A stretch of 64,000 nucleotides of DNA from assembly GCA_030141605.1 (NCBI GenBank), contig JAQGDQ010000721.1:1-64000 (forward strand). Reading direction: 5' to 3'. The stretch is from Tubiluchus corallicola. Lineage: Eukaryota > Priapulida > Priapulimorpha > Priapulimorphida > Tubiluchidae. The notes beneath the pieces are model-generated. The model saw nothing but the letters and a program-made list of their open reading frames with translations. It was not told the origin of the DNA and ran no database searches. The translations under genes were made by a program, and so were the position numbers. Below are positions 1 to 64,000 of the stretch, piece by piece (positions within the stretch are counted from its first letter, which is position 1; every line of letters starts with the position of its first letter).

Positions 1-805
1 TAGATTAGATTGGTCATTTGAGAGACTCTGCGTATGTGGCGTGTATAAGATTAGTTCTGGGTGCACTAGAGACATGTAACCAGTCTCCTATTATTCTGCA
101 TAGTGTATTAATACCAATTGCCTTGGCTCACCTTTTGCTGCATTTTTTAATGATTTTGAATTTACACGTAAAATAGATCTATAGAGTTTTAAATTTACGG
201 TTTTGTTTAGAAAATCGTCATAGAAGTTAAGTAAATTTATAAAGTTGGTTAGTGGATATTTTCACTGATTTACTGAAAACAATTATTTTAGTTTTATCCA
301 TGTTCACTGTTAAGTTCCACTTCTTACAGTATGTAGACAGGTATCTTACAGATTGTGCAGGGATTTTACAAACAATGCAATTACTTTACAAAGATGCAAT
401 TATCCAAAAAAGAATGGAGTGGAAATTCTTTGATTAGCTCTGAATTCTGTCTAATGTTTAAAAACCTATGGAAATAAGTCGAATGATCTTGCAACTTATG
501 AAAGCAAATGCAATGTATAATGATTGTCTGCTCACTGAATTCAGTAAAGAGACCGAAAATATTAGACTTTGGCGAAGCATATGCGTGGTAAGAAAGCGCG
601 ATCTGCACGTTGCACGCCCCTGGTGAAAGAGGGAAAAGACATTTCATCCTCCATGTTCCTATAACAGGATAATAGGATGACAAGTGCACAAAAACAGCAA
701 CTAAAATGATGTCGTTCATGATAGTATTTCACGATGAGCTGCGTGATCCAATTTTTATGAAGTAGTATGATGGGATATATAGAGCTTGTTTTTGCTGCTA
801 GGAAT
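1..805. other. No gene recognised
   Basis: A/T-rich sequence with only short open frames of about 60 to 113 codons on both strands. None shows a recognisable motif, a convincing splice signal or a likely protein composition. Confidence 0.5.
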
Positions 806-809
806 TTTT

Positions 810-1028
810 GGTACAGTGAAATTTTAGTACTAGGAAAATTGGGTACAGGGAAAATGTGGTACTGAAACGATTTAATACAGTACTGGTGTAGGTTGGCAAG
901 CATTTTTGGTACAAGTAAATCTGGTACAAGGCTAAAATGGTACGGAACAGGTTTGGCACTGGAACTGGAAAAGTTTAATTGGCACTAGGAAGATATGGTA
1001 CAGAGAAAATGTGGTACAAGGAAAATAT
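810..1028. repeat. Degenerate short tandem repeat (GGTAC core)
   Basis: A loosely periodic stretch in which a core like TGGTACAGGGAAAATG recurs roughly ten times with variable spacing. It looks like an old, diverged minisatellite. No coding potential is seen. Confidence 0.55.
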
Positions 1029-1789
1029 CTCTTTTAAAATCTACAAAATGATCGTACGGTTAAGATCATATTAGACATTATAAATGATCAGTCTTAAAGA
1101 CTTTTATAAGCAATCAGGGTTTAAACAACACAAGTAAGTTACCCCCGATAAACTGTGAATAACAATTGAAGGTCTGCCAAATACTGTATGTTCAATCTTC
1201 AACATCAATGCAATAGTAGCATTTGGCATTTTCTTGTAATAGCATAAAAGCCGTTAAATAAAAAAATTGGAAAATAATTACCTACGGACAGATAGCATTA
1301 TCATTAACTTGAAGGCTCAGCTCATGTCATCTACCTAGCTGGGAGAGATTTTTTCAGCGGCAAGTTTTCTTTGAGTTTTTTGTCTTGGAGAAAATGTGAC
1401 TGTTTCTAATCTTTCCAGGCATTATACGTCTGCAAAACTTTTATTCAAGGATAATGTTTTATCACTATAATGTCTCTGTGCTTTCGCTAGACAAATCTTA
1501 GTTGCAGAAATCATGTGTAGCTGGAGTAAATAAAAGTAATAATAATAATTCCCAATTGACCTTAACTCTCGCAGTATATTTCAATGCAATTTCTGCACGT
1601 GTTTGGGAGCCGCTTTTCTTGTACAGCTCAGATGAAGGAGGAGGGAAGACAAAGGGAGAACTAATTGAAGTGGTTGATTGATTGACGTATTAGATTTTGA
1701 CTTCAGACACTTTTCTGACTAATGTCCTTTTTAAACTTCACACTATGACTAGCGTCTACTGTTTTCATAACAACGGAACTAACTACAGC
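1029..1789. other. No gene recognised
   Basis: A/T-rich, with no supported feature beyond a short AAT run near 1540. Confidence 0.45.
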
Positions 1790-2350
1790 CGATTTCCTTG
1801 CCTAATACTATGTGAACGCAACGCCACGACTACACCATTTGCATTTCAAATCAAGCCATAGTGAAATCAAACTGAGTCATAGTCTAATTAGATTGAGCCA
1901 TAATCAAGCCAAATAATGACAACTATAATTACCTTAATATGAAACACAATCACTTACTGATATTTACTTGTTTGTTTGTTTGCCTGTTTGTTTGTTTTTT
2001 ATTCTATCACTCATTCATTCTCTCCAAATGAAGAATTGGGCCATTATGATTAATATTGCAAATAAACGAATTTAAATGCTATGTAAAATTTTTTCATGTA
2101 ATTAAGAAAATCATATCAACTCCCACTGTTATAGGTCATGGAATGGCATATGCAATAAAGCGTTGTGCAACCTGTACAGTTGAAGTTAGAATTTGTTTTA
2201 TTTAAAAAAATCAATAAAATATTTACTGATTTTAGAGGGTTGTCACCTAAATGTAAACTGAAAAGCAATTACAGAAAACGTGTCTCAAATAAGTTACAAA
2301 TTTTAAAATAAATCATTAAAGTTTCATAAACGTAACCAACTACATATTGC
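1790..2350 (+). repeat. Dispersed repeat A, copy 1
   Basis: Shares a block order with 4110-4640: an 'acaccattt...atttcaa' start, a run of degenerate 'caagccatagtcaa' words, a TTTG-rich stretch, then 'attaaagtttcataaa'. The two copies are in the same orientation and clearly diverged. They bracket the HS6ST relic and the telomere-like island. No terminal repeats or coding sequence were seen, so the element class is unknown. Confidence 0.5.
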
Positions 2351-2415
2351 ACATTTGAACGACCTATACTGTTCGCCAGAAAAAGTTATTTAACTTATAG
2401 GATTAGGCTATTTAG

Positions 2416-2553
2416 AATTTCCCACACACAATTTAAATTCCCTAGCCCCGTCCTTTACCTAACCTTAATCTTAACCCTGATCCTAATCCTAACCCTAACT
2501 CTAATCCTAACCCTGATCCTAATCCTAAACCTAACTTGTTGTGTGTGGAAATT
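2416..2553. repeat. Telomere-like CCTAAC repeat flanked by inverted arms
   Basis: From about 2459 to 2536 the sequence is a degenerate array of six-base words around CCTAAC/CCTAAT, resembling the C-rich strand of the metazoan TTAGGG telomere repeat. It is bracketed by AATTTCCCACACACAA at 2416-2431 and its near-perfect inverse TTGTGTGTGGAAATT at 2539-2553 (one base shorter). An interstitial origin fits better than a chromosome end, because unique sequence lies on both sides. Confidence 0.6.
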
Positions 2554-2931
2554 GTAAACTTTAACCGATTATTTTGTATAAAATTAACCATAAATAAAAT
2601 AAATTCTAGTCCAACTCAGTTATCCTGATGAAAAAATCATTCATTTTAAAAATAGTTCTTGAAATTTGCAAAGAAAAATCGAAAAATCTTGCAAAAAATA
2701 CGATGTTGACGTAGATGTATTCAACACCTTTTGACATAAAAGGACCTAACTCTTTGAACACTATTTCACACTGACCATTTTGTTAAGATAGGCATTAACT
2801 CCTCGCTAACCAGGCCTCAGCTTATAGATGAACCAGCGTGTCGAATTTCTACGAACATTTTGGCATTTCTGTCGTTTGTCTAGTTCTGTTAAAAAAATTC
2901 TCAAATAATTTTTAAATTTATTTTGTTAAAG

Positions 2932-3371
2932 GTACTACTACATAACTGTTTTACGGGAGCCAATTCAACGGTTTCTCAGCGAGTATGCAAACGTAGTACG
3001 TGGTGCCACCTGGCCAAGGTCACTTCATAAATGTAATGGACGTCGTCCCACGCCCAACGAGATTCCAGTGTGCTGGAAAGGGTCTTCTTGGAAAGGAGTC
3101 TCCTTAGATGAGTTTCTAAACTGTGAATCAAATCTAGCCCGAAATCGACAAACGAGAATGCTCAGTGATTTGACTCTAGTGGGATGTTATAATAAATCTG
3201 CCATGTCCAAAAAAGACAGAGATATGATAATGTTACAGAGTGCTAACAACAGTCGAACAAGTCAAACAACAAAACAAGCTTGATATTCCGTTATATGAAT
3301 TTGCAAAACAGCTGTTTATGAAAAGATTTGATCAAATTAAAAGCATGTGCTTGGTGACAGGCAAACAGTAA
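2932..3371 (+). pseudogene. HS6ST exon 2 partial copy, internally deleted
   Basis: A second copy of the last exon of heparan sulfate 6-O-sulfotransferase, inverted relative to the intact gene at 48421-51610. It retains the upstream intron end (TTGTTAAAG) at the exon border, so it is a genomic duplication and not a retrocopy. It encodes the 3'-phosphate-binding motif region (LREPIQRFLSEY) and the VRGATW segment. After about 3244 it has lost 153 bases relative to the gene, at a CTAA microhomology, plus 2 more bases nearby; the frame shifts and stops at 3283. The C-terminal part remains readable in the original frame to TAA at 3369-3371. By eye, the first ~313 bases carry only 2 mismatches to the gene, whereas the 3' segment is roughly 18 percent diverged. 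No matching exon 1 is visible upstream, so this is very probably non-functional. Confidence 0.85.
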
Positions 3372-4109
3372 TATAATACTCAAAAATGTTTACAAAAAAG
3401 GCAAGCATTTGGCAACTGTCAGTAATTCTATAAAATTTTTAAATAAAAGTTATTCTCCAAACATAGATATTACTGAGCCTCTTCTTAATAAAATATTCTA
3501 ACGCCTGACATTGCCCTTTATTCTCCCTCCTTTTTCGATAATTTGAGTCGTTTTAGTTGTTTTGCCAGATTGCCAAATTTTTCAGTGAGAGGTCAGTAAC
3601 AACCCAGAGCTTTACAAGATCCAGAAGTTTCAATATCTGAAAGGGAATTTGATTGATGCAGTTTCTTAGACTATACAAGGATGCGCTGATAGTGCAAGGA
3701 TTTATCCTACCCTGATTTTCTCCATAAAGAAACGTTTTGGCAACAAGCAAATTATTTATGATCGACATTTAAAAGAACAGTACTTTGTAAAGCTTCTTTA
3801 CAATTATGCAAGTTTCTTGATAATATGGAGTCCCATTTTTGCAGTTTTGAAGCAGCTAGTCAAATATTTGATTTATGCATTTTGATACGATCTGTTGTCA
3901 AAGTTTCCGTGATCTGTTGTCAGTGCTCCACATATTAATTTTGATTTTCCAAAACCTGGTTCATCAAGGAGATGTTAGTAAAGTTACGGAAACACTTCGC
4001 CACCATGAAAGTGATTTTCGAGAAGTGTTGTACCCGCAGCCCAAGGCTCAGTCTCGCAGCATAGGAACCATGAGGGCCTGTTGGTAGCAGTAGAGTTTGC
4101 CCTGCTTTT
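3372..4109. other. No gene recognised
   Basis: A/T-rich flank of the HS6ST relic. Short frames on both strands have no recognisable features. It may include degraded 3' sequence from the duplicated gene, but I could not align it to the flank of the intact copy. Confidence 0.4.
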
Positions 4110-4640
4110 CTATATACCAATACACCATTTCCATTTCAAGCCATTGTTGAGCCACAGTCAAGTCAAGTCAAGCCAAATCAAACTGAGCATAGTCTAATCA
4201 TATTGAGCCATATCATAGGCATGTCAAGTTGAGCCATAGGTAAATCAAGATGAGTCATAGACAAGTCAAGTTAAGCCATAATCAAGTGAAAATAATGATT
4301 TTACAATCAGCTCGAAATGAAATGCAATCTTTCATCGTGATCTGCCTGTTTGTTTATTTGTTTGTTGCTAATCATTAGTTCACACACTCATGTTCCGGAA
4401 ATAAAAACCTTTAAGATAGATGTTTCAAATGAATGAATTTTAGACCTATAAAGATATAAAGTGAAAGTAAGTGTTGTAGTCTTGGAATAGCACATTCGGT
4501 AAAACTCGGAGCAACATCTACAGTTCAATCCAAAGATTGCTTTACTTAACAGAAAGTTAGAGCTTTGTTCTAATAACAAAAAAACCGATCAAGTTGTGCT
4601 GAATCATTAAAGTTTCATAAAACATAACCAAATATTAATT
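4110..4640 (+). repeat. Dispersed repeat A, copy 2
   Basis: Partner of 1790-2350 in the same orientation. The central part (about 4135-4290) is a degenerate array of words such as 'caagtcaagttgagccatag', longer than in copy 1. Followed by the shared TTTG-rich tract and 'attaaagtttcataaaa'. Confidence 0.5.
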
Positions 4641-5482
4641 AGGCTAATTTCATATCAAAAGTAATTGTCACATTTAATTGCAGATCATAAAAGCTATGTT
4701 ATAACAACTTAGTTCAACTCTGCCGCTATCATTTCGTTTCTAATATCGCTAACTAGTTTATTCTGGTTCCTGCAACCTTGGAGGCGCTCAGACTGAAATT
4801 TTACATAAGGTTAACCTTAAATCATTTATAACTATTAATTTGGGTCTTCCAACTGAAGTTATAAATTTTATGGCCACCTCTGTACAGTGACCATTTAACG
4901 CTTGCGATCTGATAATTTAATTTTGCCTTTTTTAAGTACTTATGTGCTAGTTTGAATGCGTTATATACATAATGGTTAAACACTCATAGAGTGAATGTAT
5001 AACTAGTGCATTGGGCATCGGGCTTAATTTGATAGTCATGCGCTAATCGGTGCTTTAATTATGCGTTTGGTTGTCTATCTGTGCATTGCCTAGTGTGACA
5101 TATTTAATTTGAAATGTGCTGAAATAACAAGTAATAAAGTGTAAAAAGAAGAGCACTGTACCGCTTTGAAGTTCGAGACAATTACGTTCACTTAGCTATT
5201 AGTGAAACTGGCCCCAATTGTCGTACGAGAGGTGTCCTAAGCTTTGTACCTGAATCTAGGACCAACTAATAATAATGCAGCACTCCCGGCATGTTCCTTA
5301 CGCCATTTGATCGTTGGAATCCATATGTCGAGCCACAGTCATTAACGTGCGAGCGTTGAATGCCAAATTCCGCTCGATCTGGACAAATTACGTTCAGTTC
5401 TCTGAGAAAAATAGGAAAAGAATTCAACGTGTTTACACCAAAAAATAATTTTGCCTTTTTTCTGACAGTTATTTACAAAAAA

Positions 5483-5646
5483 ATGGTGAAGCAAAAACCA
5501 AGGAAATATTTGATGGCAAGGTGTATAGTGTTTCTGTTGCCTATATTTTTAACAATTTTGCTGGCAAGAACAATGATTTTTTACCATCCAAGTGCAAAAC
5601 TTAGCTTTTCAAATCAAACTCGGACAAATAGAGTACTTTCAGTACG
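5483..5646 (+). CDS. Candidate first exon of a type II membrane protein
   Basis: An open stretch from ATG 5483 (good AAAATGG context; an in-frame ATG also lies at 5360) encodes a basic N-terminus (MVKQKPRK), a hydrophobic segment of about 20 residues (CIVFLLPIFLTILLA) and a short stem with an N-glycosylation site (NQT). It ends exactly at a splice-donor-like CG|GTAAAG, leaving phase 2. This is the layout of a Golgi glycosyltransferase or sulfotransferase first exon. No phase-compatible second exon was found. The NDST relic at 11469 begins in phase 0 and the CHST exon at 20666 in phase 1, so it joins neither directly. It could be an orphan exon, a relic, or chance. Confidence 0.3.
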
Positions 5647-5649
5647 GTA

Positions 5650-8039
5650 AAGTTTGGTGTAGCACTGTATTAAGTTAGTATGAATACTAACCTGGTCAGA
5701 CACTTGCATTCCAAGAAGCTTATATTCCCTTATTGACGAAGTTTCTAGGTACTACTTTTTATTCTTTAGCGGTTACTTTGTGTTAAATAAATAGTATATT
5801 CACTTCGTTTAAATAATTTATTTGTTTCCCAAATATTTGTAACAACCGCCATATTGCGATACCAGCGCCGCCTATATTTATATAATAGCAGTAATACAGC
5901 AATGTTCGGTAAATGTCTTTCGGAAAATAAGTAATATTTTTATGCCTTAATCAAACAACAATAAGCCTCATATAATTGTTGGTAAAAGGAAAAGTATTGC
6001 CTTAAGAGTATGGTGCGGAAAAAATTTACAGTCGTTTTGATTTCATCCACATGAGGTTCTGTTATGAATTTATTTTGAAATGAGAAATTAATTAATAAAG
6101 TATTCTGAATTAAATTAATTATAACAGATTAGATCTTGAAGGAAGATTATACCGTTCAACCATAATGACTCTCTCAGCTTGTACCTTGTGTACAGGTACA
6201 TTGAGTACAATGCGTAAAGGATCAGAGGTTGATAGATCATGAAGATTTGATATATTAAATAAAAATTCAGTAGTCATGTAACGACAGATGATCTCTGATA
6301 TTCAAAATAAATAGCAACATGTACGTAAGTACTATTGTGCTGGACATTATGAGTTTCAAAGTATTCGGAACCTGTTACTCTTTTACTCATGCTCATAAGT
6401 GAAGGAGTCTCTGAAAGTCCAATATTGCATCCATATTTGGAGTGCTTGATGACCTGGTAATTGCGTCTTGCTTTAGTGAGTTTCTATTTTGCTTCTATTT
6501 TGCTGAACAGTGACCCATACACCTCATCGACGCATCTCACCTCATATACTACAATATACTATACTACCTCAATAATTGCAGGAGGAAATAGAGCCTAACA
6601 AAAGCAAAATGAAGAGCTACACATTTTGCCTTGATTCTGATAATACACCACAGCACTTAGAAGGGCGTTAACTTATTAACTATGCAAAATGATGATAGGA
6701 ATATGATAAGTAATGAGTAATCATACTTATCAGTGCATCGTCTCCTTTCTTTTCCTGTTCTGTCCCTTAATGACAACAACTTCCAGTGAAGACCCAGAAA
6801 GAAGGAGAAATTATGAAAATACTTTCGAATTCTTTCTTGGGTATCTATCAGTGACTGAAAGTAAAATGATCATCACCATTTACAGTCGCTTTACCCTATC
6901 GTCGTATTCTTATGCTTATGTGCAATTTGAGAGAGCTTGTCGTTTTTTAATCGTCTGATAACGTTGTTATTTTCATGGCACTACTGCAGTTGCTTCGCTT
7001 TCCCTCAATTAAGTAATTAGAGTAGCATGTTGAACACCCGGCAAGCAGTCACACTTCATTGTCTGCCACCAGGTTGTTGTATCTGCATGATGTGTTTAAG
7101 TGAAGGAGTTATTGTTAGAAGGATAATAACTTTACTGCTCTAGATAGGTATGCTGAGCTTTTCACGAAAAACCTAGTATAATTCAATTTTTGGGCAAAAC
7201 TAAATTATTGATATAAGGGCACACTGAGTAACATATTGCATCTTAGCACCCTTTTAGGTGAGATATTAGCAAATAAAAAACCTAGTAACTCCATTTTTAG
7301 ATGGTATGCTAAACATAAAGTATGCTATTCAATAGTTTACATGTAGTGTAATAATATCTGTGACCTCCTAATCCCAGCAGTTTCGTCTTGTCCTGCATGG
7401 GATGAGATGTTAAGCATTATGTTTATTGGTAACTCTATCTCACCAATTGGTATCTCTATCGCACGGAGGAACCTAATAAATCCAGCTTTTTGAAAATAAG
7501 CAACATATAGTGGAGACCATTTTTCTAGTTGCAATCTAGAAAATCCATAATTTAAAACAAATTTTAAATATTAATATATTTCTTTTGCAGAATAAGACAA
7601 TACCTTTTAACATATAATTATTCCATGTTTTAAGGTAATCCTTTCCCAGTTTTTGGCAAGTGAAAACAGTTTTTCTCAAAATTAGCTGAAATTTGTTTGA
7701 TAAGTTTTTACCAGAAAATGGGAGCAGAAAACGGGAGTCTTGTTCTTTTAGATCTGCATTTTTCATAAGGCTGTGATGAAAAGTTAAGTTCGGGTTTACT
7801 GGAAAACATACACTATTTGCTGGGTTTGTCAACAGATGCGTTGCTTGCTGCTATGCACAAGTAAAGATGCTATTATACTGTGATGATGAGATAGCTTAGT
7901 ATGGGTCTTGAAAACTTTGTTTTCTAAATTTAAGGTGAAAATGAATTATCAAAATATGAGAACCAGTATTTTTCTTTGTGGCAACAACTTTGAACTGTCG
8001 TTGTATATTCTATATTACACGATTTAGTTCATTAGTCCA
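5650..8039. other. No gene recognised
   Basis: About 2.4 kb of A/T-rich sequence with short unremarkable frames on both strands. No repeat with another part of the window was noticed here. Confidence 0.4.
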
Positions 8040-8830
8040 CACGCTTTGAGACAATTAATTTGTGGTCGATTAATTGCGCGACTCCGAGAGCTTATTTTAG
8101 ATCGATAGGGCAATGATAATTTCCCACACGACCTTGAACCACGAAATACGCGTTGTGAAATAGATCTTTATCTCTCGAGTTATCAAGCTGGCTTCCGCAA
8201 CAAGCCTTTTCAATGTTAATACTCTAGGTTCATGAAGCAGATAGCGTCTTTACGAGAATGCACTTATGATTACTTCAGATTCAGCAAAGCAATTCAACAA
8301 AGCAGTAATAGTGATGATAACATTTATTGAACAATTACCAAAACAGTCAACAAAAGATTACGGTTCGTCAACTTTTACAAATATTTAACTTATGCGCTTA
8401 TGGGCGCTCACAACTAGAAGAGGTATATCGCAAATGATATACCGAGTAATATTCAAAGTACTAAACTGTTACGCTCAAACTTCTTGTACACAAAATGCAA
8501 GTTACTACAATTAGTGTGATCCGTTATCGAAACTAAGATAATCGTAAGATTGCTTAACTTGTGGCCAGGCCAATCTAACGACTATAATTGGCCAGATCCA
8601 CATTTCTAGTAGTATCTCTAAGCATCAGAGGTTTGATAGACAAACGACGTAGAATTCTTATCCAGGCTGAGCTGTAGAAATATCTCTTCTCCAAGAACGT
8701 CTCTCCGATAGACGTCGCAGTTCTCCTCCGCTCCTTGTGTTCAGCAACCCAATCATCAACAACCACCAAAATCCTCTCTGCACTCTCTTTTGAATCGAAG
8801 GTCACTTGACATGACATTTGTCAGTGACAT
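8040..8830 (+). repeat. Dispersed repeat B, copy 1
   Basis: Diverged relative of 16480-17420 in the same orientation. Shared landmarks are the 'attaattgc' block, the block around GGGCAATGATA...CACACGACC, the GCGTTGTGAAA block and a 'tctcgagttatcaagc' block. No open reading frame, LTR ends or terminal inverted repeats could be fixed. Confidence 0.4.
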
Positions 8831-10725
8831 GTTAAGAGCTACATGGCTGATCATCCAGATGGTGCCCATTGATTCTGATGGTACCTATTGATTCTGAGAG
8901 GACAGCCACTTATTGTATTTGCTCTGATGGCATATAACCACCGTCTTTAGGCTAATTATTAACTGAATGACGACAATCGTCCACCACGATTTTGGCTTAT
9001 AACAATAGCTCTTTTGACCGTTGGCAATTCTAATTCGAAAGTTTGAGCACTGTCATACCAGTGCCTATCTGGCTACTGTGGGATCATTTAAATTTGTTAA
9101 TACTAAACAGAAGCTGTTACCTAGAGCATCTCGTGTCACGGAAGCAGAATCTTACCACAGTTCAACAACGGTGGCTGGCCTTTATCTTTATTAAGACTCT
9201 GCTTCTCAGTATCCAGCAGGGTTGTCCAAATGGGCAAAATGTTAGGTGGTCACTGGACACACAAACATGCACATGAGCTGACAAGAGACGCTCTGGAACA
9301 AGAAATGAGAAAAATGCAGCTTTTGCAAAGGTGAAAAAATTGTAAAACTGGTTTTGCCATCTCTGCTAGAAGTGCCTGTATAGTTGTTGCATAGTAATTA
9401 ACATCGCGCCGGGATTTTCTGGTAGCAAAAAAGACGAAGACAAAGACATCATTTATTGACCATCGTTTATCTTAAATAAGAAAACCAGACCCCACAAACA
9501 CAATTTCACTCGTTACCTGGGTTTCGCTAGTTAGCTGGGCGTTAGCACCTACACCTCAGGAATGAGTTGCATAAAAATAAATACTGCACCTCCCATTTCA
9601 GATGTATTCAGTTGGGACGTAGCGCACACGTTCGAGAGCTCATGCATGAACACAGCGAAAAAAATTGAAACTTGAATTCTCAGCAAATTTTAACATTAAA
9701 ATTCTGCACAGGAATTGTTTTGACTGTTGTACTTCAATTTTCACTTATTCAAACACGTACAACAAGCTCATGGAATATTTGTGCTGTTAAGAATTAGGTT
9801 CAGTTGTGATGCCATCACTAATTGAGCTCACTACCGTTAGTGAAGGTCTTAAGAAATGCTGTGGCATTATTACAGATGTTGTGATGTATACCTTTTAGCA
9901 CACCAGTAAGGTAAGAACGCAACACACAAATAACAAATAACATGTAGGTTATATGCACTGGCTTTGGCAGCAGCTAGATCCAAACTCCAGAGTGCGTAGT
10001 TGGTTGCAGACTCTAGGCCACATAGATAGATAGCAAAGTAATGAAAATGATTTGTCTAATTGTGAAAAGTAAATGACATTTCTCATAGTTACTCAGTTTT
10101 TAATTTCAATTCAATATTATGCTAATGCAATAGTTAATATTATTTTTAATTATGTTTAGCATAACAACATCAGTGTCCAAACCCTGATGCTCTGTGGCTC
10201 CTTATCATTCAGGGGTGTATCTAGTGCATGAACCGTTGTACGAAGTCTGCAAAAAGGTACCATCTTAAATATGCAAGCATATAAAGTTGTGAATATTGAG
10301 TATCATATTATAAGCCTATATATTACACATATAACATCTTTTGTACATAACTTTCTTACATAACATACACTCGCACTAAAGTATGTTTATGTGTACACTG
10401 TACAAATACGGCATAACAAAACCACTAAAAAGCAAACATTCGTTAATTGTAGAAGCACTAGAATGTAACAGTGAAGTTTGTGGCCAACACTTCTTATTGA
10501 ATGATCTGCATAAACTTATTAGCCTTCGCTGACACTGGTGTCCTTTTTGCACGTGTCTAGTTTCGAAATTGAAAATTATTGTCATCAGTGTTACCAAGAA
10601 GTTTTCCGAAAAAGTCTCTGAAAATGAATTAAAACCACCAAGTGTTGAGTCATATCGTTTGACTCCAGCGTGGAACAGTTCGTTTGACTCAGCAGATCGA
10701 CTGGGCACTGGATCGACGAAAGTCT
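8831..10725. other. No gene recognised
   Basis: A/T-rich, with short open frames on both strands showing no motif. Nothing else supported. Confidence 0.4.
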
Positions 10726-11340
10726 CACAATGCCATTGGAGTTGGCCAAGTGTACGAGAGCTGCATTGTGGTCATTCCACCGAGTTAAGTAATCTTAACG
10801 CATTTGTAACTGAGAGTAACTCTGCATAACTGTAGTTCACATTGTATTAAGCACCTTAAGTGCAGCATACTGAATAACTGTTAAGTGAATTGCTTGAGTA
10901 TCTTTTTGGAGCTATACATTAGTTGTAAACGCCTACAAGCGTGTAAGGTCAAATCTTGTGCAGCTACCTAGATAGAAGTAAATTCGGTAAACCAATAAAG
11001 CTGATTCACTTTGAGTTCATGTATGCTTTAGAGTGTTCAAAGTTAAGCAACACTAAATCCGAGATACCAACTGGAGAGATTCGCATTGCATTAATTAACT
11101 GAAGCTCAATTGCGGGAGCGAAGCTCGATAGCTTGAGAGAAGAAGACCTTACTCACAACGCGAGGTCGAAGTGTCAGTCTTGAGGGAGAAAATTATTGCC
11201 CGATAGACTCATCTAAAGCCCTAGGAGCCGGTTGATGAATCACCTTGTAGCAATTAATTAAATAGAAAGCGAATCGATTAAATTATTATACAATCTATAT
11301 AGATAACAAATCACTTAAATACTATACGATCAGAAAATAA
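10726..11340 (-). repeat. Dispersed repeat B, inverted copy
   Basis: Reads as the reverse complement of the 16480-17420 family: landmarks include ACTCTGCATA, CACCTTAAGTGC, GTTAAGCAACA, CTCAATTGCGGGA, CTCACAACGCG, CTAGGAGCCGG and TAGCAATTAATT in the expected reversed order. It ends about 120 bases before the NDST relic. Confidence 0.5.
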
Positions 11341-11468
11341 GAAGTGATATAAGTGGAGGTTGTTGTTTGTGCTTTTATTTGCGTTATTAAAACCAACTTC
11401 AGCTAGACCTGAGTGGTCTATTAAATGTTTAGTTTAACCTGACTAAACGTATTTTTATAAATTTGCAG

Positions 11469-11696
11469 AATCCGTGTATTGAAAAGGAGCATCAATCTTT
11501 TTGGAATAAAAACGTTTCTTGTAGAAGATTGCCAAATTTCCTAATCATTGGACCTACTAAAACAGGAATCGTGGCTCTTTACACATTCCTTAAATTGCAT
11601 CCTCGAATTCTTAGTAATTTTAAAAAATGAAGAAGTTCAGTTTTTAGTGCCTACAAGCCGAAAGAGGATAACTACAACAAAGGATTAATCTGGTAC
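11469..11696 (+). pseudogene. NDST sulfotransferase-domain exon, decayed
   Basis: After a good acceptor (TTTATAAATTTGCAG) the frame reads like the start of the sulfotransferase domain of heparan sulfate N-deacetylase/N-sulfotransferase. It has the NPC...H...W...C spacing, then RLPNFLIIGPTKTGIVALY (the PAPS 5'-phosphosulfate loop with its lysine) and FLKLHPRILSNF. A TGA at 11628-11630 stops this frame. A homologous stretch follows in a shifted frame (EEVQF), then shifts again to a segment ending NYNKGLIWY, which matches the family's NYHKGIDWY region. About five residues expected between SNF and EEVQF are missing. Two frame changes plus the deletion indicate a pseudogene. No N-deacetylase domain or further sulfotransferase exons were found nearby. 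Confidence 0.75.
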
Positions 11697-12651
11697 GTTT
11701 CTTCTTTTTTAAAGGCTGGCTGAAGCAACGCCTTTGTTTTTTGTAATGCAGATTATTAGCGCCAGAAATTATGTAAATAACCAAACCCTGGAAAAGAATT
11801 TTACGTATTAACCTATAACAACAACACACCACATCACCCACACCATATCACATTTCACCCAATGCACCACACCAACACCAACACCATGCACACCACAGCA
11901 TCCAATATGTTACACCAAATATGTCCGTGTACGGACAATATGTACGGATAAAAAAAATCTTTTTTTAACACTAACTAAATTATTTATTGTATTAATTATT
12001 TACACTAAGTCTCCACTCTGCTGTAAAAAAAAATTTAAAGGAATAAAAGGTTATTAATAATTAGTGTAAGATAGGCAAACTCTGCACCATTTATTCTTTA
12101 AATATCATTTAGTAGAAACAATAAAGAGCAATGCTTTAACAGACAAATAACTAACATTAGATATGAATCATATTATAGCCGAATGCAACACAGCCGTTTT
12201 AAAAGCATTTATTAATTTAGCAAAGAGTGAATTTCTAGCTAGTCCAACGCAAAACTTCTACAAATTATTTTGATAAAATAAGCAGAATGAGAAAACCTAA
12301 TTGTTATGCTGTATGTAAGTAAACCCAACTATTATTATCAACTATTTTTTGGGTGTACGTTAGCTACCCTCATGAAGAATCTATACAGCTACAAACATAC
12401 TTATTAGCATAATTATAATACGTACGTCTTTGTATATCACCACATGTTAATAGTACGTGATCTAAGTGAGTACGTGTTCTAAAATTTGTTAAGTAAAAGT
12501 AGTCAAATTTATTTGTTAAAGGAAAAGACTGTAAATATAACCTACATGTACGTGTAAAATAAACTGCTTATTCAACTGTATATAGCGCTAGGTATCTTTG
12601 TCCACAAATAGAAGCAGTACCTGTGTACCTGCATTTCTGTGCTAAGGTCTT

Positions 12652-12652
<1 letters not shown>
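11697..12652. other. No gene recognised
   Basis: A/T-rich, with a CACCA-rich low-complexity stretch near 11820-11900. Nothing else supported. Confidence 0.4.

Positions 12653-12691
<39 letters not shown>
12653..12691. repeat. (AAT)n microsatellite
   Basis: About 13 perfect repeats of the AAT trinucleotide. Confidence 0.95.
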
Positions 12692-12693
<2 letters not shown>

Positions 12694-14030
12694 GGTGAAA
12701 GGGCCACTAAAAAACCTTTATCGTGTTGTCCTGGTCAACCACTGCATTCATTAGTCTATGTCACACTAACTTGTTTGAGTCACCGATTTTCTATATTGGT
12801 CTTAGCTCTGTTATTTTAAGATTTGCTGTCAGTTGTCTGCATATTGGTACGTTAGGAGTCTGAGAAGTCCCAGCTTTTTGTCACTGTTTTGATATGTGCT
12901 AGCTTGTAGATTTGAAAAAGAATATTTGTAGGCAATTATTATGGTACTTGCAATAAGCAATAAATTTTCCTTATTGGGTATAAAACCATGTGTACGTAGA
13001 TGTAGTTAACGGCCTAACGTTCTTGATTTGTCGTCTTGACTGTATGTATGTGTTTGTCCGATCATGTGCAATAAATTCTAGTCATATACGTTAATTCCTT
13101 ATTGTAACGTTTTTCTTAGCGATTTTAGACCCAAAGCAGAAACAACCACGATACTCATGGTAGTACGTAACCTATCTAACCTATGCCACTTATATATGTA
13201 TATATACAGTAACAAAAATACTAGAGAAAAACACACACACACACACGGCAGTTATGTTTCAACATTAATTTAACTTAAATGTATAGTTTTCCATACTATC
13301 TTCATCAGAACAAAGGAGAGATCAGAACTGAGGGAAATATTGTGGCAGGCGTATCTGCGTGTTATTAGCTTGTATATTTTGTCTTTTACATCTAGTTTAG
13401 TGCTGATGTTTTTCGTATTTTTATCTTGGCCATTCTTAAATACAAAACAGCTGCTCATACACACACTTTTCCCTCGGGCCGTGTACCAACGAAACTGCGA
13501 AAAGGTATATTCATAAAACTAGATCTTTATAAAATTCTGTTGCAATTAGGGGATGGTTCCGCCTTTATTTTTTACAAAAGTCTTACAAAGTTTTACAAAA
13601 GACTTTTATAAATAACAAAGTCTTAGGAATCTGGATAATTTCCCCAAAAAGTGTTATGACTAAAGACAGATAATAATTTATCGTAAGACATTAATCAAGG
13701 ATGGGTCATTTAACTGGACCTTACACAACATACGAATGCAAAGGAACGCCAACATTTCAGTGCCTAAGCAGCAATGACAGATTTTGACGTCACCAAGTTC
13801 GGCACATTTCAATTAATAATAATTATTTTTTTACATCAGTACAACACTACAGAACAAATCCATGTACAAGAAGTAAAATAACAAAAATAGCAAAATAATT
13901 AACATCAAATCAGAAAATTTCACATAGGTCATACACATTGTACTGCAGAACGCTGAAGAATCTGAGGGCTTGTAAAAGTTTCTGAAAATGTAAAGAAGAG
14001 AAAATAGGTTAGTAGTAGTAGTGAGAAGCG
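12692..14030. other. No gene; short CA microsatellite
   Basis: No coding signal. A CA/AC run of about 17 bases lies at 13230-13246, followed by unremarkable A/T-rich sequence. Confidence 0.45.
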
Positions 14031-14308
14031 TTAGAGGGAAATAGTGCGAAGAATGGAGAATGGGGATGCTTTAAAAACTATATTCTTAAATGATAAGTAC
14101 AACGTAAGGGCCACGGAATCCCGTAATGGGTTTTTTTCCGGACACGACTTGATAAATGCCTGCAGAAACCTGCAGAAAAGCCTGCAGAAGAAACGTCCTA
14201 GCGGCGCCTGGTGGGACTCCTTGAAAAAGATATATAGCACTTTAAAAAGAGGAGAACCAGGGCTGCGTTATGATGTGTGCTCCAACGTGAGGAGCTGTGA
14301 CGAATTGA

Positions 14309-15345
14309 TTATTTGTTGCATTTCGGGCGATTTTCGCTTGGAAGCAGTTGTCGCAAAAGTAATGCAACAATTTGTGTTTTAATCCAAGTTTCAATAGCTT
14401 TGCTGGCAACACAAGTCAATGAAATTGGTGGATAATTATGGAGGTTTGACAGGTCATCTTTTTTAAAAACAGGGATGATATCTGCAGTTAACCAAGACGT
14501 AGGCAGAGTATGGGAACGAAAATATATTTCAAAAATTGCGCTCAAAGGAGCCGCTAAGTAATGGGTGCGTCTAGAAACCAAAATGCTCGGTAAGCCATCT
14601 GGGCTGTGACTGCATTTGGTTTTCAATTTTCTTTAAACGTGGTACACCTTTTGTACACAAAAATTTAAAAATATTACGTGATACTTTACTATTCATAATT
14701 TGCGCTACATTATTATCATTGATAAAATTGTCACCTGCAAAGATATTAGACAAAATATCTACTTTAGCAGAGTCTTCAACTACTGTGGCATCATTAAATT
14801 TAAGAGTCGCAATGCCACTCTTATAAGTTCGCTTCGAGTCAACTGATTGGAAGACAGCATTCGCATTATTTTCTTTGACGCATTCAGAACGAAAATAGCT
14901 CTGGACAGAGATGAGGCACATTTTTTTATATTCAATTAAGCCACGAGATGTATGTCTGTGACGCCAGAGAAGCTTTTTTCTTCGCTGTAATGATCTCATA
15001 CAGTTTTGACGCAACTTTTTCTTTAACTTAAATTCCCGAAATGGGATCATTTTTTAATGCCCTTACTCGGTAGGGTTCCGTTTCATTGTTCGTAGACTCA
15101 CGTACACTTCTGATTTCTTTTTCGCACAAGCAAAGAGACGCCTCCGCCACACGACTCCATGTCTTTCCAATAAACTTAAAACTCGTTTCCATAATCAAAC
15201 ATTGCGTCAGGTACGCTTTGATCCTGCCAGGTTTCCGTAACTGCAACAACATCGTTGCTTTGCAGCAGAAAACTATCCAAGTCATTTAGCTTGTTGCAAA
15301 TGGACCAGCCATTAATCAAAGAGCAGTTTAGTAGGGGTACTTATT
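14309..15345 (-). mobile_element. Decayed LINE fragment (endonuclease to reverse transcriptase)
   Basis: Reading the minus strand downwards: near 15290-15150 an endonuclease segment of the apurinic type (VVAVTETWQDQS, then a frame with GGGVSLLVR after a stop); near 15050-14580 a linker (FREFKLKKKLRQN..., FKFLCTKGVPRLKK); and near 14570-14390 a reverse transcriptase N-terminal block (TADIIPVFKKDDLSNLHNY then PPISLTCVASKAIE). The order endonuclease, linker, RT is that of non-LTR elements of the CR1/Jockey group. Frameshifts and stops break it into at least three frames, and the RT palm with the catalytic DD is absent. It is a dead fragment without visible ends or target-site duplications. Confidence 0.8.
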
Positions 15346-16479
15346 GGCGGCTTTCTCCCCTTACTGGTTTTTCTGCTCGCTGTACGCCCAGTTAATGTTT
15401 TGTTTCCAATATCCGTCTGTTTGTTTAACTTATTTCTTCACCACACCGTTCTCTCGCATGCCAAAATTAATAGAAATGTGACCTGCGTCCTTCTTCTTAA
15501 TTTCCTCGTTCCATTCACTAATTTAGTCTCGCATTTGTTGAACTAAATCACGAACTTCTTTAGGAAGGCTAAATCTAATTTTAAGTTTACTTTAAATTGC
15601 TACAACACCAGTCTGTCTTTGTCTTTTATCATATGCTCCTTTATAGGGTTTTGCATGAAAGAAAATTTAGCAATCTAGAGTAGTCTTTGTTTGCTCGTCC
15701 TAGCTAAATCAATTCAACGAGTTCACTTACACAGGTAAAATTGAAACCCAAGTCCTCACAGTACAAGGTTTTTTTAAAGGTGGCTAGAATAATGCATTTC
15801 GTAGCTTTTCAACATTTTGGAAAGATGCACCATAAGTTGAAAAATTGTAAATTTTAATATTCCTAACAGGTTATTGCTCGAAAGATAACAGGATCGTTTA
15901 TATATGGGTTGACAGAAATACCTAGTGACATAATTAATGAATTGTATGTTTACTCTGTATATCACAATACAGTTATAAGGACGAACTAGTATAAACTATG
16001 TTTTGCATTATGAAATCAACATCTTTACCATTGTAAGCGACTATTATTGGGTTTATGATTTTGTATATTGTACCTTTAGCGACCTGCTTTGTGTTTGGGT
16101 GTGAAAGTATATATGTATATATGTAAATACTCTCTTGGATTCTATTGTGATTTTATAGTACAGCAGAGTGTTTTTTAATTAGTATACAATGCTACGTACT
16201 TTTAAATGTATGAAATAAATTTAAAATGAATAAAATAAAAATAGATAAATACAATAAATAAATGAAAGCAATAATGATAATAGACATTTGACGCTAACTA
16301 GCCCAGTATTTTGCAATACATTTTGTTATCAGCTTTTGTGATACAGCAGCAGCCCGTCCTTTGAGAGATAAAAGAGCACTTGGTTGGTCATTGCGTGCTG
16401 GTCCCCGCTCGTTCGTATTTGCTGATTTATGTCTAGGAGAACTATCGGTTTCTCCTCTTTACTATGGTCACTAGTACCA
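15346..16479. other. No gene recognised
   Basis: A/T-rich. Possible degraded 5' LINE sequence to about 15600, otherwise nothing supported. Confidence 0.4.
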
Positions 16480-17420
16480 ATTATCGTATTCGTTATCATG
16501 TATTATTAATCTCTCTAATTAATACTGATTCTTATCTCTCGCTCGTGATCGTATAACACGTGACCTAAGGAGACACACGACCTATTTAAAAGTGATTCGC
16601 TTCTATTACATTAATTGCTATAAGATTATTTACAACTTGGCTCCTAGAGCTTAAGATAAAGTCTATAGAGCTATGATATCTTCCCACAAGACTGTTATTA
16701 TCTCCTTCTTAATGATCCTGGATCCAAGTACCAGTTATCACTTTATTATCTTAGTCACTCTTTAATGTGCAATATTAATCTCCCTAATTAATATTGATTC
16801 TTATCTGACACATGTGATCGTATATAACTTGACTTAAGACTGAAGGAGGGATTCACCTCTAATACATTAATTGCTAAAAGGTTATTCTCAACCCGGCTAC
16901 TAGAGCTTAAGATAAAATCTATAGAGCAATGATTCCTTCTCACAAGATTGTTTCTACGACTCCGCGTTGTGAAAGAGTCTTAATCTCTAAAGCTATCTAG
17001 CAAAAGTTCCCGCAATTGAACTCGTAGAATACTTAATGTACATAGCAAATCCTTAGACTCGTTTACAGAATTTTATGTTGCTTAACTGAGACACCTCTAA
17101 GCATACTCGAACTAATCATTTATGATTAAACGAAATCCATAACATCGATAACAACAATTACTCTTAGTTTGCTAAATTACAATATATGTACTTAATCGCC
17201 AAAGACGCTCACAATCTATAATTAGCTCCCAGAGATACTAAACAGATTCCTTAACTAGTTCTTCACTTCTGCGCACTTAAGGTGCTAATTTACAATGTGA
17301 AACATATTTTTATTACAATCAACCACACGTCACACTTAAGGTGTCTATTACACTGTGAATTTACTATGCAGAGTTGCTCTCAAGTTACGATACGTTAAGT
17401 TCACTTAACTTGGTGGAATG
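16480..17420 (+). repeat. Dispersed repeat B, longest copy, with internal duplication
   Basis: Contains a diverged direct duplication of about 240 bases. Blocks at roughly 16480-16690 and 16735-16935 share AATTAATACTGATTCTTATCT-like sequence, an 'attaattgctataagattatt' block and GAGCTTAAGATAAAGTCTATAGAGC-like sequence. The 3' part (16935-17420) carries the GCGTTGTGAAAG, CGCAATTGAACTCGTAG and CTTAAGGTG blocks also found inverted at 10726-11340. A short further piece (GGACTCCGCGTTGTGA) is at about 18163. It could be an LTR or satellite-like element; no terminal structure or coding region was found to decide. Confidence 0.5.
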
Positions 17421-18484
17421 ACCAATGATGACTGTTCAATTGGTCAATTCCAAATCCGTTGCAAGACTTGATTCGTAGCCCAGTGCTCAATTCGTTGAGT
17501 ACGTAGATTCGATGTCCACGCTGGTCTTACGTTGTCTTTGCATCTCCAGTCCCTTTTCTCTCTCGGCACGTGGTTAACCCACAACCACTGAGTTCCAACT
17601 CTCTTCCCGCCGACTGACTGCTCTCCTTCCTCTCGAGCCCTTGTCAAACACCATCTTATATACCCACGCGGAGATTTCATCATCTCGCGTGCTGACGCTC
17701 AAGGTGGTGCAATAGTTCAACCAGATGTCCAGGTCGCGTAGTGTCTCACCTAAGAAACTCGCGTCGCTTGGGTCATAAACTTCTGTTCAAGAAATGAGCT
17801 TCTTCCTGCTCCTTCCCAATATTAGTCCAGCAACTCGCTTTACATTACAGGAGGTATATACTCTTAATCACTTCATGTTATAAAATTCAGCTTCGCTTCT
17901 CTTAAATTCAAACACCTGTGACAAACTTTTCCTCTCTAAATGAACACCTGTCCTATTACTTGTAAACACGTCTCTTGCGACAATAATTCCTTGCCTTACA
18001 ATAAATATAGGCTTTACCAGCTAAGTGAGTTCACATATTTCTTTATAAATTTCTCTGATCCAATTTGGAGGTCTCTTTATCAACATAATCTGATGAAGTT
18101 GATAACTTCATTAATTAATCACTTAATTCATGATTCAGAAATTTATTCATAACACTGTTTCTAGGACTCCGCGTTGTGATTAGAGTGGCGGGTTATGAAA
18201 TAGAAGCGGGAACAGAACATGTTATGTAGTCTAACCTGTCTTAGTATCCCAAAAATGGGATGTAGCGGCGTGTTATCTGACGACTTCTTACATTCGTGCC
18301 GCATTTAATTCAGTGAACTAAAATCGCCAATACTCAAACATCCTGTAAAACAGTTAGACGAAAAGGCCTGCGCTGTTTTGCCCGTTACCTTCAATTCACG
18401 GCGACGTTTGTATACTTAGGACTGTCGCAGCTGCTGTGTTACCCACAGCCTAGAAAAGCACAATTTTTTTAGCGCAAAAAAAAA
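17421..18484. other. No gene recognised
   Basis: Contains a slightly GC-richer segment (17440-17760) that may belong to repeat B, and a repeat-B scrap near 18160. An open minus-strand frame of 79 codons (17444-17683) has no recognisable motif. Confidence 0.4.
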
Positions 18485-18532
18485 TAATTTTACTCTATAA
18501 TTTCGTTTGCAAAAGTTCTCGTGAACGCCGTT

Positions 18533-21500
18533 ATGAATACAAATAGTAGAAAACGTATAGAAATGTTAACACACAAAATGTCTTTGAAATCTCTGTGGAT
18601 TAAGTGTGGCCTTTCCTTGAGCATTGTTTGCATATCAGTGGCAATACTAAAAATAAATAGCCAAATAAACGTCAAGTCGTCATATCTGAATCAGGACATT
18701 GGTGGTGAGTAGACCTACTTATTGCTTCATTTAAAACTCCTTCAGTACCGTAAAAGCTTGCTGCATTTTGCATTTGTTCATAAAAACTGCTCTCACTAAG
18801 AAACGATTACATTATATTTGATAATTTTTGTAAGTTTCTACTCCTCTCACAGTCGATTTTCACGCAATACGAAATGTACTTGCCATTGCTCTAATTATAT
18901 AATTACGAAATTTCCTTAAATTTATTTTTGATGAAAAAAATGAAAAACGCTTTCAGTAACTGAAGTGTTTCAACCTCAAAAATGTACAGTATCACTGATG
19001 TGAAATCGGTTAGTGCAGAAAACTTCAACTATCCGAACACAACAGTCTGATTCTCTTTGGCCTCAAGTCTACTGTATTCTTAAGGAAAAATTCCTGTTAA
19101 AAATGAGACGACTTTAATTTAATCTTGGCTGATCGGTAGGTTTTCCTGGAAATCTATACAGCAGACAGCTCTTTTGGCCTATAGCAAGCAAGTGGGTACG
19201 ATCGCGCAAGTGTACACCATATTATGGGCTACTTGATAGGCCAAGTTTTTTTCTTAATTAAGTAACTTATCAATGGTTAAAAAACTGCGTGATTGGATAG
19301 CCGAAATTCTGAATAGAACAGTACCTAATTTTAATCTAGTTATATCTGTGCTCATGATGTAGCAGAAAAGTCTTATCAGATCTATTTGGAGTGGTGCGGT
19401 CCTGAAGGGGTAAAATCTGGTAGCAACGCCAGCCCAGACTGAATCCATGGTAACTCATGTTGCCTTGCCACTAGCTACATATTGTTTATGATTAAATTTA
19501 TGTTAATGATTAAAATGCTCATGAAAAGATTAGATTTACATTAACATTATTAAAATGTAAATTATATCAATAATCAACGGGGCAACACACAAGATGTTAC
19601 AAACAGCGACAAAATTTGTGAAAATTCTAATTGAAATTCTAATTCTAATTGAAGCATTACATGTAACATCACGTTGAATCACAACATTTTTGGTAAATTA
19701 GCAGTGCTATTTATGTCTCTTGTAACATGTAACTGCATACCTACATATTTCCAAAAATCAATTACGATGTAAAACACTTGTAAATATTTCTAATAATTCT
19801 AATAATTAACAATCATTGCTAATATTTGTTAACATTTTACGCTCGTGTGGTATTATAATGTTTTTGTGAAACCATCACACTGCACAGGCAAAGGAGCTGT
19901 ATGCATTCACCGAATTTTCCAAAGTGAAAGCGCACGCATTATAATTTAGATAGGAAAGTTGTCCGATCAGTATTATGGCAGCACAAAATTTAGGAAATTT
20001 CAACCAGTTTATGACGACAAGTTAATAAGCAATATGGCAAGCCCCTGACAATTTGACAATAGACAATTGACTTTTAATACATTTTACCCAACCACATTTT
20101 AAATATGTTATGAATCATGAGTAAAATTTTGATTGAAAGGTTTACAGTATTGATTGAAAATTTTGATTGAAAGGTTTACATTTTGTGTGACTCTCGTCAG
20201 CGAAACAATTTATTAATAAGTGAATTAATGGTTTTCATGTAGGATAAAACTTGGCTGTGCAATACTTCATCAAGTGTTTTAGCTAAGCCCTGGAAAACAG
20301 AAATGGAATGAGGCCTACAATTCGTTAGTTCATCAGTGTTACGACAGAACTATTCAAAATATTCCTAAAAAAATCATTAATTCTAGAAAAAAATCATTTA
20401 TAAAAGTTATAGACGGATTTTCGCAAAATAACTTTATAATATGAACGAAATGACACAAATGAGAGAAACAGTAGTATCATGATTTACTTTAAAAAAATTG
20501 AATTAATCATCAGACCAAACTAAGTTGTTGGCGATATTTGATCTCACGACGGTTATCAGAATCTGCATGATTATGTGATATGTTTACACAAGTGATTGAT
20601 GCTTTTCAGATTTTGTGGTATTTCAATATTAGCCTGCATTGCAAATTTGATTCTGTTTTTTGCAGATTATAAGAACACTGACAGCCCAACAAAGCAATCT
20701 TTAAAGAGAGGCATTGAATTGGCCAAGGTGGAATATGTGACCAGAATCAAACATATTCGTCAATATTGCACAAAAAGAACGTTTAACAGCACAGCAGGCA
20801 GGCAGGCTGAAAATTATTTGACTTTAATATTTGTGGATCGTATGCACAGAGTGGTGTGGTGCAGCTCTCCGAAAGTTGGATGTTTGAACTGGCAAAGGTT
20901 AATTAAGAAAACTATACGTTCGCAGTTATCAACAAAAAGTCCGACAGCTCAGCCCCCAGATGTGAACAAATATTTTTACCGGATCTACGAAAATGAGCTT
21001 AAAGAAAAACTGGCAAATGTATTCGCTGATTATAAGAAGTTCTTCTTCGTTCGTGAACCGTTTGCAAGAATTCTGTCAGCTTGGCGAGATAAACTAACTG
21101 GCGACAGTGAAAAATACAATTCACTGAGCAAAGCTATTAGTGAACATTATGCCACATCCAACAAAAAAAGAACGTATTCTACTTTCCGTGAGTTTTTGCA
21201 ATATTTGGTTGATGACGAAAGGAACTTTCCAAATGGTAGCAACCTGAAATTATACAAAAAAGACGTACACTTTAATAGCCTCCTTGATACCTGTCACGTT
21301 TGCACTATACCTTACGATTTTGTTGGCAAATATGAAAACATCGAGGAAGAATCGCGTTTTGTGCTACAGTTGTTTTTTAACAATACTAGTGACTCTCTGT
21401 CTAAAAAGAAGCACAGCAAGCAGGTTGGTCGATCTGAAAGTGTGGCAAAATCATTTTACTCTAAAATACCTACTCTGTTAATAAAGCAAGTTTATAAGTT

Positions 21501-21618
21501 ATACGAGGATGAGTATGAAGCTTTCAATTACAGTTTTCCTCAATACTATTTTGCAAAAAAGCAGCTAATTCTGCCAGCAAAAACAAGACGTGGAAAGAAT
21601 AATACTGCACGTGATTGA
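18533..21618 (+). CDS. Carbohydrate sulfotransferase, CHST8-14/HNK-1ST family (two exons)
   Basis: Predicted Golgi type II enzyme transferring sulfate from PAPS to a glycan or glycosaminoglycan chain. Exon 1 is 18533-18704 and exon 2 is 20666-21618. The junction is supported by ATTGGTG|GTGAGT and TTTTTTGCAG|ATTATAAG, both phase 1, giving 374 residues, normal for the family. An in-frame TAA at 18485 precedes the first ATG. Residues 1-57 hold a short cytoplasmic tail and a signal anchor (CGLSLSIVCISVAILKI). The 5'-phosphosulfate loop SSPKVGCLNWQRL is near residues 124-136, the 3'-phosphate motif FVREPFARILSAWRDK near 185-200, followed by a CHVCTIPYDFVGKYENIEEE block that matches the family's paired cysteines and YDF(I/V)GK(Y/F)E signature. 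The conserved DxHW position reads DVHF. Substrate (chondroitin, dermatan, GalNAc or other) cannot be assigned. An alternative start inside exon 2 is described separately. Confidence 0.88.
18705..20665 (+). other. Intron of the CHST gene with an alternative start near its end
   Basis: A 1961-base GT-AG intron without recognised genes. Its last 67 bases are open: an ATG at 20599, preceded by an in-frame TGA at 20593, would encode MLFRFCGISILACIANLILFF directly continuous with exon 2. That is also a plausible signal anchor, so an unspliced transcript starting here could give an alternative N-terminus of 339 residues. Confidence 0.6.
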
Positions 21619-23993
21619 GCAAAATTTTCCAGGAAAAATATTCTGTTTTTTGCTGCATAAAATCGATGTCTACAAACAAATTTGGAGATTATTTGAGTGT
21701 CAATTTTCTGCTGGCAATGTAAGTTGGTAAGGCTGAAGACTGGAGCTTTGAAATTTACGTGGCCTCTGGTTAGGGTGTACAAGTTTCTAAGCTGTCATAG
21801 AACTTTCTTACATTATTTTACTTAAAGTACAACGGGCTCAAGAAGAACATTTTCTATCTCACAGATTTTTACCTGAATTATATACAAGACAGAATTCAAG
21901 TAGCCTTCCCTAAATCAAGTAAAAATTACTGCATTTTCTTGGTCTTCCAAAATATTTTTGGGAAACGTCTATAAATCAAGTTTAAGGTTATATTCATGAC
22001 GCGTACATATAAGCCTATTTTCATGTCAGACTATTTTCACTATTTGTTAAAAACTCTTGGTCTTTTGGTAGCTTTCTATTTCTGGAGCGATCAGATTGAA
22101 ATTTATTTTATAATTTTGTTTTACGTAAAGACAGTTGAAAGGAGCTAAGAGGAAAGCGAATATTATCCTCGAAGTTCGCATCATGTAGGTAGAGGAAACC
22201 GTGAATTTAATTTAGTGTTGCTGTAACATCTACATTTCATTCCTAGCTGTAAAACAAACTACAAAGACAAAAAATAAAACATTAGGACAAAGAATAATTA
22301 TTGACAGAGGATAGTACATTACAAACATTTCTTTTAACTGTAAAATAAGCCACATTTATTAAACCATTACTTTACGCTACAACTTTGCGTACTTATAAAT
22401 CAAATAAGTGTGCAAAGATAGTGAGAAAGGCATACTATATGCGTTAGTGTGCATATTTCTTTCCAGGGAAGAACTTCCTCCTATCAAAACTGTTTGGCAT
22501 ATATTCAATAACTACTTTACTGTGATTAATTACAAAGAAAGAGATTTATAGGCCTGTAACATTGAGTCTACTGTGCAAAATCATATTTAACACATTTAAC
22601 ACGTCTTTAAAGATTAAGGAATGATTTTAAAGACACTTTGCCAACTTTAGATACAGATTATGTTTTTTCTAGTAGAAATAATATTTCTGTTGCTGTTTTT
22701 GCTAATTTAATTAATGACAATTTAATCTCATCTCTGACCTGGTAATTGTCTTGCGTTAATGTTGTAATCGTTGTATGGTAGTGTCTTTATGATACAAGCT
22801 TAAATCTATCTATCATTGCGTCTGTGAAATATGTAAGATGTCACCTATATTGAGTGTATGTGAAACGAAATGTCTGTCTAGTTAAATGTGATTAAATTAA
22901 CTGTCGTTTACAAAGAAATTGAAAAGAGGCTATGTGTTAATTATGTATGTAAATTGATGGCCTATAAAGACCACATCAGGCCTATAAAAACTGTATAATC
23001 ATCATTGTAAATGTAATCTGCATTAGTGCATGTGTACCAGACAGCTTCGTTTAATTTTAAATTAGTGTCGTGTGCGTTTGTGTAACATTATTAGTGAAAC
23101 TTTAATTTTTGTAACTCTATGTCTGAGATATGTCTTTATATATTCAAACCAATCAGTTTTATGTAAAACAACTCCCTGCAACAGATGCACACCTTCTTGT
23201 ATATATTTGTTATTTTAATAAAGAATTATAATAATAACAAGAATAACAACAACATGACCTGAAATTACTCTGCTAAAGGCTGTCTTTGGCTTCACATTTG
23301 TAAGACGAATAGTTATAGTAAAAAATTAAACTATGAATTAATGAAATCAAAATGCATTTCGACACCATTGTCGCATATTTCTTGTTGTAATTGTGTGTTG
23401 CCCAAAAAAAAAATTAATTAAAAATCTTCCCCAGGAGGACTTCACTTAAATAACAAATATATACATATATACAGATACATACATACATTATTCAAAAAAG
23501 GAAATCAGTGGCAAGCAACAAGAATTAATGCTGGAGTCAAAAAAGTTTCTTCAAATATCAAATAACGTAGAAAGTTGTTAAAATGTCGTTACTTTTGTAC
23601 TTCAGTGTTTATTTCAGTGAGTAAATCATTTTCAAGGTTAGTCGTTACCCAATAGTTCTCACGCTGCTAAGATTGTTGTGAAATTTGCTGATCCACTTCA
23701 GATAGCGAGATTATTATTGTCCGCTTATCAATCGCTATCAAATTCCAGACACAATCATAAGGGATTAAAATCTTTCTTTGTGTGCAGGGAGTAACCTGCC
23801 TCCTAGGTAAACACTTCAAAAGGATTATAAATAAGCCGCTCATTTGTGTGTAGAGAGAGCGCATCTCTGCGATTTGGTATTTTTATAAGATTCAAGAATA
23901 TGCTGTAATTGCGTGAGTTTGTTTCCATGAAAGGTTGTGTGTTTGCTCAAGATTTGCACATGTTTTTGAAAGTAGAATTACTGTTAGATCTGC
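21619..23993. other. 3' flank of CHST gene; otherwise no gene
   Basis: A/T-rich. The first clear AATAAA after the CHST stop is at about 22272, a possible polyadenylation signal. No other coding signal is seen. Confidence 0.4.
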
Positions 23994-24015
23994 ATTATTA
24001 TTATTATTATTATTG

Positions 24016-24055
<40 letters not shown>

Positions 24056-24066
24056 GATTATTATTA
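23994..24066. repeat. (ATT)n microsatellite
   Basis: About 24 repeats of ATT with three or four single-base interruptions. Confidence 0.9.
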
Positions 24067-24376
24067 TCTTTTGTCTGTTAAATTTTTTGCTGGAAGTTAA
24101 ACAACACTGTGACTACATCTATATTGCGTGGATGACCTCTTGCTTTTTTGTACCTGATTATTTCTATACTGTTATATTTTCCGTATCGTTCTGTACAGTT
24201 ATGCTGATTATAGCTGTTATACATGCTATCCATTATGCTTTTTTTAGATTCACCTGTGGCTTGAAACTACATCTTGTCATTGAGTAAAAATAATGCTGTG
24301 CGACTAAGAAAATTGTTAGCTGTTTTATTTGTGAGTCTTCGCACACAGCCGAATGGTAACAATGTGTGCTCACCAA

Positions 24377-24430
24377 CCAAAGTTAAGCAATACTGAACCT
24401 CATCACTGATGGGTGACCACCTCATTCGAT
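24377..24430 (+). repeat. 5S rRNA-like relic
   Basis: CCAAAGTTAAGCAATACTGA followed by GATGGGTGACCACCT resembles the internal control region of 5S rRNA (AAGCTAAGCA...GATGGGAGACCGCCTGG). The region between is shortened and the 5' and 3' stems are not recognisable. Probably a 5S pseudogene fragment or the head of a 5S-derived SINE. Confidence 0.4.
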
Positions 24431-25659
24431 TCTCGCTGTATTACAATTTCACTGGGTATAGATGTATATTATGGATGTACCACCAGAGTCATTCTGAAGG
24501 AATCAATCTGTAATCACCAAATACCAAAGACAAAAGTTGTTTTATGGAAATAAAGACTTGTTAAAAAATTTAAATTGAGCCTGAATATTAATTTGAACAA
24601 AAAGTTAATTAGAAAAGTTTGCATCAAATATTGGCATGGAATACTCCATTCTCAGCTGAACATAAGAAATAAAGCTGAAATGTTTACAACTTCCTACTTC
24701 ATACACAGCACATATGCTTCATCCTGCAAACTCTGACGACCATTGATGCAATTAAAAAAATACTCAGCACCATGCCTTTAAATTATTGAATAAGAAAGAT
24801 ATTTACAACACTTAACAGCATATAGCTGTATATGTACTTTAAAAAATAGGCCTACCTTAAATTGTCGTTTTCTGTCGTCCTTCCATTATCATATTTGCGT
24901 GTTTTAGCTCCCTAGTTTTGCTAAAGTAGAAACCACCTGACTACCAAAATACGATGCAGTTACTATATATGCAGTATCATTGTGACAGATAATTGATGTT
25001 AACTTGACTTTACGCACAGCAATTGTCAAGTCCGACACGGTTAGTTATTTTTTCAAGGAAACCCCTCATTGTTCTTGAAAGGTTTTCAAAAAAATATTTT
25101 TCCATAAATGTTTCATTCATGTTTTTCTTTCTAAGAATATTGACCAAATTGATTACGTCTTTTTATTTTTGGGATCTGTTTGGTAGTGTAGAGATTTTTA
25201 ATTTTAATCTACTTAAAATTTAAAATGAAATCTAATTTAATTTTCAAGTTCGTTTTTGTCCTGCAACGATTTCTGCACTATACACAAACTTTAATGCTAT
25301 GTTAAAAAGGTACTAATATTGTGCAGTAAAAAGGTTTGTATTTTGAAGTTTTGCCTACCAATTAGTCACTGCTGTTGCTGTCTAATAGCAGTAACTCCAT
25401 GTTTACAGGATTATCAGAAAAAGTGTTTATTTCTACGCAAAGTAACTTTTAGTACGGTGTTACAAACACACAAATTGAGCTGCCACATCAATATGATTTT
25501 CATTCTTTGGAATTCTAAGTCGAAATGCAACATTCACAATCATATCACAATAAATCTTCTCAAAAATATAATGAACATTACTGTCTGTGTTTATAAAACA
25601 CTAATTTATTACAAGGGAAGAAATAAACAATGCATTGTAAGACGTATGGTTGTCGGTAT
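24431..25659. other. No gene recognised
   Basis: A/T-rich intergenic sequence downstream of the cyclase gene, with nothing supported. A 169-codon plus-strand frame that starts here (25319-25828) runs into the cyclase gene as antisense. Confidence 0.45.
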
Positions 25660-26527
25660 TTATAACAATAAAGTTGCGAGAGCAGCCAAGACCACGATGA
25701 ATGCACACAAATGTCTAGTTGGCATGGCTTCATTTTTAATGGCAAACAGTCTTGTTGGAGCACCAGTGCCGCCTTTTATACACATTGCAACAGCAAAAAC
25801 TTTGGTACCTGTAGAGGGCATTTTGTAAAATTTGCAACTTTCTCCAGGAGTGGAACGTTCTTGCACAGAAGCACTTTATGAACTGGATAAGTTTTTGATT
25901 GTCCGTAGTCATTAGAGTCCGTAGTCATTACGCCATAAAGCTTAATATTACGATTTTCAAGCAACCATTTAGCTGTATCAGCATGTAATCCAGGAAAGTG
26001 CATTTCTGACCACCTTTTTTCATTCCTAAGTACTTCTCCTCATCATGGAAGTACTGATGCCATCCTGTATTTAGCAAAAACAGAGCACCATCCGGGATTT
26101 GACCATGGCTAGTTTGCCACTCTTTCATGTCCAGCACTGTAGCTTGATAATCAGGATTTTCCTTCGCTTTCCCAGAAACCACACCTGGTCCAAAGGCATT
26201 TTCTGGCTTGATTTGTTCAATTGAATAACCATTTACAATATAATGAAAAGGTGCATCCATGTGTGTTCCTGTGTGTTCTGTAGTTTCAAAGTCATTTGCT
26301 TCAACGTAGACATTGTATGGTCCTGCAACACCTTTATGTGGTCGGCTGAGGTTGTAACGGGTCATTGCAGTAGGCCAGAAGGACATTTCAGCATTGAAAT
26401 ACTTGTGTGTTAAATCAATTGCTTCATCCTCCTCCATGTTTTTGGTTGATTTTTCTTCCTTTTTGAAAAGTGAAGGAATAACATTTGCATTCAGCAAACA
26501 AATGTACAGAAATAATTTTTGTGTCAT
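25660..26527 (-). CDS. Secreted cyclase-family (kynurenine formamidase-like) hydrolase, frameshifted
   Basis: Member of the cyclase family (PF04199: bacterial kynurenine formamidase, isatin hydrolase), metal-dependent amide hydrolases. The ATG at 26527 starts a hydrophobic, signal-peptide-like leader (MTQKLFLYICLLNANVIPS). The hallmark metal-binding motif HTGTHMDAPFH follows at about residues 86-96. Further family blocks are IPDGALFLLNTGW, MHFPGLHADTAKWLLENR, YGVMTTDSNDYGQSKTYPVH and FAVAMCIKGGTGAPTRLFAI. The product would be about 288 residues, intronless, of usual length. Two single-base frame changes split it: one near 26004 (CAGAAATG) and one near 25827 (ACAAAATG), each reading as one A too few in an A-run before ATG. 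All conserved blocks are intact, so sequencing or assembly error is as likely as real pseudogenisation. The C-terminus is a hydrophobic tail (LCAFIVVLAALATLLL), possibly a GPI-anchor signal. Animal substrate unknown. Confidence 0.85.
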
Positions 26528-26643
26528 TTCCTGAAAATCAGCAAAACAAAGAACATTGGATTGGCAATGAAATATTTTTACAAACTGGAGAAAAACTTGT
26601 TGGCACTACGGCTTGCATAGTAGTGTATAATTATTGCATATAA

Positions 26644-26716
26644 GCGAGTTGTGTGGCTCAATGGTAGTGTGCTAGCTTTCTGCCAGTAAGGTTGCGGGTT
26701 CAATTCCTGGACTCGT
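26644..26716 (+). tRNA. tRNA-like sequence (pseudogene or SINE head)
   Basis: An A box (TGGCTCAATGGTAG) and a near-perfect B box (GGTTCAATTCC) are correctly spaced. GCGAGTT and GACTCGT at the ends can form a 7-bp acceptor stem with two wobbles, and the loop segment CTGCCAG would give anticodon GCC (Gly). The D and anticodon stems pair poorly and there are extra bases before the A box, so a pseudo-tRNA or tRNA-derived SINE head is more likely than a working tRNA. An A-rich stretch follows. Confidence 0.4.
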
Positions 26717-26719
26717 CAT

Positions 26720-29700
26720 AGCAAAAACAAAAGAATGGTACTACAGGTTCTTCGACCAAGTACACAGGTTTATCTAAGTAACATGCAGGAAAAATAATCA
26801 TTACCATCTTGGAAGTAAGTATTCAGTTATTTAAGTTGTTATCGGGTCGTTAAAACAGTTGCATCATACAAAAAACAGATAAGAACAGTAAAAAGTTATT
26901 ATTTTATCAAGCATCACTCAGTAAATCTTTGCTGTTGTTAGCTTGTTACCCATACAAAAGTTGCACCAATCAAAACTTGTTGTGTGCACGCCAATTTCGT
27001 GAGGCGATAACATCACACAGTTTGCTGCATACATTTTTTGCAGCGCGAGACTAGTACAAGGCGTTGTAACTAAATTTACGAGGATTTCTTTAGAAGCTGT
27101 AGACCGTAGACCGTAATGATCACGTGCAAACTCGCTTGTCGTATTTGTGTGCATTTGTGATAACATCACTGCTTTTAAAAATGCTTTGTCGCTGAGCAAT
27201 TTTGTTCTTTACAAATGGGCTTTTTAACAATTTGTCTCATGACGCTTACTACCGTCTCAGCAAAACTGACAAATTAAAATAATTATTTTGAAAAAAAACT
27301 CATTTATTACTGCACTGTGATATCCCATTTACTGTGGTAAATTCAGTAGCTAATGAGAACTTTTGAACCAAAAGATCAGCTTTAATAACTCTATACAAAA
27401 ACCAAAACAACTTTACTTCTGCCTTCGACACGGACCAGCACGGACTTACCCTGTCAGGGCTATCACATTTTGCAATTTAAACACGGATCTAGGCTTCCTG
27501 TTTTAGTTATCAAGGAACCGCCCATTAAAACAATTTCAGAAAACAACTTGCGCTTTTAATTTGTGATTTTATTGAAAATGTCTTGAACTGTTTCTGAAGT
27601 GGACTCGGTGTATGTGTGTATGGTGTAGTGTATTCCTGTAGCGTAAACTGAATGCAAGCTTTCTGGGAACTTACTCAGTAGCTTCTCAAAGCTACACATT
27701 GAGCTTAAAAATAAGATACAAATTTGGACTTTTTTACGAACACTTACTTACGACTTGTGACCAGTAAGTTACAAATACAAGTGACCAGTAAGATGTAAAG
27801 AAGAAAATGGAATTTCTTTCTTCCTGTACATTGGATTGTGCAGTAGTTACCTAATTTTGATATAGTGTGACTTGCCACGTCTGTTTTATGCTCTGCTGAT
27901 AGACTGATATATGCCATAGGTGAACATTTTAATTTTTAATCCACATTGTTCACCAAACTTTAAAAATCGTTTTTTGGTTACAAAAATGTAGCAATTAAAT
28001 AGTAAAAACTAAAAACATCTCAAACCGTTTTTTCGAGCAATTGTTTGCAGCAGTAGATATTAGGAAACTGATGACTGATGATATAAGTATTACAAATCAC
28101 GCAGCTAATCCACGTATCGTGTCCAGTTACCAGCAGTAATGTTGATAGTTTTACGTTGAGTTCATCTACCGGGTTATTCAATGGTGCACATCATATTCAA
28201 GGACAGGCTGGCATGCACAAACCCACACAGGCTACTTAACTGCTTTGGTATAGGCTAATTCCATTTCATTCTATTTATTAAATTTCGTTTATTTATTAAA
28301 TATATTCACAGCAATCATTACAGCATAGGACTTCCAAGGAATTTAATAAGATATTTATTATTCACTCAAGATGCCAAGCTGCAAATGATCCATGAGATAC
28401 TCAAGAAGTAATTATAATTGCTGGGAACAATCAAAATAGTCTTGTTTATACCCCAGTCTGTTTATTATAGCTTTGAAATGTTCTTGTTAAAATCTTCTTA
28501 AATGCAGAAGGCCCGAATGCAATAAAAATAGCACAAAATTATCCAAGGAACTTTGCGCCTCGTAGGAACGTGCCGTAGACATTTTCAAGTTCCAACTTTT
28601 TCTATTCTAAGTTTAGTTGTGCACTGCAAGCAGGAGTCTTACAGAAAGTGGACCAACTTACTTATTCATTAGTTTTTCCCTTGCTCTACTTGCTTTTCGC
28701 CATTAATTTGAAAACTCGTGACGAGCTGAAATCAAAACAAAAAATACGTATCTCTAATCAGCATCTTAGCAGTTGGAAAAAAGAGTACCATCGTGTGACC
28801 TTACGTGGTACACTAACACTGAAGTGAGGCCTTCAAAAGTTCGCCAAACAGTATATGAAGATGTTATGTGAAGGACATTCCATCTTTGGACAAAGTAACA
28901 TGCCATTAATAAAAATTATTTACAAGAAACAACTTGGCAATCATATTGGTGGTCAAAGAGGAGAAGGCTTGGCAGACTTGAAGTGATTTAAACGTGGCGA
29001 GTCTCTTATTCAGTTGAGGACAGAATTATTGCATAAATAGTTTACTATTTAAACAAAGTATTGTATAAGTTCATAGTTCAGGTGCCATCGTTGGTCCTTA
29101 TATTTGAACTGAGAATCATTTGACACTATACAAGCTAGCAGGTATCCTAGCAGCCTGAGGTTTGATTTTTCATAACTTAAATTTTGTCTCTTTCTTTGTT
29201 AATTCTACGTTTTGCCTACGTTTTATTTTTTATATTTTTCACCTTCCTGTAGAAAGGCAGGGTAAAATTAGAAACAGCAAAATTTGATACAAGTTCTGTA
29301 AGACTGGTCTTTGGTCTTTCAAAATCAAAAGCCGCTTTAAAAATAATGGCGTCTACGGAAAGTAATTCAACTTCAAACGATTGCTACTTTTTGTCTATTT
29401 TTGCGAATGAAGAGCCCTAGTAATGGGTAGGTGTTACAAAAAGAGTGTTTTAAAGTGTTTTTATTTTTTACAACTAATTACTGTCCAGTTTCTACATTTT
29501 ATGTCGTAGTTTAGACGTCATAGATGTGTTTTACCAGAATGCAAATTTGGGAGAAAATTTGTTTGTTTACGAAAATCAGCTGTAGCTCTACTACTAACGA
29601 AATGACCCGACACGTAACAATTTTTAAAATTAAAAATGCAATTCTGATCAAAATTGTTGATTATAATCCTGCTCAGAGCAATTTTCCTAGAATTATTTTG

Positions 29701-31080
29701 GCCACATGTGACTGGGTTGTAATAACTAACTTTGAAGATCTTTTCGTGACATAAAAAGAGAAACTTTGATTTGAATCATTGACAATTATAATCCAATTCA
29801 GTTAATCAATGTTGTTGTTTTTTCATAAGAATATCACAAAGGCGCATAAATGTGAACACAATGAACAGCCCTGAGCAGCTTTTCACTTCATAAAATTTTT
29901 TACAGCATACAAATCTTTTCTAGTTATTATTAAATTGCCCGCATGATATAGTAAAATTTTAATTGGAATTATGTTCAATTTCAGTCGAAATTATATTCAA
30001 TTCAATCTGCTTAATAATCACATATGATGCAATGATACCATACACACATTTTACGATACGAACCAATAAATGGCATGTGCGTGCAAGTTTAAAATTAGTC
30101 CTACATCTTTCAAATAATTCAAATTTTTGTCAAATTCTATGACATAGGACACAAGTTCAGTTGACATGCTCTAAGCTTAGCACACAAAGCAGGTCCTTTA
30201 TTTCGACCATAACTGTAACAAAGATTAAGCAGGTTTATTATTCTACTCTAACAATTCATTGAAGATTATTTAGGTTTCTTTAAGTTCTTAAAAGGTAGAA
30301 AAGATTTGGTAGTAAGATGGTCAACTTGTGCGAATAAATTGCCTTAAAAAGTGAAGGAACTTTGTGTCTATTAAAAATGTTCAAACAAACATTATTAGCG
30401 CCATATTTCTAGTGCTCAAGGATTTGAGGCGGAGTTAAAAAGCTGTCATGGTGAACAACTCCAACACGTCAGTTTATAGGCGTAACTTTCAGATGCGTTT
30501 TTTTTTCACTTGAGGCAAGTTAATGTTGAGAGGAGGCTAGAGAGCAGCTTAATCTCTTCCCACGGATTCTTAAGCACTTTAATAAAATCCCTGAAAAGGA
30601 TGCGGTCTATCAGCTTTATTTGCTTTAACATTTTGGTGAAATGAAGATTGTCAGTCTTGAGATAATCTCTTAAACCTCTTACAAAATTCACACAAACTAC
30701 CTTGCTGGGCGGCTGTAAAACAATGAGATTTATTTTTCAGACTTGAATTATCAGGAGATTATTATAACATTATATTAAAATAATACTATATATCAACCTA
30801 AGCCGGTACCAACATTTATGTAGAAATACTGCCAACAGAAATAGCGGTTGTGCAGCATCCAGGGGCGTCGTGCACGCAAAAAAAATTGGGGGGGGCCCGA
30901 CTATAATGGCGGATTTTAACTGTTTAAATTTGAATTTTAAATTTTGAAAATTTAATTTTTGAAAAAAAATAAACAGTATTTTGCGTGCAAGAAAACCGAT
31001 TTATTTAACATGGCATTTAACTTAAAGCTATAGCAACGGAAACTTAATTAAAATTAAAAATTAAATTAAAATTTAATTAA
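26720..31080. other. Long stretch without recognised genes
   Basis: About 4.3 kb of A/T-rich sequence. Minus-strand 26918-27199 (93 codons) and plus-strand 29524-29754 (76 codons) are open but match no family I know. A G-run lies near 30890. Nothing else supported. Confidence 0.4.
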
Positions 31081-31382
31081 GTATTTATCAGCTGTCAGGA
31101 ATCCGACGCAGAACCAACGACGCAGAGCATTAATATCCTTTACGTATTCCAACCAGGACCTATCGTTGAACCACTGACCCTGAAATGATCTCGATTTTCT
31201 TCAATTTTGGTCTTTGGGTATGCATCCACTACATCCCGCAATGGCCCGCGACGGATGTACTCATCCTTTTGGATTCGTTCTGTTTGAATCGACTTTACAG
31301 TAGATACAGACGCCGTAGAACCTGTGTCGGGAACACTGTTGGACTTGAAAAATGAAGTCAGATTGGACTGCCTTGACATCAT
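31081..31382 (-). mobile_element. hAT-type transposase N-terminal fragment (TTF zinc-finger region), frameshifted
   Basis: The frame starting MMSRQSNLTSFFKS at 31382 resembles the N-terminus of hAT/ZMYM-like transposase proteins. After ENRDHF near 31195 the homology moves to another frame reading FQGQWFNDRSWLEYVKDIN then WFCVGF, the WLEY...FC part of the TTF-type zinc finger. Only this N-terminal piece is present; the DUF4371 and dimerisation regions were not found. A dead fragment. Confidence 0.55.
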
Positions 31383-31933
31383 TTAAGAAATATAGCTAAA
31401 ATCGCAGCGAGAACTAGCAAAGATTTTCCTAGCAGCAGAAAAATGATGAAGTGTGCTCAAAATCACGCCATTTTATGCAGCAAACTCGTGGGAAAGAGTC
31501 ACTAAGGAGTAGCAAAGAGTCGGTAATCTCCAATCAGGAGGTGGCTGAGCGGTGGCTCATCAATTGGTATCTCCCAAACCCACTCTCTGGTACTAGGCTA
31601 GCTCAACATGACTTCAATGTTTGCATTGTTTTTGCTCTATTATTTCACTTATTCTCTATTATAACACACTGCTGAACGAAGCTCGAGTGCTAACTGAGCC
31701 GTTTTGTTAACTAACAGTCTTTTGTGCAAAGACGCTAATGCTGCTATACGATCTGCTTTGTTAACTGTTCCTGCCTGCCTCCTGAATAGATTACAGGCAA
31801 ACAAATTAACTACATCCTGACTTTCAGGTAAACACATACTCATGCTCATACTGTTCGCATTTATGGAGCGCTGGCCCCCCGGGCCCCTATGGCATGATGC
31901 CACTGGCAGCATCCTTAGTCTTATATTTTTGTG
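31383..31933. other. No gene recognised
   Basis: Holds a minus-strand open frame (31649-31969, 106 codons) of unknown nature that runs into the adjacent minisatellite. No recognisable domain. Confidence 0.35.
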
Positions 31934-32612
31934 CAAGTAAATAAGTGCGGTTGTTGTGACTGTCAGCAAATAAGTGCGGTTGTTGTGACTGTCAGCAAAT
32001 AAGTGTGGTTGTTGTGACTGTCAGCAAATAAGTGCGGTTGTTGTGACTGTCAGCAAATAAGTGCGGTTGTTGTGACTGTCAGCAAATAAGTGTGGTTGTT
32101 GTGACTGTCAGCAAATAAGTGCGGTTGTTGTGACTGTCAGCAAATAAGTGTGGTTGTTGTGACTGTCAGCAAATAAGTGCAGTTGTTGTGACTGTCAGCA
32201 AATAAGTGCGGTTGTTGTGACTGTCAGCAAATGAGTGTTGTTGTTATGATTGTCAGCAAATAAGTGCAGTTGTTGTGATTGTCAGCAAATAAGTGCGGTT
32301 GTTGTGACTTTTCGTAAATAAGTGTGGTTGTTGCGACTGTCAGCAAATAAGTGCGGTTGTTGTGACTGTCAGCAAATAAGTGCGGTTGTTGTGATTTCAG
32401 CAAATAAGTGCGGTTGTTGTGACTGTCAGCAAATAAGTGAGGTTGTTGTGACTGTTAGCAAATAAGTGTGGTTGTTGTGACTGTCAGCAAATAAGTGCGG
32501 TTGTTGTGATTTCAGCAAATAAGTGCGGTTGTTGTGACTGTCAGTAAATAAGTGAGGTTGTTGTGATTTCAGCAAATAAGTGCAGTTGTCAGAAGAGAAG
32601 TGCGATTGTTAG
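31934..32612. repeat. 29-bp minisatellite, array 1
   Basis: About 23 tandem units of AGCAAATAAGTGCGGTTGTTG followed by TGACTGTC (29 bases). Variation is mostly C/T at one position (gtgCgg or gtgTgg). A shorter variant (GTGATTTCAGC) recurs four times, and the last units decay. Immediately adjoins the 3' end of the decayed ORF at 32641-35090. Confidence 0.95.
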
Positions 32613-32640
32613 AAAATCAGACAATGAAGACTTTAGCACT

Positions 32641-35090
32641 TCATTGCTGAATAGTATGGTGCATGGTATGTCCAGTCCAGTCTATCATATCTGAACGTTT
32701 TTCAGCCTCAAAGTTAATCAAAGAACATTCAGATCGACAAATGCTGCTCTGGTGTATGTAATACCGCGTTTTCACAATACGCCGCCTAGCTAATTGCTGT
32801 ATATCACCTTCTTCATCAAACATCATAGATAAAAGAATGTTTTCACTGTGTGCAAAATAACCATTTCTTTTACAGGTGTCATCCACAATCCGATGTAATC
32901 CAGCACCTAAGTATCTTGTCTTTTTGATAAACTGGTAAATATGACTTGAACCTAAGGCACAACTTTGTTGAGTTTTTACTATAAAGCACATTGGGGCATA
33001 CATCTTCTACACATAATGTTACAAGTTTAATCAGGTTATCAGAAAGTGTGCTACTTACAACATATTCTGTTTGCTGTTGTCAGCCATCTAGAAAGGCCCA
33101 ATTTTCCAGGATTCCTGTTAGCTAAAATTTCAAAGTTTCAATGCAAATGCCGGGCACCATGCGCCATGTAGATATCATACAAACAATTATGATTGGTACA
33201 TAAATCTTTCAGTATGTGATCTTTGTAATGTGGGGCGGAACTCACAATCAAGTATGAGCAATCAGCGCTCTTATTGTTTGGTAGCGTGTGTCATACTACT
33301 CAGTTTTTACTCAACATATTCCTTGAACACAAAACGTGAAACTAATTTTATGCAGTTTTTATGATAAGATAACCCTTTAATATTCATAAATGTTGATAAT
33401 ATAAAATTAGTTCAAACCAAGTGACAGCTGTTAATTTGTACCCGGGTACCTGTTCAATAAACATGTGTTGTTACACAACTTAAAATTTACAGGCTGGAAA
33501 TACTTTCAGATGCTACAAACAATACCCAAAAATTACCTTTGGCTAACGAAAAAAATAATAATCTAATAGTTCACTAATGTTTTGTTAAAAGTATCCATAA
33601 AGTAAAGCTCCATCCACACGAGGTTGTAATGTAGGCTATCAGTACTTTCAACAGAGTCTTTGTTTTACCAGCCACTGCCAGTCGAAGTAAGTATCGTTGT
33701 ACAAAAGGAAGCAACAGGCAGTCGCCTAGTAGTTAAATAAAAGAAAGGAGAATTTATCACTTACAGTCTCTACATCAATGAAAGTGTACCTCAGCAATAC
33801 TTATCGGCGGTAGCACGACGACGAAGGTGGCGGATCCACAACATCGGTGTGCACACCCGGGTGTTTAGTGCGTAGCTGAACTGCGAAGTCATAAGCAGAT
33901 GCGAGTCATTCCCGGAAGCGTCCGTTGGTAGACCGGTAGTTTGGTTTTTCACAATGTAACTCGATGTAAACAAATGGTGAACTGGGCTTAATACTAGAAC
34001 TGCCCAAATAGTCACTAACACGTAGTTGGAACTTTCACTAAATATTAGCGTTAGGTAGAGCCAGCTAAAGTTGCACGATTCATATGCAAAGAGGCTAAAC
34101 ATATGTTAAAGAAAACTGTCCAGCATTACATCTGCCCGCAAGTCTCTCTTGCAAAGAGCCACGTCATTCTCTACACATCTGTGTGAAAAGATCTCCAAAT
34201 TGTCTAATAGTCTGGCTTCAATAACACTATAGCAGGATAACCTGTATTTGCATATCAGTTCGACGAGTTTACCCTAGATTTGACCTATGCGCATAACTAA
34301 AGTGTAACCCCTGGTTTATAAACAACAATTTTATACAGCCTAAACTAAATTACGTATACACCCGTAAAGTTTACGTTGCCAAAAAACACATCTCATTCCA
34401 CAAAGTTAAATGGTGATAGTAATAACTAAATGTAGTTACATATACAAAGATATATGCTAAGCTGGTCGTTACAATCTTCAATTGCAAGGAAATCTCCTGG
34501 TATTGGTTGAAAATTTACTGCCTTCAACATATGGCAGTTTTCCAAAGCTTTTCTTATTGCACCAGTGAATGAGCTAGGACCAATGAAAATATCGTCCCAA
34601 TTTCTTTTCCACAGATACAACTACGCCCCCAGTGTGCCACCGCAGCCAACTGCACTAAGATCGACTATTTCTGCAGCCTTGAAATACTGTAAAATTGCTT
34701 CACAGACATTAAGGGCAGACCCACTGACAGGAGTTACATGTGCAGCGTACGCATCAAGTTGTCTGTTGTCTGTTGTTGAGACAGAAGAGAGTTATGCTCC
34801 TCGGTAATTTGTTCAGTGTAAAGTATTTCACCTTTTTTAGCTTGATTTTGTTTTGTCCTTTCGTTCATCAAAAACAGTGTGATTAATTAATCGCTGGTAG
34901 CTTGATGTTGCAGACTTGTTCTCAGTTTGGATCTTTCTCTACAGACTTTGTGTCTATCCATAACATGACGTGCATGATATTTTTGGATAATTTCAACATC
35001 TCTTAATGGAACAGATGCTGCAGAAGAACAGCTCTACAGGGAAACGTCAAATCTGTGTGCTTGTAGTGCAGCTGATGACATTTCTTCTCT
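32641..35090 (-). pseudogene. Decayed copy of an uncharacterised, transposon-like ORF family
   Basis: Three coding remnants lie in order on the minus strand. About 35020-34880 reads LRDVEIIQKYHARHVMD then RHKVCRERSKLRTSL. 34720-34426 reads NVCEAILQYFKAAEI, VGCGGTLG and, after a stop, FIGPSSFTGAIRKALE. 33003-32641 reads YAPMCFIVKTQQSC, GYFAHSENILLSMM and INFEAEKRSDMIDW. From memory these blocks, in this order, belong to a multi-copy protein family widespread in cnidarian and arthropod genomes and usually annotated only as uncharacterised. Stops, frameshifts and missing sequence between the blocks show it is inactive. The 5' and middle blocks have a second copy at 45568-46020. Confidence 0.5.
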
Positions 35091-35329
35091 CATTTGTTTT
35101 GTGCCGGCATCATTTCCGTTTTCAAAGTTGTCATCCCTTTCTGAATCTCTTTTGAATTGTGGAATATTCTCTTGTTCAGCTGAACATTTCAAACACAGGC
35201 GGAGACACAAGGAGCCGCTACCGTACAGAATAAATACAGACATGCTTGAAAAAAGAAACAGAAAAACGAGTGGACATTTTGTAAATAGTTGCACTTCCTC
35301 CAGAGCATGTGTCGCTGTTGTAGTCACGT

Positions 35330-36070
35330 GACTACAAGAAAAAAGAATATTTAATAATTTCAATGAAAGATATGTGCGTGATATTAAACCACAAGAAAAC
35401 CCTCAACTTGTATAAAGCTTTAAAAATTCGCCTTGAAATTTTATATACTGCCTTTTTACTTTTTACTGCCACTTACATACAGCCTTTTTGCATATTAGAC
35501 TTGAGTCGGCAGTAACGCTGTATGAAACATGTAAATTTAAACTCCGGTGATGACAGTTACACGCAGTTACTTTGACGATAAGTTATTTGAAACAAGTTTA
35601 GATAACACAATGTAAAGTTTGAAGAAAAATAATCAGAGCATTCGTAGTGCACACGTCACAAAGTAAAACTTGAAATTACTGTATCTTGTCAATAAGATTA
35701 AATACGTTTTTGGCTAATGAGTGGCGCACCTGGAAGTGAGTCAGCGACATTTTACCAATTGGTGAAATTATTTTAAACAATAACAAATAATTGTCTTTTC
35801 TAGTTACATAATTCTTTCAAGCAAGTAAAAGAAATACTAAGTAACATAATTTTTCATAGAATGTTTTTTGGGACATAGTTTCACATTTTACGAGTTTGCG
35901 TAAGTGACGTCATGTAATGACGTGATTGGAACAGTGTCACGGGAAGTTAGAAATAAAAGCAAATTAAAACTCCTTTCAACGTGAGTACAATATACGCATA
36001 AAATTGCAGTAAAGTAATACAATTTCTTAAGACGATTTTTCTGAAACCCACTTCAGGCACCCCGTTTCTT
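35330..36070 (+). repeat. Dispersed repeat C, copy 1
   Basis: About 740 bases whose reverse complement is found at 50160-50710, inside the HS6ST intron; a more diverged direct copy is at 57500-57830. Landmarks in order are CCACAAGAAAACCCTC, TGAAACAAGTTTAGATAACA, AATCAGAGCATTCGTA, TGTCAATAAGATTAAA, ACATTTTACCAATTGG, TGACGTCATGTAATG and CTCCTTTCAACGTGAGTACA. No coding frame; probably a non-autonomous transposable element, ends not defined. Confidence 0.65.
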
Positions 36071-36167
36071 TAAGGCTTTTATAAGAAAGATTAAACACTA
36101 TTACCTGAGGACCAGGATGCTGGTCTTCAAAGAAAAAAAGTCTACGCCCCTATTATAAAATGCAAAC

Positions 36168-36593
36168 TTTTATAATTAATTATCTAAATCAGCATAACAT
36201 ACAAACTTTTTTACAAAAGTTGATGCAAAACCAAAAATTAAAACCAAATTACAATTATTAAAATAATTATGGATACCTGTAACAAAATTTTATGAAAAAG
36301 AAATGCAGAACAAAAAATACACCTCAAAATGTACTAAAAAATAAAGAAAAACTAAAGAATATTTTATAGAATCAATATTATCTTGGTAATATGCAAGTAT
36401 TACTCTATAGGTATCACTCAAAGACTTTCTATACTGATTCTTAAGGCTGAACTTTTCTCAGCAGCCACCCATCCTTTTAGTTGTAAGTTTTTGTAATGCG
36501 TAACCTTTATTACTAGCTACTCCTCACATCACCTCTCACTTATTCCATTATCTCACTAAGTGACAGAAGATAAAAAGCAGCTCTATTTGAACT
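36168..36593 (+). repeat. Direct repeat D, copy 1
   Basis: About 425 bases repeated at 38571-38995 in the same orientation, about 94 percent identical by eye. Starts TTATAATTAATTATCTAAAT and ends AAAAGCAGCTCTATTTGA. No coding sequence. Confidence 0.8.
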
Positions 36594-37169
36594 ATAAATA
36601 CAAAGTATGTGTTCTATATTTTTAAACTGTGGCCGCTGGCATAAGACTCGCAATTGCTTGTTGTACATAATAAATTGTTTTGTACTATTACTCATTGTTT
36701 CTGTAAAGTTGGTCAAAGCAAAAGAAAGTTATCTAAATCTTCTACTTTTGGAACTATACAAACAGCAGTCCCCTAGTCAAACACAGTACCTTCTTTCAAA
36801 TTGTAGTCTGTAGATGGAAGTAGCAGAACTTTACATATCTTAGGCACACGTGGACGAGCATTCATCTTTCGTTAACAGACTTTTCCGTGTGTGTTGCTTT
36901 TCCTGTTGGTGGTCACCTCCTTTGATAATGTGGTAAACCTAGGCGATAGTCCTACAGAAACTAGTGAATAAGTTAAAAAGTTATGAATACATTGTTATAA
37001 TTGAGTAAAAATTAGTATTGAAAAAATAATGATCATCAAGGCACATGCCCTTTCGTCGTTTTACTTCATATTTGACATGCATTGAGACGCAATTTACCAA
37101 GTTATACATTTTATCTGGAATGAAATGCATTTTTTAAAATAAACTAATTCATTTCTTATCAAAAGGTTA
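36594..37169. other. No gene recognised
   Basis: A/T-rich, with a 68-codon open frame (36607-36813) without motif. Confidence 0.4.
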
Positions 37170-37675
37170 GCTGTTAGGGAGGACTGAAGATGGGAGAGCT
37201 ACTAGGAAGGACTGAAGATGGGAGAGCTATTAGGAAGGATTGAAGATGGGAGAGCTATTAGGAAGGACTGAAGGTTTGAGAGCTATTAGGAAGGACTGAA
37301 AATGGGAGAGCTACTAGGAAGGACTGAAGGTGAGAGAGTTATTAGGAAGGACTGAAGATGGGAGAGCTGTTAGGAAGGACTGAAGGTGGGAGAGCTATTA
37401 GGAAGGACTGAAAATGGGAGAGCAACTAGGAAGGACTGAAGGTGAGAGAGTTATTAGGAAGGACTGAAGGTGAGAGAGTTATTAGGAAGCACTGAAGGTG
37501 GAAGAGCTATTAGGAAGCACTGAAGATGGGAGAGCTACTAGGAAGCACTGAAGATGGGAGAGCTACTAGGAAGGACTGAAGGTGAAGGAGCTATTAGGAA
37601 GGACTGAAGATGGGAGAGCTACTAGGAAGGACTGAAGGTGAGAGAGCTATTAGGAAGGACTGAAGATTGGAAAGC
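37170..37675. repeat. 28-bp minisatellite
   Basis: About 18 tandem units of TAGGAAGGACTGAAGATGGG plus AGAGCTAT (28 bases), with two main variants (gatggg and ggtgag) interspersed. Unrelated in sequence to the 29-bp arrays. Confidence 0.95.
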
Positions 37676-37793
37676 TGCCTTTGTAGGAATGTTAAATCTT
37701 TGTGAAATCTCTCAAGTTGATCGAAATGCCCTGGGATGAAGAATCTATGTTTACACAGTCAGGTATTTCTTCTTTCACGAACTCTGCACTTTA

Positions 37794-38060
37794 TTATAAT
37801 CTTATTTGCAATGTTTGTAAAACAGAACACAACAAGAGCACCCATTGCTCTTTGTTCATCACAACCAACTGATGCTTGGTACCTGTTTGCTTGAGAGATT
37901 GTGCCACAACAAGAGCACCCATTGCATAGCCGTTGTTCATTACAACCAACTGATGCTTGGTACCTGTTTGCTTGAGAGAGTGTGCCACAACAAGAGCACC
38001 CATTGCATAGTCATCATTCGTCACAGCCATCTGACTCTTGGTACCTGTTTGCTTACACAT
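37794..38060 (-). pseudogene. 81-bp coding repeat derived from a glycogenin-like (GT8) N-terminus
   Basis: Three tandem units of 81 bases (27 codons) read on the minus strand. Unit 1 contains KQTGTKSQMAVTNDDY then AMGALVVAHSL; unit 2 contains KQTGTKHQLVVMNNGY then AMGALVVAQSL; unit 3 begins KQTGTKHQLVVMN and then loses frame. The pattern TNDDYAxGALVxxxSLKQxxTxxxLVV matches the first strand-helix-strand of glycogenin and other GT8 transferases, where LVVM would lead on to the rest of the fold. Here the segment instead loops back into itself, with the VMN of one unit fused where VTN should be. No other GT8 motif (such as DxD) is nearby, so it is not a working enzyme. Confidence 0.6.
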
Positions 38061-38570
38061 GCAGGTGCACAGAAAAATACTACCTCAAGTAATAATTATG
38101 TTGCAACTTCGGTAAGACCAAAAATGTGAGACTGTTTACTAATAAGGAGAGGAAACATCCAAAATCTTTCCGGTAAAATTTTGACAAAAAATATTTTGTT
38201 TTTTAAAAAAATCTACTAAATATAAACCCTCCTATTTACAATAATTTAAGTTTAAACATCTAAATAACGTTCAACTTAAAACAGCACAACTACTTATAAA
38301 CATAACAAAATTGTTTTAAGAAATCCTTGTGTTATGTGTACGTATATACTCGTTTGTATACATGTAAAAGAGGAGAACTGTGTGTTTGCAGAGCACAGCT
38401 TAGCAACACTCAGTTGGCTGCACTTGGGAGACTAAGGGTTGAGGAGTAGCAGCCATTTAGTTAGTACATTTACAATATCAGATGTAAGGAAATGAACCAA
38501 TTTTTCTTGCATTACAATAACTCATATGCAATACATGATACAAAGTTCAAGTGTCAAGAGATTTTGCAAA
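38061..38570. other. No gene recognised
   Basis: A/T-rich; nothing supported. Confidence 0.4.
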
Positions 38571-38995
38571 GTTTATAATTAATTATCTAAATAATTACAT
38601 ACAAACTTCTTTACAAAACTTCATGCAAAACCAAAAATTAAAATCAAATTTACAATTAATTAAATAATTATGGCCTACCTGTAATAAAATTTTATGAAAA
38701 AGAAAAGCAGAACAAAAAATGCCCTCAAAATGTACTAAAAAAATAAAGAAAAACTGAAAAATATTTTATAGAATCAATATTATCTTGGTAATATGCAAGT
38801 ATTACTCTATAGTTATCACTCAAAGACTTTCTATACTGATTCTTAAGGCTGAATTTTTCTCAGCAGCCACCCATCCTTTTAGTTGTAAGTTTTTGTAATG
38901 CGTAATCTTTATTACTAGCTACTCCTCACATCACCTCTCACTTATTCCATTATCTCACTAAGTGACAGAAGACAAAAAGCAGCTCTATTTGAGCT
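38571..38995 (+). repeat. Direct repeat D, copy 2
   Basis: Partner of 36168-36593. Together the two copies bracket the 28-bp minisatellite and the glycogenin-like repeat. Confidence 0.8.
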
Positions 38996-41884
38996 GATTG
39001 GGACAAAACAGTGGAATGTTCTGTTTTTTCTGTTGGAAGTTAACTTAATGCTTGTAATAATACAACGCCTTGGTGTATTAGTGCACTAGTGCATTCTACC
39101 GTTTCTGTTTCAAGTAAAGTTTCTGTTGATAAAATTGAAAGGACTATAATCACGTTTGAGTTTTTAGTTTTGGGTTCCTAGTTTAATAGCTTTTCAAAAT
39201 TTTTGTATGCTATGATATTTAAACCTGAGACTGCGTGTTAATAATTGCCGTTTGGATAAGAGGAGAAAGTTTCAAAACATGCTCAATCACGTAAATAAAC
39301 ATTAGTCAAAATGAACACAAAAACACTTTAGATGTGGACTTCTAAAAATCGTGATCTTCTTTGAAATTTAATTCCTTCACGACGACAAATATTTATGAAG
39401 TTTTGACAACCCCGTACAAAAATACCAATAACAGCTTAATTGCATGAACTACTAGTGCAAAACTCTATATATTCTGAAAGAGAGATAAATTTTCCTTCTA
39501 CTGCTGTAGACAAAAAAAACATAATTAGACTCAGTGGTGTAATTAAAGGATGATAAATAAGGTTTGTAGAATTTCCACTGAATTTTCATTTCAAAGCCTT
39601 CTAGTTTCCAAATGATAGCTTGTACCTAAAACTGAACAACATATAGACTGTAGAACTTTCTTTTCTGCACAAGAATTTGTAAAAAGCCTTCAAATCACTC
39701 TAAGCTTGGAAATTAGCAGCTGTATAGAGTAGCGAAGGTGTTATGAAAATTGTACTGGAATTTAACCTCTTGCTTACAGTAGGGTCTGCCCTTCCTTAGA
39801 TGCAGCTGATTATAAGTATGGGCAGGTGCGCTGTGGAAGTATCAGCGTACATCCCCAGTAGTAGCTGAGCACATAATAGTGCACATTTATTTATTTGCTG
39901 GTTTATTCAGTACTGAATTTGTTTACTTGCTAAGAATTTTGCAGTAGTGGAAACACAGTATGACAGTTTACTTATTTCTAGCACTACAGCTGACGTCAAA
40001 CACGTTGGTCTTTCGCTCCGCCCCCGCTGTATCGTAAGCGTGGTCAGCAACATTCGGGACAACAACTATCTAAACTAAATTAAAGTAAGCGTAACAACAT
40101 GACAGTCACAACTAATGTCTAATAAACAGATAAACTGATTGCATTTTTTTATAAACACAAACTTGCAAAACAGCAGCTATTTTTACACGAAATTAACACA
40201 TCAAGTAGCCAGAAATATTAGGTCTCTTAACTTTGAACATAGATACATCATGGCTGTGATGCATTTTTATACATTAGTTAATCTATCAGGATCTAACACG
40301 CATCTAACAGGTTACTCTCACCGTCTTTCCAATAACTGTAACTGCTAGTCTGCTCAATTTTCAAATAAAAAATCAAAAATCAATAAAAAAATCGCAATTT
40401 TATTGTAATGCTTGCAATTTTTTAGCATAACACAAATAAACGCATACTAATTATAGGTAAACAGACTTTATATTCTCCATGCAATGTCAGATGAATTATC
40501 ATTTAAAATAATTTCATTGTCATCAGTGTCAAATGTAAGAGCTGGCATTTCATCGCTAAAAAGGTTTTCAGAAAGGATATTATGCAACTGAAACATCAAA
40601 TCTGCTTAAAAAACTGTTCAACGCTAGCTGTTACTTTCTGTGAATGCACGCCCAGGTGCAACAAAAATTACCTTGGCTTGTTAATAATAGCCTGAGCTAA
40701 AGAGTGGCATTGAAGCAAATCTTTTGTCCATTGGTTTGCAAAAAAATGTACAAACACTGAAAATGAAGAAAGCAATAGAACTTATTTCATTATATGATTT
40801 AGTTGTATATTGATCGTTACTTTTCTATATTTCATTGAAATTGAAGGCATGAAAGTTTAGCTCATAAGGTTTTGTTTTTACCCGTGAGATGAGCCACTGA
40901 ACTGTCACGAGTGACTAAGTTCTAGCTGCTCACATAGGGTCAGTTATTGCAAAATGCAAAAAGTCAATTTGGCAAAATGTAGAACATATGTACTCAGCTG
41001 TTAAAACTTATTGTTTGGGGGGGAGGGGTGCTAAAATAAACTTAATTTTTCAAACTTTTGCTTGTTCAAGTAAATGAATAATTATAGTGCACCACGAGTG
41101 CCTAATTCAAGCTTTCAGGAACAAACAGTCTTGCCATGTTTGTAAGAGCAAAATCTTCGTAGAGTATTCTTTTACAAACTCCACAATAGTGGGTGCGTTC
41201 AGTAAGAAAAATTATGAATCCATTTAATTTATTTTAATCTGTCGTTGTTCCTAACTCTTAACTTGGCATCTTTTTCCAGGTTTGACGTATTTGCACAAGC
41301 GTGGATTTGTCCAAATACATTTCATTACTTCACAAACATGCAGGAAACTATTCATTCGTGTTTAGTATTTCACAACAAACCCTGAGATAATTTACCGATG
41401 CTCTAAAGAGTTATTGTGTCAAACATTTGCAATAGCATTTGTTCAAACAGTCAGGGTTGTTACACACGAATCTGCGTTTACACATTGGATTTGAGCTATT
41501 TCGCACAAATGTTAAAATCTTTCATGTTACATTCAGTCTTTTAATAAACTTTTCCGAATTTTTCAAAATTTATTTTCTTGCTCTTATTCTGGCACCTCTC
41601 CCTGTGGGCTCTCAATGATAAGACATGATAATGATTTGACATGATAAGCACACTTTTGGCAAAGGAGATTAAATGTTGGCAATTTCAGTTAATAATCTGT
41701 TAGTGCCTAGTGGCACAGCTCATTTGAAGCATGTTGTTCATAGGAATAGCTATAACTTTCAATACTTCACGTCATACTATGATCCTGCTCGGATCATTTG
41801 CGATTACAAACCGGTACTTTTAACTCAATTGAAGTATTTTGCCATTCTTTCAATGGTGCTCCAGGGTGGTGATTTAATTTAAAA
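38996..41884. other. Long stretch without recognised genes
   Basis: A/T-rich; open frames at 40139-40348 and 41673-41882 have no motif. A G-run lies near 41018. Nothing else supported. Confidence 0.4.
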
Positions 41885-42503
41885 AAGTTTATATTCTGTA
41901 GACATTCTTGTCTGCATATGCTTTTCATCTCTTCTTGACATTCACTGGGGTTCCCGAGGTTAGCTAAACAAAAAGCTTCTGCAGACTATTGATAATATTC
42001 TCTCTCTTTCAGCTCATTCTTTCCAGTATTTAAACAGTAAACAGGGTGTGACTAGTTTACTTAAGAATTCTGACATCTAATAAATTACTTTTTCACTTTT
42101 TAACACAAACAAGTAAAGTGTTCATCCATGTTTTAAATCAAATATAGACGTATTAAATTTGAAAGTGCTCTTATTGCGCGTGATTTTGAAAAATATTTTT
42201 GCAAACTTCGTGATCGCGAATCAGTGACTATAAATCATATATTCAAAGCTCATTTGACGCGAGGATTAACCCTCATAAGGATGTATCCATATGGCTTATT
42301 TGCTCAAATTGTTGCAGAGTTTCCTAGGCATTATTGATTTTGTGAATAATGAAAACATTTTATTTAGATAAAGAAAACAACACACTGCATCAGTCTGCCG
42401 CAATTTTAAAAATCGTAATAGCACGTGTTAAAGCAACCAACGTCTTAAAATTAACGAACTGCGTCTCGGTGAATGTCTGTTATTTGTCTACAACTGCAAT
42501 GGT
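41885..42503 (+). repeat. Dispersed repeat E, copy 1 (uninterrupted)
   Basis: Homologous to 58672-60144 in the same orientation: AGTTTATATTCTGTAGACAT, GCTTCTGCAGACTATTGATA, CTTTCCAGTATTTAAACAGT, AAAATATTTTTGCAA and TTATTTGTCTACAACTGC. Lacks about 0.6 kb of the other copy and has one unit of the 98-base repeat that is multiplied there. It runs straight through the point where the BEL/Pao LTR sits in copy 2 and continues AATGGTGGGTT. Confidence 0.75.
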
Positions 42504-44497
42504 GGGTTATAATTTGTCCATATAGAAAATCGCGGCGTGTTCTGTCTTGCTCGATTAGTTATCAAAGAATTTAAATGATTATCGGTATTTTGGAGTTTAA
42601 AGTTTCTCCTGTGCAGAAAGTGATACTAAGACGTATGCAATACTTATTGAGGCAATAATGAGAAATGGTTATTGCTTCACCCTTCTTTGTAGAAAAGATT
42701 TTGTCAATTTTAATGGAATGTTATAGCGAAAGCTATTATTAGTCTTGTCTGTATTTGCTCTGCTTTCTTTGTTAACTCTTTCCCAGGTGTAGAATGCAGG
42801 CTTTTGAAATTCAAGTGCGTAATCACTCTGTTTTATTTGCTTAACTCTTTCGCCGGTGGCATTTTCTAGATTACCCAGGTTAATTTATTGACACAAGATG
42901 ATTTTAACTCAATTTCGGAATTTTTCACGTATACGTATCGCGGCATCTTGGTTTTGAAAAGCTCTTTGTAGGAAAGCTTTTGAAGAATATTAAGTATTTG
43001 TGAAATCTCTCAAGTTGTTCAAAGTAAAGTGCTTTGATGAATCTAAGTTTACACAGTCAGATATTTCTTCTCGTCTCTTCCTTTGTGTTTTTAGGTTTGT
43101 TTGATTTATACATGAATTTTACGATGTGAGAAACTATTGTTAAGAGCGCAGAAAAATCCATTTAGACACGTTTAAAGTCAATATTCAACGTGAATTTGAA
43201 AATTTCTTCTGTCGTTCAAGTTAATAATGTTAATGAAATGGCTGTTGATGTCTACTACATCAGAATAGAAAGCTTGTCTTAACTACTTGTAATGAAAATA
43301 TTGGCAGGTTTAACGAAGAGTTCAATAATAAGGGTATCGAACCATCATGATTTTCAGCAAAAGTTTCCAAGAAAGAGCGAAAATAACTTCTCTTTGCAGG
43401 GTGCTGTTGAGCATGAGGAGTGGTACTGAATCACACTCCTTTGTACAAAAGCTTTTGATAATTTTACTGGATTGCAGCAGCCTATTGTTAATCCTGTCCG
43501 TAATTACTCTGTTGTAATTTCTTAACTCTTTCCCAGGTGTGGAATGCAACCTTTTGAAATTAAGTGTGTAATCACTCTGCTTTGTCTGCTTAACTCTTTC
43601 TCTCAGGTGTGGAAATTCAAGTGAGGAAGATCACACAGTCAATTTCTTCTAGGTTTACTTCACACTTGCCACACACACCTAAATTGGAAAAATAGAGGCT
43701 AATTAGGAAACAGGGAGTAGCTTGTATAATCTACTTGTGTGCCGATCAGTAAGGGAAAACGTTGAAGGTATATATGATAGCAATGGTATCGAATTTTTCT
43801 TGTAAACACAACGTCTTCAGGTTGGGAAAATGACTTCAGTAGAGTATTATAATAATCCTGAGATTTAGTAGGCTTCTCTTTGTGCTGAGTTTCAATGTGG
43901 ATGGTTCAAAATTTTCAAATTACTAATTGAATAATAAGTAAAACATCCACCTCACCAATGAAACGGCAACATGTAACTTACACCACATGACCCACATCGT
44001 GCCATCACAACTGCCATACCACACCAGCCTCACCATGCCATTCCCACGAAGCCAAACGCACGATATCATACCACATAATGCAGATGATGATAACAATTTT
44101 GATGACTGTGATGGTGCTGACAATGTCGATGATGGTGACATCTGACGAGCGACAATAACAACACAACAGCACAACAGTCAAACATTTTGCACAAATTTTA
44201 AGCTGTGTGCTATGACAAATGCTAGTACCTCCTTAAGGACCACAAGGCCTTACAAGGCCTATGATTTTTGCAATTGTATGAGCACAGACAAAGCTAAATA
44301 ATTATAAATTAGGCACCGTTCTATTCGGGAGAACATTAGCTATTCAATCACGGTATTTATTTAAGCATCTATGTGTGATTTAATTGGATCATTTCAAGAA
44401 TAACACGCCCTAACAATTCAGGCACTCCATGTTTGCCCTTTGAGTTGCTAAGTGTGGGTTACACTTGCGAGATTGTACAAACTACTTTGTTATGACC
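42504..44497. other. Repeat scraps, no gene
   Basis: Two related blocks around 42770-42860 and 43510-43625 share TTAACTCTTTCCCAGGTGT and TTTTGAAATT...GTGTAATCACTCTG. The block 42956-43080 (TTTGTGAAATCTCTCAAGTT ... TTTACACAGTCAG) also occurs at about 37680-37775. A CA-rich, compositionally simple segment at 43940-44170 produces an open minus-strand frame that I do not regard as coding. Confidence 0.45.
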
Positions 44498-44563
44498 TGC
44501 TTGCTACAGCCCGAGAACACAGATTTCTACTGCTTGCTGCAGCCCGAGAACACAGATTTCTAC
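44498..44563. repeat. 33-bp tandem duplication
   Basis: TGCTTGCTACAGCCCGAGAA with CACAGATTTCTAC is repeated once immediately after itself (44498-44530, 44531-44563) with one difference. The length keeps frame in an 87-codon plus-strand frame of no recognised identity. Confidence 0.9.
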
Positions 44564-45033
44564 AGCTATTACAGGGGAATTTCAGCCAATGACAAATTAA
44601 GGTTGGCCGGCACAAGCGCGCTGAGTGGTGGAAGAAAACAAAATATCTCTCCTAAAAATCGTAAAATTTCAACGTTTGAAAAAATTAAAGTGGAGTTTGC
44701 TCTATTTTTGAAAAAAAATTCTTTTTAATTAAAGTAAACAACAACAACCAAAATTTCCCGTTCTGGAGACGAAACAATAGAGGTAAACTGGAAGTTGGAA
44801 CAACATCTACTGATAGTATGTGGCTATGTTTTGCAAGGGAAGGAGACTGCCTGCCAGTTTCGTGGCGAACACCCAACCGGGCAATTTGTCGGGCACTCAC
44901 TGGGTGGCGCTGTACGTCAGCGCCTTGGGACGCTGAGAATACTTCGATTCGTAAGGCCTGGTGCCCACCTGCAGAACCAGAAGCTTTCTAAACCGAAAAT
45001 GCAGTAGCAATTGGACTTTCAACACCAATAAAA

Positions 45034-45545
45034 TGTATGTTTGTATAGAATATAAGTAAATATGTGCGGTTGCACAGAAAGTAAGTAAATATGTGCGGTT
45101 GCATAGAAAATAAGTAAATATGTGTGGTTGCATAGAATATAAGTAAATATGTTTGGTTGCATAGAAAATAAGTAAATATGTGCGGTTGCATAGAAAATAA
45201 GAAAATATATGAGGTTGCATAGAAAATAAGTAAATATGTGTGGTTGCATCGAAAATAAGAAAATATATGAGGTTGCATAGAAAATGAGTAAATATGTGTG
45301 GTTGCATCGAAAATAAGAAAATATATGAGGTTGCATAGAAAATGAGTAAATATGTGTGGTTGCATAGAAAATAAGTAAATATGTGTGGTTGTATAGAATA
45401 TAAGCAAATATGTGCAGTTGCATAGAAAATAAGTAAATATGTGTGGTTGTATAGAATATAAGTAAATATGTGCGGTTGTATAGAATATAAGTAAATATGT
45501 GCGGTTGTATAGAATATAAGTAAATTTGTGCAGTTGTCAGCAAAT
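45034..45545. repeat. 29-bp minisatellite, array 2
   Basis: About 18 tandem units of AAGTAAATATGTGCGGTTGC plus ATAGAAAAT (29 bases). Variants carry GTGTGG, ATGAGG, ATCGAAAAT and GTATAGAATAT. The AAATATGTGCGGTTG core matches AAATAAGTGCGGTTG of array 1, and the terminal unit at about 45530-45555 (GCAGTTGTCAGCAAATAA) is almost the array-1 unit, so both descend from one repeat. All three minus-strand frames are open through the array because the unit holds no stop codon on that strand. Confidence 0.95.
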
Positions 45546-45567
45546 AAATGAGGTTGTCTTTTCCATA

Positions 45568-46020
45568 GAAACAATTACGCCCCCAGTATGACCCGTCTTT
45601 AAATTGTGCCGCTCCAATCCCTGCAGCCTTGAAATACTGTAAAATTGCTTCACAGACATTGAGAGGCATTAAGAGACCCACTGGCAGGAGCTACATGTGA
45701 AATGTGAGTATCTTTTTGTCGAGACAGAAAGGAGTTATTTTACTCAGTAATTTGTTCAATGTAAAATGTGTCACCTTTTTAGCTTGAATTTGGTTTTGTC
45801 CTTTCGTCTATCAAAACAGAGTGCAATTATTGATTCACTGGTAACTTGACGTTGCAGACTTGTTCTCAGTTTGGATCTTTCTCTACAGATTTTGTGTCTG
45901 TCTATAACATGACCTGCATCACATTTTTGGATAATTCCAACATCTTTTAATGTGGTAGATGCTATAGCAGCAGCTGCAGCACTCTACCGGAAATGCCAAA
46001 TCCATCTGCTTATAATGCAA
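45568..46020 (-). pseudogene. Second, truncated copy of the uncharacterised ORF family
   Basis: Minus-strand remnants parallel those at 34600-35090: LKDVGIIQKCDAGHVIDR then HKICRERSKLRTSLQ, SIIALCFDRRKDKT, and LNVCEAILQYFKAAGIGA. The homology ends at about 45568, where the 29-bp minisatellite begins. The blocks that follow in the other copy (FIGPSSFTGAIRKALE and the C-terminal part) are missing. Frameshifts separate the pieces. Confidence 0.5.
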
Positions 46021-46515
46021 GTAATCATTGGTTAACAGCCAGAAGATATTATGATGTTTTAACAGTTTAGCTTACAGACTACATATCTTGATTGGTACGA
46101 AATTAAATAAAATTCAGCAAAAACAAACAAACCAGTATATTAGTAGTAACAGAACAGTCACTTTTAAGTAGCTGCCATTTTGTTACTGAATTCCACAAAC
46201 GCTAATGCGCTGTAGGTGTTGTACAAGCTCATGGGTATATCAGGAGTAAAGAGTGCACATACTCAGCTTTTTGTTTAACTTGTACCTAATGTCTTTCACG
46301 TGCAATGCCTCCAGTATTGAAAAATCAGGGCATCATGTTCTTCCATTGGGATTTCGTAATTGTTTGCTTCAAGTACTTGGCACCTATTTGTAATAGAACT
46401 TGCTGATTTCTCTTGAAAATAATTTTGAAAATTTAGCAAATTTGTAAGCTGATCTCGTGAATCTGAAACTGCTTCTATATAAGAAAATTATCATTAAACT
46501 AACGACGGAAATATA

Positions 46516-46656
46516 AATACTAATGCTTTACAAGACTTCTTTGTAAACGTAAGCCCCACATTATCAAGTAATATTGAACCTACAAATACTGATGCGAATT
46601 TTCTTCTTAAAGGAAATCACGAATTTGCTGCGCCAGACATCCCTATAGTTTTTTGA
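46516..46656 (+). mobile_element. Possible LINE fragment (segment before the reverse transcriptase)
   Basis: The frame reads ALQDFFVNVSPTLSSNI and continues to APDIPIVF before a stop. The FF(V/I)N(V/I)...L...I pattern is typical of the linker preceding the RT domain of CR1/Jockey-group LINEs. Very short; no flanking LINE sequence confirmed. Confidence 0.35.
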
Positions 46657-47440
46657 AAACAGAACAAATCTACATAATAAGCCTTTTTGCGTTTTCCTTG
46701 CACGTGTACCACAACAATGCGTCTTAACTACAACCGTCACATGACATGTGGGTAAAGCAATAGTGCCAGCAGCATCGGTTCACAATTTATAATTTTGCAT
46801 TAGTCATTTCAGTCTTTGCGAAGAGTGATTTATTAACAGGATCTTGCTTGACGACAGAAAGAATGAACTAGGTATGTTTCTAGCTAACTGCTAAAGCTGT
46901 CACCATTACAGTAGCTTGAGATTGCGATGTGATGTCAAGTGCATATGCATGGATAAAACCACTTTTTTATCATTTTTGAATCATTTGTCCCATTTGAGTG
47001 ACTTATGTCACATATTTTGTGCCAAGGCACATTTCAAGTGACTATTACATTTGTATGTCCAATTACGATGGTATCCATGTACGACAGCTGGATGACGTAT
47101 GTGACAACAGCTTGCATGACGTATGTCAAATTTGATGTTACGAACAAACTTCATTTCCTGACCGAAGAAAACTATTATAATTGTAGATGTACATCTGGAA
47201 TTACAACACAAATAAATATTTTTTTATTCACAATAAACTTACTTTCAGTATGGCCAATGAGAGAAAACACAAAAGATAGAAAAGTAAAAAAAACGAGAAC
47301 CGATGATAAAAGAATGTTCGATTTTTTCGATTCGTCAGGCAAACAATGATTTGGTTATAACTCTTTCATATGGAGCTTTACAAAGGTTGTCATTTTATCT
47401 GGATGAAAACAGCGATATTATAGTGATTATACAATAATAA
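46657..47440. other. No gene recognised
   Basis: Open plus-strand frame 47005-47349 (114 codons) without recognisable domain. Otherwise nothing. Confidence 0.35.
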
Positions 47441-47665
47441 TTATTGTTCCTTTTCTGCATCCCATCCAAGCTTTATTGGATTTTCTGGTAAACTCGCGAA
47501 ATGGACATTCCACACTAACAGAGGTTCAAAATCACATTCACCAATAGCTTCTTTAGCACTTCTTTGATAATTCATACCCACTTCTCTTCTGTTACAAGCT
47601 AATGTTTTGTTATCAGGTAAATTAACGTACAGTGTATACAAGTTGTTTACTGCGAAATAATACAT
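47441..47665 (-). CDS. Orphan exon-like reading frame, function unknown
   Basis: On the minus strand, after an acceptor-like TTATTTCGCAG, a frame of about 70 codons reads NNLYTLYVNLPDNKTLAC..., then FEPLLVWNVHFASLPENPIK and ends DAEKEQ before TAA. The composition is balanced and protein-like, with an N-glycosylation site (NKT) and two cysteines, as in the last exon of a secreted or Golgi protein. I do not recognise the family and found no partner exon. It lies about 0.75 kb downstream of the HS6ST stop on the same strand. Confidence 0.25.
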   Translation of the reverse strand: MYYFAVNNLYTLYVNLPDNKTLACNRREVGMNYQRSAKEAIGECDFEPLLVWNVHFASLPENPIKLGWDAEKEQ

Positions 47666-47699
47666 AATACTGCTAAATTATCTCAACAAATTATGGTTT

Positions 47700-48135
47700 G
47701 GGATATTCTCAATACACAAGATGGAGGGGTGAAATAAACTTAAAAAAGTTAAAAAAATTCTCAATCATTTCTGATTAATTAATTGTTAATTGAGATCCCT
47801 AATTAAAACACTTCTTCTTCTTTTTCTTTCACCTTGCTACATTTCTCAGCCCGTATTTATCGCGTCTTCAAACATACACACGTGCGCATGTGCAACCATG
47901 CGCCTACAATACTTATGATGTAATAACGCTAGCAAACTCACCTGCAAACCCCAGAGCCCAATGGTTTAAGAGCAAGACTCGCGCGCAACCGGTAACGATT
48001 TCGACCCGAATTTAAGGAAAAAAAATTTCAACCCTACATTTATATCAAGAAATTCTCATTATACAAGACGGAGGGCTATTCTCATTATACAAGATGGAGG
48101 GGTGAAGTAAACTTAAAAAAATAAAAAAATCCTCC
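47700..48135. repeat. Short repeated words around ATTCTCATTATACAAGATGG
   Basis: ATTCTCAATACACAAGATGG plus AGGGGTGAAATAAACTTAAA at about 47706 recurs as two partial copies at about 48053 and 48082 with AGGGGTGAAGTAAACTTAAA. A tRNA-like stretch (AGAGCCCAATGGTTTAAGAG with GATTTCGACCC) lies between them at about 47951-48012. This may be a short SINE-like unit present in more than one copy. Confidence 0.35.
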
Positions 48136-48420
48136 TGGGTATCAGGTATTCCCTGGGGTCCATAAATCACACAGTCCAGGAACATTAACCCTACGTATGT
48201 ATGTATGTGTATCATACCCGAGTATGCAAAGATTGAAGAAGATGCGTATTTAAAATTCCTGGTAATGCCGCGATAACGGGTCTCCTGCGATGGGCATTTC
48301 ACCAGACACATCCGCCCAAATTTTGCGGAAAACTGCACAAATAATCTCCAGAAAAAAATCGGTTTGTGCAACTGTTTCAGCACTTTAGGAAAATGGAAGG
48401 ATTGTACTTCGAAGTTCTTT

Positions 48421-51400
48421 TCAAATCTTATGTGTAGTTGTGTCCAAGCAATCAGTTTTAATTTGGTTAAACCTTTTCATAAACAGCTCTTTTGCAAAGT
48501 CATATAATTGAATATCAAGCTTGTTTTGTTGTTTGACTTGTTCTGTTTGCATGTTAGTCAGAGTTACGTTACCGGCAAATGTGGCGTTTGCTTCGACCTG
48601 ATGAAAAGCGTTTCTGAATCTTATATTAAATGTCTTTTCAAACAGACATTGTGACTTCAATTGTTCTTCTGCCAATCCAAAAAAAGCCAAGTTTTCAAGG
48701 TTTAATTTAGCACTCTGTAACATGATCATATCTCTGTCTTTTTTGGACATGGCAGATTTATTATAACATCCCACTAGAGTCAAATCACTGAGCATTCTCG
48801 TTTGTCGATTTCGGGCTAGATTTGATTCACAGTTTAGAAACTCATCTAAGGAGACTCCTTTCCAAGAAGACCCTTTCCAGCACACTGGAATCTCGTTGGG
48901 CGTGGGACGACGTCCATTACATTTATGAAGTGATCTTGGCCAGGTGGCACCACGTACTACGTTTGCATACTCGCTGAGAAACCGTTGAATTGGCTCCCGT
49001 AAAACAGTTATGTAGTAGTACCTTTAACAAGAATAAATTGAAGAAGTATTATTAATCATGGAATAATTTTTAAACAAAAATAAAAAGAAACTAATGGTAG
49101 AAACTGGACATGCTAGATTATTTATTGAGCTATAAGCTATAAGGGTAGATTAGTGAGCAATTAATGGCTGCCATAATTAATATTGTGTGTTTGAACTGGT
49201 GGTTGCAGTACTGGTACCTTGTAAGTCAAGGCGTTTGTCTCCACTTTTTCAAATTCCTTTCCTGCTCTAAATTTTGTTTTAAAAACTAATTAGCTATCTA
49301 ATTTTTTGTAATAATTTATCATACTTTTGATGATCATTGACAGTGCCCCACTTTTGTTCAAAAAAAGACGAATGACTTCATTGGAAGAAGAATGGGTGTT
49401 CAAGTGCCCAAGCATGAAAATTCGCGACCTTCAAAGTGTGTTTGCTAATTACACGAGGCACTTGTAGTTTTATGACTAAATCCTTCTAAAATTTTTCGCA
49501 AACATTGAAATAAGCCTAACTTCCTAGAAAGCTTGACCGTTTGCTTCAAGCACTGAACCACTTTTCATTGTATTTTAATCAGCACATTCTAATTATTTCT
49601 ACCCGCAGTGTTTCTACTGGAACACCCTGTACAAACAGAAAAACTGCCATGTCGAAGCGACCAGAAACAGCCGAATGGAGCCGTCTGTCTTCCAGCACTA
49701 TTTCATTCCGTCATAATCATTACATGGTCTGTTCAATAACATATAGACGTTTTTGTGGTGACGTTTTATATTAAAAGTAGTTTTTCTTGTAATACCTCTG
49801 AAATCCCACGGAATTATAAATCATTTTGGCGCCCTCCGAATTAAGGCCTGGATTTGCCCGGTTGTTCAACTTTGTATGTCCGCATTCTAAGAGTTTGTTT
49901 CTCTGTTTATAGCATCATTAAGATCTAGTCGCACACTGTCACGGACTGATTAGCCAATTTATGTCATCACTGTCACGAAGGGAGTACCTGTTTACAACTG
50001 TGGATTTCGATTTTAGTCGGTTGAACACTTTTCATTGCACCAGGGTTGTTGTGTTAGATAAATTAAATGAACTAGTACTGCATCAAAGCCTTAAAGGTGA
50101 AGAAAAGAGGCACCTGAAGTACGTTTCTGAAAAATCACATTAAAAATTGTGGAAACGATTTTTTGTTTGTTTTCATTTTAAATCTCCCTCAGTACTCTTC
50201 CGACAGCGCCATTACATGACGTCACCTACACAAATATATATCAGGCAATGCCAAATTATATTCCAAAAACTTTCCTTGCAAATCTATATTACTTAGCATT
50301 ACGCTTACCTGCTTTAAAGTCTTATGGAACAAGAAAAAAAATTAAAACGTTCGTGCGAATTGGTAATATGTTGCTGGGTTACCATACAGGGTGCGTCACT
50401 CACTAACCAAAAACATATTTTTAATCTTATTGACAAAATACAGTAATTTAAAATTTTACTATCTTACGAATGCTCTGATTATTTTTTCAAACTTTACACA
50501 TTGTTATCTAAACTTGTTTCAAACGACCTCCATTTAAACTAAAGGTCATTGCGGGAGTTTAAATTTAAAAGTTTTATACAGATTTACTGCTGGCGCAAAC
50601 ACTGCATGCAAAAGCAGTAAAAATGCGTAAGTAGTTTAAAATTCAAGACGAATTTTCTAAGCTTGGTGTAAGTGGAGGGTTTTCTTGTGCTTTAATATAG
50701 CTATAGGAAGTAGTGTTTTGTCGAAGTTGTTATTGTTTTCCAAAAGGTAACTTTAATTATGTTATTAATTATAAAATATTCCAATGAGTAGACGACTGTA
50801 CATTTCGTACTAAACATTTCGTACTTAGTAGTTTCTATCTCACGTGAAATGCGTCAGTCTTAAATATTCGAACAATAAAGTTTTTTAGCTGTCGATTTAT
50901 TACCAATATATCTAATATAATCCTGTAGTGAACTTTTCAGCTTGTGTAGGTATAGTCAATTCTTACTGTAAATGTTTTTGTTAATACTGAATATAATGTG
51001 TTGTGGTGAGAGTCCTAAATCATGTTTCTTAAACTGTCTGATCCAATCCTATAATATTCTGTTTAAACTAAAACTGCTTTAGAAATTGTAAAATTTGTTC
51101 TTACTTTCTCTTGCCAACAGATTTTCCCGTTTTTTTATTCAACACACGATCTACACATGGTAAAAGTTCTGTCCAGTCTGCATGAACACCACATGGCCAT
51201 CCGGTAGTAAACCGACTAAACAACCAGGTTCCTCTCTCAGAATTTGGACGATGACACTTACAGTACATAAGCCCTGTTCCTGTACTAATACTTTTACATC
51301 TGCATGGTTTGGGTATGTCAGTATTAACAACTAGATGGCGCCCAAAATTGCTACCTCCCGTTTTCTGGATGTGCAGAAACACAATCGTGTCGGAACCACT

Positions 51401-51610
51401 GAAATTAAAACTGAAGTTTGTCGCTGGCGGTCCCTGGTGGATATATGCAGGAAGATTCCCTGACAGCATTTGTAGGTTGGACTGTCGCTTTGATAATTCA
51501 TAATCATTGCTCACTTTTACCGTATCAGTGAAAATAGACAAAAAATACACGGTAAAACTTATAATGCCACAGATAATGCTGAAAAACACAAATCTGCAAA
51601 CTGTGTCCAT
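48421..51610 (-). CDS. Heparan sulfate 6-O-sulfotransferase (two exons)
   Basis: Golgi enzyme that adds sulfate from PAPS to O6 of glucosamine in heparan sulfate. Exon 1 is 51610-51105 and exon 2 is 49021-48421. The donor AGAAA|GTAAGA and acceptor TTGTTAAAG|GTACTAC agree in phase (phase 2), giving 368 residues from ATG 51610 to TGA 48423-48421; human HS6ST1 is about 410. Residues 6-27 form a signal anchor (FVFFSIICGIISFTVYFLSI). The 5'-phosphosulfate loop VFLHIQKTGGSNFGRHL is at about 77-93, the HADW block with the likely catalytic histidine at about 144-147, the 3'-phosphate motif VLREPIQRFLSEY at 175-187. C-terminal family blocks are NLARNRQTRMLSDLTLVGCY, LAFFGLAEEQ and LDIQLYDFAKELF. No disabling change was seen. 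Exon 2 has a damaged, inverted duplicate at 2932-3371. Confidence 0.93.
49022..51104 (-). other. Intron of HS6ST containing a repeat C copy
   Basis: A 2083-base GT-AG intron. From about 50160 to 50710 it holds an inverted copy of repeat C. No other coding signal is seen; short open frames at 49541 and 49961 have no motif. Confidence 0.75.
50160..50710 (-). repeat. Dispersed repeat C, inverted copy
   Basis: Reverse complement of 35330-36070. Matching landmarks are TTTAATCTTATTGACA, ATGCTCTGATTATTTTTTCA, TGTTATCTAAACTTGTTTCA and GAGGGTTTTCTTGTG. Lies within the HS6ST intron, so the insertion is removed by splicing. Confidence 0.65.
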
Positions 51611-52752
51611 ATTTAAAATAGATTTCCGCTTGCACTACTTTTGTAAGAAATGAATTGTAACAGACTGATAGAACATTTCCACTAAAATTACCGAGATGCG
51701 TTTTATTCAGTTGTATTTTTTAGCTTTGCTGTTGTCTACTGCCTCTGATAATCTGACAAATAAACAAAGCAATGCAAATAGTCGAGGTTAGTGACCTGCT
51801 GTACTGACACTCAAAAAATCCCGTAAGAAATTCCGGGTAAAAAAATACACTTTTACCTCTCATTTCTGTTGAACAGGAACATGCCACGCGTGGTGTGTAT
51901 CATTAATGAATGGCTAGTCAGTTCAACGATGGGTTCTTTGTACGCGGTACGAAAACGAGCCCCCCCCCCCCCCGCAAGCTCTAACACGGAAATGTTGTGA
52001 CGGTCAGTCTTCAGGGAAGTTGGGCATATTTCAGGGTTCACGAAAAATGCTAGAAAGATTCAGTATTAATACTGCAATCAGCGCCTCGTGTAGAAGAATC
52101 ACATTAAAGTTATGATCACTTCACACATGGTGCGCATCCATTTTGAACACCCCTTCTTCTTCCAATGACGTAATTCGTCCTGAAGAAAAGTAGTGCACTG
52201 TCAATTTGCATCAAAAAAAATTTACAAAAAAATTAGGTACTTTTGCGTCAACTTTAGGCAAGTTGCAGAAGTTTCAATTAGTTTAAGCAGCTCACCCTTA
52301 CGGAAAGCCACGACGCGCTAATGAAAAGTCACGAAATCATTTAATCATTTTCATACGAATGGCAGAAACTACCTGAAAATTTCTATTTAAATTTTTGCTT
52401 TTTAAGCAATTTTTTTGGCAAATTTGTTTTTTGTATTTTTCTAAGTTTTAATGATAATTGTAAAATAAACACAACATACTGAGTGACTTCTTCTTTCCTT
52501 TAAATTTAGTTGACAACAGCATTATGGCGACTGTACTACCGTCACAAATTTCGACAGAAAGTTTGTCAACTTTGCCGCGAATAAGCCGTGAAAATATAGA
52601 TGAAATTGTTAATAATCCTTCGTGGCGCTGCGGTTGCAAATGGCACCGGTTTATAAAATTCAAGATTATATTACCGAAAAATTTGTGTTATAACGTATGT
52701 CAAACCGTTTTTTTGTCTGTAATCATTGACCAAGTGACACAAATAGGCTATA
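51611..52752. other. 5' flank of HS6ST and flank of the LINE; poly-C tract
   Basis: Holds a run of about 15 C at 51960-51974, about 350 bases upstream of the HS6ST start. An open plus-strand frame (52524-52760) beginning MATVLPSQISTESLSTLP has no recognised domain and could be LINE 5' leader. No promoter motif could be fixed. Confidence 0.4.
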
Positions 52753-53622
52753 ATGCCTAAAGCAAAGAAGAAATCTAAGAAAATAACTTATGCCGAGAGC
52801 TTTCTAGTGGCTGCCACCACGCCCAAGTCTAAGTTGACGCCAACAAAGACACATGTGAGTTCTGATGATGACACAGATTCTGAACATGATGGCGATATCA
52901 GATCTTCCTTCCATGAAGATCAGGATAGTAACAACATAATGGATGAATTAGTGAAGCTGAGACGAGATTTTGCCAAACCATTTAAAACCATCTCGACTGA
53001 CCTGAGTTCCATTACGGAAAGTTAATATTTATTATCAAAGAAGTACGATGAGCTAAATGACAAATACGCAGATATTGTCTAACAGCTAAAAAAGACAAAT
53101 GTTGTTCTGAGAAAGGCTATAAATGACCTCGAGACAAAACTAGTGGAAAAAGAATCTGAAATTGATGCTCTAGAGCAGTATATGAGAAGAGATAATCTAC
53201 TCATAACTGGAATACCAGTCTTACCAGATGAAAACACGGCAGAGTTGGTTATCCAAGTTGCAGGAAAAATGAACATTAGTCTTGATGAAAGTGACATCAG
53301 CATTACACATAGGATCGTATCCCAAAAAGGAACTCCCCCTGTTATTGTCAAGTTCACGAGACGTATCACAAGAGACTTGGTGTACAAGAGGAGAATAAAT
53401 ACCCCAACATTAAAGGATCTAGAGTGCAATTTGAACGGTAAAGTTTATGTCAATGAATACTTAAAAAAGAACAGGAAAATATTATTCAACACATGCCAAG
53501 TAGCGAAACGAAATAATAATTTCTTAATGTTCTTAATGACAAACCAAGGACAAATTTACATAAGAAAAGCTGATAATTCTAAAGCTGTGAGAGTGAATTC
53601 TGAAAGGGATGTATTCAGATAA
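52753..53622 (+). pseudogene. LINE ORF1 (coiled coil plus RRM-like), two in-frame stops
   Basis: One continuous frame of 289 codons interrupted by TAA at 53023 and TAA at 53080. Basic N-terminus (MPKAKKKSKK), an acidic stretch, a heptad-like coiled coil (about 53030-53180, ending EIDALEQYMRRDNLLITG), then an RRM-like region (DISITHRI, PVIVKFTRR, VYVNEYLKK). This is the ORF1 nucleic-acid chaperone plan known in L1 and several CR1-group LINEs. Length and order look complete apart from the stops. Confidence 0.75.
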
Positions 53623-53778
53623 TTCTAAAGCTGTGTAATCACTGGTAAGCCAGCCAAGAAAATTTCTGTAATTTCATATAGGTACGTGTTCTTATAAACC
53701 TCTTGTATTTTTGTATTTTAGCTTTGACTAATATATTTTTTATTTACCTCCTTAATTACTTAACTGCATATCCAAATA

Positions 53779-53955
53779 TGAGTAATAATGATTGCACGTT
53801 TGCTTGTTCTGCCTGCACTAAACAATTTAAAGCAGACCAGTATTGTATACTGTGTACTTGTTGCAATCTTTGGTTACATTATAAGTGTTCGTGTTTGACT
53901 ATGGAACAATTTTTACAACTAGGTTCTAGCAATGACCCCTATTACTGTATTTGAT
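53779..53955 (+). pseudogene. LINE-encoded PHD-like zinc finger segment
   Basis: Starts MSNNDCTFACSACTKQF and carries the C-x2-C, C-x2-C, H-x2-C spacing of a PHD finger (CSAC, CILC, HYKC), ending at a TGA after YYC. PHD-like fingers occur in ORFs of CR1-group LINEs. Out of frame or stop-separated from the endonuclease remnants downstream. Confidence 0.6.
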
Positions 53956-56582
53956 GTATAAAGTCTATTTTTTCTTTTCAGAGCTGTGAAGATGACGAAA
54001 TTGATTATTTGTTTTCTGTGATTTCTCCTTTAACTAACTCTCTGTCACTGTCTTGTCTGTCTAAGTGCTCTTCACTATCAACTAACAGGTGGGATCCAAA
54101 TGACGCAGATAATTATGGGAACAATACTCTTAAATGAACTTCTAATTATAACAAAAATAATTCTGATTTACTAATAGTTCACTTTAATGTAAGCACCTTG
54201 CAAATTTTGGTAACATGACTGACGTCCTCAGTACTTTTCCTCAACCGCCTGAAATCATCGCCGTCTCCCAGACAAGGTTGAAAGATAATTCATCATTTAT
54301 GTGTAACTTGAACAACTACGTTTTTCTGAGTATTAATTCTAAATCCAATGCTGGTGGCAATGGTGTCTATATTAGAGATAATTTAAACTACTATATAAAT
54401 AATTCATATAAAATAGTGACTGAAACAAATAACCAAAGTAAACACGCAGGGTAAAGTATTAACTAAAATCTCAAAAATTAGTTTAGAAGATCTCTGAATC
54501 CGCGTATCAACATTAAACAATTCAAAGAGTATACTATTTGGCCTTATATATAGACATCCAAATACACCTGTTACACATTTTATAGAGGAAATGGACCGTG
54601 TGTTAACTGCTGTTCAACAATCTGGTACTATAGCTTGCATACGTGGTGACATTAATTTAAATTTATTACAGTTCGAGAGTATTTCAAATTACTTAAATGT
54701 ATTATTTTCTACTCAATTTGTTCCTCTAATTACAAGACCAACAAGATTATCAAAAACTCTAGTACCCTAATAGACCATATCTATACTAATGGTCTGATTA
54801 ACTCTAATGTATCGGGCATTATAACTTACAAAGTGGCGGACCACTTGCCTATTTTTGAAATTGTCAAAAATGCAAATCTGACTAAACAGAAAACTAAAAT
54901 TACAATTAGAGTTAAAACTAACTTTAATTCCTCTTCGTTTTTAAATGCCTTTTAGATTAATACTATTGATTATTATCTACTAATGAGGCCTTTGATCAGT
55001 TTTTTCAAACATTCAATCTAGTTCTCAATACTCATGTGCCTCTAAAAACTCTATCAAGACGTGAAGTGGTAACTTTTCACAAGCCATGGATAACACCAGG
55101 CATACTGAAATCTATTAAAACTAGAAGCCAACTGTTTAATACATTTAAAAACTCTAACAATGTTTATAATAGAAATAAATACAAAGTTTATTCGAACAAA
55201 CTCAACCATATAAAATATTTAGCAAAAAAAAGGTACTATCAAGAAACCTTGCAAAATAACAAAAATAACACAAAGAAACTTTGGTCAACCATAAATAGTT
55301 TAATGAATGTTAAATTGCAACAACGCATAACACCTAAAAAGGTATACAAAGATGGCATTCTCTCAAGTGATATAACTCATATCTGTTAAGTCATGAGCAC
55401 TTTTTTTGCTTCCATTGTCCTTGTATGGCATCTAAAATACAGCCAACGCAACTGTCATTTCAGTCTTTTCTAGGACGTCCTTTGCCAAACTGGTTTTTCT
55501 TAACACCCATTATTTAAGCTGAAGTAAATACAGCAATAAATAATTTGAATCAGAATAAAGCCTCCGGTCATGAAAACATTCATATACCTTTTTACAAATC
55601 AGCTGGTCTCTGTATTTCCCCTGTTTTAACTAAACTACGCTGGTCGTAACTAAATTGTTTAACAAGACTATTACTGAAGGTACATTCCCAAACTGTTTAA
55701 AGATAGCTAAAATATTTGAAAAATGATAAACGACAACAAAATTCTCTCTAGATTTCAGTTTGGGTTTTGCAAAAGATACTGCGCATCCTTAGCTATTGCT
55801 GAACTTACAGACAATCTGTTATTAAATATGGATAAAAAAAATACACCTGTGCCATATTTTTAGATTTATCAAAGGCCTGTGATACTGTACAAAATGATAT
55901 TTTATTAGCCAAACTTGAAAACTATGGTATTAGAGGCCTGCCTCTTGAATTGCTGCAGTCATATTTACATGGTAGAAAACAATATACATCTATCGTGAAT
56001 AAAAACTCAGATCTGGTAAATGTACAGTGTGGTGTTACGCAAGGCTCAACTCTTGGTCCCCTTTTTTTCTTACTCTACATAAGTGATCTCCCTTTAAATA
56101 CTCAATTACATAGTAGACTTTTTGCTGATGATACTAACTTTTTCAGTTCTGATCCTAACATAAATCTTCTAGAAGAATTTCTAAATGTTGAATTAGCTAA
56201 AGTAGATCTATGGACGAGAGCCAACAAGCTTTCTATAAACTATTCCAAAACTAAATATATGGTGTTTGGTAATCCCAGAAAAGTAAAAAATTTAACATTA
56301 AATTTGACAATGGGAAATGCCAGGATACAATCTGTACATCAATTGAAATATCCAGGAGTATTAATAGATCACAATCTTTCATGCAAAGCACTTATACAAT
56401 ATATTGTTAATAGAACCAGTAAAATTATAGGTATTTTTACAAAAATTAGGCATTTCCTGAGTTATGATTTGAAAAAACTTTTACATTCTTCCCTATTTTC
56501 ACCGTATTTAGAATACAGCATACTAACCTATGGCTCCGTTAGTAAAACTCTAATTAAGTCACTTAATTTACCAGTCAGTTGA

Positions 56583-56739
56583 TTACTCAAACACTTATTC
56601 ATTACTACTGCATATTAAACTGTGAATTAGCATTTAATTTTCTTTGTTTTATTTTTTAGCTATTTTGTTTTAAATGTAGTGATGTTGTGTTTTGTAAAAT
56701 AAACTGTGGCTTGCATTAAAATAAACGCACAATATCAAA
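56583..56739. other. Truncated LINE 3' region
   Basis: A/T-rich, with scraps of ORF2 reading and AATAAA-like signals; no separate feature. Confidence 0.4.
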
Positions 56740-57250
56740 TCATTGTTCGTTGGCATCCTTCTGTCTCAGAAGACAATGGAGTGCACGCCAAGAGAATCAG
56801 TTATTGATCAATTGAAGGAGCTGCAGCGTCGACTGTGGCTGAACAGTGCGATCTTTTGAACGTCTCCAGGGCGCACGCCTGGGCAAGGTGCATGGAGATC
56901 CTGAGTTGCCCAGACAACAGGAACCCCCTCTCTTCCTCCCTGGTGTAGTCCAAAGAAAAGCGGAGCGATACGTTTGGCACCAGGTTCGCTGCAGGAGCTG
57001 CCAGAGTCAGTGAGCATGCTGCACTGGTCCGCCTTCGGGGCTCCACTCCACTGATTCAGAAGGTTTACTCCTCTACACATGGCCGTTGGGTCACTTGACC
57101 TCCTCTGCCCTCTAGCCATTGGCTGCTTGTGCAGCTCCTCCGCCTAGTGTCGAGATACAGTGTGGGCATCCCGCAGCCTACAGCACCTGGTATTCCTAGG
57201 CGTTTACCCATCCAAGTACTAACCAGGCTCAAAGCAGATATACTGTGTAG
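56740..57250 (-). repeat. GC-rich repeat headed by a 5S rRNA 3' half (SINE-like)
   Basis: Markedly more GC-rich than its A/T-rich surroundings. On the minus strand, 57231-57172 reads GAGCCTGGTTAGTACTTGGA then TGGGTAAACGCCTAGGAATA then CCAGGTGCTGTAGGCT, the 3' half of 5S rRNA with a few substitutions (box C region and terminal stem). The 5' half of 5S is missing. The ~430-base body downstream contains two overlapping open minus-strand frames (57119-56808 and 57046-56801) with no domain I recognise. The arrangement suggests a 5S-derived SINE or a retroelement inserted in or derived from a 5S locus. Confidence 0.5.
57172..57232 (-). rRNA. 5S rRNA pseudogene fragment (3' half)
   Basis: About 60 bases matching the last half of metazoan 5S rRNA on the minus strand, including the TTAGTACTTGGATGGG block and the GGTGCTGTAGGCT terminus. 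Lacks the 5' half, so it cannot be a working 5S gene. It may be the head of the repeat described at 56740-57250. Confidence 0.7.
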
Positions 57251-57499
57251 CCACTATGAAAGGAAAAAATCGGACTTAAAACCGTTTATTGTGTACTTGA
57301 TAAAATAAAAATGTCTAATTCTGTTTCAAACAAAATGTACAAAATAGTAGTAAAGCATTTTTTCGTTTTAAATTTTATACTGTACAAAATCAGTGTTTTA
57401 ATTTCTTAATTTCACTCACATTTTAGGTGCTTCAAGCAGAGTTTTAATTGCCTAGCTTCGAAACTAAGACAGCGCATCATTGTACTCGATAGAGAATGT
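57251..57499. other. No gene recognised
   Basis: A/T-rich spacer; nothing supported. Confidence 0.4.
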
Positions 57500-57830
57500 A
57501 CAATAGGCAGGCAATAAGTGTCAATATCTTGTCAATAAGATTAAAAATTTGTGAAAGTGACTAGTGCCATTTTACCAATTGGCACAATCATTTTTAAATT
57601 ATTAGTCTAGCTAGTAAAGTCTTTCCAGCAGGTAAGTGAAATGCTACATAAAATAGATAGTTTACATGCACGTCACATAATGGTGCTGTCTGAACAGTAT
57701 TTCGGTAGATTTAAAATAAAAAGAAACGAAAATTCCTTTCAACACGAATACGATATGCGCATAAAATTGCTGTAAAGTTGTATAACATTTAAGGCGATAT
57801 ATTAAACCTACTTCAGGTTCCCTTTTTCTT
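57500..57830 (+). repeat. Dispersed repeat C, diverged direct copy
   Basis: Shares CTTGTCAATAAGATTAAA, CATTTTACCAATTGG, TCCTTTCAACACGAATAC, GCGCATAAAATTGC and TACTTCAGG with 35330-36070, with many substitutions and a shortened middle. Confidence 0.6.
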
Positions 57831-58124
57831 GACATATAAAATACGATTGCACTGCTTCTGACATGTGGGTAAACCTATCTATGATTGCAGTGCTTCTGAC
57901 ATGTGTGTAATATTACTGGTGGCATATTTTGTAAAGCCTTAAATTGCGGATCCACTTCAGGGCCTCCATGCACAGCTTAATGGATTTGTAAAGTATTTGA
58001 GGTGAGATGCAGTTCACACCCAGCGCACAAAGAAAGATGTAATCTTGAGCAATTTCGTCTGGAAATTAATAATGATCGAAAATAATTATCCCCGCTTTTG
58101 AAATTTATAATCTCTACGGCAAAT
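57831..58124. other. No gene recognised
   Basis: Includes a short duplication around CACTGCTTCTGACATGTG (about 57850 and 57890). Nothing else supported. Confidence 0.4.
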
Positions 58125-58668
58125 TCCTCAAAAAGCCCCAAATTTCAGACAAATAGAGAAACGCTCCCTGCACTCAAAAGAGAAGATTAATTATAAATCT
58201 TTTGAAATGTTTACCAGAGCGGTAGGTTACACCCGCTGACAAAGTAACATTTTAATCCCTAAATTTCAGACAACTTGAGACGTGCTCTCTGCACACAAAA
58301 GAGAAGATTAATTATAAATCTTTTGAAATGTTTACCAGAGCGGCAGGCTACACCCTGCTGACAAAGGAACATTTTAATCCCTAAATTGCAGACAACTTGA
58401 GACGTGCTCTCTGCACACAAAAGAGAAGATTAATTATAAATCTTTTGAAATGTTTACCAGAGCGGCAGGCTACACCCTGCTGACAAAGGAACATTTTAAT
58501 CCCTAAATTGCAGACAACTTGAGACGTGCTCTCTACACACAAAAGAGAAGATTAATTATAAATCTTTTGAAATGTTTACCAGAGCGGCAGGTTACACCCT
58601 GCCTGCAAAGGAACATTTTAATCCCTAAATTGCAGACAACTTAAGACGTGCTCTCTGCACACAAAAGG
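58125..58668. repeat. 122-bp tandem repeat
   Basis: About 4.5 units of 121-122 bases, marked by GAGAAGATTAATTATAAATC, TTTACCAGAGCGG and TGAGACGTGCTCTCTGCACA. The later units are nearly identical to each other, and the first is more diverged. Confidence 0.92.
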
Positions 58669-58671
58669 AGA

Positions 58672-59060
58672 AGTTTATATTCTGTAGACATTCTTGTCTG
58701 CATTTACTTTTCATCTCTTCTTGCATTCACTGGGGTTCCCAAGGTTAGCTAAACAAAAGCTTCTGCATTTTATTGACATACCTGTCTCTCTACTTGCTAA
58801 GCGTCTCTTCTTAACTCTTTCCCTGTGAGTTCCAGGGAGGCGGTTTAACTGAACAAAAAGCTTCTGCAGACTATTGACATTCCTGTCTATATTTGCTAAA
58901 CGTCTCTTCTTAACTCTTTACCTGTGAGTTCCAGGGAGGCGGTTTAACTGAACAAAAAGCTTCTGCAGACTATTGACATTCCTGTCTATATTTGCTTAGC
59001 ATCTTTTCTTAACTCTTTCACGAGGAGTTCCAGGGTGGCAGCTTAACCAAACAAAATCTT
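58672..59060. repeat. 98-bp tandem repeat within repeat E
   Basis: Four diverged units of about 98 bases, each containing an ATTCCTGTCTATATTTGCT-like start, CTCTTCTTAACTCTTT, GAGTTCCAGGGAGGCGG and a GCTTCTGCAGACTATTGACA-like end. The corresponding place in repeat E copy 1 (41885-42000) has only one unit. Confidence 0.88.
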
Positions 59061-60144
59061 CTGCAGACTATTGATAATATTCTCTGTCTTTCAGCTCATT
59101 CTTTCCAGTATTTAAACAGTAAACAGGGTGTGACGAGTTTACTTAAGAATTCTGAAATCTGGTAAATTCCTTTTTCACAGTTTAACACAAAAAAGTAAAG
59201 TGTTCATCCATGTTTAAATCAAATATAAACGTATTAAATTTGAAAGTGCTTTTATTGAGCGTGATTTTGAAAAATATTTTTGCAAGCTTCTTCATCGCCA
59301 ATCAGTGTCTATAAATCACATGTTCGAAACTCATTTTATGCGAGGTTTAATCCTCATAAGAATGTATCATTATGGCTTATTTCCTCTAATTGTTGCAGAG
59401 TTTCTTGAACATGATTGCTTTTCTGAATAATAAAACATTTTATTTAGATAAGTAAACAACACACTGAATCAGTTTGCATCACTCTGCAAAGCAATGATTA
59501 AATCAGCTACTCCAAAAATTGGTAACTACATTGAGAAACTGCTGTGATGGATTAATCTTTCCATTTGATCTACTAGAATCTACTGCTGCTTCACAATGAA
59601 AGCTTTCGTCTCCCAAACCTTCAATTTGGGCTTTTGCCCTTTAGCGGAGTTGCCAGCCAGTGTAGACATAACTTTAACCGTTTGATTTGCCTCATCAAGA
59701 ACTTTCCCTCCCCCAATGTCCCCACATGTGTGAGTTATTGAAGGAACTAAAAGGTGAAAACAATAAAAATAAAAACCGGGGCTAAAATAAAAGGACTCTA
59801 CTGTGAGCAGAACCTTAGTTATGTCAAATATCTAGGTCTATTTTGAGATAACAAAATAATTTGGAAATAAATTAATAAATTATGCAAATTAGGCTCGTAC
59901 GTGGAAACTCTTTTAAAAGTTTACTTTGTAAAAATTTGTAATTCGACTCAAAAGTAATCAATTACTTAATAATCCAAAAACTAATACAGGGCCAAAAAAT
60001 GGCAAACTTTACATAACAAATGTATTTAGAATCATATAAAAACTGTCGCTATTAAGAAATCGTTATCGCACGTGCTATAGCAACAACCATCTTAAAATTA
60101 ACGAACTGTACCTCGGTGAATGTCTGTTATTTGTCTACAACTGC
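59057..60144 (+). repeat. Dispersed repeat E, copy 2 (interrupted by BEL/Pao)
   Basis: Continuation of the repeat family of 41885-42503, about 0.6 kb longer in the middle. It stops exactly at CTACAACTGC, 60144, where the LTR begins. No coding frame. Confidence 0.75.
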
Positions 60145-60230
60145 TGTGAAAGATATTTGTGAAGACGAAATTGAATACTGGTATAAACAACTAAACACAA
60201 GATTAAATATTTGCACAAGAACTGAAACAC

Positions 60231-60237
60231 TTTTATT
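60231..60237 (-). terminator. LTR polyadenylation signal
   Basis: AATAAAA on the minus strand, about 145 bases downstream of the TATA box within the LTR. Confidence 0.7.
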
Positions 60238-60379
60238 GCACTAAATACACATGAGTAAAATGCACAAGTAGAATGATGATCACAACTGCTGCACAGCACT
60301 GAGTGTGTGACAGAGAGACAGTGTGTAACATGACTGCACTGCCTGAGACAGAGAGTGACTAGCAGTGAAATCTAGCCAG

Positions 60380-60387
60380 TTTATATA
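60380..60387 (-). promoter_or_regulatory. LTR TATA box
   Basis: TATATAAA on the minus strand in a CATATATAAACTGG context, in the middle of the LTR, upstream of the polyadenylation signal as expected for U3-R order. Confidence 0.7.
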
Positions 60388-60569
60388 TGTAGAGAAGTAT
60401 GCAAGAACATGGCTTCACATATCCCATTACAGAAAAATAGGGGAGATACAGTGAGTTTGAATATTCATTGGAACATACAATTGCATTAAGGGGTGAATTC
60501 AACTAGTAAATGTTTAAAGTAACGAATCAATAGATGGCAGCACCTAAATATACAGTTATAACTTTCACA

Positions 60570-60581
60570 TCCTCCCACCTT
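60570..60581 (-). promoter_or_regulatory. Polypurine tract
   Basis: AAGGTGGGAGGA on the minus strand immediately before the LTR TGTG: the primer site for plus-strand DNA synthesis. Confidence 0.8.
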
Positions 60582-60675
60582 GAAACGAAAATAATTAGAG
60601 TGTCAATACATGTCAATACAATACAAAATGTCAAATAAATGAAACAATGCAAATTAGGAGGTATGTCATTAAAGA

Positions 60676-63600
60676 TCAGGTGCATTCTAAGGGGTAGAGG
60701 AGACAAAGGGGACGGCGAGTAAGGCGTCCGTGACTCCTGATGTAGGCGGCTCGTGGATTTCCGTCTCGACCGGGAATCAGTGATTCGATCCTCCCTAGTG
60801 GCCAACGCCATCGAGGTAGAGGCTTGGAATGGACGAGAACGATGTCTCCTTCCTTCGGAGTAGCTGGAGATCTTGTCTTGGTTCTCCATTGTCATAAGGA
60901 TAGAAGGTACTCGTTCCTCCATCTGGACCAAAGATGTGTGCTGATGGTGAGACGATGTTTCCATCTCCTCTGTAGATCTTCAGGAGGTGGTGAATCGTGG
61001 ATGCCTATGTCCAAAAGTGCTGGTGGAGTAGCTCCAAAGATGAAGTGTCCTGGAGTCAAAGGTTCATCTCCGGACAAAACGAGAGGGCACCGATTGATGC
61101 GTTCCTCTAACTCTGTGACCACTGTGGTGAGTTCAGTCAGAGATAAAGATGTGCTGCCAAGTGTCTGGCGACAAGAACGTTTGATAGTTCCGATGAGTCT
61201 TTCCCAGTAACCTCCCCACCAGGGTGCAGCTTCAGGGATGAAGGTCCAGGTTAGACTCCTCTGCATGTGTTTCGCCAAGCTGACGAATGATCGAGCGTTG
61301 TCGCTGTAGAATTGTGCGGGTCCACGGCGTGCTAAGAACCGACGAATAGCTAGTCCAGTGTCCTTCTCATTGAGTGAGGTGACAACTTCCATGTGTATGG
61401 CTCTAGTGACGGCACATGTGAACAGAAGAACCCATGATTTGGTCTGGTCGCCAAGATACAATGGGCCGAAGTGATCAAGTCCAGTATGCGCAAATGGTCG
61501 CGCTTCTGTGACTCTGAATGGTGGAAGACTGCCTTCAGTAGAAGTGTATGGTCGTCCTTGAAGCTTCTTGCAGGAAACGCACTTCTGGAGAATCTTCTTG
61601 ACAGTCCTGTGAGGCTTTGGGAGCCAGTAGCATTTGCTAACTTCTGTAGCTGTTGTGGAAACGCCTTGATGATAAAGTTTGTGATGACAATCCATGATGA
61701 TAAGTGATGTAAGTGGCGAGCCTGGGTGTAACCAAGGTATCATCTGCTCACCATTTCTCGGTGTACACATAATGAGTTGAAGAGATTTGGACCACTGCGG
61801 ACGAGCATTCCAAAGTGAAGAAGAGGGAGTTACATCACCATCTTTTTGCAAGTTAAGTATGTCTGCAGAGTTGTAAACATACTGACTGTCTCTGAGAAGA
61901 GCGTTTATCGCCTTGACTCTCTCGTGTGGCGTAAGTGGTCCGCCGACGCGAGTTGACTTGAGGAGTCGTGAATTATGAACGAATCTGAGCACATAAGAGG
62001 TTATGTTTATAGCTCGTTGTAAGGAAGACCATCGGTCCACAGGAAAAAGTGGTGTCTTCTCTGAGTCTGTAAGAGGAGTTGTTACAGTGAGCAAAGTGGA
62101 GGACTTCTGTTCGCAGACAGAGTAGTTCGACTCCTCCCTGAGTGTGAGAAAAGGTGGACCATGTCTCCAAAGGTCCAGGTGTTGCAAGTAGAGTAGCTTG
62201 CAACCTCGAGTTGGCAGATCTGCGGGATTCTGCGAACTAGGTACGTGAGACCACTCGCATGCTTGCGAGAGTGTGTGGATCTCACGAACTCGATTCCTCA
62301 CGAACACGTCTTTTGGCATACTGCGTATCCATCCGAGTGTTACCATTGAGTCCGAGTAGAAATGTCTGAGACATGATGATAGGACTGGTACATGCTGCTG
62401 GATGTAAGTCCCTAGACGAGCCCCAAGAAGAGCAGCCATCAGCTCTAAACGTGGAAGAGTCAGAGTCTGTGGTTTAAGTGGGGCTAGTTTGCTCTTCGAA
62501 ATGAGTAAGTCGACATTGGTGTCTGTCTTGATGTACGCAACAGCTGCATAAGCTGCCTCACTAGAATCACAAAGGATGTGAAGTTCAGAGTGTGAAGTCA
62601 TTGGTACGTATCGAGGAAAGTGTATCCTGGATTCGTGTTGCTGTGTTTCCTCAATGAAACGACCCCATTGTACTGCAGTACTGGAAGGTAGTTCATCTTC
62701 CCAGTTGAGTGACTCTCTCCAGAGTGACTGAAAGAGAATCCTGAGACGTATGGTGAAGGGGGAAATAAATCCCAGAGGATCGAAAATCTTGGAGATTTCG
62801 GCTAGCATTTGACGCTTAGTGATGGGAGGTTCAGATGAAAGCTTCAGGCTGGCGGCTATGGTATCAGATTGATGGCACCAGCTGAGGCCAAGAACTTTGG
62901 TAAAGTCATCAGTGTTGCACTCCCACCGTTCTCTTGTAGAAGAGGAAGAAGTCTGCCAAGCACGAAGGTTCATGCCGGCACTGGCGAAGGCTTGAATAGC
63001 TTCGGATTTGAATGAATCGATGTCGGTTTCGTAGTCGCAACCGGATACGAGATTGTCGACATACATATTGTGCCTAAGAGAGGTGACTGTTGAAGTCGCC
63101 GGTAGGCTGTCTAGATGCATCGCAATGATGGCATGAAGAATGGCGGGGCTTGCAGAACAAATCTGCTGACGTGCTGTTTGCCGTCCAAGTCCCAAATGAA
63201 TTTGAGAAATTCTCGATCTGGAGGCGAGATTCCAATCATCAGGAAGGCTTTCTCGATATCAGCAATTAGACCAATTTGGTGACTGCGGAAACGTACCAGA
63301 ATGGCTAAAAGGTCGCTGAGCATGTTGGGACCGGTTACCAGACAATCGTTGATGCTGAGGCCAATGGTAGGCTTTGCTGAGCCGTTGAAAACAACTCGCA
63401 ACTTTGTTCCTTGGATGAGACTATGATGGGGTAGGAAATTGCCACCATCTGTGTTAGGTGCGTCTTCAATGATTCCAAGGGTTTGCCACTCTTTTAAAGA
63501 GTCTCTGTATCGATGTTGCCGTTCTGGAGGCAACCTGTAGAAAGATCGACTATGTGCCAAGGCTTGTTGTTTAGTGAACTGTGGACGTTCGAACCCAGCC

Positions 63601-63980
63601 CATGGCAAAGTAGTCTCGTATCGACCATCAATGTGTTTGATGGATAAAGGAAACTCGTCCTTTTCCGTGTCAGGATGAATGTTCATGGACTCCAACTGCC
63701 ACCAAGATTCACAGATATTGGCATCTGCATTCCTAGAGTACAGAGTGCGTACAAGAGGAACCAAGGAGGAATGTTGTGACAGGGAGTTAGGAACGCAACC
63801 ACTCAAGGTCCAACCAAAGATGGTAGGAATCAGCATAAGATTGGAGTGGAAGATGGGAGCATTAGGGGTAAAGATGTGAGGAAGGGCATCATTACCAACC
63901 AATACATCAATAGGCAATTGTAATTGACTGTAATCATCAGCATAATCTAAACCTTGTGGTAACATAGTTAAGCACGACAA
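60676..63980 (-). pseudogene. BEL/Pao pol polyprotein, disrupted
   Basis: Upper part (63980-63111): end of the retropepsin (DVLVGNDALPHIF, FGWTLSGCVP) and the RT fingers and palm (LRVVFNGSAKPT, GLIADIEKAF with its catalytic aspartate). The frame then changes around 63160-63195, with a few conserved residues missing. Lower part (63195-60892, 767 codons): rest of RT with the YVDN box at codons 45-48, Pao domain (IFDPLGFISPF), RNase H acidic residues (CDSS 209-212, RLELMAAL 249-256, YSDS 280-283, NPADLPTRG 323-331), integrase HHCC zinc site (H505, H509, C539, C542) and a D574, D632, E665 triad. An in-frame TGA at 60894-60892 follows EYLLSL. The same frame then runs on as the C-terminal DUF5641-like domain (GDIVLVHSKPLPRWRWPLGR) to TGA at 60678-60676. 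One frame change plus one stop make this copy unlikely to be autonomous. Confidence 0.92.
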
Positions 63981-64000
63981 TTCAACACCCTGAAGGGGTG

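Follow-up and report, generated by a model that had tools for sequence, protein, structure and literature searches.

A mosaic HS6ST-like pseudogene in Tubiluchus corallicola with an exon patch probably copied from an inverted gene 45 kb away

In multigene families, gene conversion can run from gene to pseudogene, replacing part of a dead copy with sequence from an intact one. In an extract of a review on Caenorhabditis by Katju and Bergthorsson (PMC3966223), conversion tracts of C. elegans range from 12 to 2,958 bp. The same extract describes a conversion frequency that drops with distance over 1-8 kb, cites a suggestion that same-strand pairs convert more, states that adjacent copies convert in either orientation, and cautions that an incomplete duplication can mimic conversion. 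According to an extract of Mansai et al. (PMC3924818), conversion is regarded as happening mostly between sequences with more than 80% identity, and yeast and rodent work places the efficient minimum of identical sequence at roughly 200 bp. Two further extracts concern the joins that repair can leave: repair synthesis readily undergoes template switching at microhomologies (Hicks et al. 2010, cited in PMC4052342), and deletions with microhomology are reported at human meiotic breaks (PMC7615360). A full-text literature search for HS6ST together with gene conversion found no earlier report for this family.

Two HS6ST-like loci and their family

The window analysed here is a whole stretch of 64,000 nucleotides (C1270:1-64000) within one assembly of Tubiluchus corallicola that comprises 343.5 Mb in 2344 contigs. 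It holds a two-exon HS6ST-like gene and, about 45 kb away in inverted orientation, a relic of the second exon (Table 1). The gene is related in sequence to heparan sulfate 6-O-sulfotransferase, and it looks like a working copy. Its product is a Sulfotransfer_2 protein (PF03567, E = 9.5e-18 for exon 2), and among PDB sequences it matches HS6ST isoform 3 alone at E 0.001 or better (5t03, 5t05 and 5t0a; E = 1.8e-66 for 5t03). The relic has a broken frame, with a protein match that changes frame at an internal deletion, and this disabled frame marks it as a pseudogene. No match to exon 1 was found elsewhere in the window than at the gene; the contig starts at position 1, and the exon 1 of the relic, whose expected place is anchored by one 107-bp match only, could lie further out.

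Table 1. Coordinates of the gene, the relic and the predicted limits of the transferred sequence within the window
Feature	Position	Strand	Remarks
Relic upstream flank	1846..2923	+	Collinear with C1850 (1846-2535, then 2597 onward)
Probable converted tract, relic	2928..3275	+	Minimal limits; maximal 2924-3289; firmest 2928-3238
Scrambled junction	3247..3254	+	Lost stretch bounded on both sides by CTAA in the gene and C1850
Relic exon 2, probably unconverted 3' end, and following DNA	3290..3419	+	C1850-like
Relic downstream flank	3422..5621	+	Collinear with C1850 and C2337
HS6ST-like gene exon 2, probable donor copy	48424..49023	-	Open frame of 200 codons, then stop
Probable donor tract, gene	48523..49025	-	Minimal limits; maximal 48509-49030; part beyond the deletion given by two sites
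HS6ST-like gene exon 1	51104..51610	-	Open frame of 169 codons; end near a GTAAG donor-like site

A search of the whole assembly with exon 2 of the gene as DNA query gives nine matches: the gene itself, the relic in two pieces, C1436 and C813 (93% each), C1850 (87%), C2337 (83%) and two on C461 (81-82%). A protein search of the assembly adds two distant copies, C380 (61%) and C2301 (52%). The window gene, C1436 and C813, which have two open exons each, are the three intact-looking copies that we refer to as lineage A. Lineage B consists of the relic and the pseudogenes C1850 and C2337, the reading frames of which contain frameshifts or stops, and the C461 fragments are more distant members of it. 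Coding exons in this HS6ST-like family are somewhat more alike than introns. The introns of lineage A, compared in 150-bp windows, are mostly 0.84-0.96 alike, with no steady nearest pair and with one block in which C1436 is divergent. Mosaic structure was considered for this block (gene positions 50701-50850, identity 0.47-0.48) and rejected, and we take it to be local non-homology. An earlier homogenisation of exon 2 between the two lineages is also unsupported, with the gene and C1850 differing at 11/44 fourfold sites in exon 1 and at 14/61 in exon 2.

The relic is collinear with C1850 from 1846 to 5621, on both sides of a patch that matches the gene. Identity to C1850 is 77.7% over 1846-2535, 81.6% over 2597-3246, which includes the patch, 93.9% over the 165 bp of 3255-3419, 83.6% over 3422-3912, 72.7% over 4033-4914 and 84.9% over 4938-5621. 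The stretch just upstream of the patch has its best other match in the assembly in C1850, and C2337 matches the relic at 77% in the downstream part and over 112 bp upstream. Homology between the relic and the window gene is confined to exon 2 and about 28 bp upstream, which together with the C1850-collinear flanks indicates that the relic is not a recent gene copy, but an old lineage B copy with a gene-type patch. In free trees of the flanks C1850 groups with C2337 and not with the relic (supports 86.8/83, moderate), and C1850 is consequently a near relative that stands for the relic lineage rather than its exact former partner.

The patch and its borders

Between positions 2930 and 3246 the relic differs from gene exon 2 (49023-48707, reverse strand) at two positions, both of them silent: 3019, where AGG corresponds to AGA in the gene (position 48934), and 3229, where ATA corresponds to ATC (position 48724). 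An earlier note on this DNA had counted two differences over about 313 positions, and this count is borne out. Across the patch columns of the alignment the relic agrees with the gene at 316 of 318 positions, with C1436 at 297, with C813 at 293 and with C1850 at 276. At fourfold sites in the tract, the relic and the gene differ at 0/46, the gene and C1850 at 12/40, and the gene and C1436 at 5/41.

The relic is a mosaic, and statistical tests support this. We define as informative the 126 positions at which the gene and C1850 differ. Up to 2923 the relic is C1850-type at 41 of 55 such sites (13 gene-type, one neither); from 2928 to 3285 it is gene-type at 44 of 46, with one site of neither type and one C1850-type site within the scrambled junction; and from 3290 on it is again C1850-type at 21 of 25 (two gene-type, two neither). 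The relic's run of 39 consecutive gene-type informative sites is reached in none of 100,000 shuffles, in which the longest run is 17, and a second, GENECONV-like test gives 0/20,000. When two set trees are compared by the AU test, the tree that joins the relic to C1850 is rejected in the tract (p = 3.8e-126), and the tree that joins the relic to the gene is rejected in the flanks (p = 1.2e-76), also upstream alone (p = 4.3e-05) and downstream alone (p = 1.6e-06). A second set of sites separates the three A copies from C1850 and C2337. At these the relic is B-type upstream (18/22, three A-type, one neither), A-type in alignment columns 250-571 (22/22) and B-type downstream (9/11, two neither); columns 784-814 contain no such site.

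The 5' border of the patch lies between 2923 and 2928 and can be read to about 5 bp. The last upstream site where the relic has the C1850 base and the gene does not is 2923, about 8 bases ahead of the exon. Over 2791-2923 the relic and the gene match at just 82 of 128 aligned sites; the earlier note had placed the loss of similarity within about 15-20 bases of the exon border on the intron side. Three other alignment settings return the same borders, except that one of them places the last upstream C1850-type site at 2922.

The 3' border is less sharply placed. Within the exon, the relic has 8 bases (3247-3254) where the gene has 163 (48706-48544), a deletion that is absent from the gene, C1436, C813, C1850 and C2337. 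The earlier note had set the identity boundary at this deletion, a placement that we set aside, since the relic remains identical to the gene over 3255-3288 (34/34) and the two share states at 3259 and 3275 that are without counterpart in C1436, C813, C1850 and C2337; the C461 fragments give no match that reaches as far as these two sites. The break in identity falls instead at 3289-3290. Over 3286-3371 the relic matches the gene at 63 of 81 aligned sites and C1850 at 83 of 86, and the divergence of about 18% reported for the 3' remnant is consequently an average of two unlike pieces. Position 3275 is the last site at which the gene and the relic agree against the other copies, whereas 3285 is private to C1850 among the listed copies and so does not fix the border. 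The 3' border is thus probably at 3275-3290, with two sites, 3259 and 3275, carrying the extension past the deletion. A single tract that spans the deletion is the simplest reading of their states, and the deletion would then lie inside the tract. The patch does occupy the 5' part of the exon, as had been proposed, but probably extends past the deletion; the donor tract would then be about 503-522 bp long.

Origin of the patch

The direction of the transfer can be read from 44 sites in columns 250-571, the part of the tract before the deletion, at which C1436 and C813 agree against C1850. The gene and the relic both carry the base of these sister copies at 34 sites and both carry the C1850 base at 9, and at 3019 the relic shares G with C1436 and C813 while the gene has the C1850 base. 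The 34 sites require lineage A sequence in the relic and could not result from transfer of relic sequence to the gene, so the transfer went into the relic. Lineage A sequence has entered a lineage B locus, and among the A copies the window gene is much the closest to the patch. In a tree of the tract the relic branch is practically zero and the changes are placed on the gene side, which is straightforward for 3019 because there the relic retains the base that C1436 and C813 share. Polarity is less clear for 3229, a site with three states (A in the relic and C1436, C in the gene and C813, T in lineage B). The conversion is recent relative to the family, in which the gene and C1436 differ at 5/41 fourfold sites.

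Interlocus (ectopic) gene conversion from the gene to the relic is very probably the explanation. The C1850-collinear flanks and exon 3' end indicate that a homologous exon was already present at the relic locus and was overwritten in place. A break in exon 2 of the relic would have been repaired by copying from the gene, and this repair synthesis may have proceeded without crossover in a single event that reached past the deletion. Copying would have kept within the stretch where the gene and C1850 are about 88% alike, with one end at the splice acceptor and the other most likely inside the exon, 21-35 bp beyond the deletion scar. The deletion could be a later microhomology event or a slip between the CTAA repeats during the same synthesis, and either would do. 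The decisive support for the earlier suggestion, recent gene conversion between inverted copies some 45 kb from each other, comes from the gene-matching patch within C1850-collinear flanks.

An alternative that we consider unlikely is a mixed history, in which the gene-to-relic tract reached no further than the deletion and the segment 3255-3288 passed separately from the relic to the gene. Five sites in columns 784-814 set C1436 and C813 together apart from C1850, and at four of them the gene is C1850-type. The only sites here that tie the relic to the gene are 3259 and 3275, whose states could have originated in the relic. However, the distant paralogue C380 has the residue of the gene at codons 160, 161, 164 and 178, which suggests that C1436 and C813 may be derived and that the gene need not have received anything; a single tract also requires fewer events.

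Far less probable is an assembly artefact, in which the assembler misplaced a fragment of the gene, or of the gene's second allele, into the relic locus. Two silent differences are all that separate the short patch from the gene, as might be seen in another allele, but the sequence common to the gene and C1850 measures only 6 bp at the 5' join and no more than about 14 bp at the 3' join, which is short for ordinary assembly-graph misjoins, and the patch region carries a deletion that the gene and the four other copies compared lack.

Flank homology and silent sites led us to reject two further explanations, both of negligible probability. A recent partial duplication of the gene exon, with no conversion, can yield a near-identical exon with unlike flanks, the case cautioned against in the extract of PMC3966223, but the flanks and the exon 3' end of the relic are homologous, in order, to the same positions of C1850. 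An old duplication followed by uneven decay, with selection preserving the 5' part of the exon alone, would suit a family whose coding exons have diverged somewhat less than its introns, but selection can neither hold every fourfold site identical nor account for a nearest relative that changes from C1850 to the gene.

The nine C1850-type direction sites and 3019 indicate that the exon of the gene itself is not plainly of lineage A throughout. It is mostly A-type with some B-type sites, which are clustered and occur both in the tract and past the deletion. Sites at which one A copy differs from the other two and agrees with C1850 number 19 for the gene, 2 for C1436 and 1 for C813 in exon 2, compared with 3, 3 and 4 in exon 1. 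Seven of the 19 fall within 16 bp (gene 48884-48869) and correspond to Trp49 and Ser52 of exon 2, residues that are Tyr/Asp in C1436, C813 and 5t03, Tyr/Glu in C2301 and Phe/Asp in C380. Others of the 19, for example at codon 178, are derived-looking in C1436 and C813 instead.

The gene and lineage B share a derived-looking state at residues 49 and 52, a pattern found post hoc that suggests an older patch from lineage B to the gene. We propose tentatively, and with some doubt on balance, that exchange ran both ways: before the gene-to-relic transfer, a patch of at least 16 bp from the pseudogene lineage would have entered the gene and brought in Trp49 and Ser52. The segment at about 3255-3288 may be a second patch of this kind. 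If this is true, then the dead copies form a reservoir that alters the catalytic domain of a working sulfotransferase.

Comparison with known conversion systems

The event is of a known kind, interlocus gene conversion, and is clean but ordinary. What makes it an unusually clean natural case is that the recipient lineage survives on both sides of the patch, so that donor lineage, direction and borders are directly readable. The near-identical exon does not date the duplication, because the flanks of the relic are far more diverged than the patch. As in other cases of gene-to-pseudogene conversion, an intact copy here overwrote part of a dead one; unlike in that class, the recipient carries a deletion in or at the edge of the tract, and its frame stays broken.

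The relic resembles the interlocus conversions of Caenorhabditis, as far as the extract of PMC3966223 describes them, in having a near-identity tract within diverged flanks, both copies on one contig, and transfer into one copy. Its tract of about 500 bp is within the C. elegans range given there, and the caution about incomplete duplication is answered here by the C1850-collinear flanks. Unlike the trends in that extract, the copies are inverted and 45 kb apart. Judged by the gene and C1850, the pair is 87.8% alike; its longest identical run measures 39 bp and is located in the stretch now deleted from the relic. This places the pair at the weak end of the expectation from the extract of PMC3924818, yet not outside it. 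The CTAA-bounded deletion and scrambled junction in the tract region are similar to the products of mutagenic repair synthesis as outlined in the extract of PMC4052342, although a later ordinary deletion fits the relic equally well.

Differences within exon 2 of the HS6ST-like gene

Within the gene's exon 2, the block at 48884-48869 (-) carries seven base differences in 16 bp that group the gene and the pseudogene lineage together against C1436 and C813, the contigs with the gene's intact-looking sister copies. These differences give the gene Trp49 and Ser52, where the conserved residues are Tyr and Asp. The block may be an older patch passed from the pseudogene lineage to the gene.

At the end of exon 2, C1436 and C813 contain ~109 bp that are absent from the gene at ~48430, and the last codons of the gene and its downstream sequence are consequently altered.

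The 3' part of the relic

Positions 3255-3419 of the relic, the inverted pseudogene copy of exon 2, are 94% identical to C1850, which carries an older pseudogene copy, and the remaining aligned flank pieces are 73-85% identical. This higher identity could reflect either past selection on the exon or further conversion inside the pseudogene lineage.

Other features of the window

The Sulfotransfer_2 frame is a second sulfotransferase, different from HS6ST, that is located between the two HS6ST copies. The two minisatellites share 65% identity across ~510 columns, and 53083-53622 (+) weakly matches PF25298.

Open frames and minisatellites
Feature	Position	Strand	Details
Sulfotransfer_2 open frame	20596-21618	+	340 residues; domain E 1.9e-37, profile 3-252 of 252
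Putative cyclase open frame	25928-26605	-	PF04199, E 2.8e-26
Minisatellites (2), 29-bp units	31939-32589 and 45041-45536		spacing ~12 kb
Pao-type retrotransposon and reverse-transcriptase element, open frames	60892-63258; 53083-56582	-; +	Pao: Peptidase_A17, integrase zinc-binding domain
Of these, the reverse-transcriptase element	55836-56582	+
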